Assembly: GCA_021769425.1 (NCBI GenBank)
Contig: JAETSX010000022.1
Coordinates: 1 to 64,000, forward strand
Length of the DNA: 64,000 bases
Reading direction: 5' to 3'
Source of the DNA: Eubacterium sp.
GTDB lineage: Bacteria > Bacillota > Clostridia > Lachnospirales > Lachnospiraceae
Position 1 is the stretch's first letter. The number at the start of each line of letters is the position of its first letter. Shown here piece after piece: positions 1-64,000 of the stretch. Position numbers and translations under genes: made by a program. The notes below the pieces were generated by a model. That model worked only from the letters and a program-made list of their open reading frames with translations, ran no database searches and was not told where the DNA came from.

Positions 1-50
1 TCGGTGTTTAGTGAAGGAAAACCATAAAATTTAATATTTTTGCCTAATCA

Positions 51-84
51 AAAGCACTCAAAAATAATCTTTGAGTGTTTTTCT
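51..84 (+). terminator. Rho-independent terminator-like hairpin
   Basis: CACTCAAA and TTTGAGTG form a perfect 8-bp stem around a short AT loop, followed by a T-run (TTTTTCTT). It lies upstream of the holin gene and probably ends a transcript coming from the left of the window, presumably the late phage genes. Confidence 0.6.
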
Positions 85-187
85 TATGCAAAAAAATGAA
101 ATATGCCAAAGAAAGGAGGGAACTGACGCATGTTTCAAAATAATTTGCAGAAAACGGTTTTATCAAACGAAGAAAGAAGGGAAAGAG

Positions 188-676
188 ATGAAAAATGATG
201 TGACAGCGGTAAAAGCGGCGGTGACAGGAGTGTTCAGCGTATTAACGTCTGTATTCGGCATCCTGACAATTCCAATCCTGCTGATGGTGACCTGTAATGT
301 GATTGATTACATTACAGGTCTTTTTGCAGCGAAATATCGCAATGAAAACGTAAATTCCTATAAAGGTTTGCGTGGAATTACAAAAAAAGTGTGCATGTGG
401 CTTCTGGTGGTGGTTGGGTTTGTGATAGACCAGCTCCTTGCGTATGCGGCGGAAGTCATGGGGATTGCAAATCCATTTACGTACCTTGTAGCCTGTATCG
501 TGGCATTATGGATTATCTGTAATGAGATTATCAGCATATTGGAAAACATAGCTGACATAGGAGTGGAAATGCCTGGATTCTTAATGCCGTTGATAAAAAA
601 TATTAGAAATCAGGTAGAGTCTGTTGCAGGTGAAAATGATCTGGAAGATGAAAAAGAAGGAGAAGAAACATTATGA
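188..676 (+). CDS. Phage holin, phi29 / toxin-secretion holin family
   Basis: Small membrane protein of 162 residues that would form the lesion letting the endolysin reach the wall. It has a hydrophobic segment near residues 12-40 containing the conserved stretch CNVIDYITGLFAAKY, then NSYKGLRGI, then two further membrane segments (about residues 65-85 and 95-115) and a charged C-terminal tail. This pattern is typical of the phi29-like holin family (Phage_holin_4_1 type). An upstream in-frame ATG at 71 exists. The ATG at 188 follows a GAAGGGAAAGAG ribosome site and gives the family length, so it is preferred. The stop overlaps the start of the downstream amidase (ATGA), as expected for a lysis cassette. 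Confidence 0.85.
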   Translation: MKNDVTAVKAAVTGVFSVLTSVFGILTIPILLMVTCNVIDYITGLFAAKYRNENVNSYKGLRGITKKVCMWLLVVVGFVIDQLLAYAAEVMGIANPFTYLVACIVALWIICNEIISILENIADIGVEMPGFLMPLIKNIRNQVESVAGENDLEDEKEGEETL

Positions 677-1764
677 GCAATATTGTAATTGTAATTAATA
701 AAGAATTTATTTCAAAAAACAATACATATGCCGGCCGGAATGTTCCGGTCTATATCTGCATCCATGAAACGGACAACCCATCAAAAGGAGCAGGAGCCAG
801 AAGACATGCCGAAGCGCAGTTTCTTGGGCATTTGAGCACGTCCGTGCAGTATTATGCTGGTTCAGATGGCATTTACCAGGCAGCAGAGCATTCAGACGGC
901 ACATACTCAATCGGAATTGAGTACGGTGGAAACCATGCCATTCATGACGCAAACAACAGAAACACCATTAATATTGAAATTTGCGTGAATGAAGACGGAG
1001 ATTACATGAAAGCCAGACAGAACGCTATTGAATTGGTAAAACATCTTATGCAGGTTACCGGGATTCCTGCAGCGCGGGTGATCCGCCATTTTGACGCAAA
1101 GGGAAAATGGTGTCCGCGGAAAATGATGGACAATCCGGAATTGTGGGAAGATTTTAAAAGGCAGATTGGAGGGCAGTCCGCGCCGGAAGTTACTCAGCCT
1201 GAAAATAAAAAACCTGAACAGTCAGAAGAAAATAAGAAAACAGAAATCTGGTACCGTGTTGGAAGTGGCTGGAAGAATGGCATCTGTCAGAATCAGACAG
1301 GGGCGTATCATAATAAAAAGTTTGCCATTGCGGACTGCAAGCCTGGCCAGAAAGTTTTTGACGAAAAAGGAAAGGCCATTTATTCTGGAGGGAGTGCAGC
1401 GGTCCAGGAGCCGGGGGCGTCTGCAGCAGGATATACGCAGAGGCAGTTTGTCATCGATGTCCAAAAGGCCACAGGCTCTAACCCAGATGGGGTGGCCGGC
1501 GATGAGACGATCGGAAATACGGTGACAGTCTCCAGAAGCAGCAATAAATATCATGCAGTCGTTACGCCGCTGGAGCGCAGACTGAAAGCCCTTGGATATT
1601 ATACAGGGGGGATCGAAGCGGACGAAAGCGAACCGCCATGTTTTGGAAAAGGAATGGAAGAAGCGGTGAATGCTTACCAGAAAGAAGTTTTAAATTATAG
1701 GAATCCTGACGGTGAGGTTACAGCCGGTAAGAAGACATGGAAATCTTTACTGGGAATGATTTAG
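673..1764 (+). CDS. N-acetylmuramoyl-L-alanine amidase (phage endolysin)
   Basis: Cell-wall hydrolase of 363 residues that cleaves the MurNAc-L-Ala bond. Residues about 25-165 look like an Amidase_2/PGRP domain. Candidate zinc ligands are the His of CIHETD, the His of VIRHFDAKGKWCPR and the nearby Cys; INIEIC is also characteristic. A charged linker (about 170-190) leads to an SH3-like repeat (IWYRVGSGWKNG) and a C-terminal peptidoglycan-binding-like domain from about residue 255 (FVIDVQKATG, then LERRLKALGYY and AVNAYQKEV). There is no signal peptide, consistent with holin-dependent export. It overlaps the holin stop by 4 nt, so the two are translationally coupled. Confidence 0.9.
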   Translation: MSNIVIVINKEFISKNNTYAGRNVPVYICIHETDNPSKGAGARRHAEAQFLGHLSTSVQYYAGSDGIYQAAEHSDGTYSIGIEYGGNHAIHDANNRNTINIEICVNEDGDYMKARQNAIELVKHLMQVTGIPAARVIRHFDAKGKWCPRKMMDNPELWEDFKRQIGGQSAPEVTQPENKKPEQSEENKKTEIWYRVGSGWKNGICQNQTGAYHNKKFAIADCKPGQKVFDEKGKAIYSGGSAAVQEPGASAAGYTQRQFVIDVQKATGSNPDGVAGDETIGNTVTVSRSSNKYHAVVTPLERRLKALGYYTGGIEADESEPPCFGKGMEEAVNAYQKEVLNYRNPDGEVTAGKKTWKSLLGMI

Positions 1765-1834
1765 AGTGTCTTGGCAAGAAGAAAAAGCTGATTTAAGAAT
1801 CAGTGAAAAGGCGGCGAAAGGAATAATAAGTTTA

Positions 1835-1874
1835 ATCCAGCGCGTGGAAAGGCAATCCCTACCACGCGCTGGAT
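1835..1874. terminator. Perfect 13-bp hairpin between convergent genes
   Basis: ATCCAGCGCGTGG (1835-1847) pairs perfectly with CCACGCGCTGGAT (1862-1874). It sits between the amidase and the convergent minus-strand gene and overlaps the last codons and stop of that gene. There is no long T-run on either side, so termination activity is inferred from position and GC-rich stem only. Confidence 0.5.
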
Positions 1875-2092
1875 ATATTCATTGCAGCCCATCTTTTTGC
1901 GCTTGTTAGGGATTTGCAGGTTTTTAATGTCCCTATGTCGACGGTCACGTCAAAACTGCCGTCTGCATTTTCTACAATCCATATAAAGCGGCCATATTTT
2001 GGGTGGTTGATTTCTTTTGACCAGCAAGTCGGTTCCCCATTTTCCCCGTCACAATCATGTACAATATTCCATGTATGTTTTATTTTTTTCAT
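1859..2092 (-). CDS. Hypothetical 77-residue phage-associated protein
   Basis: A small soluble protein that I do not recognise. It is rich in Trp and charged residues (HTWNIVHDCDGENGEP, YGRFIWIVENADGSFDV), with paired beta-like segments and no membrane helix. The ribosome site in the minus direction is GAAGGGAAC just before the ATG. The frame is on the opposite strand to the lysis cassette and downstream of another small minus-strand gene, so the two probably form a short unit driven from the promoter at 2419-2447. Phage location suggests a morons-type accessory gene; function unknown. Confidence 0.6.
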   Translation of the reverse strand: MKKIKHTWNIVHDCDGENGEPTCWSKEINHPKYGRFIWIVENADGSFDVTVDIGTLKTCKSLTSAKRWAAMNISSAW

Positions 2093-2162
2093 AGTTCCCT
2101 TCTTTCTTCCGGCGGGTGATGAATATAATTATTTTGTTCCGCCATTTCATTTTATACTGGTT

Positions 2163-2333
2163 CTACTTTCTGCCAAACGCCATTCTCTTTATTCCGTCAG
2201 CGCAAACCATGTGCTTTTTGCCCTTACAATCTATAGCTATAATTACTTTGATATTATTTAATTCACGGCCGGCATATACCCTCTTTGCGTTTTCAATCAC
2301 GAGAGTGTTACCGTTTGACATAAAAAATAACAT
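2163..2333 (-). CDS. Hypothetical 56-residue small protein
   Basis: Short reading frame beginning MLFFMSNGNTLVIENAK and containing IKVIIAIDCKGKKHMVC, with a basic C-terminus. A GAGGG ribosome site lies about 10 nt before the first ATG; the second ATG at 2321 is an alternative start. It is the first gene behind the minus-strand promoter at 2419-2447 and precedes the 77-residue gene by about 70 nt. No family recognised. Sequence composition (alternating beta-like hydrophobic residues) looks protein-coding rather than random. Plus-strand open frames across the same stretch are low-complexity hydrophobic and are taken as shadows. Confidence 0.5.
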   Translation of the reverse strand: MLFFMSNGNTLVIENAKRVYAGRELNNIKVIIAIDCKGKKHMVCADGIKRMAFGRK

Positions 2334-2418
2334 ATCTTTTATGCCCTCAACTTCTTTACTTTTAATTCCTCCGTTCCTTTGATAAGTCTAATTGGTTTGT
2401 GTTTTATTTTATAATTCA

Positions 2419-2447
2419 ATTATACATAATTGGTAACCAATAGTCAA
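2419..2447 (-). promoter_or_regulatory. Minus-strand promoter with embedded palindromic operator
   Basis: Read on the minus strand: -35 TTGACT (2447-2442), 17-nt spacer, -10 TATAAT (2424-2419). The spacer starts with the 13-bp perfect palindromic block ATTGGTTACCAAT (2441-2429). Same architecture as the two plus-strand promoters at 2480 and 2721. It drives the two small minus-strand genes. Confidence 0.75.
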
Positions 2448-2479
2448 GATGTTTTTCAGTTTTTTTAGAAATATTTTTC

Positions 2480-2523
2480 TTGCATTTGGTTACCAACAAA
2501 TATATAATGATATTGGAAACCAA
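2480..2523 (+). promoter_or_regulatory. Promoter of the AbrB-like gene with two operator copies
   Basis: -35 TTGCAT (2480-2485), 17-nt spacer, -10 TATAAT (2503-2508). TTGGTTACCAA (2486-2496) lies directly after the -35 box, and a second copy TTGGAAACCAA (2513-2523) lies at the expected transcription start. Predicted site of autoregulation by the 2542-2724 product. Confidence 0.75.
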
Positions 2524-2541
2524 CAAAGGAGATTAGAGATC

Positions 2542-2724
2542 ATGGTAGAAAGAAATATAATCATAGGGAAAGCTGGGGGGACTGCAGGGAAAAATTCAGT
2601 TAATTACAAAATTAGTCTCCCAGCGGAAATGGTAAAAGAGTTGGGGGTGACACAAGAGGATAAAACGGTATTAGTTTCTTTTGATGATGGAAAAATAATC
2701 ATAGAAAAGAAAGTAAACGCTTGA
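2542..2724 (+). CDS. AbrB/SpoVT-like DNA-binding regulator
   Basis: 60-residue protein with a swapped-hairpin AbrB-type pattern: a basic N-terminus, YKISLPAEMVKELGVTQEDK (compare the family pattern of beta strand, Pro, helix, Leu-Gly-hydrophobic), then a hydrophobic strand with VLVSFDDGKIIIEKK. Such proteins bind DNA as dimers and act as transition regulators or antitoxins. An AAAGGAG ribosome site precedes the ATG. Its own promoter and both neighbouring promoters contain the palindrome TTGGTWACCAA, making this protein the obvious candidate repressor of a small local regulon. No toxin gene is recognisable next to it. Confidence 0.75.
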   Translation: MVERNIIIGKAGGTAGKNSVNYKISLPAEMVKELGVTQEDKTVLVSFDDGKIIIEKKVNA

Positions 2725-2749
2725 CATTGGTAACCAATAATGGTATAAT
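2721..2749 (+). promoter_or_regulatory. Promoter with embedded palindromic operator
   Basis: -35 TTGACA (2721-2726), exact 17-nt spacer, -10 TATAAT (2744-2749), one of the best sigma-A type promoters in the window. ATTGGTAACCAAT (2726-2738) overlaps the end of the -35 box and fills the start of the spacer. Drives the 45- and 89-residue genes downstream. Confidence 0.8.
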
Positions 2750-2809
2750 AGTATTATCAGATGAGGTAAGTAAATCTGATAATAACCCAGAAGGGAGAAA
2801 GGAGAGTAC

Positions 2810-2947
2810 ATGGAAGTTATGACAGATAAACAGTTTGATAAAATCTTTCAAATGTTCGAAATGATTCTTGACGGTTGCAAGGACTTGGACGATGCAAAAA
2901 GAAAAGTTAAGGAACTTCGGGACGATAAGAAAGAAAAGGCTGAATAA
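2810..2947 (+). CDS. Hypothetical 45-residue charged protein
   Basis: Short reading frame starting MEVMTDKQFDKIFQMFEMIL and ending in a Lys/Glu/Asp-rich helix (DDAKRKVKELRDDKKEKAE). It is predicted to be all helical. GGAGAAAGGAGAG precedes the ATG with good spacing, and the strong promoter at 2721-2749 lies 60 nt upstream. Similar small helical proteins are common in phage and conjugative elements of Clostridia; function unknown. Confidence 0.55.
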   Translation: MEVMTDKQFDKIFQMFEMILDGCKDLDDAKRKVKELRDDKKEKAE

Positions 2948-3062
2948 ATCAGCCTCGGAACCGAAAAGGGCGGCAGGCGCACAGGCCGCCCGATTCAAAA
3001 AGATTATAGCAAATGAAAGAATATAAATCAAATAATTTTAGAAAGGCAGGAGGGTGGAAATT

Positions 3063-3332
3063 ATGACAGTCAATTATCATGATAGAGGAAATGATTACAG
3101 AGCACAAAAGGGAGTTACGATAAAAACAGAGCGATACGACTATGAACCAGGAAAACCAGAAAAAAACTTTGCGAAAGGCCCGGGAAGGGAAGAATACTTT
3201 GAATGTCATTTTGACGGTTCCGGGAACATATGCGATGGTGACGGCATAGTTGTTTTCCCGTCAAATTCTGGGGCATCCCCGCTTAAGATAGGAGATAAAG
3301 TAAGTCCAGACGATTACTGGGGAGAAAAATAA
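3063..3332 (+). CDS. Hypothetical 89-residue protein, possibly frameshifted at its end
   Basis: Soluble protein with no family I recognise. It is rich in Tyr/Asp/Gly (DYEPGKPEKNFAKGPGREEY, then IVVFPSNSGASPLKIGDKVS). A perfect AGGAGG at 3048-3053 with a 9-nt spacer selects the ATG at 3063 over the GTG at 3054. The frame closes right after an A5 tract (GAGAAAAATAA). The +1 frame continues open to 3498 with protein-like composition, so the true product may have been longer. Transcribed from the operator-bearing promoter at 2721. Confidence 0.6.
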   Translation: MTVNYHDRGNDYRAQKGVTIKTERYDYEPGKPEKNFAKGPGREEYFECHFDGSGNICDGDGIVVFPSNSGASPLKIGDKVSPDDYWGEK

Positions 3333-3498
3333 ACTTTTTGGATTTGAGCCAGACAGCAAGGCTTTCTATAATTCTGTGGCTAGAATTGGCAGGGCTAAAC
3401 GGTCTGTGATGGACAAATTGTGGGGGTTCAACCCAAAGGGAATAAACTATTCGAAAACCGTCAGAAATGGCGGTTATTTTTTTGAAATAAAGCCATAA
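3331..3498 (+). pseudogene. Open continuation of the preceding gene in another frame
   Basis: From the A5 tract onward the +1 frame reads NKLFGFEPDSKAFYNSVARI and continues through RAKRSVMDKLWGFNPKG to a stop at 3496-3498. No ATG, GTG or TTG with a ribosome site opens it. Removing a single A from the homopolymer would fuse it to the 3063 gene, giving about 144 residues. It could be a natural frameshift mutation, a programmed shift or a sequencing error. Confidence 0.35.
3456..3483 (+). terminator. Rho-independent terminator-like hairpin
   Basis: AACCGTC (3456-3462) and GGCGGTT (3469-3475) form a 7-bp stem with one G-U pair and a 6-nt loop, followed by A and seven T residues. It probably ends the 2810-3332 transcript. 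Confidence 0.65.
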
Positions 3499-3847
3499 AA
3501 AAACAGGCAATAAAGTTTCATTTATAATATCATATTTGAAGTTAAAATATGATGTAAAAATAACAAAATATTTAAAAATAGCACAATCCAAGGGCATTGG
3601 AAAAGTTTACTATTAGTAACAAATTAGCAACAAATATCAGAGAATCCTCTATTTGTTAGGGATTCTCTGATATAAATTTAAGGATTTATTAATATTTCCT
3701 GTATTATAATACCAGTACCATCCAGATTACCTAAACGTATCTATAGATCGCCGCAGATATACGGCTCAGCGCTGCGGGCGCTCCGGCATCCTCCGGCTGA
3801 ATGAAGCGTATACGGGATGGATGACAGAATAAAGGAAGGAGATTCAT
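3499..3847 (+). other. Intergenic stretch, probable right border of the phage-like element
   Basis: No gene seen. It contains the palindrome at 3634-3673 and, further right, GC-richer sequence resembling host intergenic DNA (from about 3720). The change of texture near 3700 makes this the likely junction between the element and the host chromosome. No duplicated attachment core can be identified without the left end. Confidence 0.4.
3634..3673. repeat. Perfect 14-bp inverted repeat
   Basis: ATATCAGAGAATCC (3634-3647) is the exact reverse complement of GGATTCTCTGATAT (3660-3673), with a 12-nt loop. It is preceded by the direct repeat-like AACAAATTAGCAACAAAT. Such sites occur as recombinase arms or attachment regions; that role is inference. 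Confidence 0.45.
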
Positions 3848-6238
3848 ATGTATTTCAGAATATTAAGAAAAGACTTAAAACGAAAAAAATCCATCAACCT
3901 GATTCTGCTGGTATTTATTTTCCTGTCCACCATGTTTATTGCGGGAAGCCTGAATAACTTTGCAGTCATTTTAAACGGGGTGGAAAACTTTATGAACCAG
4001 TCCGGGATAGGAGATTTTTTGATTGTGACCATGAGCGGTACGGGAGAACTTTCCGAAAATGACAAGAAAATAGAGGAGTTGCTAAATAAACAGGAACAAG
4101 TGGAGCGTTATACGGAAGATGAAAGTCTTTTTTTCACAAAAAATCAGTTGAGGATAGAGAATGGAAAAACAGTGGTTTTGGACAATACAGCAATTTTAAA
4201 TTCTTTTGACATCCACCAGCAGAAGTTCTATGATAAAGAGAACTGTGAAATTACCCGGATGAAAAACGGGATGATTTATATCAGTCAGCGTTTGGCAGAG
4301 AAAAACCATCTGAATACAGGGGATAAGTTAAAGATCCGGTCTGAGAATGGATATGAAAAGGAATTTGAGGTAGCCGGGGAGCTGAAGGATGCATTTTTAG
4401 GCTCTGATATGATGGGTACCCAGCGGTGCGTAATAAGCAGGGAGGATTATCAGGAAATGTCAGAAGAAAGCAATCTTCCCCATGGAAGGATATATTCTGT
4501 CAACTGCAGAGATGCCAAGGCCTTTCAGACAGTATATAACAACTGTGATTTCAGTGAGCTGTTCAGCGGCAGCAGAGAGTTAATAAAGACTACTTATGTT
4601 ATGGAAATGGTGATTGCGGCAGTGATTTTGCTGGTAAGCATCTGCCTGATTGCCATATCTGTGGTTATGCTCCGGTTTACAATTGTATTTACCATAAATG
4701 AGGATTTTAAGGAAATCGGCATTATGAAAGCAATCGGCATTCGGGACGGCTCTATCCGGAAACTTTACATTGCGAAATATTTTGTGCTGGCGCTCTCAGG
4801 CGCGTTGTGGGGATTTGCAGCCAGTATCCCATTCAGCAGGGGGTTGCTTTTGCAGGTGACGGAGAAAATTGTTATCGAAGAAGGCAGCGGAAGCATTCTG
4901 TTTCAGCTTTTCATCAGTATTGTAATTGTTGGGGTGATTGTGCTGTTTGGCTATCTCAGCACGGGAAAAATCCGAAAATTCAGTCCTATGGACGCTATAC
5001 GGAGCGGGAACAGCGGCGAGCGTTTCCGGAAAAAGGGAATGTTTCAGATGAAGCGTTCCCGCCTGAGGGCAACTACGTTTCTGGCATGTAATGACGTAGT
5101 AAGCGAACTGAGAAAATATCTGGTATTGTTTATTACCAGCATTATCGGCGTCTGGCTGGTGGTGATGCCTGTGAATACCATCAATACCTTAAGCTCAGAA
5201 AAGATTGGGGCATGGTTTGCTCTGACAGAGTGTGATTTTTATCTGCATCAGGAAGATAAAGTGTCGGAACTGATTGCACAGGGGACGAAGCAGGGCTGGT
5301 ATGATTATTTGGAAGAATCCAAAGAACGTCTGGAACAGGGTGGAATTGAAGTGGAAAAAGTAGTTACAGAACTCTATTTTAAGCTTCGTGCCAGAAAAGG
5401 GGAGAAATCTTATAAATCCTTTGCAATACAGGGATTGGGAACCTCCACAGATCAGTATTTTTATGATGAGGGCCAGCCGCCTGTTTACGAAAATGAAATT
5501 GCCATGACCCATATTGTGGCGGACAAAATCGACGCTGAGCTGGGAGATACCGTATACATTACCAGCGGCGGCAAAGAAAAGCCGTATCTGCTGACCGCTC
5601 TCTACCAGTCTATGAACAATATGGGGGAGGGGATCCGGTTTACGGAACAAGCAGAACTGGATTATGCAGAAGGAGCCGGAGGATTCGGCGCCCAGATTAC
5701 CTTAAAACAGGAAGCAGACAGGGAAAATCTGTCTGAGGTGACAGACAGGGCAAAAGGATTATTTCCGGAAGCCAAGGTGGAGACAACGAAGGAATTTATC
5801 AGCAGCATGATCGGAGATATTGCAGGAAGGCTGGAGCCGCTGAAACTGCTGATTCTGGCAGTGGTCATTGCCATCAATGTGCTGGTGGCAGCGCTGATGC
5901 AGAAAATGTTTCTGATTCGGGAACGGGGAGAAATTGGGATGCTGAAATCCATCGGTTTTTCTGACGGCTCGCTGATTGGTTGGCAGGCCAAACGAATTAT
6001 GCTTGTGCTGTTTTCGGGTATTGCAGTGGGTACGCTGACCGGAGCGCCTTTTTCTGAACTTACGTCCGGACGGGTCTTTCAGATGATGGGAGCAGAGAAA
6101 ATTGAATTCGTTATCAATCCTTTGGAGATTTATGCAGTGTATCCTGCCTTGCTTTTTGTGGTGACTGTGCTGGCCTGCGTGCTGGCCATGCGGCAGGTGA
6201 AAAACATATCGGTGCAGGAAATGAATAATATAGAGTAG
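3848..6238 (+). CDS. ABC transporter permease, FtsX/MacB-like, duplicated
   Basis: 796-residue membrane component. One N-terminal helix (about 17-40) is followed by a large extracytoplasmic domain (about 41-250) and three helices (about 252-280, 303-325, 352-372). The same order then repeats: helix about 426-446, extracytoplasmic domain to about 665, and three C-terminal helices. Both halves carry the FtsX signature near IGIMKAIGIRDGSIRK and IGMLKSIGFSDGSLIG. Such pairs with the downstream ATPase either export lipoproteins/peptides or remove antimicrobials by mechanotransmission. AGGAAGGAG precedes the ATG. The ATPase follows after 30 nt, then a two-component system, pointing to antimicrobial-peptide sensing or resistance. 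Substrate unknown. Confidence 0.85.
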   Translation: MYFRILRKDLKRKKSINLILLVFIFLSTMFIAGSLNNFAVILNGVENFMNQSGIGDFLIVTMSGTGELSENDKKIEELLNKQEQVERYTEDESLFFTKNQLRIENGKTVVLDNTAILNSFDIHQQKFYDKENCEITRMKNGMIYISQRLAEKNHLNTGDKLKIRSENGYEKEFEVAGELKDAFLGSDMMGTQRCVISREDYQEMSEESNLPHGRIYSVNCRDAKAFQTVYNNCDFSELFSGSRELIKTTYVMEMVIAAVILLVSICLIAISVVMLRFTIVFTINEDFKEIGIMKAIGIRDGSIRKLYIAKYFVLALSGALWGFAASIPFSRGLLLQVTEKIVIEEGSGSILFQLFISIVIVGVIVLFGYLSTGKIRKFSPMDAIRSGNSGERFRKKGMFQMKRSRLRATTFLACNDVVSELRKYLVLFITSIIGVWLVVMPVNTINTLSSEKIGAWFALTECDFYLHQEDKVSELIAQGTKQGWYDYLEESKERLEQGGIEVEKVVTELYFKLRARKGEKSYKSFAIQGLGTSTDQYFYDEGQPPVYENEIAMTHIVADKIDAELGDTVYITSGGKEKPYLLTALYQSMNNMGEGIRFTEQAELDYAEGAGGFGAQITLKQEADRENLSEVTDRAKGLFPEAKVETTKEFISSMIGDIAGRLEPLKLLILAVVIAINVLVAALMQKMFLIRERGEIGMLKSIGFSDGSLIGWQAKRIMLVLFSGIAVGTLTGAPFSELTSGRVFQMMGAEKIEFVINPLEIYAVYPALLFVVTVLACVLAMRQVKNISVQEMNNIE

Positions 6239-6268
6239 ATTTTACAGGAAAAGAACAGGAGAGCGAAA

Positions 6269-7027
6269 ATGAAAGAAGCATTGTGCGTCAAAGATTTGTG
6301 TAAGACTTATGTAACCAATAAAAGGCAGAATAACGTATTGAAAAATGTAAACTTTACGGTTTATCAGGGGGAAATGGTGGCGGTGATGGGGCCTTCCGGT
6401 TCCGGGAAATCCACCCTTTTGTACAGTGTGTCAGGCATGGACCGGCCCACAGCCGGAGAGGTGCTGCTGGCGGGAAAGCAGATTACGGATTTAAAGGAAA
6501 GGGAGCTGGCAAAAGTGCGTCTCACAAGTATGGGGTTTATCTTCCAGCAGATGCACATGCTGAAAAACCTTTCCATTATGGACAATATTCTGCTTCCGGC
6601 TTACCAGGCAGACAAGAGTCGCAGCAGACAGGAAATCAATGAATTCTGTCTGGCATTGATGAGGAAACTTGGAATCAGCGACGTGGCGGGAAATGACATT
6701 ACTGAGGTGTCCGGCGGGCAGCTTCAGCGGGCCTGTATCTGCCGGAGTCTGATAAACCAGCCCAAAATCCTCTTTGCGGATGAACCCACCGGGGCTCTCA
6801 ACCGAAGCGCGTCGGAAGATGTGATGCAGGAGCTGAATAAGCTGAATCAGGAGGGAACCACAATTATGCTGGTGACTCATGATATGAAGGTGGCTGCAAA
6901 GTGCAGCAGGATTTTGTATATTGTAGATGGAAATATTAAAGGGGAACTTAGAATGGAAGGCCAGGATACGCAGGAGAAGTTACGGGAACGGAAGCTGAAT
7001 AACTGGCTGATCGAGATGGGCTGGTAA
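6269..7027 (+). CDS. ABC transporter ATP-binding protein (MacB/LolD-like)
   Basis: 252-residue ATPase that would power the 3848-6238 permease. Walker A is GPSGSGKST, the Q-loop FQQMHML, the signature VSGGQLQRA, Walker B ILFADEPTGAL, and the H-loop LVTHD. All are intact. The spacing pattern is that of the LolD/MacB subclass, which pairs with FtsX-fold permeases. A GGAGAGCG ribosome site precedes the ATG. It is 30 nt after the permease and 18 nt before the response regulator, so the four genes form one operon. Confidence 0.92.
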   Translation: MKEALCVKDLCKTYVTNKRQNNVLKNVNFTVYQGEMVAVMGPSGSGKSTLLYSVSGMDRPTAGEVLLAGKQITDLKERELAKVRLTSMGFIFQQMHMLKNLSIMDNILLPAYQADKSRSRQEINEFCLALMRKLGISDVAGNDITEVSGGQLQRACICRSLINQPKILFADEPTGALNRSASEDVMQELNKLNQEGTTIMLVTHDMKVAAKCSRILYIVDGNIKGELRMEGQDTQEKLRERKLNNWLIEMGW

Positions 7028-7045
7028 GGGAATGGCAGGTGAAGT

Positions 7046-7708
7046 ATGGCAGATATTATTGTGGTGGAAGATAATAAGGAACTGGGGGAATTGCTCTCGG
7101 ATTTCCTGCAGGCGGAAGGATATGATGTGTGCCTGGCAGGCTCCGGGGAAGAGGGATTGGAATTCTATGAGGCAAAAGGGGCCAAACTGATCATTCTGGA
7201 TGTGATGCTTCCCGGCATAGACGGATTCGGCGTCTGCAGCAGAATCCGACAGCATGACAATACGCCTATTATTATTGTAAGCGCCAAGGGCGGGAAGGAA
7301 GATAAGCTGAACGGGCTGCTGCAGGGGGCGGATGACTATATTGAGAAGCCTTACGACATTGACATACTGATGGCAAAGGTCAGAGGAATTTTCCTGAGAA
7401 GGTATTCCTCAGATGAAATCACAGAGGGCAATCTGCGGCTGGATAAGGTGGGCCGGCGCATTTATCTGGATGGCCGGGAAGTTTCGGTAACGGCCAGGGA
7501 ATTTGACTTGCTGCTGTATCTGATGGAGAATAAAGGAAAAGCCATTCCCAAGGAGGAGCTTTTCTGTAAAATCTGGGGATTTGACAGTGAAAGCGAGATT
7601 CAGACCCTGACGGTGCATATCCGGTGGCTGAGAGAAAAACTGGAGCAAAATCCCAAGAAACCGGAACGGATTCTGACGGTCTGGGGAATCGGCTATCGGT
7701 TTGAGTAA
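7046..7708 (+). CDS. Response regulator, OmpR/PhoB family
   Basis: 220 residues. The receiver domain (about 1-115) has acidic DN near the N-terminus, the phospho-acceptor Asp in LIILDVMLPG and the conserved Lys in IEKPYD. The C-terminal winged helix (about 125-220) has the family features VTAREFDLLLYL, LTVHIRWLREKLE and VWGIGYRFE. It is cotranscribed with the ABC pair upstream and the kinase downstream. It most likely controls the ABC genes in response to a cell-envelope signal. Confidence 0.92.
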   Translation: MADIIVVEDNKELGELLSDFLQAEGYDVCLAGSGEEGLEFYEAKGAKLIILDVMLPGIDGFGVCSRIRQHDNTPIIIVSAKGGKEDKLNGLLQGADDYIEKPYDIDILMAKVRGIFLRRYSSDEITEGNLRLDKVGRRIYLDGREVSVTAREFDLLLYLMENKGKAIPKEELFCKIWGFDSESEIQTLTVHIRWLREKLEQNPKKPERILTVWGIGYRFE

Positions 7709-7780
7709 GCGGAGGTGAAAAATTATACGATAAAGCGTCTTTGATACTTTGTTTATGCCTGGAAGGAAATGGTGGATCAT

Positions 7781-9106
7781 ATGAAAAAAATTAATCAATT
7801 GATGCTGGCTGTCCTTTTGGGCGGCCTTGCGGCATTATGTCTCGTGAATGCGCTGCTTTTCAGAACAGAGCTGTTGGAAACCAGCAGGGAATATCGAATT
7901 GCCCTCAACCGGCTGGAGCGGACCGTTATAGTCTTTGAACAGAAAACAGGGAGGGCGGCAGAGAGCCTTGAGGAGCTGTCTGATTTTTCCGGCGGGGAGG
8001 ATTATCCCTTTGTGACGGGGTTCTCTGTTTTGCCGTATACATCATGGAAACAGGAATCGGAGGCATATCAGAAACCGGAAGATTTTTGGAAGAATGGAGA
8101 GGGAGAATATGCGGTAATTGCCACTGAACTGGCATATTATAAAGTATATTACGTTTCCGGGAAAGCTTCCAACGGCCCGGTGCGGGTTCTGGTAAATGGA
8201 ATTGCAGGTTTCTTCCTTCTTCTGACGCTGCTTGTTCTGTGGTATGTAAGACAGAAAATACTGCAGCCTTTTACCAGGTTTGTTCAGCTTCCCTATGAGC
8301 TGTCTAAAGGAAACCTTACCCTTCCTTTGAAAGAAAATAAGGATCGCTTTTTCGGAAAATTTATGTGGGGCATGGACTTGCTAAGGGAAAGTTTAGAGGA
8401 AAACAAGGCAAGGGAGTTAGAATTGCAGAGGGAGAAAAAAGTTCTTCTTCTGTCTTTGTCCCATGACATTAAAACGCCTTTAAGCGCCATTCATCTGTAT
8501 GCCCAGGCATTGTGCAAAAATCTCTATCGAGAAGAATCAAAAAAGCAGGAAATTGCGGAGAAAATAAAAGAAAAGGCAGAAGAAATCGAAACGTACATCA
8601 GTGAAATTGTGAAGGCTTCCAATGAAGATTTCCTGAGTTTTCAGGTGGAAAATGGGGAAATTTATGTGAGAGAAACGTTAGAAGGAATCCGCGTTTACTA
8701 TGAAGAAAAGATGGCCCTTCACCAGTTGGAATTTCAAATGGAGCCGTATCCCAATTGTCTGGTTTGGGGAGATTCAGACCGTTTGGCGGAAGCGCTGCAG
8801 AACGTGATGGAGAATGCCATAAAGTACGGCGACGGCCGAAAGATCCGGATTCAGGCCAGGAGGGAAGAGGAGGAATATGTCATTGCCGTCTGGAATACCG
8901 GCTGCGGGCTTGCGCCGAAAGATCTGCCCCATATTTTTGACAGCTTTTTTCGGGGCAGCAATGTGGGGAAAAACCCCGGAAGCGGGCTGGGGCTGTATAT
9001 CTGCAGACAGTTGATGCACCGGATGGAAGGAGAAATTACTGCCGGAATCCGGGAAAAAGACGGGGAATGCTGGATGGAGGTCTGTCTGACGCTGCATCTG
9101 GCCTGA
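7781..9106 (+). CDS. Sensor histidine kinase
   Basis: About 441 residues. Helix 1 near the N-terminus, an extracytoplasmic region of about 110 residues, helix 2 (GIAGFFLLLTLLVLW), a HAMP-like linker, the H-box LSLSHDIKTPLSAIHLYAQ, the N-box NVMENAIKYGDG, and the G boxes FRGSNVGKNPGSGLGLYICR. The ATG at 7781 (with GGTGG 5 nt before it) is preferred over the ATG at 7769, which sits only 2 nt from GGAAGG. The last codons and the stop lie inside the first unit of a 32-bp tandem repeat, so the C-terminus may vary between strains. Confidence 0.88.
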   Translation: MKKINQLMLAVLLGGLAALCLVNALLFRTELLETSREYRIALNRLERTVIVFEQKTGRAAESLEELSDFSGGEDYPFVTGFSVLPYTSWKQESEAYQKPEDFWKNGEGEYAVIATELAYYKVYYVSGKASNGPVRVLVNGIAGFFLLLTLLVLWYVRQKILQPFTRFVQLPYELSKGNLTLPLKENKDRFFGKFMWGMDLLRESLEENKARELELQREKKVLLLSLSHDIKTPLSAIHLYAQALCKNLYREESKKQEIAEKIKEKAEEIETYISEIVKASNEDFLSFQVENGEIYVRETLEGIRVYYEEKMALHQLEFQMEPYPNCLVWGDSDRLAEALQNVMENAIKYGDGRKIRIQARREEEEYVIAVWNTGCGLAPKDLPHIFDSFFRGSNVGKNPGSGLGLYICRQLMHRMEGEITAGIREKDGECWMEVCLTLHLA

Positions 9107-9240
9107 AACCGGTCTGGCATGGGCTGCATCTGGCCTGAAACCGGTCTGATATGGGCTTTATCTGGCCTGAAACCGGCCTGGCATGGGCTGCATCTGGCCT
9201 GAAACCGGCCTGATATGGGCTTTATCTGGCCTGAAACTGG
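9097..9240 (+). repeat. 32-bp tandem repeat (two alternating variants)
   Basis: Units start at 9097, 9129, 9161, 9193 and 9225 (partial). Each begins TCTGGCCTGAAACCGG; odd units continue with GGCATGGGCTGCA and even units with GATATGGGCTTTA, so the higher-order period is 64 bp. The array begins inside the kinase gene and carries its stop codon. Confidence 0.85.
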
Positions 9241-9325
9241 CTCTGCTATTTTTCTTTTCTATGGCTATTTATTCCGGGGTCGGGAAGCGTTACACTTGTG
9301 CTCATGAAAAACAAGGAGGATTTGC

Positions 9326-10207
9326 ATGATGAGTACGGAAAGCAGATGGGAAATCAACAAGGAACTGGCACAGATGTTAAAGGGAGGCGTAATTATGGAT
9401 GTGACGACGCCGGAGCAGGCCAGGATTGCAGAAGCGGCAGGAGCCTGCGCCGTGATGGCCTTGGAGCGGATACCGGCGGATATCCGGGCGGCAGGCGGAG
9501 TATCCAGAATGAGCGATCCGAAAATGATCAAAGGCATTCAGGAGGCTGTGACCATTCCGGTGATGGCTAAGTGCAGAATCGGACATTTTGCAGAAGCGCA
9601 GATATTGGAGGCCATTGAAATTGATTATATTGATGAAAGTGAGGTGCTGTCTCCGGCAGATGACGTATATCATATTGATAAAACGCAGTTTCAGGTTCCC
9701 TTTGTATGCGGAGCAAAGGATTTGGGAGAGGCATTAAGGCGAATCAGCGAGGGGGCTTCCATGATCCGGACCAAAGGGGAGCCGGGAACCGGAGATGTGG
9801 TGCAAGCGGTGCGTCACATGCGCAGGATGAACCGTGAAATGGCAGAACTGACCTCTATGCGGAAGGATGAATTGTTTCAGGCTGCAAAGGAGCTGATGGT
9901 TCCGTATGAGCTGGTTGTGTATGTTCATGACAATGGAAAGCTTCCAGTGGTTAATTTTGCAGCAGGAGGCATTGCCACTCCGGCAGATGCAGCCCTTATG
10001 ATGCAGCTAGGAGCAGAAGGGGTATTTGTGGGTTCCGGCATTTTTAAATCAGGAAACCCTGAAAAACGGGCAAATGCCATTGTAAAGGCAGTGACTAATT
10101 TCACAGACGCCGGAATGATTGCGGAACTGTCAGAGGATTTGGGGGAAGCGATGGTTGGCGTCAACGAGCAGGAAATTGAACTTCTGATGGCGGAAAGAGG
10201 CAGGTAG
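9326..10207 (+). CDS. pdxS: Pyridoxal 5'-phosphate synthase, PdxS subunit
   Basis: 293-residue synthase subunit that builds PLP from ribose 5-phosphate, glyceraldehyde 3-phosphate and ammonia supplied by PdxT. The beta/alpha barrel is complete, with [13 protein letters not shown] near the start and [19 protein letters not shown] after it. The two catalytic lysines lie in [10 protein letters not shown] and [19 protein letters not shown] with a 6-nt spacer precedes the ATG at 9326; an ATG follows immediately at 9329. pdxT follows after about 70 nt, the usual Bacillota order. Confidence 0.96.
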
Positions 10208-10276
10208 GAGGAAGATTTGTGTAGGAGATAGGGACAGTGCAGCCAAATATAATACATGAGAAAGGGGGCGGGAGAG

Positions 10277-11059
10277 ATGAGGATTGGCATATTGGCCCTG
10301 CAGGGGGCCTTTATCGAACATGAACATATGCTGCGGCAGCTGGGAGCGGAATGTGCGGAACTGAGAAAGAGCAGTGATTTGGATGGAAGATTGGACGGAA
10401 TCATACTTCCTGGAGGAGAGAGCACGGTTCAAAGGAAGCTGCTGGGGGAACTTGGCATGTATGAAGCGTTAAAAGAGAAGATCCAACAGGGGCTTCCGGT
10501 CCTGGCAACCTGCGCAGGACTGATTCTTCTGGCAGAGCAGGTGTCCGAAAATAAAAAACTCCGCGCTGTCGCCAGTGATCAGGCAGGCTGTGCTGCCGTG
10601 CCGGAATCTACGCCGTGCAAAGAAGAAGCAGTCTGGCCTGCCGTGCCGGAATCTACGCCGTGCAAAGAAGAAGCAGTCTGGCCTGCCGTGCCGGAATCTA
10701 CGCCGTGCGAATCTGCGCCGTGCAGTGCAGCAGTCTGCTTTGCCTCTCTGCCGGTGGCTGTCAGAAGAAATGCTTACGGCAGACAGTTGGGCAGTTTTTC
10801 CGCTTTGGCAAAAATCAGAGGAATCCCCCAAGAAGAGAAACCGTTTCCATTAGAATTTATTCGGGCGCCGTATATTGCATCTATTTGCAATGCAAAAGAA
10901 GTGGAACCCATTGCTGTAATCGGAAAACTTCCGGATGGAAGCAGCGGGGAGAATATTGTCGGCGTTCGATATCACAACCAAATAGGACTGGCATTCCATC
11001 CTGAGCTTACCGGAGATACCAGATGCCATGAAATGTTCCTGTCTATGTGCTGTGCATAG
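10277..11059 (+). CDS. pdxT: Pyridoxal 5'-phosphate synthase glutaminase, PdxT, with repeat insertion
   Basis: Glutamine amidotransferase feeding ammonia to PdxS. It is 260 residues against about 190 for the family. Conserved parts are all present: LALQGAFIEH, ILPGGEST, nucleophile Cys79 in LATCAGLILL, RRNAYGRQLGSF, FIRAPYI, and the His241/Glu243 pair in AFHPEL. The extra length lies between residues about 90 and 160. There, 15-residue repeats (AVPESTPCKEEAVWP, 2.5 copies) have been inserted between the nucleophile elbow and the RNAYGRQ motif. The ATG at 10277 has a GGGGGCGGGAGAG ribosome site. The enzyme may still work because the insertion falls in a loop, but this is inference. Confidence 0.9.
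   Translation: MRIGILALQGAFIEHEHMLRQLGAECAELRKSSDLDGRLDGIILPGGESTVQRKLLGELGMYEALKEKIQQGLPVLATCAGLILLAEQVSENKKLRAVASDQAGCAAVPESTPCKEEAVWPAVPESTPCKEEAVWPAVPESTPCESAPCSAAVCFASLPVAVRRNAYGRQLGSFSALAKIRGIPQEEKPFPLEFIRAPYIASICNAKEVEPIAVIGKLPDGSSGENIVGVRYHNQIGLAFHPELTGDTRCHEMFLSMCCA
10595..10711 (+). repeat. 45-bp in-frame tandem repeat inside pdxT
   Basis: Units start at 10595, 10640 and 10685 (partial) with GCCGTGCCGGAATCTACGCC. The period of 45 bp keeps the reading frame and encodes a 15-residue repeat. Confidence 0.9.
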
Positions 11060-11108
11060 GCAGGAATTTTTATGAAAATAATTGTTGACAAATAATATTA
11101 TATAGCAT

Positions 11109-11187
11109 ATAGTATTAAATAACAAATAGTAATATTTAGAAAATAGTAATATTCGTGGAATAGTAATATATTCTAAATATTACTTTG
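11109..11187 (+). promoter_or_regulatory. 17-bp iterons upstream of padR
   Basis: ATAGTAATAT-type sequence begins at 11109, 11126, 11143 and 11160, exactly 17 bp apart; a partial inverted ATATTAC follows at 11177. The region is almost pure A+T and sits about 60 bp before the padR start. Likely operator for the PadR-type regulator, by position. Confidence 0.6.
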
Positions 11188-11244
11188 AGAAAGGCCCAGA
11201 GGGTCGCAACAGGAGCTTTGACAAAAACAGTAAGGAGTGATGGC

Positions 11245-11568
11245 ATGGTATTTAACACAGGTGCAGCTCTTTTGGATGCAATCGTTCTTGCGGTTGTGTG
11301 CAAGGAAGAGGAGGGCACATATGGTTATAAGATCACCCAGGATGTACGGCAGGCCATAGACGTATCGGAATCTACCCTGTATCCGGTGCTGCGGCGCCTG
11401 CAGAAGGATGACTGTCTGGAAGTTTATGATGTGGAATGCGGGGGAAGAAACCGCAGATATTACAAGATTACCGAAAAAGGGACGGCGCAGCTGAAGCTGT
11501 ATCGCACAGAATGGGTAAATTATTCTTCTAAAATTACAATGTTATTTTCGGGAGGAGAGACGGCATGA
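11245..11568 (+). CDS. PadR-family transcriptional regulator
   Basis: 107 residues. The winged-helix pattern includes LDAIVLAVV, the family hallmark YGYKITQDV, SESTLYPVLRRLQKDDCLEVY and the beta wing GGRNRRYYKITEKG. TAAGGAG with a 7-nt spacer supports the ATG at 11245 rather than the earlier ATG at 11185. The stop overlaps the next gene by 4 nt. PadR plus DUF1700 plus DUF4097 is a recurrent Bacillota operon in which the PadR protein represses its own operon, responding to membrane stress or antimicrobials. The 17-bp iterons upstream are the likely target. Confidence 0.9.
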   Translation: MVFNTGAALLDAIVLAVVCKEEEGTYGYKITQDVRQAIDVSESTLYPVLRRLQKDDCLEVYDVECGGRNRRYYKITEKGTAQLKLYRTEWVNYSSKITMLFSGGETA

Positions 11569-12539
11569 GCAGAATGGAATTTATGAGGCGGTTAGAACGG
11601 CTGCTGGAAGATGTATCAGAGGAAGAGAGAAAGGAAGCGTTGTCTTACTACCAGAGTTATTTTGAAGATGCAGGAGTGGAAAATGAAGCGCGGATTTTGA
11701 AAGAATTAGAATCGCCGGAGAAAGTGGCTGCCACTATTAAGGCGGATTTGGGAATGGAAACAGATTCAGGAACCATCAAAACAGATTTGGGAATGGAAAC
11801 AGACGCTGGAGTATTTACAGAGCATGGTTTTGAAGACAGCCGGTTTGAACAGAAGCACCCGATATCCATCCGGAAACAGACAAACGGGCGGCAGTCAGGC
11901 GCCGGGGCCGGCCAGGCGCAGTACAATGAAGAAGAGAGTTATCAGGCAAAAACCAGCCAGGGCCAGTTCAGCGGCGGTTACAGGAATCAGAATGAAGATG
12001 ATTACGATTATGAGGAACAGAAGAATTCCGGCTATGGGGAGCAAAAAGGTTTTGCCTATGATGGACAGAAGAATTCCGGTTATGGGAACCAGAAAGGCTT
12101 TGCCTATGAGGAACAGAAAAGTTCCGGTTATGGAAGCCGTGCTTCCAACAGCGGAGACGGCCGTTCCACTTACAGCGGAAGGTCAGGAATGGAGATACTG
12201 TTGATTATAGCAATTGCAGTTATCACAAGCCCCGTTTGGCTGAGTGTGGTTGCCGGTGTGGGAGGAAGCGTTTTCGGGCTTGCCATTTCTGTGGTATGCG
12301 TTGCAGGGGCCCTTTATGTTGCCGGAGGAGTGCTGTTCGGCGTAGGAATCGGCCAGTTTATCACCGGTAAGCTGGCAGTGGGATTTGCATTGACGGGAAC
12401 AGGGCTTTTACTGCTGGCTTTTGCGATTCTGGCCACTGTTTTGTGTGTATGGGTTTGCGGAAAACTGGTGCCGTGGCTGTGCGGAGTCATCAGGAGGCTG
12501 TGGAGAAGCGTATTTTCCGGAAAGGAGCAGAGAGTATGA
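11565..12539 (+). CDS. DUF1700-family membrane protein with internal repeats
   Basis: 324 residues. The N-terminal helical HAAS/DUF1700 domain (about 1-60) has the typical MSRMEFMRRLERLLEDVSEE and LSYYQSYFEDAG. The middle (about 65-205) is low-complexity: two copies of a DLGMETD segment, then repeats of the form EQKNSGYG and QKGFAY. The C-terminus (about 210-320) has three to four membrane helices rich in Gly/Val/Ala. It is translationally coupled to padR and to the next gene (ATGA at both ends). Role in the membrane is unknown; partner of the DUF4097 protein by context. Confidence 0.8.
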   Translation: MSRMEFMRRLERLLEDVSEEERKEALSYYQSYFEDAGVENEARILKELESPEKVAATIKADLGMETDSGTIKTDLGMETDAGVFTEHGFEDSRFEQKHPISIRKQTNGRQSGAGAGQAQYNEEESYQAKTSQGQFSGGYRNQNEDDYDYEEQKNSGYGEQKGFAYDGQKNSGYGNQKGFAYEEQKSSGYGSRASNSGDGRSTYSGRSGMEILLIIAIAVITSPVWLSVVAGVGGSVFGLAISVVCVAGALYVAGGVLFGVGIGQFITGKLAVGFALTGTGLLLLAFAILATVLCVWVCGKLVPWLCGVIRRLWRSVFSGKEQRV

Positions 12540-13489
12540 AAAATTTTACAAAGGCGGCATTGATTGTTACATTGATTCTGGTGATTCTGGGCAGTATATT
12601 CTGTGCAGTGGGACTTGGAATCGGTTTCCGTTTTTCAGAATTCTGGGATGAAGTGGAGGAGGGAGAATTTTCCATCGGGCCGATCCGGCATATACCCTTT
12701 ATCTATGGGCGCAATGACTGGGGAGATGATGGGAATACCAATTGGGAAAGCAAGGATTCCGAAAACTTTCAGTTCTCCTGGAAAGAAATACGGGATCTGG
12801 AGATGAACTTGGATTACGGCGGAATTACCATAGAAAAAAGCGGAAAAGATGAGGAAACCATTTATATTTTTGTGGAATACAGGAAAAAGAATCACAGACG
12901 TCAGATAAAGGCTTACATGAGCGGTAAAACATTGTATATTGAAGAAGAGGGAGCCAGCCGTGTGCGGAATGACGACAGCGCCAAAATTATTCTGCAGATT
13001 CCGGAAAAAGCAATGGAAGATATATGGCTGGATTCTATCAATATAGAACAGGACGCAGGATATATTGACATCAATATGCCATTGACAGCTAAGGATATTA
13101 GTATTAATGTAGATGCAGGGGCATGCAGCGTCAATGAGAAACTTACAGCCAAAGATGAATTGTCCGCCCAAGTGGGCGCAGGGCAGATCAGTCTGTCAGA
13201 GATTACGGCAGAAAGCCTGGATTTAAGCGCAGGATTGGGCCAACTGCTTGCAGAACGCATAGAAGCTGATATTATAGAAATTGACTGCGGCATCGGAGAG
13301 ATTCAGGTAACCGCTGCAGGAAAAGAATCCGATTACGATTACAACATAGAGTGCGCAGTGGGAAACGTGAGCATCGGAGATAATGATTTCAGCGGACTGG
13401 GTTCAGGCCGTGAAATTGAAAATGATGGAAGCAGGGAGATGGATATTGAGTGCAATGTGGGAGATGTGCAAGTCACTTTTACAGAATAA
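12536..13489 (+). CDS. DUF4097-family beta-helix-like membrane-anchored protein
   Basis: 317 residues. One N-terminal membrane helix (about 6-30) is followed by a short acidic linker. A long extracytoplasmic region then shows repeating short hydrophobic strands (LEMNLDYGGITIEKSG, ISINVDAGACSVNEKL, LDLSAGLGQLLAERIEAD), the mark of DUF4097-type adhesin/solenoid domains. The ATG at 12536 overlaps the stop of the DUF1700 gene and is preceded by AAAGGAGCAGAG. Family members accompany DUF1700 and PadR and are thought to act at the envelope; exact role unknown. Confidence 0.82.
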   Translation: MKNFTKAALIVTLILVILGSIFCAVGLGIGFRFSEFWDEVEEGEFSIGPIRHIPFIYGRNDWGDDGNTNWESKDSENFQFSWKEIRDLEMNLDYGGITIEKSGKDEETIYIFVEYRKKNHRRQIKAYMSGKTLYIEEEGASRVRNDDSAKIILQIPEKAMEDIWLDSINIEQDAGYIDINMPLTAKDISINVDAGACSVNEKLTAKDELSAQVGAGQISLSEITAESLDLSAGLGQLLAERIEADIIEIDCGIGEIQVTAAGKESDYDYNIECAVGNVSIGDNDFSGLGSGREIENDGSREMDIECNVGDVQVTFTE

Positions 13490-13605
13490 TGCCTGTAAAA
13501 GACGCGCCGCAGGATGGAAAGCTGCCGGTATAACAGATTGTGGAATGGCTGCGTGGGTCAAACATTGGAACTGATAATAAACAAAAACAGAAAGAAGGAA
13601 TTGAT

Positions 13606-13791
13606 ATGGAATCAAAAAGATTATTTAAGTCAAGAACTAACCGGGTGATTTGCGGCGTGTGCGGAGGCGTTGGAGAATATTTTAATATTGACCCGACCAT
13701 TATCCGTTTGCTGTTTGTGCTGCTGGGATGCACAACCACAGGAATCTTTGTGTATCTGGTAGCGGCAGTGATTATACCGGAAGAAATGTAA
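13606..13791 (+). CDS. PspC-domain membrane protein
   Basis: 61 residues with the compact PspC pattern: basic N-terminus (KSRTNRVICGVCGG), GEYFNIDPTIIRLLFV, one membrane helix, and a C-terminal VIIPEE. AGAAGGAAT precedes the ATG. PspC proteins sense or relay envelope stress. It follows the padR operon by about 115 nt and could be cotranscribed. Confidence 0.9.
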   Translation: MESKRLFKSRTNRVICGVCGGVGEYFNIDPTIIRLLFVLLGCTTTGIFVYLVAAVIIPEEM

Positions 13792-13799
13792 CAAAAGAC

Positions 13800-13843
13800 A
13801 GGGCTGTCGGAACATGACGGATTTCATGGTTCCCCAGCCCTTC
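13800..13843. terminator. GC-rich hairpin between convergent genes
   Basis: GGGCTG with GGAACATGA pairs with TCATGGTTCC and CAGCCC (one bulge). It lies between pspC (plus) and the bacteriohemerythrin gene (minus), with a short T-rich stretch on the right. Probable bidirectional terminator. Confidence 0.5.
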
Positions 13844-13864
13844 TCTATGTATCAAAGCGTCAGC

Positions 13865-14266
13865 TTATTTTTTTACATACCGCATATCTACCTGCAGAAT
13901 ATGGTTGATCAGCCAGGAAGTCAGAAATCCCAGCAGCTCTTCCACGGTTGCATTCTGGCTGGTATAATCATCTCCCAGAGAATCCAAATCAAATTCCATC
14001 AGTTTATCTTCGAATTTGCGGTGCAGGGCAATGTGCGCCTCAATATCAGGATAGTTGATGCTTCTCTGATATTCTTCCTCATGGGAAAAATGTGTCCGAG
14101 TATAGTTGATTAATTCAGAAATCAGATGGACTAAGTTGTCTGTTTTATCCAAGATAAAATCATCACAAAGTAAATCCTTCGTTTCCTGCGCCAGTTCAAA
14201 GAGCCTTGTGTGTTCCTTGTCAATGGTGTCTATTCCCGTGTAGTATTCTGGTTTCATTTCGTACAT
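13865..14266 (-). CDS. Bacteriohemerythrin
   Basis: 133-residue four-helix O2-binding diiron protein. Ligand motifs are present in order: TIDKEHTRLF, THFSHEEEYQRS (HxxxE), IEAHIALHRKF (HxxxH), and INHILQVDMRYV (HxxxxD). The minus-strand AAGGAGATGAAATT precedes the ATG at 14266; the upstream extension of the frame has no protein-like features. In anaerobes these proteins buffer or sense oxygen. Confidence 0.93.
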   Translation of the reverse strand: MYEMKPEYYTGIDTIDKEHTRLFELAQETKDLLCDDFILDKTDNLVHLISELINYTRTHFSHEEEYQRSINYPDIEAHIALHRKFEDKLMEFDLDSLGDDYTSQNATVEELLGFLTSWLINHILQVDMRYVKK

Positions 14267-14382
14267 AATTTCATCTCCTTGATATAATGCGATTGTTTGA
14301 CAGTATAAAAATACTGGTATTATTTTACTGCTGTTTCTGCTGATAATCAAGATAGAAAGACGGAAAAATGTAAAATTCTGCA

Positions 14383-14402
14383 ATATTTAACCGCCGGAGT
14401 AA
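14383..14402 (+). repeat. 20-bp repeat, copy 1
   Basis: ATATTTAACCGCCGGAGTAA lies just past the 3' end of the first flavoenzyme gene. An identical 20-mer is found at 16666-16685, just past the 3' end of the second. Confidence 0.8.
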
Positions 14403-14429
14403 TATTATATTGCAGGGGAATAGACGCTG

Positions 14430-16436
14430 TTAAATCTCATTTGCCGCATGGTATCCGCCGCGGATTGCCGCTGCAATGTCTGCAGTCCGTTCGCCAGAGC
14501 AGTCCCCGATGTAAGTAATCGGAGCAGTAATGCCGGTTTCGTCAAATGCATTTTTCTTAGAGCCCAGTGCATTGACAATGGTGTCCGCCTGAATGGTGAG
14601 TTCTGTGTCATCAGCAGTATTGACTGCGTAGATGACATTGTCCCGGATTTCTGTTACTTTTGTGTTTACATGCTGTTCTACGTTATGATCTTCAAAGTCC
14701 TTTGTGATCAATGGCATAACAGTTCCGGATTCTCCGGCTGCAATTTTATCCAGCATTTCTATGATAATCACTCTATGTCCCCGAGCTGCCAGATATTCGG
14801 CAGTTTCTGTTCCCACCAGGCCGCCTCCTAAGACAGCGCATGTGCCAAAAACTTCTGTCCCTGCCAAGACATCCCAGGAGGAGAGGATATTGCTGTTTTC
14901 TGCCGGCATGGGAAGAGCCATATTGTGAGCGCCAACTGCCGCGATTACTGTGTCGAAGCTGTTTAATTCGGCAGAGGAAGGCTGGGCGTTAAGTTTCAGT
15001 TCCACAGAAAGCGTGGGCAGGATTTTTTCATAATAAGTAACGGCTCTGAGGATTTCATTTTTTCTGGGCGGTACGGCGGCTAAATGGATTTGTCCGCCGA
15101 TTTTGTCTCCTTTTTCAAAAAGGGTTACGTGATGTCCCCGTTTTGCGGCAACCCGCGCAGCTTCTAACCCTGCGATTCCTGCGCCGACCACAGCAACTTT
15201 TTTGGCAGTGGAAACTTCTTTTAGGAAAATCGTTGCTTCATCGCCGTTTTCGGCATTGAGGACACAGGAAATATACCGGCGGTTCTGAATGGCGTCCACA
15301 CAGCCTTTGTTGCAGTTTAAGCATTCCCGGATGCATTCGCCGGATGCTGTTTTGACTGCAATATCCGGGTCTGTCAGCAGAGATCTTCCATATCCGATGA
15401 CGTCTGCCTCGCCCTGGTTTAAAATTTCTTCGCCGGCTTCGACAGTGACGACTCTTCCTACTGTGGCGATGGGGATGGAAACGGCGGCTTTTACTCTTTT
15501 TGCGGCGGGAAGGGTCCAGTTATAGGGAACAGCCCCCATGGGCGGTATGGTGTCGCCCATATTTCCAGTGTGGTTTGCCTGGGCCACCTGAATCATATCC
15601 ACCCCTGCCTGTTCCAAAAGTTTTGCAAAAGAAACGGCTTCTTCTTCCAGAAGTCCTCCTTTGCCACGAAGGGAGCCGTCCGGATTTACGGTGATCACCG
15701 GCAGTTTATATTCCACAGCCAGGGAGGGAGCAGCTTCTTTGATGGCTGCCACAACTTCCAGAGAGTATCTGGTGCGGTTTTCAAGGCTTCCTCCGTATCC
15801 GTCTGTGCGGTGGTTTAAAAGCGTGGAGCACATGGAGCCCAGCAGACGGTCGCCGTGGATTTCAATGGCGTCGACGCCGGCCTGTTCCGCCCTTTTTGCA
15901 CAGTTGGCAATGCTTTGGCGGATTTGGGCTAACTGTTCTACGGTGGCTTCATCTACAAAGTGCTGCATATCATGGCGCAGCTTGGCATAGGCTTCTTTGG
16001 TTGTTTTTTCTGCAAGTTCCGTCTGCTTTTTTGCTTCTTCCTGGTTTCCGGCAGCCTGTGCGTCTTTGGCGGCCTTCCTTGCCATATTTGCGCCCATAAT
16101 CAGCCGGCCCACACCCTGTACGTCATATTCCGGATGGAAAATCTGCAGCGCCAATTTGCTGCCGTGGGCATGCAGCGCGTCAGCCAGTTTTTGGAATGCC
16201 GGAATCTGGCTGTCGTCATAGAGCATCGGAGTAGGGGAAGCGGTGCGGACAGGCGCAACATCGCCGATTACGATGTATGCAGTTCCGCCTTTGGCCAGGC
16301 GTTCGTAGAAGCTGAGGCTCCTTTGGCCGATGGAGCCGTCCCGTTCTTCATAGCCGGTAGTCAGCGGGGGGAACATAATTCTGTTTTTCAGTGTCATGCT
16401 GCCGATTTGGATTGGTTCTAATAATTTTTTTCCCAT
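14430..16436 (-). CDS. Old-Yellow-Enzyme type NADH:flavin oxidoreductase (Fe-S flavoenzyme)
   Basis: About 668 residues, built like 2,4-dienoyl-CoA reductase/BaiCD-type enoate reductases. The FMN barrel spans about 1-350 (LLEPIQIGSMTLKNRI at the start, IEIHGDRLLG, HRTDGYGGSLENRTRYSLEV). A [4Fe-4S] motif follows (CLNCNKGC with a later Cys in YISCVLN), then an FAD/NAD(P) half starting KKVAVVGAGIAGLEAARVA. It should reduce an activated C=C bond with NADH; substrate unknown. Residues about 120-165 form an extra Ala/Lys/Glu-rich helical stretch in the substrate-loop region, absent from the neighbouring paralogue. AAGGAG in the minus direction selects the ATG at 16436. Confidence 0.88.
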   Translation of the reverse strand: MGKKLLEPIQIGSMTLKNRIMFPPLTTGYEERDGSIGQRSLSFYERLAKGGTAYIVIGDVAPVRTASPTPMLYDDSQIPAFQKLADALHAHGSKLALQIFHPEYDVQGVGRLIMGANMARKAAKDAQAAGNQEEAKKQTELAEKTTKEAYAKLRHDMQHFVDEATVEQLAQIRQSIANCAKRAEQAGVDAIEIHGDRLLGSMCSTLLNHRTDGYGGSLENRTRYSLEVVAAIKEAAPSLAVEYKLPVITVNPDGSLRGKGGLLEEEAVSFAKLLEQAGVDMIQVAQANHTGNMGDTIPPMGAVPYNWTLPAAKRVKAAVSIPIATVGRVVTVEAGEEILNQGEADVIGYGRSLLTDPDIAVKTASGECIRECLNCNKGCVDAIQNRRYISCVLNAENGDEATIFLKEVSTAKKVAVVGAGIAGLEAARVAAKRGHHVTLFEKGDKIGGQIHLAAVPPRKNEILRAVTYYEKILPTLSVELKLNAQPSSAELNSFDTVIAAVGAHNMALPMPAENSNILSSWDVLAGTEVFGTCAVLGGGLVGTETAEYLAARGHRVIIIEMLDKIAAGESGTVMPLITKDFEDHNVEQHVNTKVTEIRDNVIYAVNTADDTELTIQADTIVNALGSKKNAFDETGITAPITYIGDCSGERTADIAAAIRGGYHAANEI

Positions 16437-16463
16437 AGCGGTTGTTCTCCTTTTTATGTAATT

Positions 16464-16557
16464 ATTATACTCACGAGCATACTTATTTGCCAAATCATTT
16501 GCTTTTTCCTCAAAGCTATGAACAATCTTCTGGCAAATGATTTCGCTCACGGGTATA
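16464..16557. repeat. MITE-like palindromic repeat, copy A
   Basis: A 94-bp element starting ATTATACTCACGAGC and ending GCTCACGGGTATA, with imperfect terminal inverted repeats and an internal pair (GCCAAATCATTTGC and GGCAAATGATTT). A near-identical copy is at 45537-45631. It lies in the gap between the two flavoenzyme genes. Confidence 0.85.
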
Positions 16558-16665
16558 AGTTTGGTTTTGTATAAGCAGTTTATATTCTGATACACAGGTA
16601 ATATGTAATTGTCTGCTGCGTTGTGTCCGATAAAGCGGAGCAGACCCTCATCAATCGCTGCAGCG

Positions 16666-16685
16666 ATATTTAACCGCCGGAGTAA
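16666..16685 (+). repeat. 20-bp repeat, copy 2
   Basis: ATATTTAACCGCCGGAGTAA, identical to 14383-14402, just downstream (minus sense) of the second flavoenzyme gene. Confidence 0.8.
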
Positions 16686-16700
16686 GATTAATTGCTGGTT

Positions 16701-18617
16701 TTATATTGTTTTTGCAAAATTATGGGCTGCTGTGATGGCATCTTTCAGGTTTCCCACATGCTCGCAGTCTCCCAACATGTGGGCATGGCTGCAGGCAACA
16801 GGCGTTGGGGTGTAGCCTACGGCAAAAATTAACGTATCAGCATCATTTATGACATATTCTTTGCCGTCTTTTTCATAGGTGACAGAGGTTTCGTCCACTT
16901 TTGTGACAGCGCTGTTTAATTCCAGTTTGACGCCTTTGCGGATGAGGCGCTGAGTCAGCGCGCTTTTTGCGGGGCCGCCTTCCCCGGCCATCAGCGTATC
17001 GGTCATTTCAATAACGGTTACGTCCCGGTTTGCAGGGAATTTGTCGTCAATCAGGGGAGCCAGGTAATCTGCGGTTTCACAGCCTACAGAGCCACCGCCG
17101 AGAATTACGATTTTCCGTCCTGGGAAACCTTTGCCGGATAAAACATCATCCGCAGTCATGGTCTGTTTGAAACACTGGAAGGGTTTGATTACCTTTGGCG
17201 CTGCGCCGGCAGTGCAGATGATTTCATACCCTTCAAAATCGGAAGAAATCATTTCAGGAGTGACCTCACAGTTCAGACGGACTTCGATTCCGGAATTGGC
17301 AAGCCTTCTGGCCATAAATTTGACGACTTTGCACAGCTCCTGTTTTCCGATTGGCACGGCTGCAAGACGAAGCAGTCCGCCCAGTTCCTGATTTTTCTCA
17401 CAGAGAACTACTTCATGTCCCCGCATTTTGGCGGTGTAGGCCGCTTCCATGCCTGCCGGGCCGCCGCCGATGACTAATACTTTTTTCTTTTCCGGCGCAG
17501 GTTCTACGGCGTCGGATTCTACGGAAGGATTGACGGTGCAGGCAATGGGCTTGCCGAACATGATCCCGGTCAGGCAGCGGCCGCAGCCGATACAAGGCCG
17601 GATGTCGTCTGTTTTGCCGGCAGCGGCTTTGTTGGCGAATTCGCTGTCGCAGAGGTTGGGACGGCCAATCATGCAGATATCCGTTTTGCCGTTTGCAATC
17701 AATTCTTCCGCAATCCAGGGTTCGTTAATGCGGGCTACGGTGGAAACCGGAATGGTCAGATGCCTGCGGATCTCTTCTGAAGCGTGTGCGTGGGGAGCCG
17801 GTGAGGTTCCCGGCGCAGGCATGGAACTGCCCCGCTTAATGGTGTTGCCGCCGGATACATGGATAAAGTCTACGCCAGCCTTTTCTAACTGTTTTGACAC
17901 ATAAATCATGTCATTTAAGGTGAGGCCGCCGTCACTGTATTCGTCTCCGGAAATCCGCACGTCGATGATAAAATCTTCTCCGCATTCTTTCCGGATGGCT
18001 TCGATTACTTCCAGCGTCAGGCGCAGGCGTCCGTTGATATCTCCGCCGTACTCGTCGGTGCGTTTATTGTAAAGGGGCGTGAGAAAACCGCCTAACAGGC
18101 CGTGGGCATGGGCGGCCTGGATTTCCACTCCGTCGCCGCCTGCCTGCTGAAAACGGTGAGCCGCCTGGCCGAATTGTTTTACAATGGTGTGGAGTTCTTC
18201 GACAGTGGCCGGCCGGGGCGCTGATTTGGCATAATAGGGTCCTACGTGGGAGGGGGCAATTAACTGAGGCGTTCCGGGAATGGGAAAAGCCATGTAAGCC
18301 GGATGGAAAAGCTGTGACAAAATCTTGGCGTCATACTGATGCACAGCGTCCACCAGCTTTTTCCAGCCCGGTATGTAGCTGTCGTCATAGATGGACATGT
18401 CTCCCGGCAGATAAGTGTAAACAGGCTCTACCGTTGTTACTTCTGTGATAATCAGGCCAACGCCGCCTTTGGCCCGGTTGGAATAGTGTTCAATTAAAGC
18501 GTCTGTCACATAGCCTTTGTCGGCCAGGTTGGTGGACAGGGGCGGCATGAAAATACGGTTCTTTACGGTTGTGTTCCCGATTTGAATGGGGGAAAACAGG
18601 TGTGGAAAATGTTGCAT
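16701..18617 (-). CDS. Old-Yellow-Enzyme type NADH:flavin oxidoreductase (second paralogue)
   Basis: 638 residues. The FMN barrel includes LFSPIQIGNTTVKNRIFMPP, the active-site region VEIQAAHAHGLLGGF and NKRTDEYGGDINGR. The Fe-S motif is CIGCGRCLTG followed by a Cys in IACTVNPS. The C-terminal FAD/NAD half has KKVLVIGGGPAGMEAAYTA and RKIVILGGGSVGCETADYL. Same family as the downstream gene but without its helical insertion. Such enzymes reduce enoates, dienoyl-CoA, or bile-acid and steroid enones in gut anaerobes; the substrate cannot be assigned here. AAAAAGGAG precedes the ATG. It is first in a minus-strand unit with 14430-16436, separated by a repeat-bearing 265-bp gap. Confidence 0.88.
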   Translation of the reverse strand: MQHFPHLFSPIQIGNTTVKNRIFMPPLSTNLADKGYVTDALIEHYSNRAKGGVGLIITEVTTVEPVYTYLPGDMSIYDDSYIPGWKKLVDAVHQYDAKILSQLFHPAYMAFPIPGTPQLIAPSHVGPYYAKSAPRPATVEELHTIVKQFGQAAHRFQQAGGDGVEIQAAHAHGLLGGFLTPLYNKRTDEYGGDINGRLRLTLEVIEAIRKECGEDFIIDVRISGDEYSDGGLTLNDMIYVSKQLEKAGVDFIHVSGGNTIKRGSSMPAPGTSPAPHAHASEEIRRHLTIPVSTVARINEPWIAEELIANGKTDICMIGRPNLCDSEFANKAAAGKTDDIRPCIGCGRCLTGIMFGKPIACTVNPSVESDAVEPAPEKKKVLVIGGGPAGMEAAYTAKMRGHEVVLCEKNQELGGLLRLAAVPIGKQELCKVVKFMARRLANSGIEVRLNCEVTPEMISSDFEGYEIICTAGAAPKVIKPFQCFKQTMTADDVLSGKGFPGRKIVILGGGSVGCETADYLAPLIDDKFPANRDVTVIEMTDTLMAGEGGPAKSALTQRLIRKGVKLELNSAVTKVDETSVTYEKDGKEYVINDADTLIFAVGYTPTPVACSHAHMLGDCEHVGNLKDAITAAHNFAKTI

Positions 18618-18734
18618 GATTTTTCTCCTTTTTATATGTGGCTGCGAAGGTTGCTACAGGATTGTCCTTTCGCACACAAATTTTATAGTATCTAATCAGG
18701 ATTATAGTTAGAAAACAGATGAAATAATTATCAT

Positions 18735-18771
18735 TTTTTGATATAATACTATGAAATATTGATATCAAAAA
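18735..18771 (-). promoter_or_regulatory. Inverted repeat operator candidate upstream of the flavoenzyme genes
   Basis: TTTTTGATAT (18735-18744) and ATATCAAAAA (18762-18771) form a perfect 10-bp inverted repeat with a 17-nt spacer, about 120 bp upstream of the 18617 start. Likely regulator site by position; the regulator is not identified. Confidence 0.5.
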
Positions 18772-19053
18772 TCTAGTCTCTATTGTCTTGGCGGTTTTTA
18801 CGCTTTTCCGATATGTGGATGGGCGCTGCATCTCCAAAATTCAGTGTAAACGAGCGGAAATTTTTTTTATGGAGAAAGTTTCTCCTGCTTGATCGCCACC
18901 GCTACGCCTCATTCCTCCGCCTTGCATATGAAAAATTATCCTGCTTGAAAGGTATCGGTAATTAGTATGGGTTGTACTAGTTGATATAAAAAACTTCAAC
19001 AAAATATGCTGTTCTATAGTTGTACATCACTATACACTATGATAGGAGACACA
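18772..19053. other. Intergenic stretch without a recognisable gene
   Basis: The plus-strand open frame here has poor composition and no ribosome site. The minus strand carries a short frame (GGDQAGETFSIKKIS) that may be the decayed end of an unknown gene. AACTTCAAC near 18990 and GTTGAAGTT near 19060 form an inverted pair at the edge of the IS256 remnant. Confidence 0.4.
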
Positions 19054-19923
19054 TTATGTTGAAGTTCCAAGATGATTATACGAATGAATGGCCTTAAGCA
19101 TAAGAGCTATGGCTTTCATTTTGTTTCGAGGTGTAACAGAAAAAATGTTCCTGTAAAAATGTACGGTGCAACGCTGATATCTGGCCTCCGGAAAGACTTC
19201 CGGGATGGTTTACAGCATACCGAGATTTTTATTGCCGATGATCAGACGTTCGCCAGTAAGCGCTCGTTCTTTCAGCCATACAAAGAAAGAATGCCAGCTC
19301 TCACGATCCTCTTCCATACCCTCCGCAGCGCCAAGGATTTCACGGCATCCATCCTGGCTGACACCGATTGCAACCAGGACGGAAACATTTTGGATCTCAC
19401 CACCCCAGCTGCGTTTCAGGTAGACGCCATCTACATAAACATAGGGATAATCTCCGGAAAGCGGACGGGTACGCCAGGTTTCGATATGCTCATAAGCCTT
19501 TTTATTCAGGTTACTGATTGTTCCAGGAGATACCTTCGTTCCCCACAAAGCTTCGGTGATATCTTCCACACGCCGAACGGAAACTCCAGCGAGATACATT
19601 TCGATCAATGCTTCCTCAACAGAAGATTCTCTGCGGCGGTAACGTTCGATAATGACTGTTTCAAAAGGAACGCCCTTGAGTTTAGGAACCTTCAATTCTA
19701 CCTCCCCTGCTGTAGTATGAAGGTTTCTCTTATAATGCCCGGAACGATATCCCTGACGCTCGGAGGAACGCTCATATTTTTCAGCGTTAACTAATTCATC
19801 GCCTTCCTTATCGAGTAGAGCATTCAAAGTTTCTTCGATACTGCTGCGAACAAGATCGCGAACAAGATCTTTTAAATCGTGCTTTATTAAGTCCTCATTT
19901 AGTTGTATAATCTTATCAGACAT
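19054..19923 (-). pseudogene. Decayed IS256-family (mutator type) transposase
   Basis: The N-terminal two thirds are readable (237 residues from 19923), with LVRDLVRSSIEETLNALLD, ERQGYRSGHYKRNLHT, KVPKLKGVPFET and YPYVYVDGVYLKR. A stop replaces the codon after GNKNLGML. The same frame then continues recognisably (PEVFPEARYQRCTVHFYRN), frameshifts, and ends near 19054 with MLKAIHSY. Full IS256 transposases are about 400 residues, so at least one stop, a frameshift and a C-terminal loss have occurred. Inactive. Confidence 0.9.
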
Positions 19924-20033
19924 GGTTTTATAGCCTCCTTTGATAGATTTGGTTGTGGTGACTTAATTTTACCAAACAGCTATAGACCATGTCTATTTTT
20001 GCAAGTTTTTATTTTTGCAAAACTTATTATACG

Positions 20034-20402
20034 TCATCCAGCGGTCACGATGTACTCGCTGTCCACTGCGATCTGCACGTTATATCCCGGCTTCAGCTGG
20101 GCATTCCTCATATGGTCATCTTTCATGTGTATAAAGGTAGCATCCGCGTCTGTCTTACAGTAGTTATTCCGGCTCTGAAAAGTGGCCATATGCCAGTCAT
20201 AGATCGTCTGACGTTCCAGAAACCGGCAGATTTTCTGCAGGTCACGAGCATGGGTTTCCTCTCCGACATGGAATTGGCAAATATAATCCGGATCCAGAAG
20301 ACAGACCGCTTCCTGGATCCGTTCGTACATCTTTGCTTCCCATTTCCCCACGGATTTTTTCCAGACATAACCATCCCCTCTCATGTAATTATTATTTGAC
20401 AA
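20034..20402 (-). pseudogene. Internal fragment of an IS1182-like transposase
   Basis: A 122-residue piece with the characteristic [20 protein letters not shown] and [15 protein letters not shown] around the first catalytic Asp of IS1182-type transposases. Both ends are missing. Part of the transposase graveyard left of the RiPP island. Confidence 0.75.
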
Positions 20403-20618
20403 AAATAGTTACATGTATACTCGGAATAATTACATAGAAGAAAAGTTGATCCGTTTTTATGATATTATTTTATCCAAAGTTAGTACAAGAAAAATTTGAA
20501 GTTGCATATTTTGTTGGGTAATATGGACGAAAATTTGCAGGTAAAGGATTGAAAACAATGGGTTATATGTTTTTGACGCACTTTAATAGGCCTTACAAGG
20601 CTATGAAGTTGACACAAC

Positions 20619-21150
20619 TTATGCTATCAAAGGCTTTATGCTACGAAGATATTCGTGATGATGAATCTTATCTGCAAGAACAACAGTTATTAACTGGGTT
20701 ATTCCAGCATGAATTAAATCAGAATGAAGAGTTTTTTCGTTTTGAGTTTTTCTTCCTGCAAGACAAAAACTATCTTTGAAATGGTTGATGGAACGCTCAA
20801 CCGTGGTTCTGAACTTGTAGGTGGAAATCCAATCATCTGTTCCTCTGAGTGTGCCAGTGTAAGTTCTTAAATCTTGTTCTGGGTAGATATAAATCATTCT
20901 GCCACATTTAGAATCAGTACATGGGGTTTCGCAAATACATTTTCTGTGAGCTCTTTGAATTTGAGGATTGTAATCCCAAATCATCTTAGGGCAAACAAAT
21001 TTGTATTTTTTAATACCTGCTTTTGTTGATAATGTTCCTTCTGATTTCATAGTAAACTTCCATCATGCTATGGAAGCCAAGGGCTTTCATAGTAAGTGTT
21101 TAATCTTTGGGGCAACAAGGAATTCCATCTTCGTTAACAACGTATTCACT
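20619..21150 (-). pseudogene. Decayed C-terminal part of a DDE transposase
   Basis: A 143-residue readable part contains KYKFVCPKMIWDY, CETPCTDSKCGRMIYIYPE and the terminal RTTVERSINHFKDSFCLAGR region typical of DDE transposases. Upstream (21050-21150, minus) another frame reads EYVVNEDGIPCCPKD and then stops, so the gene is broken by frameshift. The N-terminus is absent. Confidence 0.7.
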
Positions 21151-21294
21151 TTTTATACAAATAAATTTGACAAAAGTAACAATCATAACCAAAATACAAA
21201 ACAAACGGTTATTTGGTCGTAAATGGATTTGATAGTTTCACTAAGAAATTAATAATTTTAAAATTTCCAGTATTTAGGAAAATGAGGGAGAACT

Positions 21295-22050
21295 ATGAAA
21301 GCAGTAATTCTGGCAGCAGGGAAAGGGACTCGAATTGGAGAATTTACAGCAAAAAACAACAAATGCTTAATTCCAGTAGAGGGTCAACCGCTCATTACAT
21401 ATCATATTGATAATTTTGCTAGAGTAGAGTGTATAACAGAATGTATCATTGTCGTAGGATATAAAGCAGAGGGTATTATTCAGCAAGTGGGCCATTCTAG
21501 GAATGGTATGAAGATTACATATTGTTATCAACCAGAAGACAAAGAAAGAGGTATTATTCCATCTATTGAAAGTGCAATTGATGTTATTAATGATGATTTT
21601 ATCTTAGCGCTTGGTGATGAATTCGTTTACAAAAATCATTACCAGGAAACGATTGAGGAATTTTATAAAAGGCAATTGCAATGTATGGTTGGTGTGATAG
21701 AAACAGAAAATATTAATGAAGTGAAAAAAAATTATACATTTCGAATTCGAGAGAACGGTTGCCTCTATGATTTTGTAGAGAAACCAGAAATACCCTATAA
21801 CTCCTATCTCGGAACGGGAAATATTATTTTTCGAAAAGATGTATGTGAGCTGCTTTCCTTAGTACCAATGAATTCTATTCGTAGAGAGAGAGAATTAGTG
21901 GATCTATTCCAACGAATCATTCAAAAAGGAAATTTGATTCATCCATATATTGTGGGAGAAGCATATTTTAATATTAACACAATTCATGATTATGAAAGAC
22001 TAAAACAATTCCTTAACTCAAGGAGAGATAATGAGTATGTTTATGAGTAG
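21295..22050 (+). CDS. Sugar-phosphate nucleotidylyltransferase (NTP_transferase family)
   Basis: 251 residues. It begins MKAVILAAGKGTRIGEF, the nucleotide-binding loop of the family, and KCLIPVEGQPLITYHI matches the following Pro/Lys region. ILALGDEFV supplies the metal-binding Asp. FVEKPEIPYNSYLGTGNIIF is the usual sugar-binding segment. It would activate a sugar 1-phosphate to an NDP-sugar. GAGGGAGAA precedes the ATG. The first gene of the island, it overlaps the glycosyltransferase by 20 nt, so its product is likely used by that enzyme. The kinase at 39535 could supply the phosphorylated sugar. Confidence 0.85.
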   Translation: MKAVILAAGKGTRIGEFTAKNNKCLIPVEGQPLITYHIDNFARVECITECIIVVGYKAEGIIQQVGHSRNGMKITYCYQPEDKERGIIPSIESAIDVINDDFILALGDEFVYKNHYQETIEEFYKRQLQCMVGVIETENINEVKKNYTFRIRENGCLYDFVEKPEIPYNSYLGTGNIIFRKDVCELLSLVPMNSIRRERELVDLFQRIIQKGNLIHPYIVGEAYFNINTIHDYERLKQFLNSRRDNEYVYE

Positions 22051-23350
22051 AAAAAAATATAAGATCTTGTTCTTTATGATACCTTTATATGGGCATATCA
22101 TACCGAATCTTTCCATGATTCGAACATTAATCGACCAGGGATACGAAGTGTATTGTGTAGGGGCGCCAAAGCATTTTCAGATGTTAGAAGAGTGTGGGGC
22201 TACATGTATCACCTATCATCCAATGATCTTAAACAGTTTTGAAATGAAAATGAATAAAGCGCAAGTGAAACAGCGAGAAAGTGTGAAATCACATTTTATG
22301 GCTCTATTTACAAGAGATAATTTGGAGTGGAATATAACAAACGGCAAAGAATTATATGGGCTTGCTTGTAATACATTAGAACCATATATGAAGGAGATTG
22401 CTCCAAATATTATTCTATATGATTCGACGGCAGTTTGGGGGTTGCTATTAGGAAGAAAATATCACTTGCCTTGCATTGATATGGAAGCAGCGACAGACAT
22501 GGATGAAGTTACTTCTATTTATGAAAAATTTTATGAAGAAGTGGTATTAAGAGAAATCAAGGTGGATATGGAGTATGGAGATTATCACCTTAGACCAGAG
22601 GAAGAGATTATATCAACCAAGGAATACATAGAGTATAGTCAGGCAGTAACTCGAAAATTGAATAAAAAGGCAAATAAGTTGGCAGGCCTTCATGGAGACA
22701 AACTTCTGAAAGCAGATATGAAATTTGCATATGTAACGAAAGATTTTTATGACGCTTATACATCTGAATTAGAGCATATTCAATTTTGTGGATTTGATTG
22801 TAAGATACCACCAATTGCAGAAAAAAAAGATGGAATTTTTGTTACACAAGGAACGGTAACAGATCCGTATTCGATGCGATTGCTAGTACATATTTCAAAA
22901 GCGCTTATTTCGAGTGGAGAGAAGGTGACGATAACAACAGGAGGAGATTTTTATTACGAAGATGTCAAAGAAAAACTCAGTAAGTTACCAGAGAAGATGA
23001 ATCTTTCTTCATTTGTGAATCAGTTGGAGGTTTTAGGCAGTCATAAATTGATGATTTCTCATGGAGGACTTTCAGGAATCCGAGAAGCAATTTTAAATGA
23101 GACTCCAATGGTTGTCTATCCAATCAATTATCACTGTTTTCAATCTGCATTAGCAATAGAAAAATTAGGAATTGGAGTTTGGTTAAAAGACAGACAATTA
23201 TCCCAGGGAAACGCAAAAGAGTTATTAAAAGCAGTGCAAGAAGTTCTTTCTAATCCAAACTATGTAGGGAGAATTAGAGAGGTGAAGAAAGAATTTTTAG
23301 AAGAATATAAGAAAAATAAAGTATTAGAGTATCTAGATTCACTTAGCTAG
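22031..23350 (+). CDS. GT1 (MGT/UGT-like) glycosyltransferase
   Basis: 439 residues with a GT-B fold pattern. The N-terminus YKILFFMIPLYGHIIPNLSM has the His of the acceptor site used by macrolide-type glycosyltransferases. The C-terminal donor-binding region has GIFVTQGTV and LMISHGGLSGIREAI followed by TPMVVYPI, matching the HGG..S..EA core of the family. No signal peptide, so it should act in the cytoplasm on an intracellular acceptor, plausibly the RiPP precursor. AGGAG with a 5-nt spacer precedes the ATG. It overlaps the nucleotidyltransferase gene. Confidence 0.87.
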   Translation: MSMFMSRKKYKILFFMIPLYGHIIPNLSMIRTLIDQGYEVYCVGAPKHFQMLEECGATCITYHPMILNSFEMKMNKAQVKQRESVKSHFMALFTRDNLEWNITNGKELYGLACNTLEPYMKEIAPNIILYDSTAVWGLLLGRKYHLPCIDMEAATDMDEVTSIYEKFYEEVVLREIKVDMEYGDYHLRPEEEIISTKEYIEYSQAVTRKLNKKANKLAGLHGDKLLKADMKFAYVTKDFYDAYTSELEHIQFCGFDCKIPPIAEKKDGIFVTQGTVTDPYSMRLLVHISKALISSGEKVTITTGGDFYYEDVKEKLSKLPEKMNLSSFVNQLEVLGSHKLMISHGGLSGIREAILNETPMVVYPINYHCFQSALAIEKLGIGVWLKDRQLSQGNAKELLKAVQEVLSNPNYVGRIREVKKEFLEEYKKNKVLEYLDSLS

Positions 23351-23374
23351 ATCACAAGAGAAAGGAGAAAGAAC

Positions 23375-23683
23375 ATGGTAGAAGATATAGTGACATGCGT
23401 TGTTCTAATAGTTTTTATTGCAGGTTTTGCAACATTATTACGTATGGGGAAAGGTACATCTTTGATTGCAGGAATCAAAAATGTGCCAGAAGAAGAAAGA
23501 GAAAAAACTGCAAAAGGTTTTTCAAAAGTATTGTATCTAATTTCATTAGATGTCATCGTTTTTATGGTTTCTTTGATTCTTGAAAGCAAAATTTTACAAA
23601 ATATTGCTACTGTAATCATTTTCGTTATCATTATTGGCGCAGTTGCGCTTGCAAATCTGAAAAAGGATAAAAAAGATGAGTAA
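23375..23683 (+). CDS. DUF3784-family small membrane protein
   Basis: 102 residues. An N-terminal helix is followed by the family-typical cytoplasmic segment GKGTSLIAGIKNVPEEERE, then two helices (about 50-70 and 75-95) and a Lys/Asp tail. DUF3784 proteins often accompany antimicrobial peptide or transporter genes in Bacillota; the biochemical role is unknown. An AAAGGAGAAAG ribosome site precedes the ATG. The end overlaps the next gene by 8 nt. Possible immunity protein by size and context. Confidence 0.7.
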   Translation: MVEDIVTCVVLIVFIAGFATLLRMGKGTSLIAGIKNVPEEEREKTAKGFSKVLYLISLDVIVFMVSLILESKILQNIATVIIFVIIIGAVALANLKKDKKDE

Positions 23684-24536
23684 AATATCAAGCGTAATCC
23701 AAGCATTTATAACGTTTGTGATAGCAGGAGTCATACTAAACGTAACACAACTGGTTGTATCGATTGTATATCAAAATATCTTAGTTGTTCGTTACACTGG
23801 TCAAGGAATTGAAGATGAAGCTGTGATTTTAGAGATGCTTACTACAGAGCTTAGTTCAACAAACTATTTTACGATGCTTTCTATGGTTAGTATTAGTGTA
23901 ATTGCAATTATCTATGGAATTCATTACTGGATTCATTATTATGAAAAAGGTGATCAGAAGTTAGTAAAATACTTCAACGTCAATCATGTTGCAGTTACTG
24001 CAATTTTTATAATCGGTATTATATTAGCAACCTGTTGTTATTGTTTACTTGTTAGTAGCGATACAATGAGTTTTAGAAAAGAATTCTTATCTGTACAGAG
24101 CTTATCTTTTTCATTTGGTATGTCAGCGGTGTTAGCAGAGCTAATACTTTTGCCAATTGCAGAAGAAACATTGTTTCGTGGAGTCATTTTTAAAAGATTA
24201 AAAAGATCGTGCTCTATCTACAGTGCAATTGTAATTCAGGCATTATTCTGCGGCATATTTCAGCTGAATGTAAAAAAGGGTATTTATTTTTTCTTACTTA
24301 GTATGCTTCTAGGATATATGATGGTGGAAAAGAATTCTGTTCTATATTGTATACGAATTCGAATTTATCTAACTGTGATTTCATTTGTTGTATGGAAGTG
24401 GTTATATCAGATGCTGCCAATGAATTTGGCATTTCATATTGTTTTAGCAATGATGGCAATTTTGCTCTTAGGTACAGGCTTTTACTTGATGATGAAAGAC
24501 AAAACACAAAAGAAAAATGAATTAGACGAAGGATGA
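23676..24536 (+). CDS. CPBP-family membrane protein with degenerate protease motifs
   Basis: 286 residues with about seven to eight membrane helices. The first CPBP motif is intact (LPIAEETLFRGVIF, EExxxR). At the second site, where the family has FxxxH, the sequence is FCGIFQLN, with Gln in place of His. No HxxxN/D third motif can be seen in IRIRIYLTVISFV. The protein may therefore be a non-catalytic relative or an immunity protein, in contrast to the intact CPBP gene at 38653. It overlaps DUF3784 and is followed by the first radical SAM gene after 13 nt. Confidence 0.75.
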   Translation: MSKISSVIQAFITFVIAGVILNVTQLVVSIVYQNILVVRYTGQGIEDEAVILEMLTTELSSTNYFTMLSMVSISVIAIIYGIHYWIHYYEKGDQKLVKYFNVNHVAVTAIFIIGIILATCCYCLLVSSDTMSFRKEFLSVQSLSFSFGMSAVLAELILLPIAEETLFRGVIFKRLKRSCSIYSAIVIQALFCGIFQLNVKKGIYFFLLSMLLGYMMVEKNSVLYCIRIRIYLTVISFVVWKWLYQMLPMNLAFHIVLAMMAILLLGTGFYLMMKDKTQKKNELDEG

Positions 24537-24549
24537 AAGGAGTTTATGA

Positions 24550-25623
24550 ATGAAAGAGTTATTTTCTGCAGGGGTTGATGTAACAAAAAAATGTACATTA
24601 CGCTGTCTACATTGCTTTAATTTTAGTGGAGATGAGAAAGAAACGACATGCGATGAAGAGTTGACAGACAAAGAATTAATTACAATGGCAACAAACATTT
24701 TGGAGTGTAATCCAAAATCAATGTGTATGTGTGGCGGAGAACCTTTATTACGAAAAGATGCAATTATGGAAATTGCCAATATTGCAAAAGACAAGTATCC
24801 TAACAGCTCTATCAATATGGTATCGAATGGTCAATTAATGACTGCACAAGTTGCAGAAGACTTGTGGAAAGCAGGATTTAAAAATATCCAGATTAGTTTA
24901 GATGGAGCAAGTCCTGAGACAGTGGATTGGCTTAGAAATAAAGAAGGAATGTATGAAGCTGCAACGTCTGCACTTCGTTATTTATCAGAGAGTAGAAAAC
25001 GTTTGGGAATCGACACCGATATTTGCATTTCTTTCTGCCCGACAAAAAAGAATCTTCCAGAATTAGAAGAAGTAATCGATTTCTGTGAATCACTTGATAT
25101 AAACTCTTTCCGTGTACAACCACTTATGCTCTTAGGAAGAGCGAAAGAGTTCCTCCGAGAATATGTATTATCAAAAGCGGAATACCGTGATTTAGCAAGA
25201 AGATTAAAGAATCGTAATAGCATAAACGCAAGAAGCGGAGAAAGGCTTGAAACAAAATGGGGAGACCCAATGGACCATTTACTCATTGAAGATGTGGATG
25301 AACTTCGATTTATTCAAGTAAACGCTTATGGTGATGTCCTATTCACACCATATATTCCAATTGCCTTTGGTAATATTAGAAATCGTAGTTTGAAAGAATA
25401 TACAGAATTTGATTGGAATAAAGTTTGGAATCATGAACTTTATAAGTATGTACGTTCATTGATGGTGACACCGGAACATATGGATTTAAGTGAAATCGTT
25501 GCTTTGCCATCCATTGGTTATGGACAAGTTCGCTTCGACTTATTAGATCCGGACTGGAGCAACAAGATGGATGATTTATTGATTCAATTACAGAAAGAGC
25601 ATGCGGAGGTACATGGTGCGTAA
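24550..25623 (+). CDS. Radical SAM peptide-modifying enzyme 1
   Basis: 357 residues. The radical SAM cluster motif is Cys15-x3-Cys19-x2-Cys22 (KKCTLRCLHCFN), followed by MCMCGGEPLLRK, NMVSNGQLM and ISLDGASPETVDWLR. The C-terminal region aligns with the SPASM/Twitch area (IQVNAYGDVLF, then FGNIRNRSLKEY), but the auxiliary-cluster cysteines are absent. Cys59/Cys61 (CxCGGEP), Cys153 (SFCPTK) and Cys169 are shared with the second paralogue; one could donate a hydrogen atom, as in peptide epimerases. AAGGAG precedes the ATG at 24550. It presumably acts on the 60-residue precursor at 28126, guided by the PqqD-like protein. Exact chemistry unknown. Confidence 0.87.
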   Translation: MKELFSAGVDVTKKCTLRCLHCFNFSGDEKETTCDEELTDKELITMATNILECNPKSMCMCGGEPLLRKDAIMEIANIAKDKYPNSSINMVSNGQLMTAQVAEDLWKAGFKNIQISLDGASPETVDWLRNKEGMYEAATSALRYLSESRKRLGIDTDICISFCPTKKNLPELEEVIDFCESLDINSFRVQPLMLLGRAKEFLREYVLSKAEYRDLARRLKNRNSINARSGERLETKWGDPMDHLLIEDVDELRFIQVNAYGDVLFTPYIPIAFGNIRNRSLKEYTEFDWNKVWNHELYKYVRSLMVTPEHMDLSEIVALPSIGYGQVRFDLLDPDWSNKMDDLLIQLQKEHAEVHGA

Positions 25624-26659
25624 AATAGGTTTAATTGCATTTGATATTACTAGAAGATGTACGCTGAATTGCTTACACTGTTACAATCATAGCGGTGAAA
25701 ATAACGATTGGAAAGAGTTATCGGATGAGAAATTGGATCGAATACTAAGAGATTTAGCATCCGTTGAGCCAGATTCCTTTTGTATCTGTGGAGGGGAACC
25801 ACTTTTACGGAAAGAAAGAGCCTTTTCTTTTGTTGAAGAAGGCAAACAAAAGTATCCATCCATGGATATCAATATGGTTACGAATGGCGAGATAGTTACT
25901 AGAGAAGTGGCAGAACGAATGGTTACGTCGAATCTATCCTCAATTCAATTCAGCATGGATGGAGCAAGTAGCAAAACCCATGATTGGCTTCGAAATAAAC
26001 AAGGTGTTTTTCAAAAAGTGATTCAGGCAATTAAGTATGTCGATGAGGAGAGAGAGCGTTACAATAGTGATCTTCTAATCAGTATCGCATTTTGCCCAAC
26101 CAAAGAGAATATTCATGAAATTGATGAAGCAATTACGTTGTGTGAAGAGTTGCATGTTGAGTTGTTCCGTGTACAACCATTGATGTTAATCGGTCGAGCA
26201 GAAGAAAACTTAAATGAAAAACTACTGAATCGAAAAGAGTATAGTGAACTTTCTAGAAAGTTACATAAGAGAAAGATAGATCATGCAATCTCATCGAGAG
26301 TCATGGTTGATTGGATTGATCCACTCGATCATATTATGGTAGATGGTTCAAAAGAAATTAGCTTTATTCAAGTCAATGCCAGTGGAGATTTACTATTAAG
26401 CCCTTACATACCAATTGCCGTTGGCAATTTGAAGAACCATAGTATTCATGAGTATTTAGAGCGTGATTACTTTGAAATGTGGGATCACAAGTTATTTCAA
26501 CTAATGAAAGATTCAATAAAGTTAGCTGAGCAGATGAATTTGTTGCAGTTAAGGAACGAATTACCGTCAGTTGGAAAAGGAGTTATTGCCTTTGATGCAT
26601 TAGAAGATGACTGTATCGCAAAGATGGATGCATTTTATGAAAAACTAATCCGAGAATAA
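25613..26659 (+). CDS. Radical SAM peptide-modifying enzyme 2
   Basis: About 348 residues, a clear paralogue of the preceding gene. The motif RRCTLNCLHCYN binds the catalytic cluster; FCICGGEPLLRKE, NMVTNGEIV, FSMDGASSKTHDWLR and IAFCPTKEN are all conserved. SPASM cysteines are again missing (IQVNASGDLLLSPYIPIAVG). It overlaps the first gene by 11 nt. GGAGG at 25605-25609 sits close to the ATG at 25613; the GTG at 25616 is equally possible and the ATG at 25601 less so. Two tandem paralogues suggest different positions or successive steps on one precursor, or an obligate heterodimer. Confidence 0.85.
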   Translation: MVRKIGLIAFDITRRCTLNCLHCYNHSGENNDWKELSDEKLDRILRDLASVEPDSFCICGGEPLLRKERAFSFVEEGKQKYPSMDINMVTNGEIVTREVAERMVTSNLSSIQFSMDGASSKTHDWLRNKQGVFQKVIQAIKYVDEERERYNSDLLISIAFCPTKENIHEIDEAITLCEELHVELFRVQPLMLIGRAEENLNEKLLNRKEYSELSRKLHKRKIDHAISSRVMVDWIDPLDHIMVDGSKEISFIQVNASGDLLLSPYIPIAVGNLKNHSIHEYLERDYFEMWDHKLFQLMKDSIKLAEQMNLLQLRNELPSVGKGVIAFDALEDDCIAKMDAFYEKLIRE

Positions 26660-26700
26660 CTTCATTAGCTACAAATATTATTATAAGAATGGAGAAGTTT

Positions 26701-27177
26701 ATGATTAAGGAACTGTTTAGCGAAGATGTCGTTGATATCACTATGTTTTTAAAAGAGAAGAAAGTAGGAAAAGCAGAAGATTATATAATCAATTATGATT
26801 ATGTTCTTGAGCAATTTAATGCTAGAGCAATTCGAAAATCATTTTTTGATGATGAGTTAGTAGCATATGCGCAAGTAGATGATGACGAAGAGATTCAAGA
26901 TATAATTCTTGTTGATATCAAGGGTGAAGATAATTTTAATTTTTGTAATATTAGTTTGTGCAATTTTAATAATACAGAACTAATGAAATACATGCTTGAG
27001 AATATCTGGGAGAGAAGAGAAAACTTACTGAAAGTTAAATTTGTAATCAACGGTAAGAGTCTAACAGAAGAAACGAAACAACATTTATTTGATATCGGGT
27101 TTGAGAAAGAGATTTGTTTAAGAAAATGTGATGACGAAGATAAGAGCATTTATGTATTTTCGTTCTTTAAAAAATAG
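26701..27177 (+). CDS. Hypothetical protein, GNAT-like
   Basis: 158 residues, soluble and acidic. The order of elements (helix with NYDYVLEQFNARAI, strand DELVAYAQVD, then two strands, a helix, and a C-terminal HLFDIGFEKEICLRK) resembles GNAT acetyltransferases, where the end often reads as a helix followed by GF+KE. The acetyl-CoA pyrophosphate loop is not recognisable. GGAGA with a 6-nt spacer supports the ATG at 26701. Located between the radical SAM and PqqD-like genes, it is likely a maturation factor. Family assignment is tentative. Confidence 0.5.
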   Translation: MIKELFSEDVVDITMFLKEKKVGKAEDYIINYDYVLEQFNARAIRKSFFDDELVAYAQVDDDEEIQDIILVDIKGEDNFNFCNISLCNFNNTELMKYMLENIWERRENLLKVKFVINGKSLTEETKQHLFDIGFEKEICLRKCDDEDKSIYVFSFFKK

Positions 27178-27207
27178 ATTAAATAGAAAGATGGTGTAGA
27201 AAAAGCG

Positions 27208-28050
27208 ATGAATGAAGAAATACTGATTAAGATGAAAAAGGCTTGCCCTAAGAAATTGGAATCTGAAATCGTGGGTTTTAGCCAAAGCAAAAATGGCGAA
27301 TATTCTTTTTCCACTTGTAAGTTTAGTGCATTGGGAAAAATAAGAATCAATAAAATAGCAAAATTTATATTAGATTCTAGCAATGGTTTTAATACGATTG
27401 AAGATATTGCTCATAAAATGAAAGATAGATATTTTATTCCAAAGAATGTAGATATCTATGCAGATATCGATAGCGCAATTCATCAAATGTGGAGAATTGG
27501 TGTTATTGATATTCCAGAGGATAATTATCTTCTAGAGCGATATGAGGCACAATGTGATTCTTATACGTTGCGTTGCCTTCAATATGATGCATCAGAAGAA
27601 GCAGCTCAAATGTTCCGTGACCATTTAGAATGCACATCACCATATATAAACTATGATCTTGCAACAACTCCTAATACATTAAAGGTATCATGGATTAATG
27701 CAATTGAAGGTACATTTGAAGTTCGAGATGCAAGTGATGAAGTAGTTGTATGTATGACGGTCCAACCGGACATAAGAATTCAAGGGTTACGCATCTTAGC
27801 CATTATGGTGAAGGATAAAAATATTTCAACAGCTGTACTAAATCAATTCTTCCAATTTATATATAAGATTTACTGTGATATCTTCCAGATGAGTACTCAG
27901 AAGCTCCCAAAAGAAGATTTCATATTACAATATTATTCATTTGAAGATACTCTTTGTCATGAAATTTTCAAAAAAGATGGTGAGTTAAAGAAGGAAATCA
28001 ACAATAAGAATGTATATATCTATTCTTGTAAGATGAAAGACTTTGCTTAA
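27208..28050 (+). CDS. PqqD-like (RRE) peptide chaperone with extra C-terminal domain
   Basis: 280 residues. Residues about 20-110 follow the PqqD/RRE winged-helix pattern: FSALGKIRINKIAKFILD, NGFNTIEDIAHKMKDRY, then a helix DIDSAIHQMWRIGVIDI. Such domains bind RiPP leader peptides and hand them to the modifying enzymes. The C-terminal half (about 115-280) contains a beta-rich region and an ending (HEIFKKDG, VYIYSCKMKD) reminiscent of GNAT folds, but no cofactor motif is clear. It ends 75 nt before the precursor gene. The ribosome site is weak (GAAAGATGGTGTAG). Confidence 0.75.
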   Translation: MNEEILIKMKKACPKKLESEIVGFSQSKNGEYSFSTCKFSALGKIRINKIAKFILDSSNGFNTIEDIAHKMKDRYFIPKNVDIYADIDSAIHQMWRIGVIDIPEDNYLLERYEAQCDSYTLRCLQYDASEEAAQMFRDHLECTSPYINYDLATTPNTLKVSWINAIEGTFEVRDASDEVVVCMTVQPDIRIQGLRILAIMVKDKNISTAVLNQFFQFIYKIYCDIFQMSTQKLPKEDFILQYYSFEDTLCHEIFKKDGELKKEINNKNVYIYSCKMKDFA

Positions 28051-28125
28051 GGGGAGAACAAAAGGATCCAACGCTTGATTTTTTTGTTTTCAATAGAACT
28101 CTTTTAAGGGAAGGAGGGAATACGA

Positions 28126-28308
28126 ATGAAAGAAGCATATGAATCACCAAGCGTAAATATCGAGAATCAAGTTACAGGTTCTTCTGCATTTACAGGATTA
28201 TATGTAGGTGCTGCAGCAGTTGCTTTATATTTAGCAGCTGGTTATCTATTAGCCGTAGCAGTAGGTACCGCACTTTGGACTATTACTTGGCGTTGGACTG
28301 AGTCATAA
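28126..28308 (+). CDS. RiPP precursor peptide
   Basis: 60 residues. Leader-like N-terminus: MKEAYESPSVNIENQVTGSS, with the YESP-V pattern common at the start of radical-SAM and lasso-type leaders. Core-like C-terminus: a hydrophobic Ala/Val/Leu/Tyr stretch (residues about 25-50, including AAAVALYLAAGYLLAVAVG) followed by an aromatic tail ALWTITWRWTES. No Cys anywhere, so thioether (sactipeptide/lanthipeptide) chemistry is excluded; epimerisation, C-C crosslinks at Trp/Tyr, glycosylation or head-to-tail closure remain possible. AAGGAGG with an 8-nt spacer is one of the strongest ribosome sites in the island. Flanked by the PqqD-like gene and an ABC exporter. A stable hairpin follows. Confidence 0.85.
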   Translation: MKEAYESPSVNIENQVTGSSAFTGLYVGAAAVALYLAAGYLLAVAVGTALWTITWRWTES

Positions 28309-28324
28309 GACTAGTCCTTTTGAC

Positions 28325-28362
28325 TATGGAGAATTTCTGCCTTCGGGAGGAAATTCTCTATA
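28325..28362 (+). promoter_or_regulatory. UUCG-capped hairpin after the precursor gene
   Basis: Positions 28325-28338 pair with 28349-28362 (14 bp, two of them G-U). The loop closes with CC-UUCG-GG, an exceptionally stable tetraloop. There is no T-run behind it, so it is more likely an RNA-processing or stability element, or a partial terminator, that raises precursor mRNA over the downstream transporter genes. Confidence 0.65.
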
Positions 28363-28396
28363 AGTTTATAGGTAAACCAAGAGGAGATATTTTATT

Positions 28397-28468
28397 TTGA
28401 AAACAAAAAAATGCCGTATTTATGCGGCTTATGGCGTTTCGCAAATGCCTATTTATAAGTTTATTTAG
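28397..28468 (+). CDS. Candidate 23-residue micro-ORF
   Basis: A TTG start 10 nt after GAGGAG (28381-28386) opens a frame reading MKTKKCRIYAAYGVS and then QMPIYKFI, closing at TAG 28466-28468. It lies between the precursor hairpin and the ABC ATPase. It could be a second peptide product or a leader peptide for the transporter. Only the ribosome site and basic-aromatic composition support it, and the same stretch also has short RNA inverted repeats. Confidence 0.3.
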   Translation: MKTKKCRIYAAYGVSQMPIYKFI

Positions 28469-28486
28469 GAAGGTGTAGGAACATAT

Positions 28487-29215
28487 ATGCTGGAAATTCT
28501 TAATTTTTCAAAGACTTATCAAGGAGTGAAAAAAGCAGTATCGGACGTTTCACTTACCGTAGAAGATGGAGATTTATTTGCATTTATTGGACATAATGGT
28601 GCAGGAAAAACAACAACGATTAAAGCAATTGCAGGAATTCTTGATTTTGAAGAAGGCGAGATTTTAGTGAATGGTAAGTCGATGAAAGATAATCCATTAG
28701 AATGCAAAAAGGAAATTGCATATATACCGGATCAGCCAGTACTATATGAACACTTATCAGGAATACGGTATTTGAATTTTATTAGTGATGTATACCACAT
28801 TTCAAGTACAGAGAGAAAGAAAGCCATCGTTGATTTGGCTACAAAATTTGAACTATTAGAAAATCTTGAAAATCCCATTCATACGTATTCGCATGGTATG
28901 AAGCAGAAACTTTTACTAATTTCAGCATTCGTTCGAAAACCAAGATTACTTATTTTAGATGAACCATTTGTAGGGTTAGACCCAAAGGCGAGTCTTGTAT
29001 TAAAACAGGAAATGAATGATTTGTGCCAGACTGGCAGCTCGATTTTTTACTCCACTCATGTGTTGGAGGTTGCAGAAAAATTATGCAACAAAGTTGCTAT
29101 GATTAATGAAGGAAAATTAGTGTTTACGGGTGAAATGAACGATATTACAGAACATGGTACACTTGAGAATATATTTTTACAGTATGTTGATTCCAATAGG
29201 GAGTGCCAACCGTGA
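28487..29215 (+). CDS. ABC transporter ATP-binding protein (CcmA/NatA-like)
   Basis: 242 residues. Walker A GHNGAGKTTTIK, Q-loop AYIPDQPVLY, signature YSHGMKQKLL, Walker B LLILDEPFVGLD, and H-loop FYSTHVLE are intact. This ATPase type pairs with ABC-2 permeases; the natural partner is the permease at 31286. The two were separated by the IS66 insertion 2-3 codons after this stop. Likely exports the mature peptide or gives immunity. AGGA precedes the ATG with a 6-nt spacer. Confidence 0.9.
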   Translation: MLEILNFSKTYQGVKKAVSDVSLTVEDGDLFAFIGHNGAGKTTTIKAIAGILDFEEGEILVNGKSMKDNPLECKKEIAYIPDQPVLYEHLSGIRYLNFISDVYHISSTERKKAIVDLATKFELLENLENPIHTYSHGMKQKLLLISAFVRKPRLLILDEPFVGLDPKASLVLKQEMNDLCQTGSSIFYSTHVLEVAEKLCNKVAMINEGKLVFTGEMNDITEHGTLENIFLQYVDSNRECQP

Positions 29216-29328
29216 AAGTTAAAATGTAACCGTCAAATATTCCTGCGGATTTTCTCGTCCTAGGTTTTTCCTATAATTGTAGTCGATAGATATTTAGACT
29301 ATTTTACTACAATTATGGAGGATAGGTT

Positions 29329-29739
29329 ATGGCAGGTACTCGCAAAGCCCGTGTTCCGATGGCGGAACAGATCAGGCTTATCAATGAATGCCGCCAGAGC
29401 GGCATGACAGATGCTGACTGGTGCCGTGAAAACGACATTGCAGTAAGCACCTTTTACATCTGGGTCAGCCGCTGTCGGAAAACGGCAGCGGATCAGATCC
29501 CACCACCGAATTACGGTCATCTTGAGGTTCCCCGCCCGAAACAGGACGTGGTTCCCATTGACATTGTTCCGGATCACGTTCCGGAACCGCATACAGCATC
29601 ACAGATGCAAAACCCGTACCTTGACAATTCACATACGATTGAAGTTGCCATGAAGGATATCACGGTCCGCATCAGCAATGCTGCAGATCCGGTCCTGCTC
29701 ACCAGGACATTCCGCCTGCTTCAGGAGCTTTCATGTTAG
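29329..29739 (+). CDS. tnpA: IS66 accessory protein TnpA
   Basis: 136 residues. The N-terminal helix-turn-helix region (AEQIRLINECRQSGMTDADW, then CRENDIAVSTFYIWVSRCRK) is the usual IS66 OrfA DNA-binding domain. The C-terminal part is a spacer ending in the typical LLTRTFRLLQELSC. It appears intact and overlaps tnpB by 7 nt, as in complete IS66 elements. Base composition is closer to the flanking chromosome than to the AT-rich island, consistent with later arrival. Confidence 0.9.
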   Translation: MAGTRKARVPMAEQIRLINECRQSGMTDADWCRENDIAVSTFYIWVSRCRKTAADQIPPPNYGHLEVPRPKQDVVPIDIVPDHVPEPHTASQMQNPYLDNSHTIEVAMKDITVRISNAADPVLLTRTFRLLQELSC

Positions 29740-29930
29740 GCGATATCTCCGGACTTGAAAAGATTTATATTGTCTGCGGCTACACTGATATGCGGAAATC
29801 CATTGATGGACTATGCGCTGTTATAGAAGATCAGCTTAGGATGGATGCGGCGTCCAGTGCTCTTTTCCTTTTCTGTGGAAGAAGACGGGACTGGCTTCCA
29901 GTGCGAAAGATATCCAGCTTCGAGAGCTGA
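29733..29930 (+). pseudogene. tnpB: Truncated IS66 TnpB
   Basis: Starts normally (MLGDISGLEKIYIVCGYTDM, RKSIDGLCAVIEDQ, ALFLFCGRR), then breaks at about residue 50 and terminates at 65. Native TnpB is about 115 residues. The sequence after the break is already the tnpC N-terminal region in another frame, so a deletion has joined tnpB to tnpC. Confidence 0.85.
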
Positions 29931-29956
29931 AAGATACGATATCACAACTGAAAACA

Positions 29957-31157
29957 ATGGTATCTGAACAGACTGAGCTGATCAAATCTTTACGTCTTAT
30001 TATTGTCGAAAAGTCTAGTCATGAGAAAGCACCACAGGAACAAGTTGACTATCTGACAAAAAAACTCTTTGGCTCATCCAGCGAAAGTAGATCCGATGAT
30101 ATTTCGAGACAACAGAATCTCTTCGATGAAGCAGAAATGGAACAGGATTTGCCTTTGTTGGAAGAAGAGATCGTCATTCGGAAACATACCCGTAAAAAGA
30201 AGGCAACCCATGCGGATCTTTTCAAAGGGCTGAAAGTTGAAAAAGTAGTTATCCCTCTTCCGGAAGAAGAGCAGATCTGTCCGACCTGTAGCACGCAGAT
30301 GGTTCTGATCGGTGAGGAGTATGTCCGCCGGGAACTGGAATTCATTCCTGCCATCTGTAAAGTGATCAAATACTACAGTCAGAGTTACGGATGTCCATCC
30401 TGCAAGGAAGGGGTTGGCGATACGGAAAAGCCTGTGATTATAAAGTCTCATGTTCCGGCGGCTCTGGTAGGCAAAGGACCTGCATCAGCCTCTGCTGTTG
30501 CATGGACGATGTATCAGAGGTATGCCAACGGACTTCCACTTTATCGGCAGGGGAAAGGCTGGAAACAGTATGGAGCTCAGATCAGCCGCACCACTCTCGC
30601 CAACTGGATTATCTACTGTTCACAGAACTATTTCCAGCCAGCCGGCAGTGCAGGGAGTCCAGTACTGCAACCGGTTATTCGCTATGGAAGACTCCATTAA
30701 CAAAAAGTATCCTGGAGATTATGAAAAACGGAAACAGATGCGTCTTGAGAAAGAAAAATCTGTTCTGGAGGCTTTCTGGTCGTGGCTTGCTCAGCAGAAA
30801 CCAGTCCGGAACAGCCGGATGGATAAAGCAGTGAATTATGTTCTGAATCGCCGAGACACAGCGGAAACCTATCTGGAAGACGGACGCTGCAGCTTTACCA
30901 ATAATCTCAGTGAGAATGCAATCCGTCCATTTGCAGTAGGCCGGAAAAACTGGCTGTTCAGTAGTTCCGTAGACGGAGCGAATGCCAGTGCAGTGGTCTA
31001 TAGAATGGTTGAGATGGCAAAAGCACACGATCTGAATATTTACGGATATCTTAAATTTCTGCTGGAGCATCGGCCGAGTAAAGATATGACCGATGAACAG
31101 CTGGCAGATCTGGCACCTTTGAGTGAAAAACTCCAATCTATCAAAAATCGCATGTGA
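29957..31157 (+). pseudogene. tnpC: IS66 transposase TnpC, deleted and frameshifted
   Basis: The N-terminal part (coiled-coil, zinc-finger-like CPTCSTQMV and YGCPSCKEG, and RYANGLPLYRQ) reads to about 30640. An internal deletion then joins YFQPA to the distal segment containing QGVQYCNRLFAMED, with loss of frame. The C-terminal part (NNLSENAIRPFAVGRKNWLF, then YRMVEMAKAHDLN) is readable to 31157. The missing middle includes part of the DDE core, so the protein is inactive. The joint carries CAGCC microhomology. Confidence 0.88.
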
Positions 31158-31285
31158 ATTATAGTGAATTACTCCAACTCGCAAAGGGATGGAGTAATTT
31201 TAAATTTGAACGCATTATTATTTTGCGGTTACGTTAAAATAGACAGTGATGTAAATCATCAAGAGTGAAAAGGAACATTCAAAAA

Positions 31286-32920
31286 ATGTGGCTAAAATTA
31301 ATTCAGATACGAATGATTGAGATGTTGAATCTTGATTCAAGGAAGCAAGAAAGTAAAGAAGAGAAGAAACGAAGATATGTACTTATGATAGCACAAGGAA
31401 TTTTATTTTTGGTGATCATATTTATAAGTTTACTATCATCTACCTCTCTATTAGTAGCGGGGCAGAAAGAACTGGTACTAGAATGCTCGATTTTTTGTAC
31501 AATTGTATTGCAATTTCTATTGACCATTTTTCGTGTCAATGGAGATTTGTATGGATATAAGGAATATGATTTATTAGCATCTCTTCCTATTCCTACAAGG
31601 GAACTTATCATCAGTAGGTTTGGTCTCTTATATCTTAGGAATGAATTAATTGCAATTTTAATTCTTTATCCAATGGATATTCCATATTTAGTAGTGACAC
31701 ATGCCAATGTCTTTACTTATGTAAGGATGATGTTGTTAGCCATTATCATTCCAGTGATACCGATGATGCTTGCCACTATTTTAGATATGTTGATTACAAG
31801 TATTTCGTATCAGTTTAAACATTCACAGATTATTTCAAAAGTGATTCGTTTACTTTTGTGTACATTAATTCCAATTACACTGATTGTTGCAGATAATAAA
31901 ATACTAGATATAAGTGCAAAGCTTAGTAGTCAAGCAGTTTCACAGGAAATGTTGCAGGAATCTACTTTTGATTTATGCAAACAGGTCATGGGATATTTTA
32001 AATGGATAGCGATATATGTAAAAGCAATTATTTGTGATGATTTATTAGTATTTTTATTGATTTTAGCTATTTCTGCCCTATTAGGAGTTGGAACGATTGG
32101 ATATTTGTCTAAGAGGTATCAGAAATTACATCTGAAAATCACAATGCATAGTGTGGCAAATTGGAAAAGGAAAATATCATTCAAAGAAAAGAGCGAGTTA
32201 TTGGCTTTATGTGAGAAAGAAATCCGAAGATTTTTTTCATCAAGTACCTGTCTTATAAACTTAGGTATTGGTCCAATATTCGCAATTATTTTTAGTTTTA
32301 GCCTCTTATTCGGAGATCCTAATAAAGTCATTCGACAATTAGATTTTGTTGGAATTGCATTAGGAACAGAAGTGATAGGTGATAGTATGATGATTTCTAT
32401 GACATTTACAATTATGGCATTGGTCGCAGTCTGCTGTTATTCCGGGATTTGTGTTTCCCTAGAAGGAGAAGCAATCTGGATTCTTAAATCATTGCCAATT
32501 TCAACGAAGAAGATTTATCTGGCTAAAATTATTGCAAACTTAGTATTGACATTACCAGTATCCTTAGTATGTGCAGTTGTAACTATGACAAATATTCAAG
32601 GACAGTTATTATATAACATTCTTTTGTTTATATTACCAATCTGTTATAGTATTTGGGTTGCAACCATGGGACTATTTCTAAATCTGAAATATCCCAAATT
32701 AGTTTGGAACTCGGAGGTAGAAGTGGTAAAGCAGAGTACATCAAGTCTTATTTGTATGTTAGGTGAAGTTGGAGTCGCACTGGTACTTTCATTTACAATT
32801 CAGCTCATTCCGGAGCAATTAAAGGGACTTGCTATGTGTTTGATTGCGGTCGTATGTCTCATTAGTTCGGGAGCGTTGTATGCTAAAATGTGTAAGGATG
32901 CAAAGTTTGCAAAGTTATAG
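31286..32920 (+). CDS. ABC-2 type transporter permease
   Basis: About 544 residues with 10-12 membrane helices, very hydrophobic (for example LFLVIIFISLLSSTSLLV, LLVFLLILAISALLGVG, LALVLSFTIQLIPEQL-like stretches). The cytoplasmic motif KSLPISTKKIYLAKI is typical of large ABC-2 exporters. AAAGGA 11 nt before the ATG at 31286 is preferred to the GTG at 31265. Its ATPase partner is presumably 28487-29215, now 2 kb away because of the IS66 insertion. That insertion could reduce its expression unless the IS end provides a promoter. Confidence 0.8.
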   Translation: MWLKLIQIRMIEMLNLDSRKQESKEEKKRRYVLMIAQGILFLVIIFISLLSSTSLLVAGQKELVLECSIFCTIVLQFLLTIFRVNGDLYGYKEYDLLASLPIPTRELIISRFGLLYLRNELIAILILYPMDIPYLVVTHANVFTYVRMMLLAIIIPVIPMMLATILDMLITSISYQFKHSQIISKVIRLLLCTLIPITLIVADNKILDISAKLSSQAVSQEMLQESTFDLCKQVMGYFKWIAIYVKAIICDDLLVFLLILAISALLGVGTIGYLSKRYQKLHLKITMHSVANWKRKISFKEKSELLALCEKEIRRFFSSSTCLINLGIGPIFAIIFSFSLLFGDPNKVIRQLDFVGIALGTEVIGDSMMISMTFTIMALVAVCCYSGICVSLEGEAIWILKSLPISTKKIYLAKIIANLVLTLPVSLVCAVVTMTNIQGQLLYNILLFILPICYSIWVATMGLFLNLKYPKLVWNSEVEVVKQSTSSLICMLGEVGVALVLSFTIQLIPEQLKGLAMCLIAVVCLISSGALYAKMCKDAKFAKL

Positions 32921-32992
32921 AATATAACTTCAAATGAAAAAGAAAGGAAAAGTGAATGTATTCAATTAGAATGCATGATTACAGGAAACGTT

Positions 32993-34660
32993 ATGGAGGA
33001 TTATTTTGGGAATGGCCTTATGGAATTTTGCAAACAGTACATAAGGAAACATAATAAGTTATTTGTATGCTTGTTAGTGTTTAGCTTTTTGCTTGGAGTA
33101 ATCTCATTGACAAATACATATATGATTGGTATGTTAATCGATATGATTCAAGATAATGGCACATTTCAATGTGTAATTTGGTTCCTGGTTGTATATGTGT
33201 TAATTCAATTAACGAAAATGGGAGTAACTTATGTCATGCAATATTTAATAGCAAAATATAATTTACTCTTTGCGAATGAAGTGAATGAGAACGTATTAAA
33301 ACACTTACATAAAGTAAAGATTCTGGAAATAAAAAAATATGATAGTGTTTATCTATCTGAGCGAATTAATTCAGATTCTAATGTATTAGCTAATTTTATG
33401 CTTAGTTCCATCGAATCTGCATTTATGCAAGGAGTTCTATTGCTGGTATTATTACTTATTATGATTATGATTGGATGGAAGTATGCAATTTTACTTGTAT
33501 GTGTCTGTCTAACATATGCAATTGTCTTTTTAGCATTCCGTAAGCAATTATATATGAAAATGAAAGCATATCGTGAAGAGACAGCGAATTACTTAAGGGG
33601 AGTCAACGAACAGATAACATTCGGAAACTTTATACAAATCAATAATTTGCAAGAATCATTTGTACAGCGTTTGAAAAATTCATTTGCTTCTTTATTAAAA
33701 CAAGGTATGTCCTTACAGATTACAAGTAATTCTTATGGATTATTGCAAAGTATGATATTCCTTTTTATTTCAAGCGTTATTATTCTTTGTGCGGGGAAAG
33801 GCTTAATTGATCATGAGATTACGGTTGGACAATTAGGTATGATACTTACTTATACAAGTACTGCATTAGGAACAATTAGTGGGCTTATTGGATTTGGTCA
33901 GGTTTATCAGAATTCAAAAACCTCCTATGACCGTTTAACCGAATTAAGTCAATTAGAGCAGGTGCAAAATGGAGAGTTAGAGTGCGAAGCTGTAAACAGT
34001 ATTTCTTTAGAGAATGCAAGCTTTTCGTTTGATCATAATGTTGGTCTTCAAAATCTTACGTTCGAATTTAAGAAAGGGAAGAAGTATCTCCTATTAGGGG
34101 AAAATGGCTCAGGAAAATCAACGTTAATCTATCTAATCCTTGATCAGTATCAGTACTTAACTGGAACAATTAAGATTGATGGTGTTGATTTAAGGCAGTA
34201 TAATATGGCACAGATAAGAAAGAAACATTTTGCAGTGATGGAGCAAGAACTTGATTTCCCACAGAATTCAATTCTTGATTACATTAATATGTGTAACCAA
34301 ACTTCGTATACAGAAAAACAAATGATGAAGATATTGTATGCAAAAGGATTAGACCGCTTGGCATGCGACTTGCTAGATTTGGTGGATCGTGGTGTAATCA
34401 ATATTAATTTTACATCGGGTGGAGAAAAGCAAAAGATTGAGATTGCTCGAGTTATATTGAAGGATACGGATGTAATGATTTTTGATGAACCAACGGCTCA
34501 TCTTGATTTTGAATCAAGAGATGAGTTTTATCAATATATTGATTCTGTGAAAGAAGATAAAATCGTAATTGTTGTATCTCATATGAAAGAGGAGCGGGAA
34601 CACTTCGATGAGATCATCTATATGAATCAATATGCATTGGGCAAAGATGATGCAGAATAA
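32993..34660 (+). CDS. ABC exporter, fused membrane and ATPase domains (type I)
   Basis: About 555 residues. The membrane domain (about 20-315) has six helices, starting near KLFVCLLVFSFLLGVISL. The ATPase domain (about 335-555) has Walker A LLLGENGSGKSTL, signature FTSGGEKQKIE, Walker B DVMIFDEPTAHLD and H-loop VVSHMK. There is no N-terminal C39 peptidase, so leader removal must be done elsewhere (candidate: the CPBP protease at 38653). The start at 32993 (after AGGAAA) is uncertain; an in-frame ATG at 32975 also exists. Likely exporter of the mature peptide. Confidence 0.87.
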   Translation: MEDYFGNGLMEFCKQYIRKHNKLFVCLLVFSFLLGVISLTNTYMIGMLIDMIQDNGTFQCVIWFLVVYVLIQLTKMGVTYVMQYLIAKYNLLFANEVNENVLKHLHKVKILEIKKYDSVYLSERINSDSNVLANFMLSSIESAFMQGVLLLVLLLIMIMIGWKYAILLVCVCLTYAIVFLAFRKQLYMKMKAYREETANYLRGVNEQITFGNFIQINNLQESFVQRLKNSFASLLKQGMSLQITSNSYGLLQSMIFLFISSVIILCAGKGLIDHEITVGQLGMILTYTSTALGTISGLIGFGQVYQNSKTSYDRLTELSQLEQVQNGELECEAVNSISLENASFSFDHNVGLQNLTFEFKKGKKYLLLGENGSGKSTLIYLILDQYQYLTGTIKIDGVDLRQYNMAQIRKKHFAVMEQELDFPQNSILDYINMCNQTSYTEKQMMKILYAKGLDRLACDLLDLVDRGVININFTSGGEKQKIEIARVILKDTDVMIFDEPTAHLDFESRDEFYQYIDSVKEDKIVIVVSHMKEEREHFDEIIYMNQYALGKDDAE

Positions 34661-34696
34661 TCTATAGAAGTCAGATATTAAGGACGGAGGAATGCT

Positions 34697-37174
34697 ATGA
34701 GAATTATATTAAAGCATATTAGAAACAACTTACTTGAGAAAAAAATTCGTAGTTTTGCCACTGTCCTTTTTTTAGTTTTATTATCGGTAGTTATCTATAT
34801 TATTTTAAGTATGCCATCCATCATAAGAGAGCAGTATGAAAATACATACCGTGAAATATATGGTGAGATCGATGTTGCCATTTTTAAAGAAAATGCAGCT
34901 TTATTTCAGGTAGATAAAGTTGATTTTAGTGATTTTGAGTATGAGAGCTTACTCACAATTGAAAAGTCAACATACTTGCAATCAGGTTCTGAGCAAATGT
35001 CCGTCTATATTGTTGGTGCAAGTCCGCAGGATGCAGTAAAGATGAACTTTATTCGAGAGAAGAACGTATCGGATTTGAAGAAAAATGAAGTAGTAATTTC
35101 GGTGAAAACTGCTGAAAAATTTCGAGCTTTTGTAGGGGATACATTATCAGTAGTAACATCGTCTGGAAAGTTATACAGTCTTAGGGTAGCAGAGATTGTA
35201 CCTGAAACAGGGTATTTTTCTATGGAACAGGATTCGGATTTTCTCTTCGTCACTTATGAAACGGCAGAATCCATCTTTGAGTTAAATGGAAAGGTTAGCT
35301 ATGCTTATCTTAAGGTGAATACAGAAGGACTTTCAGAAATTGTAGAGGAATTAACAGAACAGAATCCATCATTTTTTGTGCATCAAATGATAGATGAAGA
35401 TACCATTGCTCAATCTGTCAATCATATTTTGTATTTGTTTATTCTAGTATTTCTTATACTTTTTACAATGCTATTATATTCATTAGTAACGTTGAATCGA
35501 AGTATATTAAGAGATCGAATCAATGCAATGGTAGTTTTTAAAAGCTTAGGCGCTGACAGAACATCTCTTTCCTTGATCTTGGGAATCGAATCAGTGTTGT
35601 ATGGAATATTCGGTGGGTTTTTTGGAAGCATAATTGGCGGAATTTTGATGAAATACATACCTAATTATTTTGGCGATTCGGTAGTGGAAGGAGAAATCCA
35701 AGGAAGATTTCAGATAAAAACGGCATTGATTGTAGTTGGAGTCTCAATGGTAATCCAACTGGTTTTAAGTATGGGAGCAATTCGAACAATTACTAAGAAA
35801 TCGTTGCTCGATATGATGAAACAGAAAAAAGGATTTCTTAAGAGCTATTTGGTTCAAATGCTTGGTGGAATTACACTTGTTTTGTGTGGAATGATTCCCT
35901 ATTATTTCGATTCATTGAGTAATTCGATTCTTTTTATTTTTGAAATGTTGTGCTTCTTATTTGGAATTGGTCTTATGATTCCGTTGGCATTCTATTTTTT
36001 GATATGGTTGCTTGAGCGAATATTAAGATGTTTTTCCAATTGTTTGTTATCACTTTCTGCATTGAATATTCGTACGAAAAGCTTGATTGCGGACCATGTA
36101 CGCTTGATTACCGTGAATGCAACCTTATGTATTCTGTTAATTACATTAAGCGTATCTTTTGTCGATTATTTTGATTCCTTTGAAGATAAGGTGCAAGCGG
36201 ATTATATTGTATCTTATATTAGTCAATCAAAGAGTGTATATGAGATTGTAAATGAATTTGATGGCGCTAAGGAATTCTCTCTATTATTTTTGAATCAAGC
36301 AGTGATGGAACATGAAAGGCAAAGCACGTCCATTATGATTTGCAGTAATTATGAGTTTGAAAAACAAAGGGATTTCTTTTGCGGATACGAAGTCCATGAT
36401 GATGTAAGTCTTGATCTAAAAGAGAATGAGATTATATTAGACGAACATATTATGAAGTTATACGATGTATCTGTAGGTGATACGATCCGCTTGCAACTTG
36501 GTAGTGGAGCAAAGAAAAAACATTATGAATTTTACGTAATCGGAACTTGTGATGGAGCAGGAATCACGTTAAGTCGGTTAGTCGGAGTAGTTAGCCAAAA
36601 GGCATATGAGACCATGTTTGGAGATATCCCACAGTTTTTATTGATTCGTATGGCAGATTCAGGTGTATCTTTAGGAAGTTTGAAAGAGAAGTTGCCGGAT
36701 GCACTCGCAGTGGTTCAGACAAAAGAAGAGTTTGTTCATGAGCAATTAAAGCTTCCAAGGACATTTGTAAGGATTATTACAGCTGTTTTAATTTGTGGTT
36801 TGCTTGGTGGTTTGCTTGGATTGATTTGTAATCAGATAAATGTACTAGAAGAAAGAGAAAAGGATTTGGCTATTTATTATACGACTTGTATGACCAAAAA
36901 GAAGATTCTCCAAATGATTGAAATTGAGGAAGCAATGATTTCAATATTTGTATTAGTGTTTTCTTTTGCTATTAGTGCAATGTTGTATCAGTTGCTATCT
37001 AAGTTATTAGAATCAATGTATCTGTGCTTCCCATTGCATTTTTATATCGGGAAAACTTTGAGTGTTGTATGTGGAGTCCTTGTTCTTTTATTTGTATTTA
37101 TGATTGGAAGTACAAAGATCAAGCTAAGAAAGGCAAACTATATCAATATAATTAAGAAGGATGCAAACATGTAA
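34697..37174 (+). CDS. ABC transporter permease, FtsX/MacB-like, duplicated
   Basis: 825 residues. A helix at about 17-38 is followed by an extracytoplasmic domain (about 40-240), then helices near 243-267, 292-320 and 340-360. Two central helices, a helix at about 475-495, a second extracytoplasmic domain to about 690 and three terminal helices complete it. FtsX-like signatures are AMVVFKSLGADRTSLSLI and AIYYTTCMTKKKILQMIE. GGACGGAGG precedes the ATG. It pairs with the following ATPase (19-28 nt downstream). Such pairs in bacteriocin loci usually give producer immunity; here that is inference. Confidence 0.85.
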   Translation: MRIILKHIRNNLLEKKIRSFATVLFLVLLSVVIYIILSMPSIIREQYENTYREIYGEIDVAIFKENAALFQVDKVDFSDFEYESLLTIEKSTYLQSGSEQMSVYIVGASPQDAVKMNFIREKNVSDLKKNEVVISVKTAEKFRAFVGDTLSVVTSSGKLYSLRVAEIVPETGYFSMEQDSDFLFVTYETAESIFELNGKVSYAYLKVNTEGLSEIVEELTEQNPSFFVHQMIDEDTIAQSVNHILYLFILVFLILFTMLLYSLVTLNRSILRDRINAMVVFKSLGADRTSLSLILGIESVLYGIFGGFFGSIIGGILMKYIPNYFGDSVVEGEIQGRFQIKTALIVVGVSMVIQLVLSMGAIRTITKKSLLDMMKQKKGFLKSYLVQMLGGITLVLCGMIPYYFDSLSNSILFIFEMLCFLFGIGLMIPLAFYFLIWLLERILRCFSNCLLSLSALNIRTKSLIADHVRLITVNATLCILLITLSVSFVDYFDSFEDKVQADYIVSYISQSKSVYEIVNEFDGAKEFSLLFLNQAVMEHERQSTSIMICSNYEFEKQRDFFCGYEVHDDVSLDLKENEIILDEHIMKLYDVSVGDTIRLQLGSGAKKKHYEFYVIGTCDGAGITLSRLVGVVSQKAYETMFGDIPQFLLIRMADSGVSLGSLKEKLPDALAVVQTKEEFVHEQLKLPRTFVRIITAVLICGLLGGLLGLICNQINVLEEREKDLAIYYTTCMTKKKILQMIEIEEAMISIFVLVFSFAISAMLYQLLSKLLESMYLCFPLHFYIGKTLSVVCGVLVLLFVFMIGSTKIKLRKANYINIIKKDANM

Positions 37175-37201
37175 TAAAAGATTGTAAAGGAGATGAGGTT
37201 T

Positions 37202-37873
37202 TTGGAAACTTTGATTGAATTAGATCATGTGGGAAAATCGTTCATAGACAATAAACAGACCATACAAGTATTAAGAGATGTGAATCTAGAGATCAAAGAA
37301 GGTGAATTTATCTCTCTGATGGGGGAGTCTGGAAGTGGAAAATCTACTTTATTATACATCATTGCGGGTTTTGAGTTTGCCACATCAGGTGAAATGAAGC
37401 TTCTAGGAAAGTTATATACATCTTTAGATGAAAACAGTAGAGCAAAATTACAGAGAAATAACATTGGATTTGTATTTCAATTCTACAATTTAATTCAGAA
37501 CCTCAATGTAGAAGATAATATTTTGCTCCCAATTTCAATTTTAGGAAAGAAAAGAGCGAAAAAAAAAGCATTGGAGGAAATTCTTGAATACGTTGGATTG
37601 GAGGATAAACGAAAGAAAAAAGTAGCTGAATTATCTGGTGGAGAACAGCAGAGAGTTGCAGTTGCTCGAGCAATTCTAATGGATATGAAAATCTTGTTAG
37701 CAGACGAGCCGACCGGAAATTTGGATCACAAAAATAGTGTAAAGATTATGGAGCTATTTCAAAAGGTAAATCAAGAGAAAAATATGACGATTCTACAAGT
37801 AACACATTCGAAAGCAATGGCAGAGTATGGAAGTAAAATATATCGGTTACAAGAAGGTATTCTTTATGCATGA
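37202..37873 (+). CDS. ABC transporter ATP-binding protein (MacB/LolD-like)
   Basis: About 223 residues. Walker A GESGSGKSTLLY, Q-loop FQFYNLI, signature LSGGEQQRVAVARA, Walker B ILLADEPTGNLD and H-loop LQVTHSK are intact. The TTG at 37202 is 9 nt after AAGGAG and is the likely start; the ATG at 37193 touches the ribosome site and is unlikely to be used. Partner of the upstream FtsX-like permease. The last codons overlap the TraX-like gene by 8 nt. Confidence 0.9.
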   Translation: METLIELDHVGKSFIDNKQTIQVLRDVNLEIKEGEFISLMGESGSGKSTLLYIIAGFEFATSGEMKLLGKLYTSLDENSRAKLQRNNIGFVFQFYNLIQNLNVEDNILLPISILGKKRAKKKALEEILEYVGLEDKRKKKVAELSGGEQQRVAVARAILMDMKILLADEPTGNLDHKNSVKIMELFQKVNQEKNMTILQVTHSKAMAEYGSKIYRLQEGILYA

Positions 37874-38624
37874 TAAAGTTAAGATAGGGATTTCATCAAA
37901 TGCATTGAAAAATATCGCTGCTGTTTCCATGGTTTGCGATCATATTGGATATAGATTAATCGAGCATGGTTTACTCAAAGATTACGATCTAAGCCAAGAT
38001 ATCGTTCGATTATTAGCAAATCCTTCGGTGAGAAACTATGTTCTTTTGGATGCCATTTTGCGTGGTATTGGTCGAATTGCTTATCCGATTTTTGCTTATC
38101 TAATCGTGGTTAGTTTTTTAAAAACAAGAAGCGTCTATCATTTTCTGGCGCGAATGCTGATTTTTGCAGTGATAGCAGAAGTCCCATTTGATTTATTTTG
38201 GGCAGGGGATGTGATCAATTTCGAACATCAAAATGTATTATTTACATATTTGTTGGGCTTGCTTGCAATTTTATGTATTGAACGAATGTGGAAAAAGGAG
38301 TTACACCATAAGTCTCTTACGATTGGAGCGGTCGCGTTATGTATTGCGTCAGGATATATATTACATGTAGACTATGATTTTGTGGGAGTGCTTGTAATTG
38401 TACTTTTTTATATTTATAGAAATCATTCACTATACCGAGATATTAGTGTCGTCGTGGTACTCACGCTACAATATCTACTTGACGTAATTAGTTGCGTGAG
38501 TGTTGTTTTTATTCAGATTTGCAGTGGAGAGTATCATAAACCAAAACGATTTCGATATTTTTTCTATTGGTTTTATCCAATACATATGCAGATTCTTATT
38601 TTACTTGAAAAAATATTGTTTTAG
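37866..38624 (+). CDS. TraX-family membrane protein
   Basis: 252 residues with about seven to eight helices. The TraX pattern is clear: SSNALKNIAAVSMVCDHIGY, then ILRGIGRIAYPIFAYLIVV, FAVIAEVPFDLFW and FTYLLGLLAIL, and a C-terminal FYWFYPIHMQIL. TraX of the F plasmid N-acetylates pilin. Homologues are common in gut Bacillota, with unknown substrates. In this operon it might acylate the peptide N-terminus or a cell-surface target. Translationally coupled to the ATPase upstream. Confidence 0.85.
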   Translation: MHDKVKIGISSNALKNIAAVSMVCDHIGYRLIEHGLLKDYDLSQDIVRLLANPSVRNYVLLDAILRGIGRIAYPIFAYLIVVSFLKTRSVYHFLARMLIFAVIAEVPFDLFWAGDVINFEHQNVLFTYLLGLLAILCIERMWKKELHHKSLTIGAVALCIASGYILHVDYDFVGVLVIVLFYIYRNHSLYRDISVVVVLTLQYLLDVISCVSVVFIQICSGEYHKPKRFRYFFYWFYPIHMQILILLEKILF

Positions 38625-38652
38625 CAATCAATATAGAAGAGGTGATGAAAAT

Positions 38653-39513
38653 ATGACAAGTGCAAAAAGGTTTTGTTATAACTATCCGATTCTTACTGCT
38701 TGTATTGTACCAATCCTATATCTTCTAGTTGTGCGACAATGTATTATGAGCATTGCAATTCGTATTTTTTCGTCTTATACGGGTAGACCGTATAGTTCGT
38801 TTGCTTCCCTAGCGGTTGGCGAAGGAGTGACCATTCTTGTCGATCTTATGGTTTTAATGCTTTGTGGAAATATACGAATTCTGATACAGCGGGGAATATC
38901 GCGAAACAAGAAAGTTTTATATAGTTCCTATATAATTTTTGAAATTCTAGTTTTGTTTGCAATCAATGTGCACCAAATCATCTATTATAAAGATTCAGCA
39001 AGGAGTCCGCTTACTATTCTAGGATGTGTAATTTATCTACTCTTGGCATCAATATCTGAAGAGGTTATGTTTCGTGGATTTTTAGTTGAAATTCTTGCTT
39101 CGAAATATCTGAATCGCAGAGGCGGAATTTGGATAGTGACTATTGTTTCAAGTATTGCATTCGCAAGTATACATTTGTGGAATCTATTCATCCCAGGAGC
39201 ATCGGTTGGAGGAATCCTTGCACAGACGGTAAATGCAATGCTAATTGGCGCATATTTTACAGTGATTTTTTTATGGACGATGAGTATATGGGTGTCTGTA
39301 ATTCTACACTTTGCATATAATTTCTCACAGTTGCTTCGCAGTGTTTGCTTCGTAGGAAAAGATGTTTCAGAGGTGATTTCGAATTACGGAACGACATTTC
39401 ATTCTCTGTTTTTCTTGGTACATATGTTTGTCTTTATCATTGTAATTTGCATTATGATTATAATGATGAGGCATCAAAAACATATGCCAAGAAAGTGCTC
39501 TGAATTAGAATAA
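38653..39513 (+). CDS. CPBP-family intramembrane metalloprotease (intact motifs)
   Basis: 286 residues with about seven helices. All three CPBP/Abi motifs are present: ISEEVMFRGFLVEIL (EExxxR), FASIHLWN (FxxxH) and LHFAYNFSQLL (HxxxN). Family members cleave leader peptides of bacteriocins or give self-immunity. This is the best candidate in the locus for trimming the precursor, since neither exporter carries a peptidase domain. GAGGTG precedes the ATG at 38653. Confidence 0.87.
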   Translation: MTSAKRFCYNYPILTACIVPILYLLVVRQCIMSIAIRIFSSYTGRPYSSFASLAVGEGVTILVDLMVLMLCGNIRILIQRGISRNKKVLYSSYIIFEILVLFAINVHQIIYYKDSARSPLTILGCVIYLLLASISEEVMFRGFLVEILASKYLNRRGGIWIVTIVSSIAFASIHLWNLFIPGASVGGILAQTVNAMLIGAYFTVIFLWTMSIWVSVILHFAYNFSQLLRSVCFVGKDVSEVISNYGTTFHSLFFLVHMFVFIIVICIMIIMMRHQKHMPRKCSELE

Positions 39514-39534
39514 AGCTTGAAAGAGGTAGTAATC

Positions 39535-40701
39535 ATGGAACAAAAGAGAGTAAGATTAGAATTACTTCGATATGTCAAAGATAAATTACATTATTTCGGA
39601 AAAATTGAGGATGTTGAGATGGAAGAAATTGGAGATGGGAATCTTAATTATGTATTTCGATTTACGAGCCTTGCAGCAGCAAAATCTTTGATTATAAAGA
39701 AAGCGGAAAAATGTGCTAGATTTTCGGATGATTTTAAGATTCCATTATCAAGAACTGGAATTGAATCTTTCTATATTCATTCTTTGAATCATTTGATTGG
39801 TCGATATTTGCCAACGCTATATGGTACAGATGTTGCGAATGGAATTCTAGCAATGGAGGACCTTTCGAACTATAAGATTTTACGAAGTGAACTTATGAAG
39901 TTTCATGCCTTTCCTTTCTTGCCGGAGGCTTTGGTAGATGCACTTTCGAAAGCATTGATGGGAACTACCTCATATTGTATAGAACAAGTAAAAAGAGAAC
40001 AGATGGTGGGAACATTAAAAGATAATCCACTCAATGAGATTATTACAAAGACTCTTGTTTTTGAAGAACCGTACAATAACTGCTATCATAGAAATAATGT
40101 ATTAGCAATGAATCAAGACTATGTTCAAAATGAACTGTATCATGATGAGGCGTTGTTAAAGATTAGCACGGAATACAAAGAAAAATTTTTTTCAGAAAAG
40201 CAAGCCTTGTTACATGGAGATTTGCATACAGGTTCTATATTCATTAAAGAAGATGCATTCAAATTCATTGATTTCGAATTCTCTTTTTGGGGACCAATTG
40301 GATTCGATTTAGGATTTCTTCTTGCAAATTTCATATTTGCATATGAAAGGGCATGCCACGATTCTAGTAAGGAAAGCAAGGTATTTCAAGCATGGATGAA
40401 AGAAGTTATTTTGTATGTTTATCCACAATTTACGAAGAGAAGTCGTAAGATTCTTTGTGATGCAAATGTAAATCAAAAAGAGGCAGAGCGATTTTTGAAT
40501 GAGATCATGCATGATACTATTGTTTATGCTGGAATTGAGCTAATTCGTCGAACGGTTGGAATGGCAAATGTGAAAGATATTACAACCATTGCACCACTTA
40601 CAGAGCGTATGAACGCAGAACGAAGAATCATTCAGGTAGCAAAAAAATTAATGCTTGAAGCAAAGAATTGGGATGACCTAAAGGATATTATGAGTTTTTG
40701 A
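39535..40701 (+). CDS. MtnK-like sugar kinase (APH fold)
   Basis: 388 residues. The catalytic loop LLHGDLHTGSIFI and the metal-binding FIDFEFSFWGPIGFDLGFLL closely follow the 5-methylthioribose kinase pattern (HGDLHTG, then DxEF..YGP.GFD.G), rather than choline or aminoglycoside kinases. NLNYVFRF matches the glycine-loop region. MtnK phosphorylates the anomeric oxygen of methylthioribose or 5-deoxyribose. No mtnA is visible beside it, so a specialised role fits. Options are making a sugar 1-phosphate for the nucleotidyltransferase/glycosyltransferase pair, or salvaging 5'-deoxyadenosine products from the radical SAM enzymes. Last gene of the maturation operon. Confidence 0.83.
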   Translation: MEQKRVRLELLRYVKDKLHYFGKIEDVEMEEIGDGNLNYVFRFTSLAAAKSLIIKKAEKCARFSDDFKIPLSRTGIESFYIHSLNHLIGRYLPTLYGTDVANGILAMEDLSNYKILRSELMKFHAFPFLPEALVDALSKALMGTTSYCIEQVKREQMVGTLKDNPLNEIITKTLVFEEPYNNCYHRNNVLAMNQDYVQNELYHDEALLKISTEYKEKFFSEKQALLHGDLHTGSIFIKEDAFKFIDFEFSFWGPIGFDLGFLLANFIFAYERACHDSSKESKVFQAWMKEVILYVYPQFTKRSRKILCDANVNQKEAERFLNEIMHDTIVYAGIELIRRTVGMANVKDITTIAPLTERMNAERRIIQVAKKLMLEAKNWDDLKDIMSF

Positions 40702-41201
40702 TGGAAATACATGTAGAAGTGAAATTAGAGAAAGTCCGGAATGACACAGCCTGCATCTGTTTATTCCAGGTACGTTCAGACTCATTATCCATGCTGTCTT
40801 TGAGATAGGGAGTGCAAAGTAAAGTATGTAAGTTAGAAATACAACAAATCTTACGTCACACTTTATTTTGCTGTATAAGTGAGAAAAGTCTGATACGATT
40901 ATTTTATTGGTTAAAAATAGTAATAATATGTGGAAGTTTTTAATTATTTAGTGTATAATACGGACATGAAAAATCAGTCTCAATAAAGTGTTGCCAGGGA
41001 CGCTTGCTTACGTATATAAAGAATGAGAGTGCAGCATTGTTTTAGTGTGTCATTAAGGAAAAGCAGGAAGTATGCAAATGGATTGAATCAGCCGCAGTTT
41101 TGACGATAACAGATTTCCCATAAAATCAAAGTTTATGGGAAATTTGAAACTAGCAAAACAGGTAGTTATTTACATTGACAGAAAAAAGAGGGAGTGTATA
41201 A
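40702..41201 (+). other. 500-bp intergenic region with promoter and hairpin ahead of the agr genes
   Basis: No gene seen. TATAAT at 40954-40959 has only a weak -35 match (TGGAAG, 17-nt spacing), as expected for a promoter that needs an activator. A perfect 12-bp stem, ATTTCCCATAAA (41113-41124) with TTTATGGGAAAT (41132-41143), lies in the leader about 60 nt before the response-regulator start and could act as an attenuator. No LytTR direct-repeat pair could be defined with confidence. Confidence 0.45.
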
Positions 41202-41930
41202 ATGATAAACGTAGCGATTTGTGATGACAGTGTTGCCACAACAGGCAGAATAGAAACTATGCTACAAAACATAGCAAAAAAGAATTTTGTACAGTTGGAA
41301 ACAGAAGTGTTTTGGAAAGGAGAACATCTGGTTGCTTCGGTTGAAAACAGGGGTTGCTTTGATATTATTTTTCTGGATATAGAGATGGGGAAGGAAGATG
41401 GTATTGCGGTGGCGCAAAGAATTCGGCAGACTGATACAAGGGTTTTGATTGTTTATGTTACAAGTCATGAAAGCTATATGAAAGAATCTTTTGAATCAAG
41501 ACCTTTTCGTTTTTTGGTGAAACCGGTCAGTGAAAGGCAGATGGAGAACTGTTTCCGGGTAGCTTATGAAGAGGTAAGTAGTGCAGACAGTTATTTCAGG
41601 TATAATTATCAGAGAATGAGTTATAAAATTCCAATCCGAGAGATATTTTATTTTGAAAGTAATCGAAGAAAGGTGAAAATATTCACAGAAAAAGAGATTT
41701 TTGAATTTTATGGAAAACTCAATGATATTGAGGATAGTTTGAAATGGAGTAAGGCTATGTTTCTAAGGGTTCATCAGTCTTTTTTAGTAAACTACAAGCA
41801 TGTAAATGGAATAGGATATGATTTTGTAGTGTTGGTTAATGGAAAGAGAATATCCATTAGTGAAGAAAGGCGGAAGCTTATCAGTGAGCAGTATTGTGCA
41901 ATGGAGGACACTTTCTATGTTGGCGGATAA
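41202..41930 (+). CDS. LytTR-family response regulator (AgrA-like)
   Basis: 242 residues. The receiver domain (about 1-120) has acidic CDDS near the start, the phospho-acceptor in DIIFLDIEMG and the conserved Lys in FLVKPVSE. The LytTR DNA-binding domain (about 140-240) has IREIFYFESNRRKVKIFT, FYGKLNDIEDSL, FLRVHQSFLVNYKHV and RISISEERRK. AGAGGGAGTG precedes the ATG. It overlaps the kinase gene by 14 nt. By analogy with agr it should activate the peptide-signal genes and perhaps the RiPP operon. Confidence 0.92.
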   Translation: MINVAICDDSVATTGRIETMLQNIAKKNFVQLETEVFWKGEHLVASVENRGCFDIIFLDIEMGKEDGIAVAQRIRQTDTRVLIVYVTSHESYMKESFESRPFRFLVKPVSERQMENCFRVAYEEVSSADSYFRYNYQRMSYKIPIREIFYFESNRRKVKIFTEKEIFEFYGKLNDIEDSLKWSKAMFLRVHQSFLVNYKHVNGIGYDFVVLVNGKRISISEERRKLISEQYCAMEDTFYVGG

Positions 41931-43218
41931 CTGGATGTCGGCAGGAAGTGATATACTGCGTGTATTGTTTACCATATATGTTTTTTTTCTTTATTTTAAT
42001 ATCTTTTTTTGCAGGAAGAAAAGAGGATTCCAGGTAGCTATAGGTGTTTTAATATTGGCTATTTGGCAGATTGATATTTTTGGAATTATCTGTAAGGTTC
42101 CGATGGAGTGGAATATAGTAATATCCATAGGATTTACGCTATTAGCAGTTATCAATATTTTTGAAGGAAAATTCTCGGAAAAATGTTTTTTTACTGTTAT
42201 TTTTGATACGCTCTGGATGCTGGCAGAGATACTGGTTAATAATTTGTTAATGATGTATTGCGAAAAGATTATATATGAACAAATATTCGGTTCTTTTTTT
42301 TCAAAACTTTTTTTCTTTGTGGTGGTTGTAACATTGAAAAAAATTTTTACTAAACAAGAAGTTCAAGAGCTTTCATGCAGGTACAGTATAGGATTTATTT
42401 TTATTCCAACAGGAAGTGTTTATATCATGAATGCGGTATTTGTTCTGGCACATGAAACGGAAAAAGAATATGCTGAGTTGTATTCCATTGTTTCGGTTGT
42501 GATATTATTGTTTGTAAATGTGATGGTTGGATACATTTATATAAAACTTGCAGATGATCTGCAGGTTAGGAGGATGAATATCGTGTATAAGCAACAATTG
42601 GAATTATGCGAAAGGCATCAGCAAGAGGTAGAGCTTGCTGCGTTACAGATGAGGGATGTGAAACATAACATGAGAAATAACTTTATATCACTTCTTGCAT
42701 ATGCAGAAAAGGGGGAATGTGAAAAAGCTATTATTTTTATAAATGATGTAATGGACGAAGGAAATCTTAAACCTTTGATGACGGCAGCTACAGGGAATAT
42801 CGTGACGGATTCTATGGTAGAGTATTGGCGGAGGACTGCAGAAAATGAAGGAATTGTTTTTTTTTCAGAGTTGAACATTCCTATTGAGATGCCATTCAAG
42901 GGGGCGGATATTAGCTTGATTTTAGGTAATCTGTTGGAAAATGCAGTGGAAGGGGCTGGAAAAGCAGAAAAAGAGAGATATATCAAACTTAATATGAAAT
43001 ATGATAAGAGAAATTTGCTGATAAGAGTTGAAAACAGTTATACAGGAAAATTGAAAAAAATGAAAGAGGAACTAAGGACAACAAAAGAGGATGCAGCTAA
43101 TCATGGAATTGGTGTGGCATCAGTTCGCAGAGCAGCAAAAAAATATCAGGGAACAGTCACTGTAGATGATACAGTACCGGAACGTTTTCTTATTAGAGTA
43201 GCGCTATATGGAAAATGA
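41917..43218 (+). CDS. AgrC-like sensor histidine kinase
   Basis: 433 residues. The N-terminal half (about 1-220) has six to seven membrane helices, the peptide-sensing domain. The C-terminal half has the phospho-acceptor His in DVKHNMRNNFISLL, the N-box NLLENAVEGAG and a short G-box NHGIGVASVRRA, the HPK10/AgrC arrangement. GGAGG at 41903 supports the ATG at 41917, overlapping the response regulator end. The earlier in-frame ATG at 41839 would give an implausible hydrophilic extension. Confidence 0.9.
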   Translation: MLADNWMSAGSDILRVLFTIYVFFLYFNIFFCRKKRGFQVAIGVLILAIWQIDIFGIICKVPMEWNIVISIGFTLLAVINIFEGKFSEKCFFTVIFDTLWMLAEILVNNLLMMYCEKIIYEQIFGSFFSKLFFFVVVVTLKKIFTKQEVQELSCRYSIGFIFIPTGSVYIMNAVFVLAHETEKEYAELYSIVSVVILLFVNVMVGYIYIKLADDLQVRRMNIVYKQQLELCERHQQEVELAALQMRDVKHNMRNNFISLLAYAEKGECEKAIIFINDVMDEGNLKPLMTAATGNIVTDSMVEYWRRTAENEGIVFFSELNIPIEMPFKGADISLILGNLLENAVEGAGKAEKERYIKLNMKYDKRNLLIRVENSYTGKLKKMKEELRTTKEDAANHGIGVASVRRAAKKYQGTVTVDDTVPERFLIRVALYGK

Positions 43219-43332
43219 GGGGCAGTAAGATAGGTAAAAATTACATGAATATTCGATATTATTACAAGAGGATGGAATACTCAAATTTATGTATTAAGGT
43301 ATGAAGAAATAGATGAGAGGAGTTTTCAAAAT

Positions 43333-43479
43333 ATGAAATCAAAAAATGTAAAGATTCAGCTAGCAAAAGTATTGGCAAATGTATCTCTGAAACTTGGAAA
43401 AATGTCTGCGGATAGCGCTTGTGTTTATATTTATCATCAACCCAAAATGCCAAGTGGGATCAAAGAATTGAAAAAGTAA
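43333..43479 (+). CDS. agrD: AgrD-like cyclic lactone autoinducer precursor
   Basis: 48 residues. A basic amphipathic N-terminus (MKSKNVKIQLAKVLANVSLK) is followed by SADSACVYIYHQPKMPSG and a Lys-rich acidic tail. The Cys followed four residues later by an aromatic residue and then a QPKMP motif is the clostridial AgrD hallmark. Predicted product: a thiolactone ring of Cys30-Tyr34 (CVYIY) with a short N-terminal tail. GAGAGGAG precedes the ATG. It ends 2 nt before agrB. Too short for most gene callers. Confidence 0.88.
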   Translation: MKSKNVKIQLAKVLANVSLKLGKMSADSACVYIYHQPKMPSGIKELKK

Positions 43480-43481
43480 AT

Positions 43482-44072
43482 ATGAAATGGTTATCGAAAA
43501 AATTAACGGATTATATTATTAAGTCCGGCGTAGTTTCCGAGGAATCATATATGATATATCAATATGGCTTTCAAATTGGAATTGAAATGTTAAGCTGTTT
43601 TCTGGTTTGTTTAGGTATAGCGATATATCTGCATATGATTCCAGAGTTTTTTGTGTTTACTGGGAGTTTTATATTGCTGCGTACTTATGCTGGTGGTTTG
43701 CATCTAAATAGTTTTAATAAATGTTTTATATGCTCTATCACTGTGCAGACATTAGTACTATTTATTAATAAACAAAAGACAATGGTATTACCGCTAGCCT
43801 GGGGAATTATTTTATTTTCCTCTATTCTAATATTAAGAGTTGCACCTGTAGAAAATATAAATAGAACACTGGATGCTAATGAAAAAAAGCATTGCAAGAC
43901 TGTAACTATCAAAGTTTTGGTGGGTTTAGTTATATTTTCTGTTTGCTGTACGTTGTTTAATTTGAATAAACTGATATCATTGCTTGCGTTAGCTATGCTA
44001 GTAGTTTTAATATCTCAGTATATAGGAATGATAAAATATAGAATTGAAAAAATAGACAGGAATAGTATATGA
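43482..44072 (+). CDS. agrB: AgrB-like autoinducer-processing membrane peptidase
   Basis: 196 residues with five to six helices. The catalytic signature RTYAGGLHLNSFNKC is intact (His and Cys spaced as in AgrB). It would cleave AgrD after the ring and form the thiolactone. The start at 43482 follows the agrD stop by 2 nt; the longer in-frame start at 43419 would overlap agrD. Order here is agrA-agrC-agrD-agrB, the reverse of the staphylococcal order but common in Clostridia variants. Confidence 0.92.
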   Translation: MKWLSKKLTDYIIKSGVVSEESYMIYQYGFQIGIEMLSCFLVCLGIAIYLHMIPEFFVFTGSFILLRTYAGGLHLNSFNKCFICSITVQTLVLFINKQKTMVLPLAWGIILFSSILILRVAPVENINRTLDANEKKHCKTVTIKVLVGLVIFSVCCTLFNLNKLISLLALAMLVVLISQYIGMIKYRIEKIDRNSI

Positions 44073-44174
44073 AGTATATTGTTTTTTATAAAGCGGCAAA
44101 TTATTGCGTTTTGAAGTTGTAAAAAGTCTTGTGTTTATAAATTCTAGTATAATTCGATTTAAAAGTTTGAATTT

Positions 44175-44369
44175 GTGCTCACGCCCACGCATGGGTCTTG
44201 GCTGAATATGGTGGAAGGCTTTTTCAGTAAGATGACCCGTCAGATGCTGTCCGGGATCTGTGTAAGATCAAAAGAGGAATTAAAGGAACGGATCCTGAAA
44301 TATTTTGAAGAAATCAATGCAGTTCCCGTTCCCTACAAATGGAAATATCGCCTGGACACAACGATGAAG
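44175..44369 (+). pseudogene. IS630-family transposase, C-terminal fragment
   Basis: About 65 residues with the DDE_3 end motif LTPTHGSWLNMVEGFFSKMT and LKYFEEINAVPVPYKWKY. The rest of the transposase is absent, since agrB ends 100 nt upstream. It marks the right edge of the AT-rich island; base composition returns to chromosomal style immediately after it. Confidence 0.85.
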
Positions 44370-44575
44370 CGGCATGCAATTGTTCAAGATTTCGGTTCCG
44401 GAATTAGCAGAAAGTATTCCTTCCTGTCAGACAGGTTTTTATGTAGCTTCTGCAGCAGTATTTTATATAACTGTTATGTAATATTTTTCAATATTTACTG
44501 CCAGAGCAATATGAAAACCCGCGATTTGCTGTCCTTTCTCACTATAAAAAGCCCACGCACAGAATGGAGTTGCCC

Positions 44576-45439
44576 ATGCCAAATTTATTCAAAATAAAAC
44601 AATATAGCCTGAATACCGGAACCAGCCACACCTTCCGTTCCGGCAGCCGTTACCACATCATTTTTGTTCTCCGGGGGACCTGCCGGTTTCTTGAACCCGG
44701 ATATCCTTCCTGCCGCCCCTCGGATATTATTTTTTTAAAGCCGGGGCAGACCCGGGAGATTCTGGCCTCATCGCAGAAAACCGCCTGCCGCCTGCTTTGC
44801 CTGGCGGTTTCGGAAGAATCCCTGGCGGCCCTTTCCGATGCCACCTGTAATCTGGCAGAAAACTTCCGGTTTGCTCCTTATGATACAGCCGTAATCCCCG
44901 GGGAGATGAAATCTTCTGTGCTGCTTCGGAATATGGCGGTGAAACTGGATACATTAAAAGACGAGGAGATTAAACTGGGAATAGAATTGTATGAAAAGAG
45001 CCTGTTTACCACTTTTTTGGCACTGTTTCTGCGCACCTGTATCCAGAGCGACCAAGTGCACCAGTTCCATCAGAAAAAAACGCTGATATTGGATGATGTT
45101 TTTGAATATATCAGTCAGCATTTGACAGAGGATCTTTCCCTGAACAGGCTGGAAGAGGAATTTTTTATTTCCGGTGAGCATATTTCCAGGGAATTTAAAA
45201 AGAGTACAGGGCTGACGCTGCATTCCTATATTACCCGGGCGAGGATTGATTTGAGCAAGAAATATCTTCTGGAGGGGTTGTCTGTCCGTGATGTCTGCCA
45301 GATGTGCGGATTCAGCAGCTACAACCATTTTTTTAAGATGTTTAAAAAGGAATGCGGCATGACGCCTGGGGAGTATTACCGGAAAACCCAGAGAATCTCT
45401 ACCCGTGAGCCAAATGATTTGCCAACAGTTTCCCGGTAG
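44576..45439 (+). CDS. AraC-family transcriptional regulator
   Basis: About 287 residues. The N-terminal cupin-like sensing part (about 1-150) includes YHIIFVLRGTCRFLEPG and SDIIFLKPGQTREI. The C-terminal double helix-turn-helix (about 185-280) has SLNRLEEEFFISGEHISREF, LTLHSYITRARIDLSKKYLL and VCQMCGFSSYNHFFKMFKKE, ending CGMTPGEYY. GGAG with a 6-nt spacer selects the ATG at 44576 over that at 44564. Regulatory targets are not evident; no obvious partner operon is adjacent. Confidence 0.9.
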   Translation: MPNLFKIKQYSLNTGTSHTFRSGSRYHIIFVLRGTCRFLEPGYPSCRPSDIIFLKPGQTREILASSQKTACRLLCLAVSEESLAALSDATCNLAENFRFAPYDTAVIPGEMKSSVLLRNMAVKLDTLKDEEIKLGIELYEKSLFTTFLALFLRTCIQSDQVHQFHQKKTLILDDVFEYISQHLTEDLSLNRLEEEFFISGEHISREFKKSTGLTLHSYITRARIDLSKKYLLEGLSVRDVCQMCGFSSYNHFFKMFKKECGMTPGEYYRKTQRISTREPNDLPTVSR

Positions 45440-45536
45440 TTCAAGAATACTGACCAATTATTTGGTAAATAAGCATGCTCTTGAGCATAAATGCTTTGGC
45501 GTTTTATTTTGCGGTTGATTTGAGAAGGCTGACGGA

Positions 45537-45631
45537 ATTATACTCACGAGCATACTTATTTGCCAAATCATTTGCTTTTTTCCTCAAAACTATGAACGCT
45601 CTTCTGGCAAATGATTTCGCTCACGGGTATA
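45537..45631. repeat. MITE-like palindromic repeat, copy B
   Basis: A 95-bp near-identical copy of the element at 16464-16557, in the same orientation, with differences limited to a few bases in the loop. It lies directly upstream of the DUF4869 fragment. Confidence 0.85.
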
Positions 45632-45678
45632 TAATAAGGATAGTTGTTGAAAAACTGTTTTGGAGGTGCAGAGAGCAT

Positions 45679-46002
45679 ATGCTGAAAATTATTTTTGGAG
45701 ATATTGAAAATTCTGTTTATCATCCTCCCACATATTTTGATAATCAGTATGAAGATGAATGGGTGACAGATCCATTATCTGTAGAAATGATAAGAGACAT
45801 TGATAAGTCAAAGGTGATTAGTCCCCATTTGATTGAGAGTCCAGTATTGGGGCCGATTTCCACAAAGGAAATATCAGGGGGAGTGAAAACATTAATGCTG
45901 AACACAGGGAGAATTGTCCATGGATATGCAGAATATCGAGGCCCTTGGGATAAAGGAGCGGTAAGAGATGAAGGGAAGATATCATGTTGTAGTGCAGAAT
46001 AA
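45679..46002 (+). CDS. DUF4869-family protein, truncated
   Basis: 107 residues. The first about 75 match the DUF4869 pattern (MLKIIFGDIENSVYHPPTYF, then YEDEWVTDPLSVEMI and SPVLGPISTKEISGGVKTLM). After that the expected C-terminal half is replaced by unrelated sequence (RGPWDKGAVRDEGKISCC), so the gene has lost its 3' end by rearrangement. GGAGG lies 12 nt before the ATG. Function of the family is unknown. Confidence 0.65.
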   Translation: MLKIIFGDIENSVYHPPTYFDNQYEDEWVTDPLSVEMIRDIDKSKVISPHLIESPVLGPISTKEISGGVKTLMLNTGRIVHGYAEYRGPWDKGAVRDEGKISCCSAE

Positions 46003-46133
46003 TATGGGATACATTCTGCCGGAAAGTACCCAGATTTCCTCAAAGGGCCAAATTTCCTCAAAGCATCAGACAATGCTCCAGAGGAGATCTGGCCCTTTGG
46101 GAGCCGTAACATGCTTGCTCTGAGAGAGGCAGT

Positions 46134-46445
46134 TTACATAAAAAACCCTCATCATGCTTAGCCTGTCGTGCGACGGGCCGCATGGCCATCCATACTATGG
46201 AAGTCGGAGACTTACATAGAAACCCCTCATCATGCTTAGCCTGTCGTTTGGCGGGCCGCATGGCCATCCATACTATGGAAGTCGGAGACTTACATAGAAA
46301 CCCCTTATCATACTCAACCTGTCGTTTGGCGGGCCGCATGGCCATCCATACTATGGAAGTCGGAGACTTACATAGAAACCCCTCATCATACTTAACCTGT
46401 CGTTTGGCGGGCCGCATGGCCATCCATACTATGGAAGTCGGAGAC
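46134..46445. repeat. 78-bp tandem repeat, four units, abutting arcC
   Basis: Units start at 46134, 46212, 46290 and 46368 with TTACATA; the next boundary (46446) coincides with the arcC stop codon. Each unit contains GGGCCGCATGGCCATCCATA. The period is 26 codons, so long open frames appear on both strands, but these are repeat artefacts. Confidence 0.92.
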
Positions 46446-47390
46446 TTACATAGTAAACATAGTCCCTGTTTTTCCCTGAATGGCGTCTCTGGATTTCTCC
46501 AGCAGGGTAATCAAAGCCCTGCGCCCAGGTTTGGAGCCGGCGAAGTCCACGGCCGCCTGCACCTTCGGAAGCATGGAGCCCGGGGCAAAATGTCCCTGTC
46601 TGATATATTCTTCCGCTTCCTGCAGAGATACCTGTTTCAGCCAGGTCTCATCCGGTTTTCCGAAATTCAGCGCCACCTGCTCTACGGCGGTCAGGATAAT
46701 TAAAAAGTCTGCATCTAATTCTTTCGCCAGCAGGCAGCTTGCAAAATCTTTGTCAATCACTGCGCTTGCGCCTTTCAGATGATTTCCCTGACGGATCACC
46801 GGAATTCCGCCGCCGCCGCAGGCGATCACCAGATCGCCGGAATCCACCATGGTACGGATGGTGCCGATTTCAATGATTTCCACAGGTTTTGGGGAAGCGA
46901 CTACCCGGCGGTAACCCCGGCCGGAATCCTCCTTCATGACATAGTGGAATTTTTCTTCCATCATTCTGGCCTGTTCTTTGGATACAAATTTTCCGATGGG
47001 TTTGGAAGGGGCCTGGAAGGCAGGGTCATTCTCGTCCACCCGCACTTGGGTAATCATGGTGGCTACCGGGAGGTCTGTGATGCCCCGGTTTAGCAGTTCT
47101 TCCCGCAGGGCGTTCTGCAGGTCATATCCGATATATGCCTGGCTCATGGCCACGCAGACGGACAGGGGAGTGTTGGGCTGGCTTTCATCCTCGTGGGTCA
47201 GGGCAATCATGGCGTTATTGACCATGCCCACCTGGGGGCCGTTTCCGTGGGCGACCACTACTTCACAGCCTTCTTCAATTAAGTCTACAATGGCTTTTGC
47301 TGTAATTTTCACTGCTTTCATCTGTTCCGGAAGGGTGTTGCCCAGAGCGTTTCCGCCCAGGGCAATTACAATTCGTTTCTTTTTATTCAT
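46446..47390 (-). CDS. arcC: Carbamate kinase
   Basis: 314 residues. It converts carbamoyl phosphate and ADP to ATP, carbamate giving NH3 and CO2. Family motifs: RIVIALGGNALG, VVAHGNGPQVG, VASPKPVEIIE, VIACGGGGIPVI and GAVIDKD-like ASAVIDKDFAS. AAAGGA 12 nt upstream favours the ATG at 47390 over a TTG at 47402. It is downstream of ygeW on the same strand, so it can use the carbamoyl phosphate from the YgeW carbamoyltransferase for substrate-level ATP formation. The stop coincides with the edge of a 78-bp tandem repeat. Confidence 0.95.
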   Translation of the reverse strand: MNKKKRIVIALGGNALGNTLPEQMKAVKITAKAIVDLIEEGCEVVVAHGNGPQVGMVNNAMIALTHEDESQPNTPLSVCVAMSQAYIGYDLQNALREELLNRGITDLPVATMITQVRVDENDPAFQAPSKPIGKFVSKEQARMMEEKFHYVMKEDSGRGYRRVVASPKPVEIIEIGTIRTMVDSGDLVIACGGGGIPVIRQGNHLKGASAVIDKDFASCLLAKELDADFLIILTAVEQVALNFGKPDETWLKQVSLQEAEEYIRQGHFAPGSMLPKVQAAVDFAGSKPGRRALITLLEKSRDAIQGKTGTMFTM

Positions 47391-47519
47391 AGTAATTGAC
47401 AATCCTTTCAGTAAGAGGAGGTTCCTGCCGCTTGTTGCTGATGGGTGGCGGCAGGATGGAAATTGTTGAAAAATGCTGGATGTTTCAGCAATTGTTCGCC
47501 GAGGGGCTGCTGTAAGAAA

Positions 47520-48713
47520 TCACTGGAAGATCCTGGGTTTCTCCTGTTCCTCTAATTTTTTAAGAACTTCTGCAGGGTCAGCGAATTTCGCAAGGAAAAT
47601 CATAGCGGCAATGATGTAGGGCTTAAAGCTGGCTTCCTTATATAACGGATTGCGGTAACGATCGAATACGGAAGCGTCCACTTCTCCTTCTTCACAGCTT
47701 ACGCCGGAAATGTCCGCAGGCAGGCAGTGCATGTAGAGAGCTTTGCCGTCTTTGGTGGTGGACATAAGCTCTTCTGTGCATGCCCAGTCTTTGTGCTGTG
47801 CGTTCTGGGCCAGCAGTTCCTTTTCCAATGCCTGGATGCCGGCAGTGTCGCCGTTTCCGTACAGTTCAGTCCGCTTTTCCATAGCGGCAAAGGGAGCCCA
47901 GCTCTTGGGATATACAATGTCAGCGTCCTTGAAGGCCTCTGCCATATTGTTGGTTTTGGTGAAGGTTCCGCCGGATTTCTTTGCATTTTCAGCGGCAACA
48001 GCCTCCACTTCCGGGAATATTTCATATCCTTCCGGGTGCGCCAGTACAACGTCCATGCCGAACCGTGTCATCAGGCCGATAATTCCCTGAGGAACGGAGA
48101 GAGGTTTTCCGTAGGAGGGAGAGTAAGCCCAGGTCATGGCCAGCTTTTTGCCTTTCAGGTTTTCCACGCCGCCGAATTCATGGATAATATGAAGCATATC
48201 TGCCATTGCCTGTGTGGGATGGTCGATGTCGCACTGAAGGTTTACCAGCGTAGGCTTCTGTTCCAGAATGCCGTCCTTATTGCCCTGCGCCACAGCGTCC
48301 ACTACTTCATGCATGTACTTATTTCCCTTTCCAATGTACATGTCGTCCCGGATGCCGATGACGTCAGCCATAAAGGAAATCATGTTTGCTGTTTCCCGAA
48401 CCGTTTCACCGTGCGCAACCTGAGATTTTCCTTCATCCAAATCCTGTACCTCAAGTCCCAGCAGATTGCATGCAGAAGCAAAAGAAAACCTGGTGCGGGT
48501 AGAGTTGTCGCGGAACAAAGAAATCCCCAGTCCGCTCTCAAATACCTTAGTGGAAATATTATTCTCCCTCATAAACCGAAGAGCGTCCGCCACCGTGAAC
48601 ACAGCCTCCAGCTCCTCATCTGTTTTTTCCCATGTAAGGAAAAAGTCCCCGTTGTACATGTCTTTAAAATTCAGTTTGTTCAGCTTATCAATGTAATCCT
48701 GTAATGTTTTCAT
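47520..48713 (-). CDS. ygeW: Knotted carbamoyltransferase YgeW
   Basis: 397 residues. The carbamoyl phosphate site is RDNSTRTRFSFASACNL, followed by HGETVRETANMISFMAD, DHPTQAMADMLHI and the second-domain motif YMHCLPADISG. It belongs to the knotted ATCase/OTCase relatives found in purine-degradation loci; the natural substrate is a ureido compound, with phosphorolysis yielding carbamoyl phosphate for ArcC. ACAGGAGGAAACT precedes the ATG at 48713. It lies 31 nt from ygeY and is cotranscribed on minus. Confidence 0.95.
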   Translation of the reverse strand: MKTLQDYIDKLNKLNFKDMYNGDFFLTWEKTDEELEAVFTVADALRFMRENNISTKVFESGLGISLFRDNSTRTRFSFASACNLLGLEVQDLDEGKSQVAHGETVRETANMISFMADVIGIRDDMYIGKGNKYMHEVVDAVAQGNKDGILEQKPTLVNLQCDIDHPTQAMADMLHIIHEFGGVENLKGKKLAMTWAYSPSYGKPLSVPQGIIGLMTRFGMDVVLAHPEGYEIFPEVEAVAAENAKKSGGTFTKTNNMAEAFKDADIVYPKSWAPFAAMEKRTELYGNGDTAGIQALEKELLAQNAQHKDWACTEELMSTTKDGKALYMHCLPADISGVSCEEGEVDASVFDRYRNPLYKEASFKPYIIAAMIFLAKFADPAEVLKKLEEQEKPRIFQ

Positions 48714-48744
48714 AGTTTCCTCCTGTGAAATAATGAATGATGAT

Positions 48745-50061
48745 TTACCCTTTAAAATACTCTTTTGGCAATGCGGCATATACCGCAGCGCAAGTCACAA
48801 GATCCTGCTTCCAAGTCTTCTCATTGGGCGCATGAGCCTGTGCCTCTGCACCCGGCCCAAAGCCGATACAGGGAATATTGTTTCGTCCCATAATAGAAAC
48901 CCCGTTGGTAGAAAACGTCCATTTATCTGTCAGGGGACGTTCCTGACGCATTTTAAGAGTCTCCGGAGCGCCGATCCGTTTGTCTCCGTACAGGCCGGTA
49001 TAAGCGGCTTCCAATGCCTGCGTTACTTTGTGATCCTTGGGGATGGCCCAGGTGGGGAAGTAACATTCGATTTCATAAACGCATCCGGTATAGGAGGGGC
49101 GGTCATAGCGGTACATGGACACCTTCACGTCGTCTCCGTATTTTTTCACGCTGGGCAGCGCGCGGATTTCGTCTAAACAGCTTTCCCAGGTTTCTCCGAA
49201 GGTCATGCGGCGATCCAGAGAAATGGAACAGGAATCGGCAACGGCGCAGCGACTGGGGGAGGTATAGAAAATCTGGGAAACAGTAACTGTTCCTCTGCCC
49301 AGGAAGCGTGCTTCTTCCCAGTCTTTGTTGTATTTTGCGTCCAGCATTTTTACCAGGCCCTTGATTTCAGTGGAGTCTTCTGCGTCGTTTTCATTTAATG
49401 CCCGGATGTCCTGGAGAATATCGGCCATTTTGTAGATGGCGTTATCGCCCCGCTCCGGTGCGGAACCGTGGCAGGAAATGCCTTTTACGTCCACGCGGAT
49501 TTCCATACGTCCCCGCTGGCCCCGGTAGATGCCGCCGTCGGTGGGTTCTGTGGATACCACAAATTCCGGGCGCACCTTATCTTCATTGATAATATACTGC
49601 CAGCAGAGACCGTCGCAGTCTTCTTCCTGAACCGTTCCTACAACCATAATTTTGCAGCCCTCCGGGATCAGATTTAAGTCTTTCATGATTTTTGCCCCGT
49701 AAACAGAAGAAACAATGCCGCCGCACTGATCGGAAACGCCCCGGCCGCCGATTTCCGTCTCATTTTCATAGCCTTCGTAGGGGTCGAAATCCCAGTTGTC
49801 CAGATTTCCGATTCCTACGGTGTCAATGTGTGCGTCATAGGCTATGATTTTATCTCCGGCGCCCATATAGCCGATGACATTTCCCTGGGGATCAATCTGG
49901 ACCTCATCAAATCCGACTTTTTTCATTTCTGCTGCAATGGTGTCAATATGGGCTTTTTCGTCACAGCTTTCGCCAGGATTTTTCACGATTGCCCGTAAAA
50001 ATGCATTCATGTCCGCACTGTAGCTTTGTGCCTGTTCTTTGATTTTTTCAAAATCTGCCAT
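48745..50061 (-). CDS. ygeY: YgeY-family M20 metallohydrolase
   Basis: 438 residues. M20 metallopeptidase pattern: [13 protein letters not shown] (metal His/Asp), [20 protein letters not shown] (catalytic Glu pair), the dimerisation insert with [15 protein letters not shown], and [16 protein letters not shown] with the last metal His. Acts on a ureido/amino acid intermediate in the purine pathway. AAAGGAGATAC precedes the ATG. Second gene of the minus-strand set, after the broken ygeX. Confidence 0.94.
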
Positions 50062-50087
50062 AGTATGTATCTCCTTTATGATTGTTT

Positions 50088-51219
50088 TTAGATATCAGCA
50101 AATGGTTCCTTATTGCTTCCGCACAGTCCTTCCCAGGTAATTTCCCGATAACGGTCCGGGTCGGTGTCCCCTTCTGAGGAAACCAGAAGAACCTCAGAAT
50201 TTTCGTTGAGTTTCGCCGTAAATGCGGGTTCCGTTGGCGCTGACCCAGTCCGGACAGGAAACGAAAGCATCGGCATGGTTCCTTAGAATATCCCAGGAAA
50301 CGGTGTTTGCTTCCCCGCAGGCCAGTCCTGCCATAATGGTGAGCATGTCTCCGGTTACGTTGACCCGGGAGCCGTCTGCCTGCAATGCGGAACGGTACAG
50401 GCAGTCTGCCGCGCCGGCCTCCACAACTGTCATAATTGGAGGATTTTCCTTAAAACGGTTGGCAAAATAGCCAATCACAGCTCCGGCCAGGGAACCTACC
50501 CCTGCCTGGATAAAAATATGGGTGGGACGGCTGTTGTCTTCCTGGAGCTGTTTGTCTGCCTCCAGCGCCAGCGTGCCGTATCCCTGCATAATCCAGGTGG
50601 GAATTTCTTCATATCCTTCCCAGGCAGTGTCCTGGACCATGATGCCCCGTTTTGTTTCCGCCGCTTCTTTGGCGGCCATGCGGACACAGTCGTCATAGTT
50701 GAGATTTTCAATGGTAACGGTGGCGTTTTCTCTGGCGATATTCTCCAGGCGGGTTCTGGTGGTGCCCTTCGGCATCCGGACGACGCATTTCTGGCCCAGC
50801 TTGTTGGCGGCCCATGCCACGCCCCGGCCGTGGTTTCCGTCTGTGGCGGTGAAGAAGGTGGCCTGCCCGAATTCTTCTTGCAGTTCTTTGGATGTCAGCA
50901 CGTCATAGGAAATTTCGCTGATATCTTTGCCCAGTTCTTTTGCAATATGCCTGGCAATGGCATAGGAGCCGCCCAGCACTTTGAAGGCGTTTAAGCCGAA
51001 CCGGTAAGATTCATCCTTTACATAAAGGCGCTTCAATCCCAGGTATCTGGCCAGGCCGGGCAGCGGCGTCAGGGGAGTTGCTTCATACTGAGGGAAGCTT
51101 TTGTGAAAACTGCCTGCTTTTTCCATTTCCGTTAAGGTCATATGAGAAAGCTTTGTGTCATCGCTTCCTGGTATGAGGTTGAGGGTCCATTGAATGGGAT
51201 GCCCTGATGAATTACACAT
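50088..51219 (-). pseudogene. ygeX: 2,3-Diaminopropionate ammonia-lyase, disrupted near its C-terminus
   Basis: PLP enzyme splitting 2,3-diaminopropionate to pyruvate and ammonia. The first about 333 residues are normal: PLP-lysine in FGLNAFKVLGGSYA, TATDGNHGRGVAWAA, AGVGSLAGAVIGYFA. After SANGTRI the frame changes and stops 8 codons later. The family's C-terminal end (KLNENSEVLLVSSEGDTDP, DRYREITWEG) is readable in a shifted frame to 50088. Compared with family length (about 400), roughly 25-45 residues are missing at the joint, so this is a deletion plus frameshift rather than a single-base error. ATG at 51219 follows AAAGGAGG. Confidence 0.85.
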
Positions 51220-51291
51220 GATACGATCCTCCTTTGAGATAGTCCGTAGTAATGGTTTTTGACTGACTTGTGAAGCCGTCTTTCTAAGCCC

Positions 51292-51319
51292 ATTATAACA
51301 GGTGATTTTTAAAAATCAA
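51292..51319 (-). promoter_or_regulatory. Minus-strand promoter with palindrome ahead of ygeX-ygeY-ygeW-arcC
   Basis: Minus-strand -35 TTGATT (51319-51314), 16-nt spacer, -10 TATAAT (51297-51292). The 16-bp perfect palindrome TGATTTTTAAAAATCA (51303-51318) overlaps the -35 box and spacer and is a good operator candidate. Confidence 0.6.
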
Positions 51320-51366
51320 TAGAAAATTGAAAAAATTATTATTATGATAAAAAATTATTATTTTGC

Positions 51367-51395
51367 TTGCATTCCGGCAAAAAGCATGATAAGAT
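51367..51395 (+). promoter_or_regulatory. Plus-strand promoter of the permease-ssnA-ygfK-hydA set
   Basis: -35 TTGCAT (51367-51372), 17-nt spacer, -10 TAAGAT (51390-51395). Two direct AAAAAATTATTATT repeats lie just upstream (about 51330-51364), between the divergent promoters. The remaining 200 bp to the permease start hold no gene. Confidence 0.5.
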
Positions 51396-51599
51396 AAAAT
51401 CATTGAGAACAGTATTTGTACAAATTGCACTAGAACAATCTGCGCGGAAAGGAAAAAATATGTTCACAGTGCATGAAACCGGTTTTTCGTTTTCAGACAA
51501 CAGGGCTTGATGATTTGGCAGGTTTTAAATGACAGAAGGAACCTGCAGGAACAGGCGGCATTTGGACTGCTGCCTGAGAGAAGGAGGAATAAGGTTAAG

Positions 51600-52955
51600 A
51601 TGGAGAAAAAGGAAAATACATCTGTTCTACTGTTTGACTTGTACGGAAAACCGTCCCTGGGGCAGGCGTTTCCGCTGGCATTGCAGCATGTGGTGGCAAT
51701 GATTGTGGGATGCGTAACTCCTGCAATTATTGTGGCTGGGGCAGGAGGGCTTTCTGATAAGGATTCGGTAATTTTAATCCAGGCGGCTCTTGTGGTATCG
51801 GCCCTTACAACGCTGGTACAGCTTTATCCGCTGCGCAAAGGGAAGTTACGGATTGGCTCCGGCCTTCCTGTGATTATGGGAATCAGCTTTGCCTATGTGC
51901 CTACCATGCAGGCCATTGCCGGGGATTTCGGAGTGGGAACTATTTTAGGCGCACAGATTGTGGGCGGCATTGTTGCGGTTGCGGTAGGGATTTTTATTAA
52001 GCAGATCCGAAAGTTCTTCCCGCCGCTGATTACCGGTACGGTGGTATTTGCCATTGGACTTTCCCTTTATCCCACGGCCATCAATTATATGGCAGGAGGT
52101 GTGGGAAATGAGCAGTACGGCTCCTGGCAGAATTGGCTGATTGCGCTGCTGACGCTGATCATTGTGACAGGATTGAATCATTATGGAAAGGGAATCTGGA
52201 AATTATCTTCTATATTGATAGGAATTATTGCCGGATACGTGATGTCGCTGTTTTTTGGAATCATAGATTTCTCCGCAGTGTCAGGGGCTTCTTTTTTCCA
52301 GCTTCCGAAACCGCTGCATTTTGGCGTGGTCTTTGAACCCTCTGCCTGCGTAGCCATCGGCGTGCTGTTTGCCATCAATTCCATTCAGGCCATCGGGGAC
52401 TTTACGGCTACCACCACCGGAGGACTGGATCGTCTGCCGGAGGATGAGGAATTAAACGGCGGGATTGTGGCCTACGGATGCTGCAATATTGTAAGCGCAT
52501 TGTTCGGCGGGCTTCCCACAGCCACCTTCAGCCAGAACGTGGGGATTGTGTCTTCCACAAAGGTAGTGGCAAAGAAAGTGTTCGGGCTGGCGGCAGGCAT
52601 TCTGCTGGTGGCCGGGCTGATACCCAGATTTTCTTCGGTATTGCTTACCATACCCAACTGCGTGCTGGGCGGAGCGACGGTATCTGTATTTGCTTCCATT
52701 GCTATGACAGGGGTAAAGCTTATCACCGCAGCGCCTATGAATTACAGAAATACCACAATTGTAGGGCTTTCCATTGCGCTGGGCATGGGAATTACCCAGG
52801 CAAATGCAGCCCTTGCAAGTTTTCCGGGGTGGGTGACCACGATTTTCGGGAAATCTCCGGTAGTGCTGGCTACCATTACGGCAATTATATTGAATCTGGT
52901 TTTGCCCAGGGAAAAAGAAGAGAAAGATATTGAAATCATGAAGGAGGAAACATGA
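51600..52955 (+). CDS. Xanthine/uracil/urate permease (NCS2 family)
   Basis: 451 residues with about 12-14 helices. NCS2 motifs: ALQHVVAMIVGCVTPAIIVA, the QH motif near the start, GSGLPVIMGISFAYV, and the substrate-site region ATTTGGLDRLPEDEELNGGI followed by GGLPTATFSQNVGIV. Proton-linked uptake of a purine such as urate or xanthine. AAGGAGG precedes the ATG at 51600; the upstream in-frame ATG at 51507 lacks family similarity. The stop overlaps ssnA. Confidence 0.93.
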   Translation: MEKKENTSVLLFDLYGKPSLGQAFPLALQHVVAMIVGCVTPAIIVAGAGGLSDKDSVILIQAALVVSALTTLVQLYPLRKGKLRIGSGLPVIMGISFAYVPTMQAIAGDFGVGTILGAQIVGGIVAVAVGIFIKQIRKFFPPLITGTVVFAIGLSLYPTAINYMAGGVGNEQYGSWQNWLIALLTLIIVTGLNHYGKGIWKLSSILIGIIAGYVMSLFFGIIDFSAVSGASFFQLPKPLHFGVVFEPSACVAIGVLFAINSIQAIGDFTATTTGGLDRLPEDEELNGGIVAYGCCNIVSALFGGLPTATFSQNVGIVSSTKVVAKKVFGLAAGILLVAGLIPRFSSVLLTIPNCVLGGATVSVFASIAMTGVKLITAAPMNYRNTTIVGLSIALGMGITQANAALASFPGWVTTIFGKSPVVLATITAIILNLVLPREKEEKDIEIMKEET

Positions 52956-54286
52956 TGCTGATAGTAGGAAACGGAAAAGTAATTACAAGGGACAGCGGCC
53001 TTCCTTTTGTGGAGAATGGCGCGGTGGCAATTGAGGGAACCAGGATTGCCGAAGTTGGTTCGGAACAGGAACTTAAGGAAAAATACCGGGATGCGGAATA
53101 CATAGACGCAAAAGGGGGCGTGATTATGCCCGCATTTATCAATGCCCATGAACATATTTACAGCGCCATGGCAAGGGGGCTCAGTATCAAAGGATACAAC
53201 CCCAAAGGATTTCTGGATATTTTAGAAGGCCAGTGGTGGACCATTGACCGGAAGCTGACGATGGAACAGATCAAATACAGCGCCATGGACACTATCCTTG
53301 CGGGAATTAAAAACGGCGTCACCACGATTTTTGACCATCATGCCAGTTTTGGACAGATCTCGGGCAGCCTGTTCACCATAGCAGAAGCGGCAAGGGAGCT
53401 TGGCATGCGTGCCTGCCTGTGTTATGAGGTTTCTGACCGGGACGGGAAAGAGAAAGCCAGGGAATCCGTGATGGAAAATGCAGAATTTATCCGCTATGCC
53501 TTAAAAGACGATACAGATATGATTGCCGGAATGATGGGGATGCACGCCCAGTTTACCATTTCCGATGAGACCATGGAGCTGGCGGCGGCAAATAAACCAG
53601 AGGAAGCGGGGTATCACATCCATGTGGCAGAGGGGATAGAAGATCTCCATGACTGCCTGAAAAAATACGGGAAACGGATTGTGGACCGGCTGATGGACTG
53701 GGGTATTTTGGGAGAGAAAACTTTGCTTGGACATTGCATCTATATTAATTCCCACGAAATGGATTTGATCAAAGATACAGACACTATGGTGGTGCACAAT
53801 CCGGAATCCAACATGGGTAATGCCTGCGGCTGCCCGCCCGCCATGGAACTGGTAAAACGGGGCATTGTCACGGGGCTGGGCACAGACGGATATACCCACG
53901 ATATGACAGAATCTTTTAAGGTGGCCAATGTGCTGCACAAGCATCATTTATGTGACGCTAACGCAGCCTGGGCTGAAGCGCCGAAGATGTTGTTTGAACA
54001 CAATGCCGCCATTGCCAACCGGTATTTCAGCGCGCCTCTGGGCGTGTTAAAGCCCGGCGCAGCGGCGGATGTCATTGTGGTGGATTATGATCCGCCCACC
54101 AGATTGGACGAGAGCAACAGCAACGGACATATTTTATTCGGCATGACCGGCAGGGATGTGGTTACCACCATCGGAAACGGAAAAGTGCTGATGAAAGACC
54201 GGGAAGTGAAAGTGGCAGATACAAAAGAAGTGATGGCAAAATGCAGAGAATCCTCTGCAAAGTTGTGGAAGAGCATTAACGGATAG
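52952..54286 (+). CDS. ssnA: Putative aminohydrolase SsnA
   Basis: 444 residues, amidohydrolase superfamily. The metal-binding motif is FINAHEHIYSAMARG, with further ligands in YHIHVAEG, LLGHCIYI and GLGTDGYTHD. The C-terminal beta sandwich includes LKPGAAADVIVVDYDPPT. It acts in the purine-degradation locus as a deaminase/hydrolase of a ring intermediate. GGAGG precedes two adjacent ATGs; the 52952 start overlaps the permease stop by 4 nt. Confidence 0.93.
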   Translation: MMLIVGNGKVITRDSGLPFVENGAVAIEGTRIAEVGSEQELKEKYRDAEYIDAKGGVIMPAFINAHEHIYSAMARGLSIKGYNPKGFLDILEGQWWTIDRKLTMEQIKYSAMDTILAGIKNGVTTIFDHHASFGQISGSLFTIAEAARELGMRACLCYEVSDRDGKEKARESVMENAEFIRYALKDDTDMIAGMMGMHAQFTISDETMELAAANKPEEAGYHIHVAEGIEDLHDCLKKYGKRIVDRLMDWGILGEKTLLGHCIYINSHEMDLIKDTDTMVVHNPESNMGNACGCPPAMELVKRGIVTGLGTDGYTHDMTESFKVANVLHKHHLCDANAAWAEAPKMLFEHNAAIANRYFSAPLGVLKPGAAADVIVVDYDPPTRLDESNSNGHILFGMTGRDVVTTIGNGKVLMKDREVKVADTKEVMAKCRESSAKLWKSING

Positions 54287-54297
54287 GAGGGAAAGAC

Positions 54298-57200
54298 ATG
54301 AGCGATATTATGACAGGTATGAGTTTTGAGCAGCTTCTGAGCTGGGTTCGGACCGAGCATGACAAGAGCGGCGCCGTATTCGGGGTGCGCAGGCCCTATG
54401 TTTCAGACCCAAAGAATAACCAGACTATTTTCGGCAGGAACCTGGAGACGCCGGTAGGGCCCGCTGCAGGGCCAAACAGCCAGCTTGCACAGAACATTGC
54501 AGCGGCTTACTATGCCGGAAGCCGTTTTTTTGAGTTGAAAACAGTGCAGATTATGGACGGGGCGGAGCTTGCAGCCTGTGTCAATAAGCCCTGCATTAAG
54601 GCGGACGACGAGTGCTACAACTGTGAATGGTCCACAGAGCTGTATGTGCCAGAGGCCCAGGAGGAATACATCAAATCATGGTTTCTGCTGGCATTTTTGG
54701 CAAAAGAATACGGACTGGGAAGCATGGACGGATTCCAGTTTAACATCAGCGTAGGCTATGATTTGGCCGGAATCAAGTCCGAAAAGATTGACGCTTTTAT
54801 TGAAAACATGAAGGATGCGGGCCGGACAGATACATACAGAGAATGCAGGGAAGTCCTTCTTGCCCATGCAGGGGAATTTCAGCATATGACAAAGGAAGAC
54901 ATTGAGCGGATTTCTCCTGAAATATGCAATTCCGCCACCATATCCACACTCCACGGCTGTCCGCCTCAGGAGATTGAGAGCATTGCAAATTATCTGCTGA
55001 CGGAAAAGAAGATGCACACTTTTATCAAGTGCAACCCCACGCTTCTTGGCTATGAGTTTGCAAGGAAGACTTTAGACAGCATGGGTTATGACTATATTGC
55101 TTTCGGCAGGTTCCATTTTGAAGATGATTTGCAGTATGAAGATGCCGTGCCCATGCTTCAGCGGCTGATGAAGCTGTCCGGGGAGCTGGGGCTTCAATTC
55201 GGCGTGAAGATTACCAACACCTTCCCGGTGGATGTAACAGCCGGAGAACTGCCCAGCAAGGAAATGTATATGTCTGGGAAATCCCTGTATCCCCTTTCCA
55301 TTGCATTGGCGGCAAAACTGTCCCGGGAATTTGACGGAAAACTGCGGATTGCCTATTCCGGCGGCGCAGACGCATTTAATATAGAAAGAATTGTGGGCGC
55401 GGGGGTATGGCCCGTTACCATAGCCACTTCTCTGCTGAAGCCCGGCGGTTATCAGAGGATGAAACAGGTGGCGGAGACGGTGGATCGTATGGGAATGAAA
55501 CCTTTTGCAGGCGTTGACGTGGAAGCTTTGAATCAGGCTGCAGAAGATGCCGTTACCGACAAACATCATGTAAAACCGGCCAAACTTCCGGTATCCAGAA
55601 AAACCGCTGAAAAAGCGCCGCTGGTGGGATGTTTCACAGCTCCCTGCGAAGATGCCTGTCCCATTCATCAGGAAATTACAACTTACCTGAAACTGGCGGG
55701 AGAGGGAGATTACGAGAAAGCATTGCAGGTGATTTTAAACAGAAATGCACTGCCCTTTATTACGGGAACCATCTGCGCCCATGGGTGCCAGAGCAGCTGC
55801 ACCCGCAATTTCTATGAAACTCCGGTGCAGATTCGGAATACCAAGCTATTGTGCGCGCAAAAGGGGTATGACCATGCCCTCCGTTCTCTGAAAGCCAGAT
55901 CATCCTGCGGGAAAAAAGCGGCTGTAGTGGGCGGCGGCCCTTCCGGTATGGCTGCAGCTTATTATCTGGCAAAGGCAGGGGTGGAAGTGACTCTGTATGA
56001 AAAGCGGAAAAAGCTGGGCGGCATCGTAAGCGCGGTGATTCCTGATTTCAGAATTGACGATGCAGTAATTGCAAAAGATGTATCGCTGCTGGAAAAACTT
56101 GGGGTAAAAATTCTCTGCAACACAAAAGCTCCTTCTGTGGAAGAATTGAGAAAGACCTATGGAAATGTAGTTCTCGCGGTGGGAGCATACAAGCGAGGTC
56201 AGTTGGAACTGGAAGGAAAACAGGCGGTGAATGCACTGGAATTCTTAGAAGAGTTCAATCGGGCCAAAGGGGAAATAAATCCCGGCAGACATGTAGCTGT
56301 CATTGGCGGCGGCAATACGGCCATGGATACCGCAAGGGCGGCAAAACGCTGCAAAGGCGTGGAACATGTCTATCTCTTATACCGGAGAACAAAACGGTAT
56401 ATGCCGGCGGATGAGCATGAATTGCAGCTTGCCATAGAAGACGGCGTGGAGTTGAAAGAACTTCTGGCCCCGGTACGGATGGAAGAAGGGAAATTGCTCT
56501 GTGACAAAATGGCATTGGGCGCCATAGACGCTTCCGGCAGAGCCAGTGTGAAAGCAACCGGAGAGACAGAGGTAATTTTGGCGGATACCGTAATTGCTGC
56601 AGTGGGCGAAAAAGTTCCCGCCGATTATTATCAGGCCAACGGTATCCATGTGGATGAATCAGGCCGTCCCCTGGTAAGTGAAGAAACTCTGGAAACCAAT
56701 CTGGAAGGAGTTTACGTGGTTGGCGACGGGCTTTATGGGCCGTCATTGGTAGTGAAAGGGATGGCTCATGCCATGAAAGCGGCAGAGGCCATCACAGGAA
56801 AATCAGTGTCCGGGGATATGAGCGAACCGGTAGAAACGGAAAAGATTTACCAGAGGAAGGGAATTCTTGCAGAGCCAAAAGAGGCTTCCGAAAAAGGAGA
56901 TGCTGTAAAGCCAGAGGCGGATTCCGAAAGATGCCTGGGATGCTCTTGCGTCTGTGAAAACTGCGCCGACGTCTGTCCCAACCGTGCAAATGTGGCAATC
57001 CATGTGCCGGGGCTTTCCCAGTCCCAGATTATCCATGTGGATTACATGTGCAACGAATGCGGCAACTGTCGGAGCTTCTGCCCCTACGAGAGTGCGCCTT
57101 ATCTGGATAAATTCACGCTGTTTGCCAATGAAAAAGATATGGCGAACAGCAAAAACCAGGGCTTTGCAGTGCTGGATAAAGGAAAAGCCAAGTGCAGAGT

Positions 57201-57315
57201 CAGGTATCTGGGAGAGGAATTTACCTGGGAACCGGGACAGGAGAGCAGGATGTTCCAGGGATTGGAAAAGCTGATTGAGACGGTGTGCAGGGATTATGGA
57301 TATTTGTTAGGGTAA
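54298..57315 (+). CDS. ygfK: YgfK-type Fe-S flavoprotein oxidoreductase
   Basis: 1005 residues, once annotated as a putative selenate reductase subunit. The N-terminal barrel resembles dihydroorotate/dihydropyrimidine dehydrogenase (GRNLETPVGPAAGPN). A GltD-like middle follows: Cys-rich CEDACPIHQEITTYLK, GTICAHGCQSSC, FAD motif AAVVGGGPSGMAAAYYL, NADPH motif VAVIGGGNTAMDTARAAKR. The C-terminal ferredoxin domain has CLGCSCVCENCADVCP and CNECGNCRSFCP. It probably shuttles electrons between NAD(P)H and a purine intermediate, partnering the Mo hydroxylase. ATG after AGGAGGGAAAGAC. Confidence 0.94.
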   Translation: MSDIMTGMSFEQLLSWVRTEHDKSGAVFGVRRPYVSDPKNNQTIFGRNLETPVGPAAGPNSQLAQNIAAAYYAGSRFFELKTVQIMDGAELAACVNKPCIKADDECYNCEWSTELYVPEAQEEYIKSWFLLAFLAKEYGLGSMDGFQFNISVGYDLAGIKSEKIDAFIENMKDAGRTDTYRECREVLLAHAGEFQHMTKEDIERISPEICNSATISTLHGCPPQEIESIANYLLTEKKMHTFIKCNPTLLGYEFARKTLDSMGYDYIAFGRFHFEDDLQYEDAVPMLQRLMKLSGELGLQFGVKITNTFPVDVTAGELPSKEMYMSGKSLYPLSIALAAKLSREFDGKLRIAYSGGADAFNIERIVGAGVWPVTIATSLLKPGGYQRMKQVAETVDRMGMKPFAGVDVEALNQAAEDAVTDKHHVKPAKLPVSRKTAEKAPLVGCFTAPCEDACPIHQEITTYLKLAGEGDYEKALQVILNRNALPFITGTICAHGCQSSCTRNFYETPVQIRNTKLLCAQKGYDHALRSLKARSSCGKKAAVVGGGPSGMAAAYYLAKAGVEVTLYEKRKKLGGIVSAVIPDFRIDDAVIAKDVSLLEKLGVKILCNTKAPSVEELRKTYGNVVLAVGAYKRGQLELEGKQAVNALEFLEEFNRAKGEINPGRHVAVIGGGNTAMDTARAAKRCKGVEHVYLLYRRTKRYMPADEHELQLAIEDGVELKELLAPVRMEEGKLLCDKMALGAIDASGRASVKATGETEVILADTVIAAVGEKVPADYYQANGIHVDESGRPLVSEETLETNLEGVYVVGDGLYGPSLVVKGMAHAMKAAEAITGKSVSGDMSEPVETEKIYQRKGILAEPKEASEKGDAVKPEADSERCLGCSCVCENCADVCPNRANVAIHVPGLSQSQIIHVDYMCNECGNCRSFCPYESAPYLDKFTLFANEKDMANSKNQGFAVLDKGKAKCRVRYLGEEFTWEPGQESRMFQGLEKLIETVCRDYGYLLG

Positions 57316-57409
57316 TTTGTGCAGTAATAGATACGGATACGGACAAAAAAGCAGGAGCGCCCTCCCAAATCTCCGTATGCTGTATGATTTTGGGCAGGAG
57401 GTTTCCTTT

Positions 57410-58783
57410 ATGAATAAACTATTATTTCAGGGCGGAACAGTGGTTTCCGGTACTGAAACCAAGAAAATGGATGTGTTGACGGAAGGAGAAAAAATCCTTG
57501 CAGTGGGGAAAAACCTGAAGGCAGAAGACGCAGAAATCATTGACGTGTCAGGAAAATATCTGTTTCCGGGATTTATCGATCCTCATACCCATATGGACCT
57601 GGAGGTTTCCGGTACGGTAACCGCTGATGGATTTGACAGCGGGACAAAGGCGGAGCTTTCCGGAGGAACCACCTGCATTGTGGATTTTGCCACTCAGAAC
57701 CGGGGAGAAAGCCTTGCCTATGCCCTAGACCGCTGGCACAAAAAGGCAGAAGGAAAATCAAGCTGCGATTATGCTTTTCATCTGGCATTGTCTGACTGGA
57801 ACCAGGAGGTAAGCCGGGAACTGGAACAGGTGACAGCCCAGGGCATACGAACCTTCAAACTCTATACCACCTATGAGGGAATGGCAGTGGATGACAGAAC
57901 CATTTATGAAATCCTAGTCCGGCTGAAGGAATTAAAGGGACTGGCGGGCATTCACTGCGAGAATAAAGGCATCATTGACGCCCGGCTGGAAGAGGTTCTG
58001 AAAAGGCAGGGCAGCCGGAGCCGGGTGTCAGAGTATCCCTGGACCCGCCCTGCCCTTGCGGAAGCAGAGGCGGTGAGCCGTGTTTTAAAGATTGCCGCCT
58101 GTGCAGACGCCCCTGTGGTGATTGTGCATCTAAGCTCCAAAGAGGGATATGAAGAGGTAAAAAGAGCCAGGGAACGGGGAGCCTCTGTGTACGTGGAAAC
58201 CTGTCCCCAGTATCTTTTGATGGATGAAAGCCGTTATTTTCTGCCGGGAGCGGAGGCCAGAAAATATATGATTGCCCCGCCCCTTCGAAGAATGGAGGAT
58301 CAGCAGACATTATGGAAGGCTCTGGCGGAAGGGGAAATCCAGACCATTGCCACTGACCACTGCAGTTTTACCACGAGGCAGAAAGAATTTGGGGCAGAGG
58401 ATTTTGCCAGAACTCCCTGCGGGATGCCGGGAGCGGAGGAACGTCCGGCTTTGATCTATCATTTCGGCGTGGGACAGGGGAAGCTGACGCTGGAGCAGAT
58501 GTGCGGCCTTTTGGCGGAAAATCCGGCAAAGCTGTACCATTTATATCCCAGAAAGGGCGTGATTGCGCCGGGGAGCGATGCAGACCTGGTGGTATGGAAT
58601 CCGCAAACAGAGTGGACTCTGTCGGCCAGCGCCCAGCAGTCGGCTGCAGATTACTGTCCGCTGGAGGGCGCCTGTCTGAAAGGAAGGGCAGAGCGGGTAT
58701 ATCTGCGGGGCAGCCTGGCGGCAGAAAACGGCAGAATCTGCAGAGAATCTGCAGGGAAGCGCCAGCCTGCCGGGGAAGATTAA
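57410..58783 (+). CDS. hydA: Dihydropyrimidinase/hydantoinase
   Basis: 457 residues. Cyclic amidohydrolase with the metal site FIDPHTHMDLE, the carbamylated-lysine region IRTFKLYTTYEG, GIHCEN, VIVHLSSK and IATDHCSF. It opens a cyclic ureide in the purine route. GCAGGAGG precedes the ATG at 57410; the earlier in-frame start at 57317 is not supported. The final codons and the stop lie inside a GC-rich tandem repeat and hairpin, so the C-terminus (KRQPAGED) is unusual. Confidence 0.93.
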   Translation: MNKLLFQGGTVVSGTETKKMDVLTEGEKILAVGKNLKAEDAEIIDVSGKYLFPGFIDPHTHMDLEVSGTVTADGFDSGTKAELSGGTTCIVDFATQNRGESLAYALDRWHKKAEGKSSCDYAFHLALSDWNQEVSRELEQVTAQGIRTFKLYTTYEGMAVDDRTIYEILVRLKELKGLAGIHCENKGIIDARLEEVLKRQGSRSRVSEYPWTRPALAEAEAVSRVLKIAACADAPVVIVHLSSKEGYEEVKRARERGASVYVETCPQYLLMDESRYFLPGAEARKYMIAPPLRRMEDQQTLWKALAEGEIQTIATDHCSFTTRQKEFGAEDFARTPCGMPGAEERPALIYHFGVGQGKLTLEQMCGLLAENPAKLYHLYPRKGVIAPGSDADLVVWNPQTEWTLSASAQQSAADYCPLEGACLKGRAERVYLRGSLAAENGRICRESAGKRQPAGED

Positions 58784-58910
58784 GGCTGCCCCGGCAGGCT
58801 GGCGGCCGAATTTTCCGGGAAGCGCCAGCCTGCCGGGGAAGATTAAAGCTGCCCCTTCTGTACAGGCTGGAGGCAGAATCTTCCGGGAAGCGCCAGCTTG
58901 CCAGGAAGGA
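58754..58910 (+). repeat. GC-rich tandem repeat and hairpin over the hydA stop
   Basis: Three units start with GGGAAGCGCCAGC at 58754, 58817 and 58885. In the first, CCAGCCTGCCGGGG (58762-58775) pairs perfectly with CCCCGGCAGGCTGG (58789-58802); the hydA TAA (58781-58783) is in the loop. The array fills the gap to the convergent regulator gene, where the strong hairpin may act as a terminator. Confidence 0.8.
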
Positions 58911-59015
58911 TGGAATCTGCCCCTTCTGTGCAGACAGAAGCCGGAGTAATCGGAAAAGTTCTTTCTGTTGTTTGCTGCCCCTTCCATGCAGACAGAAGAC
59001 AGCATTCCCGGAAGT

Positions 59016-59714
59016 CTACAGATCTCCCAGATAGCGGTATACCGTGGCAGGAGAGCAGGAAAGGTGTTTGGCCACAAAAGCGATTCCTCCCTTTAGCTTA
59101 AAGACCCCCCGTTCCTGAAGCTTCTGCACAATATCCCGCTTTTCCTGCTGATTCAGCCGGTCAATGGGAGTGTCCAGAGAAGAAGTGACGCTGTCAAAAG
59201 CAGTCTGCATGATGGCGGAAATGTCCATGGAAAAATGTTCCGCCAGGGAATCCGGCTGCACCGGAACAGGCCGTGGCTCCGAGGGGGCAGAGGATTCCTG
59301 AAAATTCCCGCATTCTCCGGCGGAAAATTCCTCCGGATGGATGGCAGAGAGCAGCCCGTTGCAGAGCTTTCGGTAACGGGAATCGTCAAAGTTGATGCCC
59401 AAAAGCCCCACCGGGCTGCCCTCCTCATCTTTGATAAATAAGGTGGAAGCCCGCAGAATATGCCCGTTTTCTGCTGTCACCGGATAGTTGTGAAGAAAAT
59501 CATTGGTTTTGTAGGAATTGGCTGCAAGCATTTGCAGGGCGTCATTTGTGGTAGGGCTGCCCACTTGCCGGTCGCTGATATGGCTGTTGGCGATGGCGGC
59601 AATCTGGCCGGGCTCTGAGGTGATGTCATGGAGCACAATTTCATAATCCGGTCCCAGGGCTTTTCCCAGGAAGTCCACAAGAATTTTATATTGATTCAGT
59701 ATATTGGAAGACAT
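59016..59714 (-). CDS. YheO-like PAS/HTH transcriptional regulator
   Basis: 232 residues. The N-terminal YheO-type PAS-like domain (about 5-115) reads YKILVDFLGKALGPDYEIVL, then IANSHISDRQVG and KDEEGSPVGLLGINFD. The C-terminal helix-turn-helix (about 185-230) reads LQERGVFKLKGGIAFVAKHL, then SCSPATVYRYLGDL. Such regulators commonly sit inside purine/amino-acid catabolic loci and are the likely local controller. Divergent from xdhD with a 188-bp intergenic region. Confidence 0.87.
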   Translation of the reverse strand: MSSNILNQYKILVDFLGKALGPDYEIVLHDITSEPGQIAAIANSHISDRQVGSPTTNDALQMLAANSYKTNDFLHNYPVTAENGHILRASTLFIKDEEGSPVGLLGINFDDSRYRKLCNGLLSAIHPEEFSAGECGNFQESSAPSEPRPVPVQPDSLAEHFSMDISAIMQTAFDSVTSSLDTPIDRLNQQEKRDIVQKLQERGVFKLKGGIAFVAKHLSCSPATVYRYLGDL

Positions 59715-59902
59715 AATAATTTCCTTTCTGTTCTATGGGAATACAGAATGTTCCGTACTGCCTTGTATCATAAATGTAGAAGAATCATCATTTCCGGCTG
59801 TTTGATTGCGCCGGAGAACCGAAATAATTATCTCATGCAGGAAGGGGAATTTCAAGGATAAAAAGTTATCGTAATAAAAATTTATTGAAGGAGGAACGAC
59901 AA

Positions 59903-62464
59903 ATGTTTGAGTTACAGGTAAACGGAAAAACAGTCAGCGCGGACCAGGACAAAACACTGCTGTCCTTTTTGCGGGATGATTTAAAGATTAGCTCTGCAAA
60001 AGACGGATGCAGCGAAGGCGCCTGCGGAACCTGTACCGTTCTGGTGGATGGTAAGGCAGTGAAAGCCTGTGTGCAGAAGGTGTCGAAATTTGTTGGAAAG
60101 TCCATTCTCACAGTGGAGGGATTGAGCCAGCGGGAACGGGAAGTCTATGAATATTGCTTTGCGGCGACAGGAGCCGTACAGTGCGGGTTCTGCATTCCGG
60201 GCATGGTCATCTGCGCCAAAGCATTGCTGGATGTGAACCCTGATCCGGAAATTGCAGATGTGAAAAAAGCAATCAGGGGAAACATCTGCCGCTGCACAGG
60301 TTATAAGAAAATCGAAGAAGCGATTTTAATGGCGGGAAAATTCTTCCGGGAATCTCTGGAGATCCCAAAGGAGCCGGAAGAACTTCACATGAATGAGCAT
60401 TTTAACCGTCCAGATGCCGCCAAAAAAGTAAACGGAACCGGAAAATATGCGGACGACCTGGAATTTCCCGATATGCTCTATGCAAAAGCAGTGCGTTCCA
60501 GATATCCCCGCGCCAGGGTAAACAAAATTGATATCAGCAAAGCGCTGGCTCATCCGGACTGTGTACGGATTTTGCTGCAGCCGGATGTGCCGGACAATGT
60601 GATCGGCCATATGAAAAAAGACTGGGACGTGATGATTCCGGAAGGCGGAATTACCCGTTATGTGGGAGACTGCCTTGCGCTGGTGGCAGTCAGCCGCAAG
60701 GAAAGCTTAGAAGAGGTGGTTTCTCTGGTGGAAGTGGATTATACAGAGCTGGAGCCTGTAACCACCCCTCAGGACGCTTTGCGGGGAGATGCGCCTTTAA
60801 TCCATGAGGACGGGAATATCATGAGCAAATCCACGCTGGTAAACGGAGATGTGAAAACCGCCATCGCCAATGCAAAATACGTGGTGACGAAAAAGTATAA
60901 AACGCCCCATCAGGAACATGCTTTTATGGAGCCGGAATGCGCCGTTGCAGTGCCGGAAGGGGAAGACGGCCTGTTATTGTACACCGGAAGCCAATCAGTC
61001 TATGACGAGCAGCGGGAAATTGCAATGATGCTGAAAATCCCCAAAGAAAAGGTACACTGCCATTCCATGCTGGTAGGAGGCGGATTCGGCGGCAAAGAGG
61101 ATATGAGCGTCCAGCATCATGCGGCATTGATGGCATGGTATACCAAAAAACCGGTAAAAGTGAAATTTACAAGACAGGAGAGCCTTGCGTACCACACCAA
61201 ACGCCATCCCATGGAAATTGAAATTACAACAGCCTGTGATGAAAACGGAATCTTGATGGGAATGAAAGCAGTTATCATCGCAGATACCGGAGCCTATGCA
61301 TCTTTGGGCGGTCCGGTGCTGGATCGCGCATGCACCCATGCGGCAGGTCCGTATAATTATCAGAACGTGGATATCCTTGGCATGTCTGTGTATACCAATA
61401 ATATGGTTTCCGGCGCCTTCCGAGGATTCGGCGCGGCCCAGAGCAATTTTGCCATGGAGCAGAATCTGAATCTTTTGGCGGAAAAAGTGGGAATCTCACC
61501 CTGGGAAATCCGTTACCGCAATGTGATCCGCCCGGGACAGATTCTTCCCAACGGACAGATTGCAGACGAGAGCACGGGAGCGGCGGAATGTCTGGAAGCA
61601 GTGAAAGAAATTTATGAATCTAATCCGTATGCCGGAATCGCCCTGGGCTGGAAAAACAGCGGAAAAGGCGTGGGAATCATTGACAGCGGCCGCTGCAGGC
61701 TGCGGGTGCAGCAGGGAAAAGTGCACGTACTGACTTCCGCCGCGTGTATGGGACAGGGAATTGCCATCATGTGTGAAACCATCCTCTGTGAAGCCACAGG
61801 CATTGCGCCCGGATTGGTGGTTCACGCAGACGCCGACACTAGGACCACGCCGGACTCCGGCACCAGCACGGCCTCCCGGCAGACAGTGGTAACCGGAGAA
61901 GCCACAAGACTGGCGGCTGAAAAGCTGAAAAAAGACCTGGATGCAGGAAAATCCCTGGCAGATTTGGAAGGAAAAGAATATTACGGAGAATACCACCCCA
62001 TGACGGACGGCCTCACTTCCACAAAAGAATTTCCGGTGCGCCACGTAAGCTACAGCTACGGCGTTCAGGTTGTGCTTCCCGATGAAAAAGGCAAGGTGGA
62101 AAAAGTAGTTGCCGCTTATGATGTGGGAACTCCCGTAAACATCCAGTCTGTGGAAGGACAGATTGAAGGCGGCATGGTGATGGGCCTTGGCTATGCCTTA
62201 ACCGAAGAATTCAAATGCGAGGACGGCTACTGCAAAACCAAACTGGGCACGCTGGGCCTGATGCGTTCCACCGATGTGCCGGAACTGGAGGTAAAGCTGG
62301 TGCAGGGGCCCGGAAAAATTCCGCTGGCATTCGGAGCCAAAGGCTGCGGAGAACTGTGCATGATTCCCACGGGGGCAGCCTGCGCCCATGCCTATTACCG
62401 GCTAGATGGGAAATTCCGGACGCAGATGCCGCTGCGGGATACCTATTATAAGAAGGCGAAATAA
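59903..62464 (+). CDS. xdhD: Molybdenum hydroxylase, XdhD-type xanthine dehydrogenase
   Basis: 853 residues. The N-terminal 2Fe-2S ferredoxin domain has CSEGACGTCTVLVDGKAV, and the second 2Fe-2S domain has CGFCIPGM and GNICRCTGY. The Mo-pterin domain (from about 165) has VGGGFGGKEDM, AFRGFGAAQSNFAMEQ, CMGQGIAI and the catalytic Glu in FGAKGCGELC. It fuses the small and large subunits and lacks the FAD subunit; YgfK is a possible electron partner. XdhD-type enzymes of gut anaerobes are linked to selenium-dependent purine oxidation, but no selenium genes are in the window. AAGGAGG precedes the ATG at 59903. Confidence 0.93.
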   Translation: MFELQVNGKTVSADQDKTLLSFLRDDLKISSAKDGCSEGACGTCTVLVDGKAVKACVQKVSKFVGKSILTVEGLSQREREVYEYCFAATGAVQCGFCIPGMVICAKALLDVNPDPEIADVKKAIRGNICRCTGYKKIEEAILMAGKFFRESLEIPKEPEELHMNEHFNRPDAAKKVNGTGKYADDLEFPDMLYAKAVRSRYPRARVNKIDISKALAHPDCVRILLQPDVPDNVIGHMKKDWDVMIPEGGITRYVGDCLALVAVSRKESLEEVVSLVEVDYTELEPVTTPQDALRGDAPLIHEDGNIMSKSTLVNGDVKTAIANAKYVVTKKYKTPHQEHAFMEPECAVAVPEGEDGLLLYTGSQSVYDEQREIAMMLKIPKEKVHCHSMLVGGGFGGKEDMSVQHHAALMAWYTKKPVKVKFTRQESLAYHTKRHPMEIEITTACDENGILMGMKAVIIADTGAYASLGGPVLDRACTHAAGPYNYQNVDILGMSVYTNNMVSGAFRGFGAAQSNFAMEQNLNLLAEKVGISPWEIRYRNVIRPGQILPNGQIADESTGAAECLEAVKEIYESNPYAGIALGWKNSGKGVGIIDSGRCRLRVQQGKVHVLTSAACMGQGIAIMCETILCEATGIAPGLVVHADADTRTTPDSGTSTASRQTVVTGEATRLAAEKLKKDLDAGKSLADLEGKEYYGEYHPMTDGLTSTKEFPVRHVSYSYGVQVVLPDEKGKVEKVVAAYDVGTPVNIQSVEGQIEGGMVMGLGYALTEEFKCEDGYCKTKLGTLGLMRSTDVPELEVKLVQGPGKIPLAFGAKGCGELCMIPTGAACAHAYYRLDGKFRTQMPLRDTYYKKAK

Positions 62465-62518
62465 TCCTTAAGCTGCGTATTGGCGGGGAGACGGTAAATG
62501 GGAGAGGAACTTATTGCC

Positions 62519-62770
62519 TTCCAACAGGATAATGGCTGAAACTGGGAGGAGGAGAACGGACGCCAAACAGGGGAGGAACCAATTCCTTTCCAACGGGATA
62601 ATGGCTGAAACTGGGAGGAGAACGGACGCCAAACAGGGGAGGAACCAATTCCCTTCCAACGGGATAATGGCTGAAACTGGGAGGAGGAGAACGGACGCCA
62701 AACAGGGGAGGAACCAATTCCCTTCCAACCCTGAATCGTTTCCAGGGAACAGGTTCCTCCCCTGTTTGGC
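62519..62770 (+). repeat. Tandem repeat (66-69 bp) ending in a 19-bp inverted repeat
   Basis: TTCCAAC-starting units at 62519, 62588 and 62654, each carrying GATAATGGCTGAAACTGGGA and CCAAACAGGGGAGGAACC. GCCAAACAGGGGAGGAACC (62697-62715) is the exact reverse complement of 62752-62770, giving a long hairpin after xdhD. Long open frames across it on both strands are repeat artefacts. Confidence 0.88.
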
Positions 62771-62878
62771 TGGCTGTTGGCGATTTGCAGCGGAATATTA
62801 AGTTTGTTGGAAGCGAAATATAAGGTATGTTGGAAGCGAAATATTAAGTTTGTTGGAAGCGCTATGTTTCAATATACA
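62771..62878 (+). other. Short direct repeats, no gene
   Basis: TGTTGGAAGCG occurs three times (near 62800, 62828 and 62851) separated by AAATATTAAG-like sequence. No coding potential seen. Confidence 0.5.
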
Positions 62879-63219
62879 GGAAATTCAGGCGGCTCCTTCC
62901 TCTAAGGAACTGTCGCAAAATAACATACCCATCCTGTTTGTCCTTTTCTTCGATAGCACAATGCAAAAATCGTTTACATAGCCCGCTATGCGCGCGATTT
63001 TTGCATTGCACTCTCAAAGAAAAGTCCTACGCAATATGGGCATGTTATTTTGCGGCAGTTCCTAAGCAAACGGTTCAGGGGCGTCTTTAGTGAAGGCGAA
63101 ATCCACTGCTTACGGAGACTTGGGAAGGAAGGCTTTCCTGACTTCCTTAGTCGGAGTTAGCTGTTAGTTCGCCGGAACGTTGCCCCAGTTAGCGTGAGGA
63201 AGGAGCCGCCTGAATTTCC
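62879..63219. repeat. Nested inverted-repeat element, about 340 bp
   Basis: The ends are perfect 24-bp inverted repeats (62879-62902 and 63196-63219, starting GGAAATTCAGGCGGCTCC). Inside, AGGAACTGTCGCAAAATAAC pairs imperfectly with the segment ending GCGGCAGTTCCT near 63061. At the centre AATGCAAAAATCG pairs with CGATTTTTGCATT. No gene inside. Resembles a MITE nested in a larger palindrome. Confidence 0.8.
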
Positions 63220-63322
63220 GTCCGCTGCCAAAATCTAAAGCGCCCGCCCCAACCAATGTCCCTCAGTTTACCGGAAGAAGAACTTCCAGAACACCGTCCG
63301 CCGCCAAAATCTAAAGCGCCCG
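63218..63322 (+). repeat. 29-bp direct repeat pair
   Basis: CCGTCCGCTGCCAAAATCTA and the following AAGCGCCCG at 63218-63246 recur with one mismatch at 63294-63322. The second copy is 30 nt before the next start codon. Confidence 0.75.
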
Positions 63323-63360
63323 ACCATAAAAAAATTATCCAGGAAAGGAGCCGCCCCATC

Positions 63361-64000
63361 ATGAAGACAGCCGCCCTCATTGTAGCCGCCGGAATGTCCA
63401 CCCGCATGGCACAATTCAAACAATTAATGAAAATCGGCAGCCGCACCATGGCAGAACGCGTAATTGTGAACTTTCAGCAGGCAGGCATAACTGAAATTGT
63501 CATGGTAACCGGATACCGCAGCGATCAACTGGAAAAAGAACTCCAGAACTTTGGAGTCACTTTCTTAAGAAACGCCCAATACGAAACCACTCAAATGTTT
63601 GATTCCGCCAAAATCGGTCTGGAATATCTGAAAGGACGCTGTGACAGCATATTTTTCTGTCCTGTGGATATCCCGTTTTTTATGGAACAAACAGTGGAAA
63701 TCCTCTTAGACCGGCAAGGCGATATCATCCAGCCGGTTTTCCGGGGAAAAGCCGGCCACCCCATATTAATCCGGGCATCCCTGATTCCTGCCATTTTGTC
63801 TTACCAGGGAGAAGGCGGGCTGAAAGGCGCCCTGAATTCCATAGAAAATCTGAAACGCATCCGGGTTCCGGTGGAAGATGAAGCCGTATTGATGGACGCA
63901 GACACCAGAGAAGATTTCAAAAGGCTGGTGGATATCCATAATTCCAGATTGATGCACCCGAAGATTCAGGTGACGCTGGTAAATCACAAAGCATTTTTCG
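63361..64000 (+). CDS. Molybdenum cofactor nucleotidyltransferase (MocA-like), partial
   Basis: The frame is open to the window edge (213 codons seen). The N-terminus MKTAALIVAAGMSTRMAQFK is the NTP-transferase loop of MocA/MobA-like cytidylyl- or guanylyltransferases, followed by EIVMVTGYRSDQLEKEL, FFCPVDIPFF and GKAGHPILI. After about residue 195 the sequence (HPKIQVTLVNHKAFF) looks like the start of a ModE/LysR-type winged helix, so this may be a fusion. AAAGGAG precedes the ATG. It would mature the cofactor of the XdhD-type enzyme upstream. Confidence 0.87.
   Translation, partial: MKTAALIVAAGMSTRMAQFKQLMKIGSRTMAERVIVNFQQAGITEIVMVTGYRSDQLEKELQNFGVTFLRNAQYETTQMFDSAKIGLEYLKGRCDSIFFCPVDIPFFMEQTVEILLDRQGDIIQPVFRGKAGHPILIRASLIPAILSYQGEGGLKGALNSIENLKRIRVPVEDEAVLMDADTREDFKRLVDIHNSRLMHPKIQVTLVNHKAFF

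What the first reader, a model, noticed from the sequence alone, without database searches (positions are those of the whole stretch)
21295..40701. Candidate undescribed RiPP biosynthetic locus with two SPASM-less radical SAM enzymes and a glycosylation module
One plus-strand run encodes a short precursor, a PqqD-like leader-binding protein, two tandem radical SAM paralogues, a GNAT-like protein, a nucleotidylyltransferase + GT1 glycosyltransferase, an MtnK-like kinase, two CPBP-type membrane proteins, a TraX-like protein and three ABC systems. Each part is a known RiPP or export component. Radical SAM epimerase loci of the epipeptide type share the core of radical SAM + membrane protease + ABC pair. 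The combination with sugar activation/transfer and TraX is one I cannot match to a named class. The assignment as a single pathway is inference from gene order and overlaps.
Basis: partly seen in the sequence, partly recalled or inferred. Interest (0 to 1): 0.92.

Follow-up and report, generated by a model that had tools for sequence, protein, structure and literature searches.

The report
New radical-SAM aliphatic peptide maturation locus
A mobile-looking stretch of a bacterial chromosome carries genes to make and export a small water-repelling peptide with a rare enzyme set that also occurs in scattered other bacteria, and the product may resemble known pore-forming peptides built from alternating mirror-image residues.

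Summary
It is a RiPP locus that no NCBIfam maturase model names and that nine answered open-access searches did not turn up. Its core recurs elsewhere: a radical SAM enzyme with CxxxCxxC, CxCGGE and no SPASM cysteines; a leader-binding RRE fused to a GNAT fold; a half-ABC exporter; a short precursor with a YxxP leader and aliphatic core. Fourteen of 18 distinct loci carry a filter-passing precursor; 3 of 70 control loci do. Of five held-out genomes, all five have motif, RRE-GNAT and exporter, three a precursor. Val and Ala alone occur in all 21 cores. Loci with Asn-x-Asn cores carry a methyltransferase (5 of 5), and 5 of 18 loci a B12 radical SAM enzyme: a polytheonamide-like set with a different leader. 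Best reading: epimerisation of Val/Ala gives a membrane-active D/L peptide. This is inferred; no chemistry was tested. The sugar module and TraX were found in no other compared locus, so their role is open. An agr quorum system ends the island; an IS66 remnant interrupts it.

The parts
21295..22050 (+). sugar-1-phosphate nucleotidylyltransferase
   Evidence: PF00483 94 bits; best NCBIfam hits AglF/RmlA-like, all below cut-off
22031..23350 (+). GT1 glycosyltransferase, macrolide-GT-like
   Evidence: PF04101, PF00201 and PF06722 over cut-off; TIGR01426 116.7 bits, below cut-off; found only in the own genome among 145 relatives at E<=1e-30
23375..23683 (+). small membrane protein, DUF3784
   Evidence: PF12650 36.1 vs 28.1; possible immunity protein (inference)
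23676..24536 (+). CPBP membrane protein 1; EETLFR present, no FxxxH after it
   Evidence: PF02517; motifs
24550..25623 (+). radical SAM protein rSAM1
   Evidence: PF04055 68 bits; CxxxCxxC, CMCGGE, no SPASM cysteines
25601..26659 (+). radical SAM protein rSAM2 (second possible start 25613, behind a Shine-Dalgarno-like GGAGG)
   Evidence: PF04055 75 bits; CICGGE; AlphaFold2 model pLDDT 87.5; start context
26689..27177 (+). free GNAT-like protein
   Evidence: no Pfam hit over cut-off; placed by alignment with the GNAT part of the RRE-GNAT family
27208..28050 (+). RRE (PqqD)-GNAT fusion
   Evidence: PF05402 at 45-100; family profile matches RRE TbiB1 and polyamine acetyltransferases; Foldseek best E 2.1e-8 to a GNAT
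28126..28308 (+). precursor peptide, 60 aa, no Cys, leader YESP, strong Shine-Dalgarno
   Evidence: no NCBIfam hit
28487..29215 (+). ABC-2 type ATPase
   Evidence: PF00005 98.9 bits
29329..31157 (+). broken IS66-like element (insertion, not part of the pathway)
   Evidence: ORFs, named by eye
31265..32920 (+). 12-TM permease, partner of the ATPase at 28487
   Evidence: PF09847 36.0 vs 33.2; relatives beside L028 and L106
32975..34660 (+). half-ABC exporter, recurring core part
   Evidence: PF00664 and PF00005; relatives
34697..37174 (+). FtsX/MacB-type permease
   Evidence: PF02687, PF12704
37193..37873 (+). ABC ATPase partner of the FtsX permease
   Evidence: PF00005 125 bits
37827..38624 (+). 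TraX-like protein
   Evidence: PF05857 135 bits vs 25
38653..39513 (+). CPBP membrane protease 2, three motifs intact (longest ORF starts 38500; start moved by eye)
   Evidence: PF02517 63 bits; motifs
39535..40701 (+). S-methyl-5-thioribose kinase family protein, only copy in the genome
   Evidence: TIGR01767 299.4 vs 275; one match in the genome
41202..41930 (+). LytTR response regulator (AgrA-like)
   Evidence: PF04397, PF00072
41839..43218 (+). GHKL histidine kinase (AgrC-like); true start probably later
   Evidence: PF14501 79.5 bits
43333..43479 (+). AgrD-type autoinducer precursor
   Evidence: TIGR04223 46.4 vs 19
43419..44072 (+). AgrB
   Evidence: PF04647 123.7 vs 23

Best explanation
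The locus makes a ribosomal peptide whose aliphatic core is rebuilt residue by residue. Step 1 (inferred from fold and leader motif): the RRE of 27208-28050 grips the YESP leader of the 60-aa precursor; the GNAT fold, which lacks the usual acetyl-CoA motif, probably serves as a scaffold. Step 2 (inferred): rSAM1 and rSAM2, each with one predicted Fe-S cluster, take H from C-alpha of Val/Ala residues and give it back on the other face, with C61 and/or C63 of the CxCGGE motif as candidate H donor, so that the core becomes a D/L peptide able to form a membrane-spanning beta-helix as in polytheonamide and gramicidin. Step 3 (inferred): the intact CPBP protease and/or other proteases cut the leader near the core start; the half-ABC protein exports the product; ABC-2, FtsX/MacB and DUF3784 proteins are likely immunity. 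Step 4 (weak inference): TraX caps the N terminus, and the kinase-NTase-GT1 trio glycosylates product or envelope. The agr genes next door probably time the production. Shown: gene content, family identity, precursor conservation, the RRE and GNAT folds. Not shown: any chemistry.
For: Cores: Val and Ala are the only residue types in all 21 cores; the L028 and L106 cores consist of Val, Leu, Asn and Ala only, so a thioether, aromatic crosslink or Ser/Thr chemistry cannot be what the whole family shares. Polytheonamide-like partners in relatives: a methyltransferase with an NPPF/NPPI motif in 5 of 5 loci with Asn-x-Asn cores and 1 of 11 others (Fisher p 0.0014; one of the five, L027, has an ORF without start codon), and B12 radical SAM proteins in 5 of 18 loci. 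PoyE makes eight N-methyl-Asn and PoyB/PoyC are B12 C-methyltransferases (PMC11285071, passages); alternating D/L gives a membrane channel (PMC8183687, passages). PoyD-type epimerases carry a single cluster and use an RRE and a critical Cys (PMC8326336, passages). Extra cysteines: CxCGGE in 10 of 11 rows not found by that pattern and 5 of 5 held-out strong hits. EpeE is the third fold match. One locus fuses radical SAM, RRE and GNAT in one ORF (L027).
Against: The best structural and sequence match is SkfB, a sactipeptide maturase, not an epimerase, and viperin ranks nearly as high as EpeE. There is no counterpart of the known donor cysteines of EpeE or PoyD that I could identify (those positions were not aligned here). 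The window itself has neither the methyltransferase nor a B12 radical SAM gene, so the polytheonamide parallel rests on relatives. The window core carries Tyr, Trp, Thr, Arg and Glu. Three precursors resemble class IIb bacteriocins or SdpC weakly, below cut-off. Two of five held-out loci have no precursor that I could find. The held-out hits were found with a profile trained on CxCGGE rows, and the three weaker hits (204-214 bits) lack CxCGGE.
Confidence: 0.5

Rival explanations
1. The radical SAM pair makes a different aliphatic modification, for example cyclopropylglycine from Val, a dehydro residue or a C-C link, and the peptide is all-L.
For: TvgB turns Val into cyclopropylglycine (PMC9062424, abstract and passages); top match by fold is a crosslinking maturase; two different paralogues side by side in the window suggest more than one reaction (43% identity).
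Against: TvgB substrates carry a repeated TVGG motif; none of the 21 cores shows it by eye. The methyltransferase and B12 partners of the relatives match the polytheonamide set.
Confidence: 0.25
2. The RiPP core (CPBP1 to half-ABC) is real, but NTase, GT1, kinase and TraX are a separate cargo, for instance envelope glycosylation, brought in on the same island.
For: No relative of these genes in the 17 other distinct loci; GT1 absent from all 144 other genomes at E<=1e-30; insertion sequences inside and around the block.
Against: Same strand, tight spacing (GT1 to DUF3784 25 bases; NTase and GT1 overlap by 20 bases), same low G+C.
Confidence: 0.45
3. The product is a class II bacteriocin-like or SdpC-like membrane peptide in which radical SAM editing is minor.
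For: Weak sub-threshold hits of three precursors to class IIb bacteriocin and SdpC models; SdpI/DUF1648-like proteins near several relatives (L006 annotation; L016 by motif; others by eye).
Against: 7 of the 10 precursors have no hit at all; a dedicated RRE and one or two radical SAM enzymes accompany the precursors.
Confidence: 0.1
4. The radical SAM proteins are viperins (antiviral) rather than peptide maturases.
For: pVip models at 50-61 bits; viperin in the fold list.
Against: NCBIfam viperin 54.9 bits against a cut-off of 180 for rSAM1; partners are RRE and precursor, with one natural fusion to the RRE.
Confidence: 0.02

Closest known systems
Polytheonamide-type proteusins (PoyA-F)
   Same: Aliphatic, Gly/Ala/Val and (in relatives) Asn-x-Asn-rich cores; RRE-assisted radical SAM enzyme with one predicted cluster; in relatives an Asn-type methyltransferase and B12 radical SAM proteins
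   Different: Leader is about 20 residues with YxxP, not nitrile-hydratase-like; the RRE is a separate protein fused to a GNAT fold; no methyltransferase or B12 enzyme in the window
Epipeptides (EpeXEPAB / YydF-J)
   Same: Short peptide with hydrophobic core, radical SAM enzyme, membrane protease and ABC pair; EpeE is the third fold match
   Different: EpeE has two [4Fe-4S] clusters (PMC8326336, passages); here no SPASM/auxiliary cysteines, an RRE-GNAT partner, and a different protease class
Sactipeptides (SkfB)
   Same: SkfB is the best match by sequence and fold for the radical SAM core
   Different: No Cys in the window precursor and no SPASM cysteines
Lasso peptides
   Same: YxxP-type leader read by an RRE of the TbiB1 kind (W/Y/LxxP/L/I recognition, PMC12710340, passages)
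   Different: No asparagine-synthetase-like cyclase or B2 protease among the annotated genes
5-deoxyribose salvage (DrdKIA)
   Same: A methylthioribose-kinase family protein that could phosphorylate 5-deoxyribose, the sugar of the radical SAM by-product (PMC6079011, abstract and passages)
   Different: No MtnA-type isomerase in the genome; an NTase and GT1 are present instead

Membership tests
RiPP pathway | precursor with leader and core, conserved beside maturases | tested here: met
   14 of 18 distinct loci by filter, L007 by eye; controls 3 of 70 loci; held-out 3 of 5
RiPP pathway | RRE or other leader-binding domain | tested here: met
   PqqD part and TbiB1 match
RiPP pathway | modified product | not testable with these tools
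   needs mass spectrometry
Proteusin | long nitrile-hydratase-like or Nif11-like leader | tested here: not met
   60-aa precursor, leader about 20 aa; no NCBIfam hit and only a sub-threshold Pfam hit
Proteusin epimerase (PoyD type) | C-terminal RRE on the radical SAM protein | tested here: not met
   RRE is a separate protein in the window; fused only in L027
Radical SAM peptide epimerase | critical H-donor cysteine outside the cluster motif | tested here: inconclusive
   C61 in 20 of 20 and C63 in 19 of 20 aligned rows; role untested
Radical SAM peptide epimerase | D residues in the product | not testable with these tools
Epipeptide | second Fe-S cluster in the radical SAM enzyme | tested here: not met
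   no further invariant cysteines besides C20, C24, C27, C61 (and C63 nearly)
Sactipeptide or ranthipeptide | core Cys and SPASM cysteines | tested here: not met
Polytheonamide-like set | Asn methyltransferase and B12 C-methyltransferase | tested here: not met
   absent from the window locus 19-46 kb; present in relatives
agr quorum-sensing system | AgrB, AgrD, GHKL kinase, LytTR regulator together | tested here: met

The most novel reading that the evidence does not exclude
The maturase by-product feeds the product: 5'-deoxyadenosine released by the two radical SAM enzymes is cleaved by the genome's nucleosidase, the methylthioribose-kinase family protein makes 5-deoxyribose 1-phosphate, the NTase activates it, and GT1 puts the 5-deoxypentose on the D/L peptide, closed by a TraX acetyl cap. 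Supporting facts: the kinase is the only copy in the genome, MtnA is not detected so the usual salvage route is missing, a nucleosidase is present, and related kinases make 5-deoxyribose 1-phosphate (PMC6079011, abstract and passages). The link to NTase and GT1 is inference.
Probability: 0.1. Interest if true: 0.92.

Novelty: new variant of a known kind. Interest (0 to 1): 0.76.

Why it matters
If the reading is right, D/L channel-like peptides are not confined to the long-leader proteusins: a compact, genetically simple system with a 20-residue leader would exist in anaerobic Bacillota, Collinsella and a few other lineages, as single loci in about 1-2% or fewer of the genomes sampled per search. 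The minimal set of precursor, RRE-GNAT and one radical SAM enzyme makes the chemistry directly testable in a laboratory strain, and the CxCGGE motif offers a sharp mutational test of the hydrogen donor. The GNAT fold without its acetyl-CoA motif, fused to a leader reader, would be a new role for that fold.

Tried and rejected
Rejected or dead ends. Single-protein scans of genome contigs and viral contigs with rSAM1 found no relative: 17 and 4 pattern stretches, none confirmed. The plasmid search gave 193 records, all under 60% identity; only the Collinsella hit was followed. L023 is the same species as L006 and was dropped from counts of distinct loci. L020 and L021 contigs end just after the enzymes; no precursor was found in either. 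L007's precursor fails the composition filter and was accepted by eye. L027's Asn-rich ORF has no start codon in frame. Weaker hits L127, L128, L129 were kept out of the family; L129 has a filter-passing peptide and L127 two YQRP small ORFs. L125 and L126 have the methyltransferase but no precursor found. Considered and rejected: sactipeptide, lasso peptide, viperin, heme-type (NirJ/AhbD) radical SAM. Foldseek was run on both models; structures show that the folds are right, not the reaction. I could not read coordinates of the models, so the distance of C61/C63 from the cluster was not measured. The organism of the window was not determined.
Full report
What is there. The window is part of a 109-kb contig of a 4.9-Mb genome. 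Between about 20 and 44 kb the G+C content is 32-40%, against 43-53% in the flanks apart from two windows of 36% and 41%. All genes of the block lie on the plus strand: NTase, GT1, DUF3784, CPBP1, rSAM1, rSAM2, a free GNAT-like protein, an RRE-GNAT fusion, the precursor, an ABC-2 ATPase, a broken IS66-like element (by eye), the ABC-2 permease, a half-ABC exporter, an FtsX/MacB permease with its ATPase, TraX, CPBP2, a kinase, and then a complete agr system with AgrD and AgrB. A weak DDE_3 match (21.3 bits, cut-off 28.6) follows at 44175, and ORFs that look like an IS256-type transposase precede the block at 19210-21050 (by eye). The precursor starts behind a clear Shine-Dalgarno sequence and is followed by an inverted repeat GAGAATTTC/GAAATTCTC (read directly).

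The enzyme family. rSAM1 and rSAM2 are 43% identical. Twenty relatives align with CxxxCxxC, C61 in all and C63 in all but one, and no SPASM cysteines. Ten of the rows came from a scan that used CxCGGE as a search pattern, so they do not count for that motif; of the 11 others 10 have it. Five further strong hits (338-405 bits, found with a profile of the first set, so not wholly independent) all have it; three weaker hits (204-214 bits) do not. In the tree of 19 rows the window pair are sisters (99/98), joined by Thermoanaerobacterium saccharolyticum (100/99). That locus has the order radical SAM, GNAT, a second and different radical SAM, RRE-GNAT, precursor, and two held-out genomes of one genus have the same order (L123, L124). 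The family is rare: matches in 3 of 195, 4 of 392, 3 of 391, 7 of 398 and 4 of 397 genomes in five searches with different queries and limits, own genome included each time. The own genome has a second member on another contig (L007), with a YEPP peptide and B12 radical SAM genes.

RRE-GNAT. The profile of 16 proteins matches the RRE TbiB1 over its N-terminal part (E 1.5e-4) and polyamine acetyltransferases over the rest (best E 8.5e-6). The AlphaFold2 model of the window protein (pLDDT 82.4) matches GNAT structures (best E 2.1e-8). The usual acetyl-CoA motif [QR]xxGx[GA] is absent from 15 of 16; the one match (L106, residue 134) looks accidental. It is also absent from three free GNAT-like proteins. 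I infer a scaffold rather than an acyltransferase.

Precursors. A filter (YxxP within the first 31 residues; following core at least 60% AVGNLIMF and 38% AVNG) gives 17 ORFs in 19 family loci, 14 of 18 distinct loci, each within 3 kb of the radical SAM gene, and 3 ORFs in 70 control radical SAM loci of 1.1 Mb. The filter was written after some precursors had been seen; applied unchanged to five held-out strong loci it finds three, and to three weak ones it finds one. Val and Ala are the only residue types in all 21 cores, the core being counted from 18 residues after the Tyr of YxxP. The cores of L028 and L106 hold only Val, Leu, Asn and Ala. Therefore what the family enzyme does in common must act on aliphatic residues. 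Cys occurs in cores of L019, L105, L123 and L124, loci with an additional, different radical SAM protein, and in L007, which has none of that kind; the window core has no Cys.

Partners. A methyltransferase whose best, sub-threshold models are PrmC/HemK-like N5-glutamine methyltransferases is present in all five loci with Asn-x-Asn cores (L025-L028, L106) and in one of 11 others (L006, 4.3 kb away). B12 radical SAM proteins are in L007, L016, L022, L028 and L106 and in L122 and L129. LytTR/GHKL pairs lie near L007, L024 and L028. NTase, GT1, TraX, FtsX, both CPBP proteins and the kinase have no relative in the other loci at E <= 1e-4.

Fold and mechanism. The rSAM2 model (pLDDT 87.5) matches SkfB first, then BlsE, then the epimerase EpeE, with PqqE and viperin close behind; this does not decide the reaction. 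The polytheonamide parallel (PoyD epimerase, PoyE Asn methyltransferase, PoyB/C; passages of PMC8326336, PMC11285071, PMC8183687) is the best guide to it: alternating D/L residues make a membrane channel. The leader, however, is not nitrile-hydratase-like, so the locus is not a proteusin.

Sugar branch. The kinase is over the cut-off of S-methyl-5-thioribose kinase and is the only copy in the genome; the isomerase MtnA was not detected, a nucleosidase was. Related kinases phosphorylate 5-deoxyribose, the sugar of the radical SAM by-product, at C1 (PMC6079011, abstract and passages). That the NTase and GT1 continue from there is my boldest inference.

Literature. Nine searches answered, over open-access PMC papers only; none of the listings described this gene set. 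The RRE survey of 2025 (PMC12710340, passages) contains neither GNAT nor acetyltransferase in its main text and reports a W/Y/LxxP/L/I recognition motif for several RRE groups, in line with YxxP here.

Verdict. RiPP locus: very likely (about 0.93). Epimerised aliphatic membrane peptide: 0.5. Glycosylated product: open.

Noticed in passing
window 43333-44072 with 41202-43218: Complete agr quorum-sensing system (AgrD, AgrB, GHKL kinase, LytTR regulator) directly downstream of the RiPP genes; an AgrB-like ORF is also beside L024 (by eye).
   Followed up: partly
G000:C51:44000-61447 (L007): Second locus of the family in the same genome, with a YEPP peptide and two B12-type radical SAM proteins (the second by eye).
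   Followed up: partly
L126:4825-14082: Family radical SAM, RRE-GNAT and methyltransferase beside two acyl-carrier-protein-like ORFs and two adenylate-forming-like ORFs (by eye), with no ribosomal precursor found: possibly a carrier-bound substrate.
   Followed up: no
L129:9351-9530 and L127:7512-7691, 10987-11172: More distant radical SAM loci also carry YxxP small ORFs with Ala/Val/Trp or Leu/Trp-rich ends, hinting at a wider superfamily.
   Followed up: no
L027:9768-11717: Single ORF of 649 aa fusing radical SAM, RRE and GNAT.
   Followed up: partly
L019:9623-10445: Fragments of a further RRE and radical SAM gene upstream of the intact set in Thermoanaerobacterium saccharolyticum.
   Followed up: no
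window 29329-31157: Broken IS66-like element inserted between the ABC ATPase and its permease; both neighbours look full length.
   Followed up: partly
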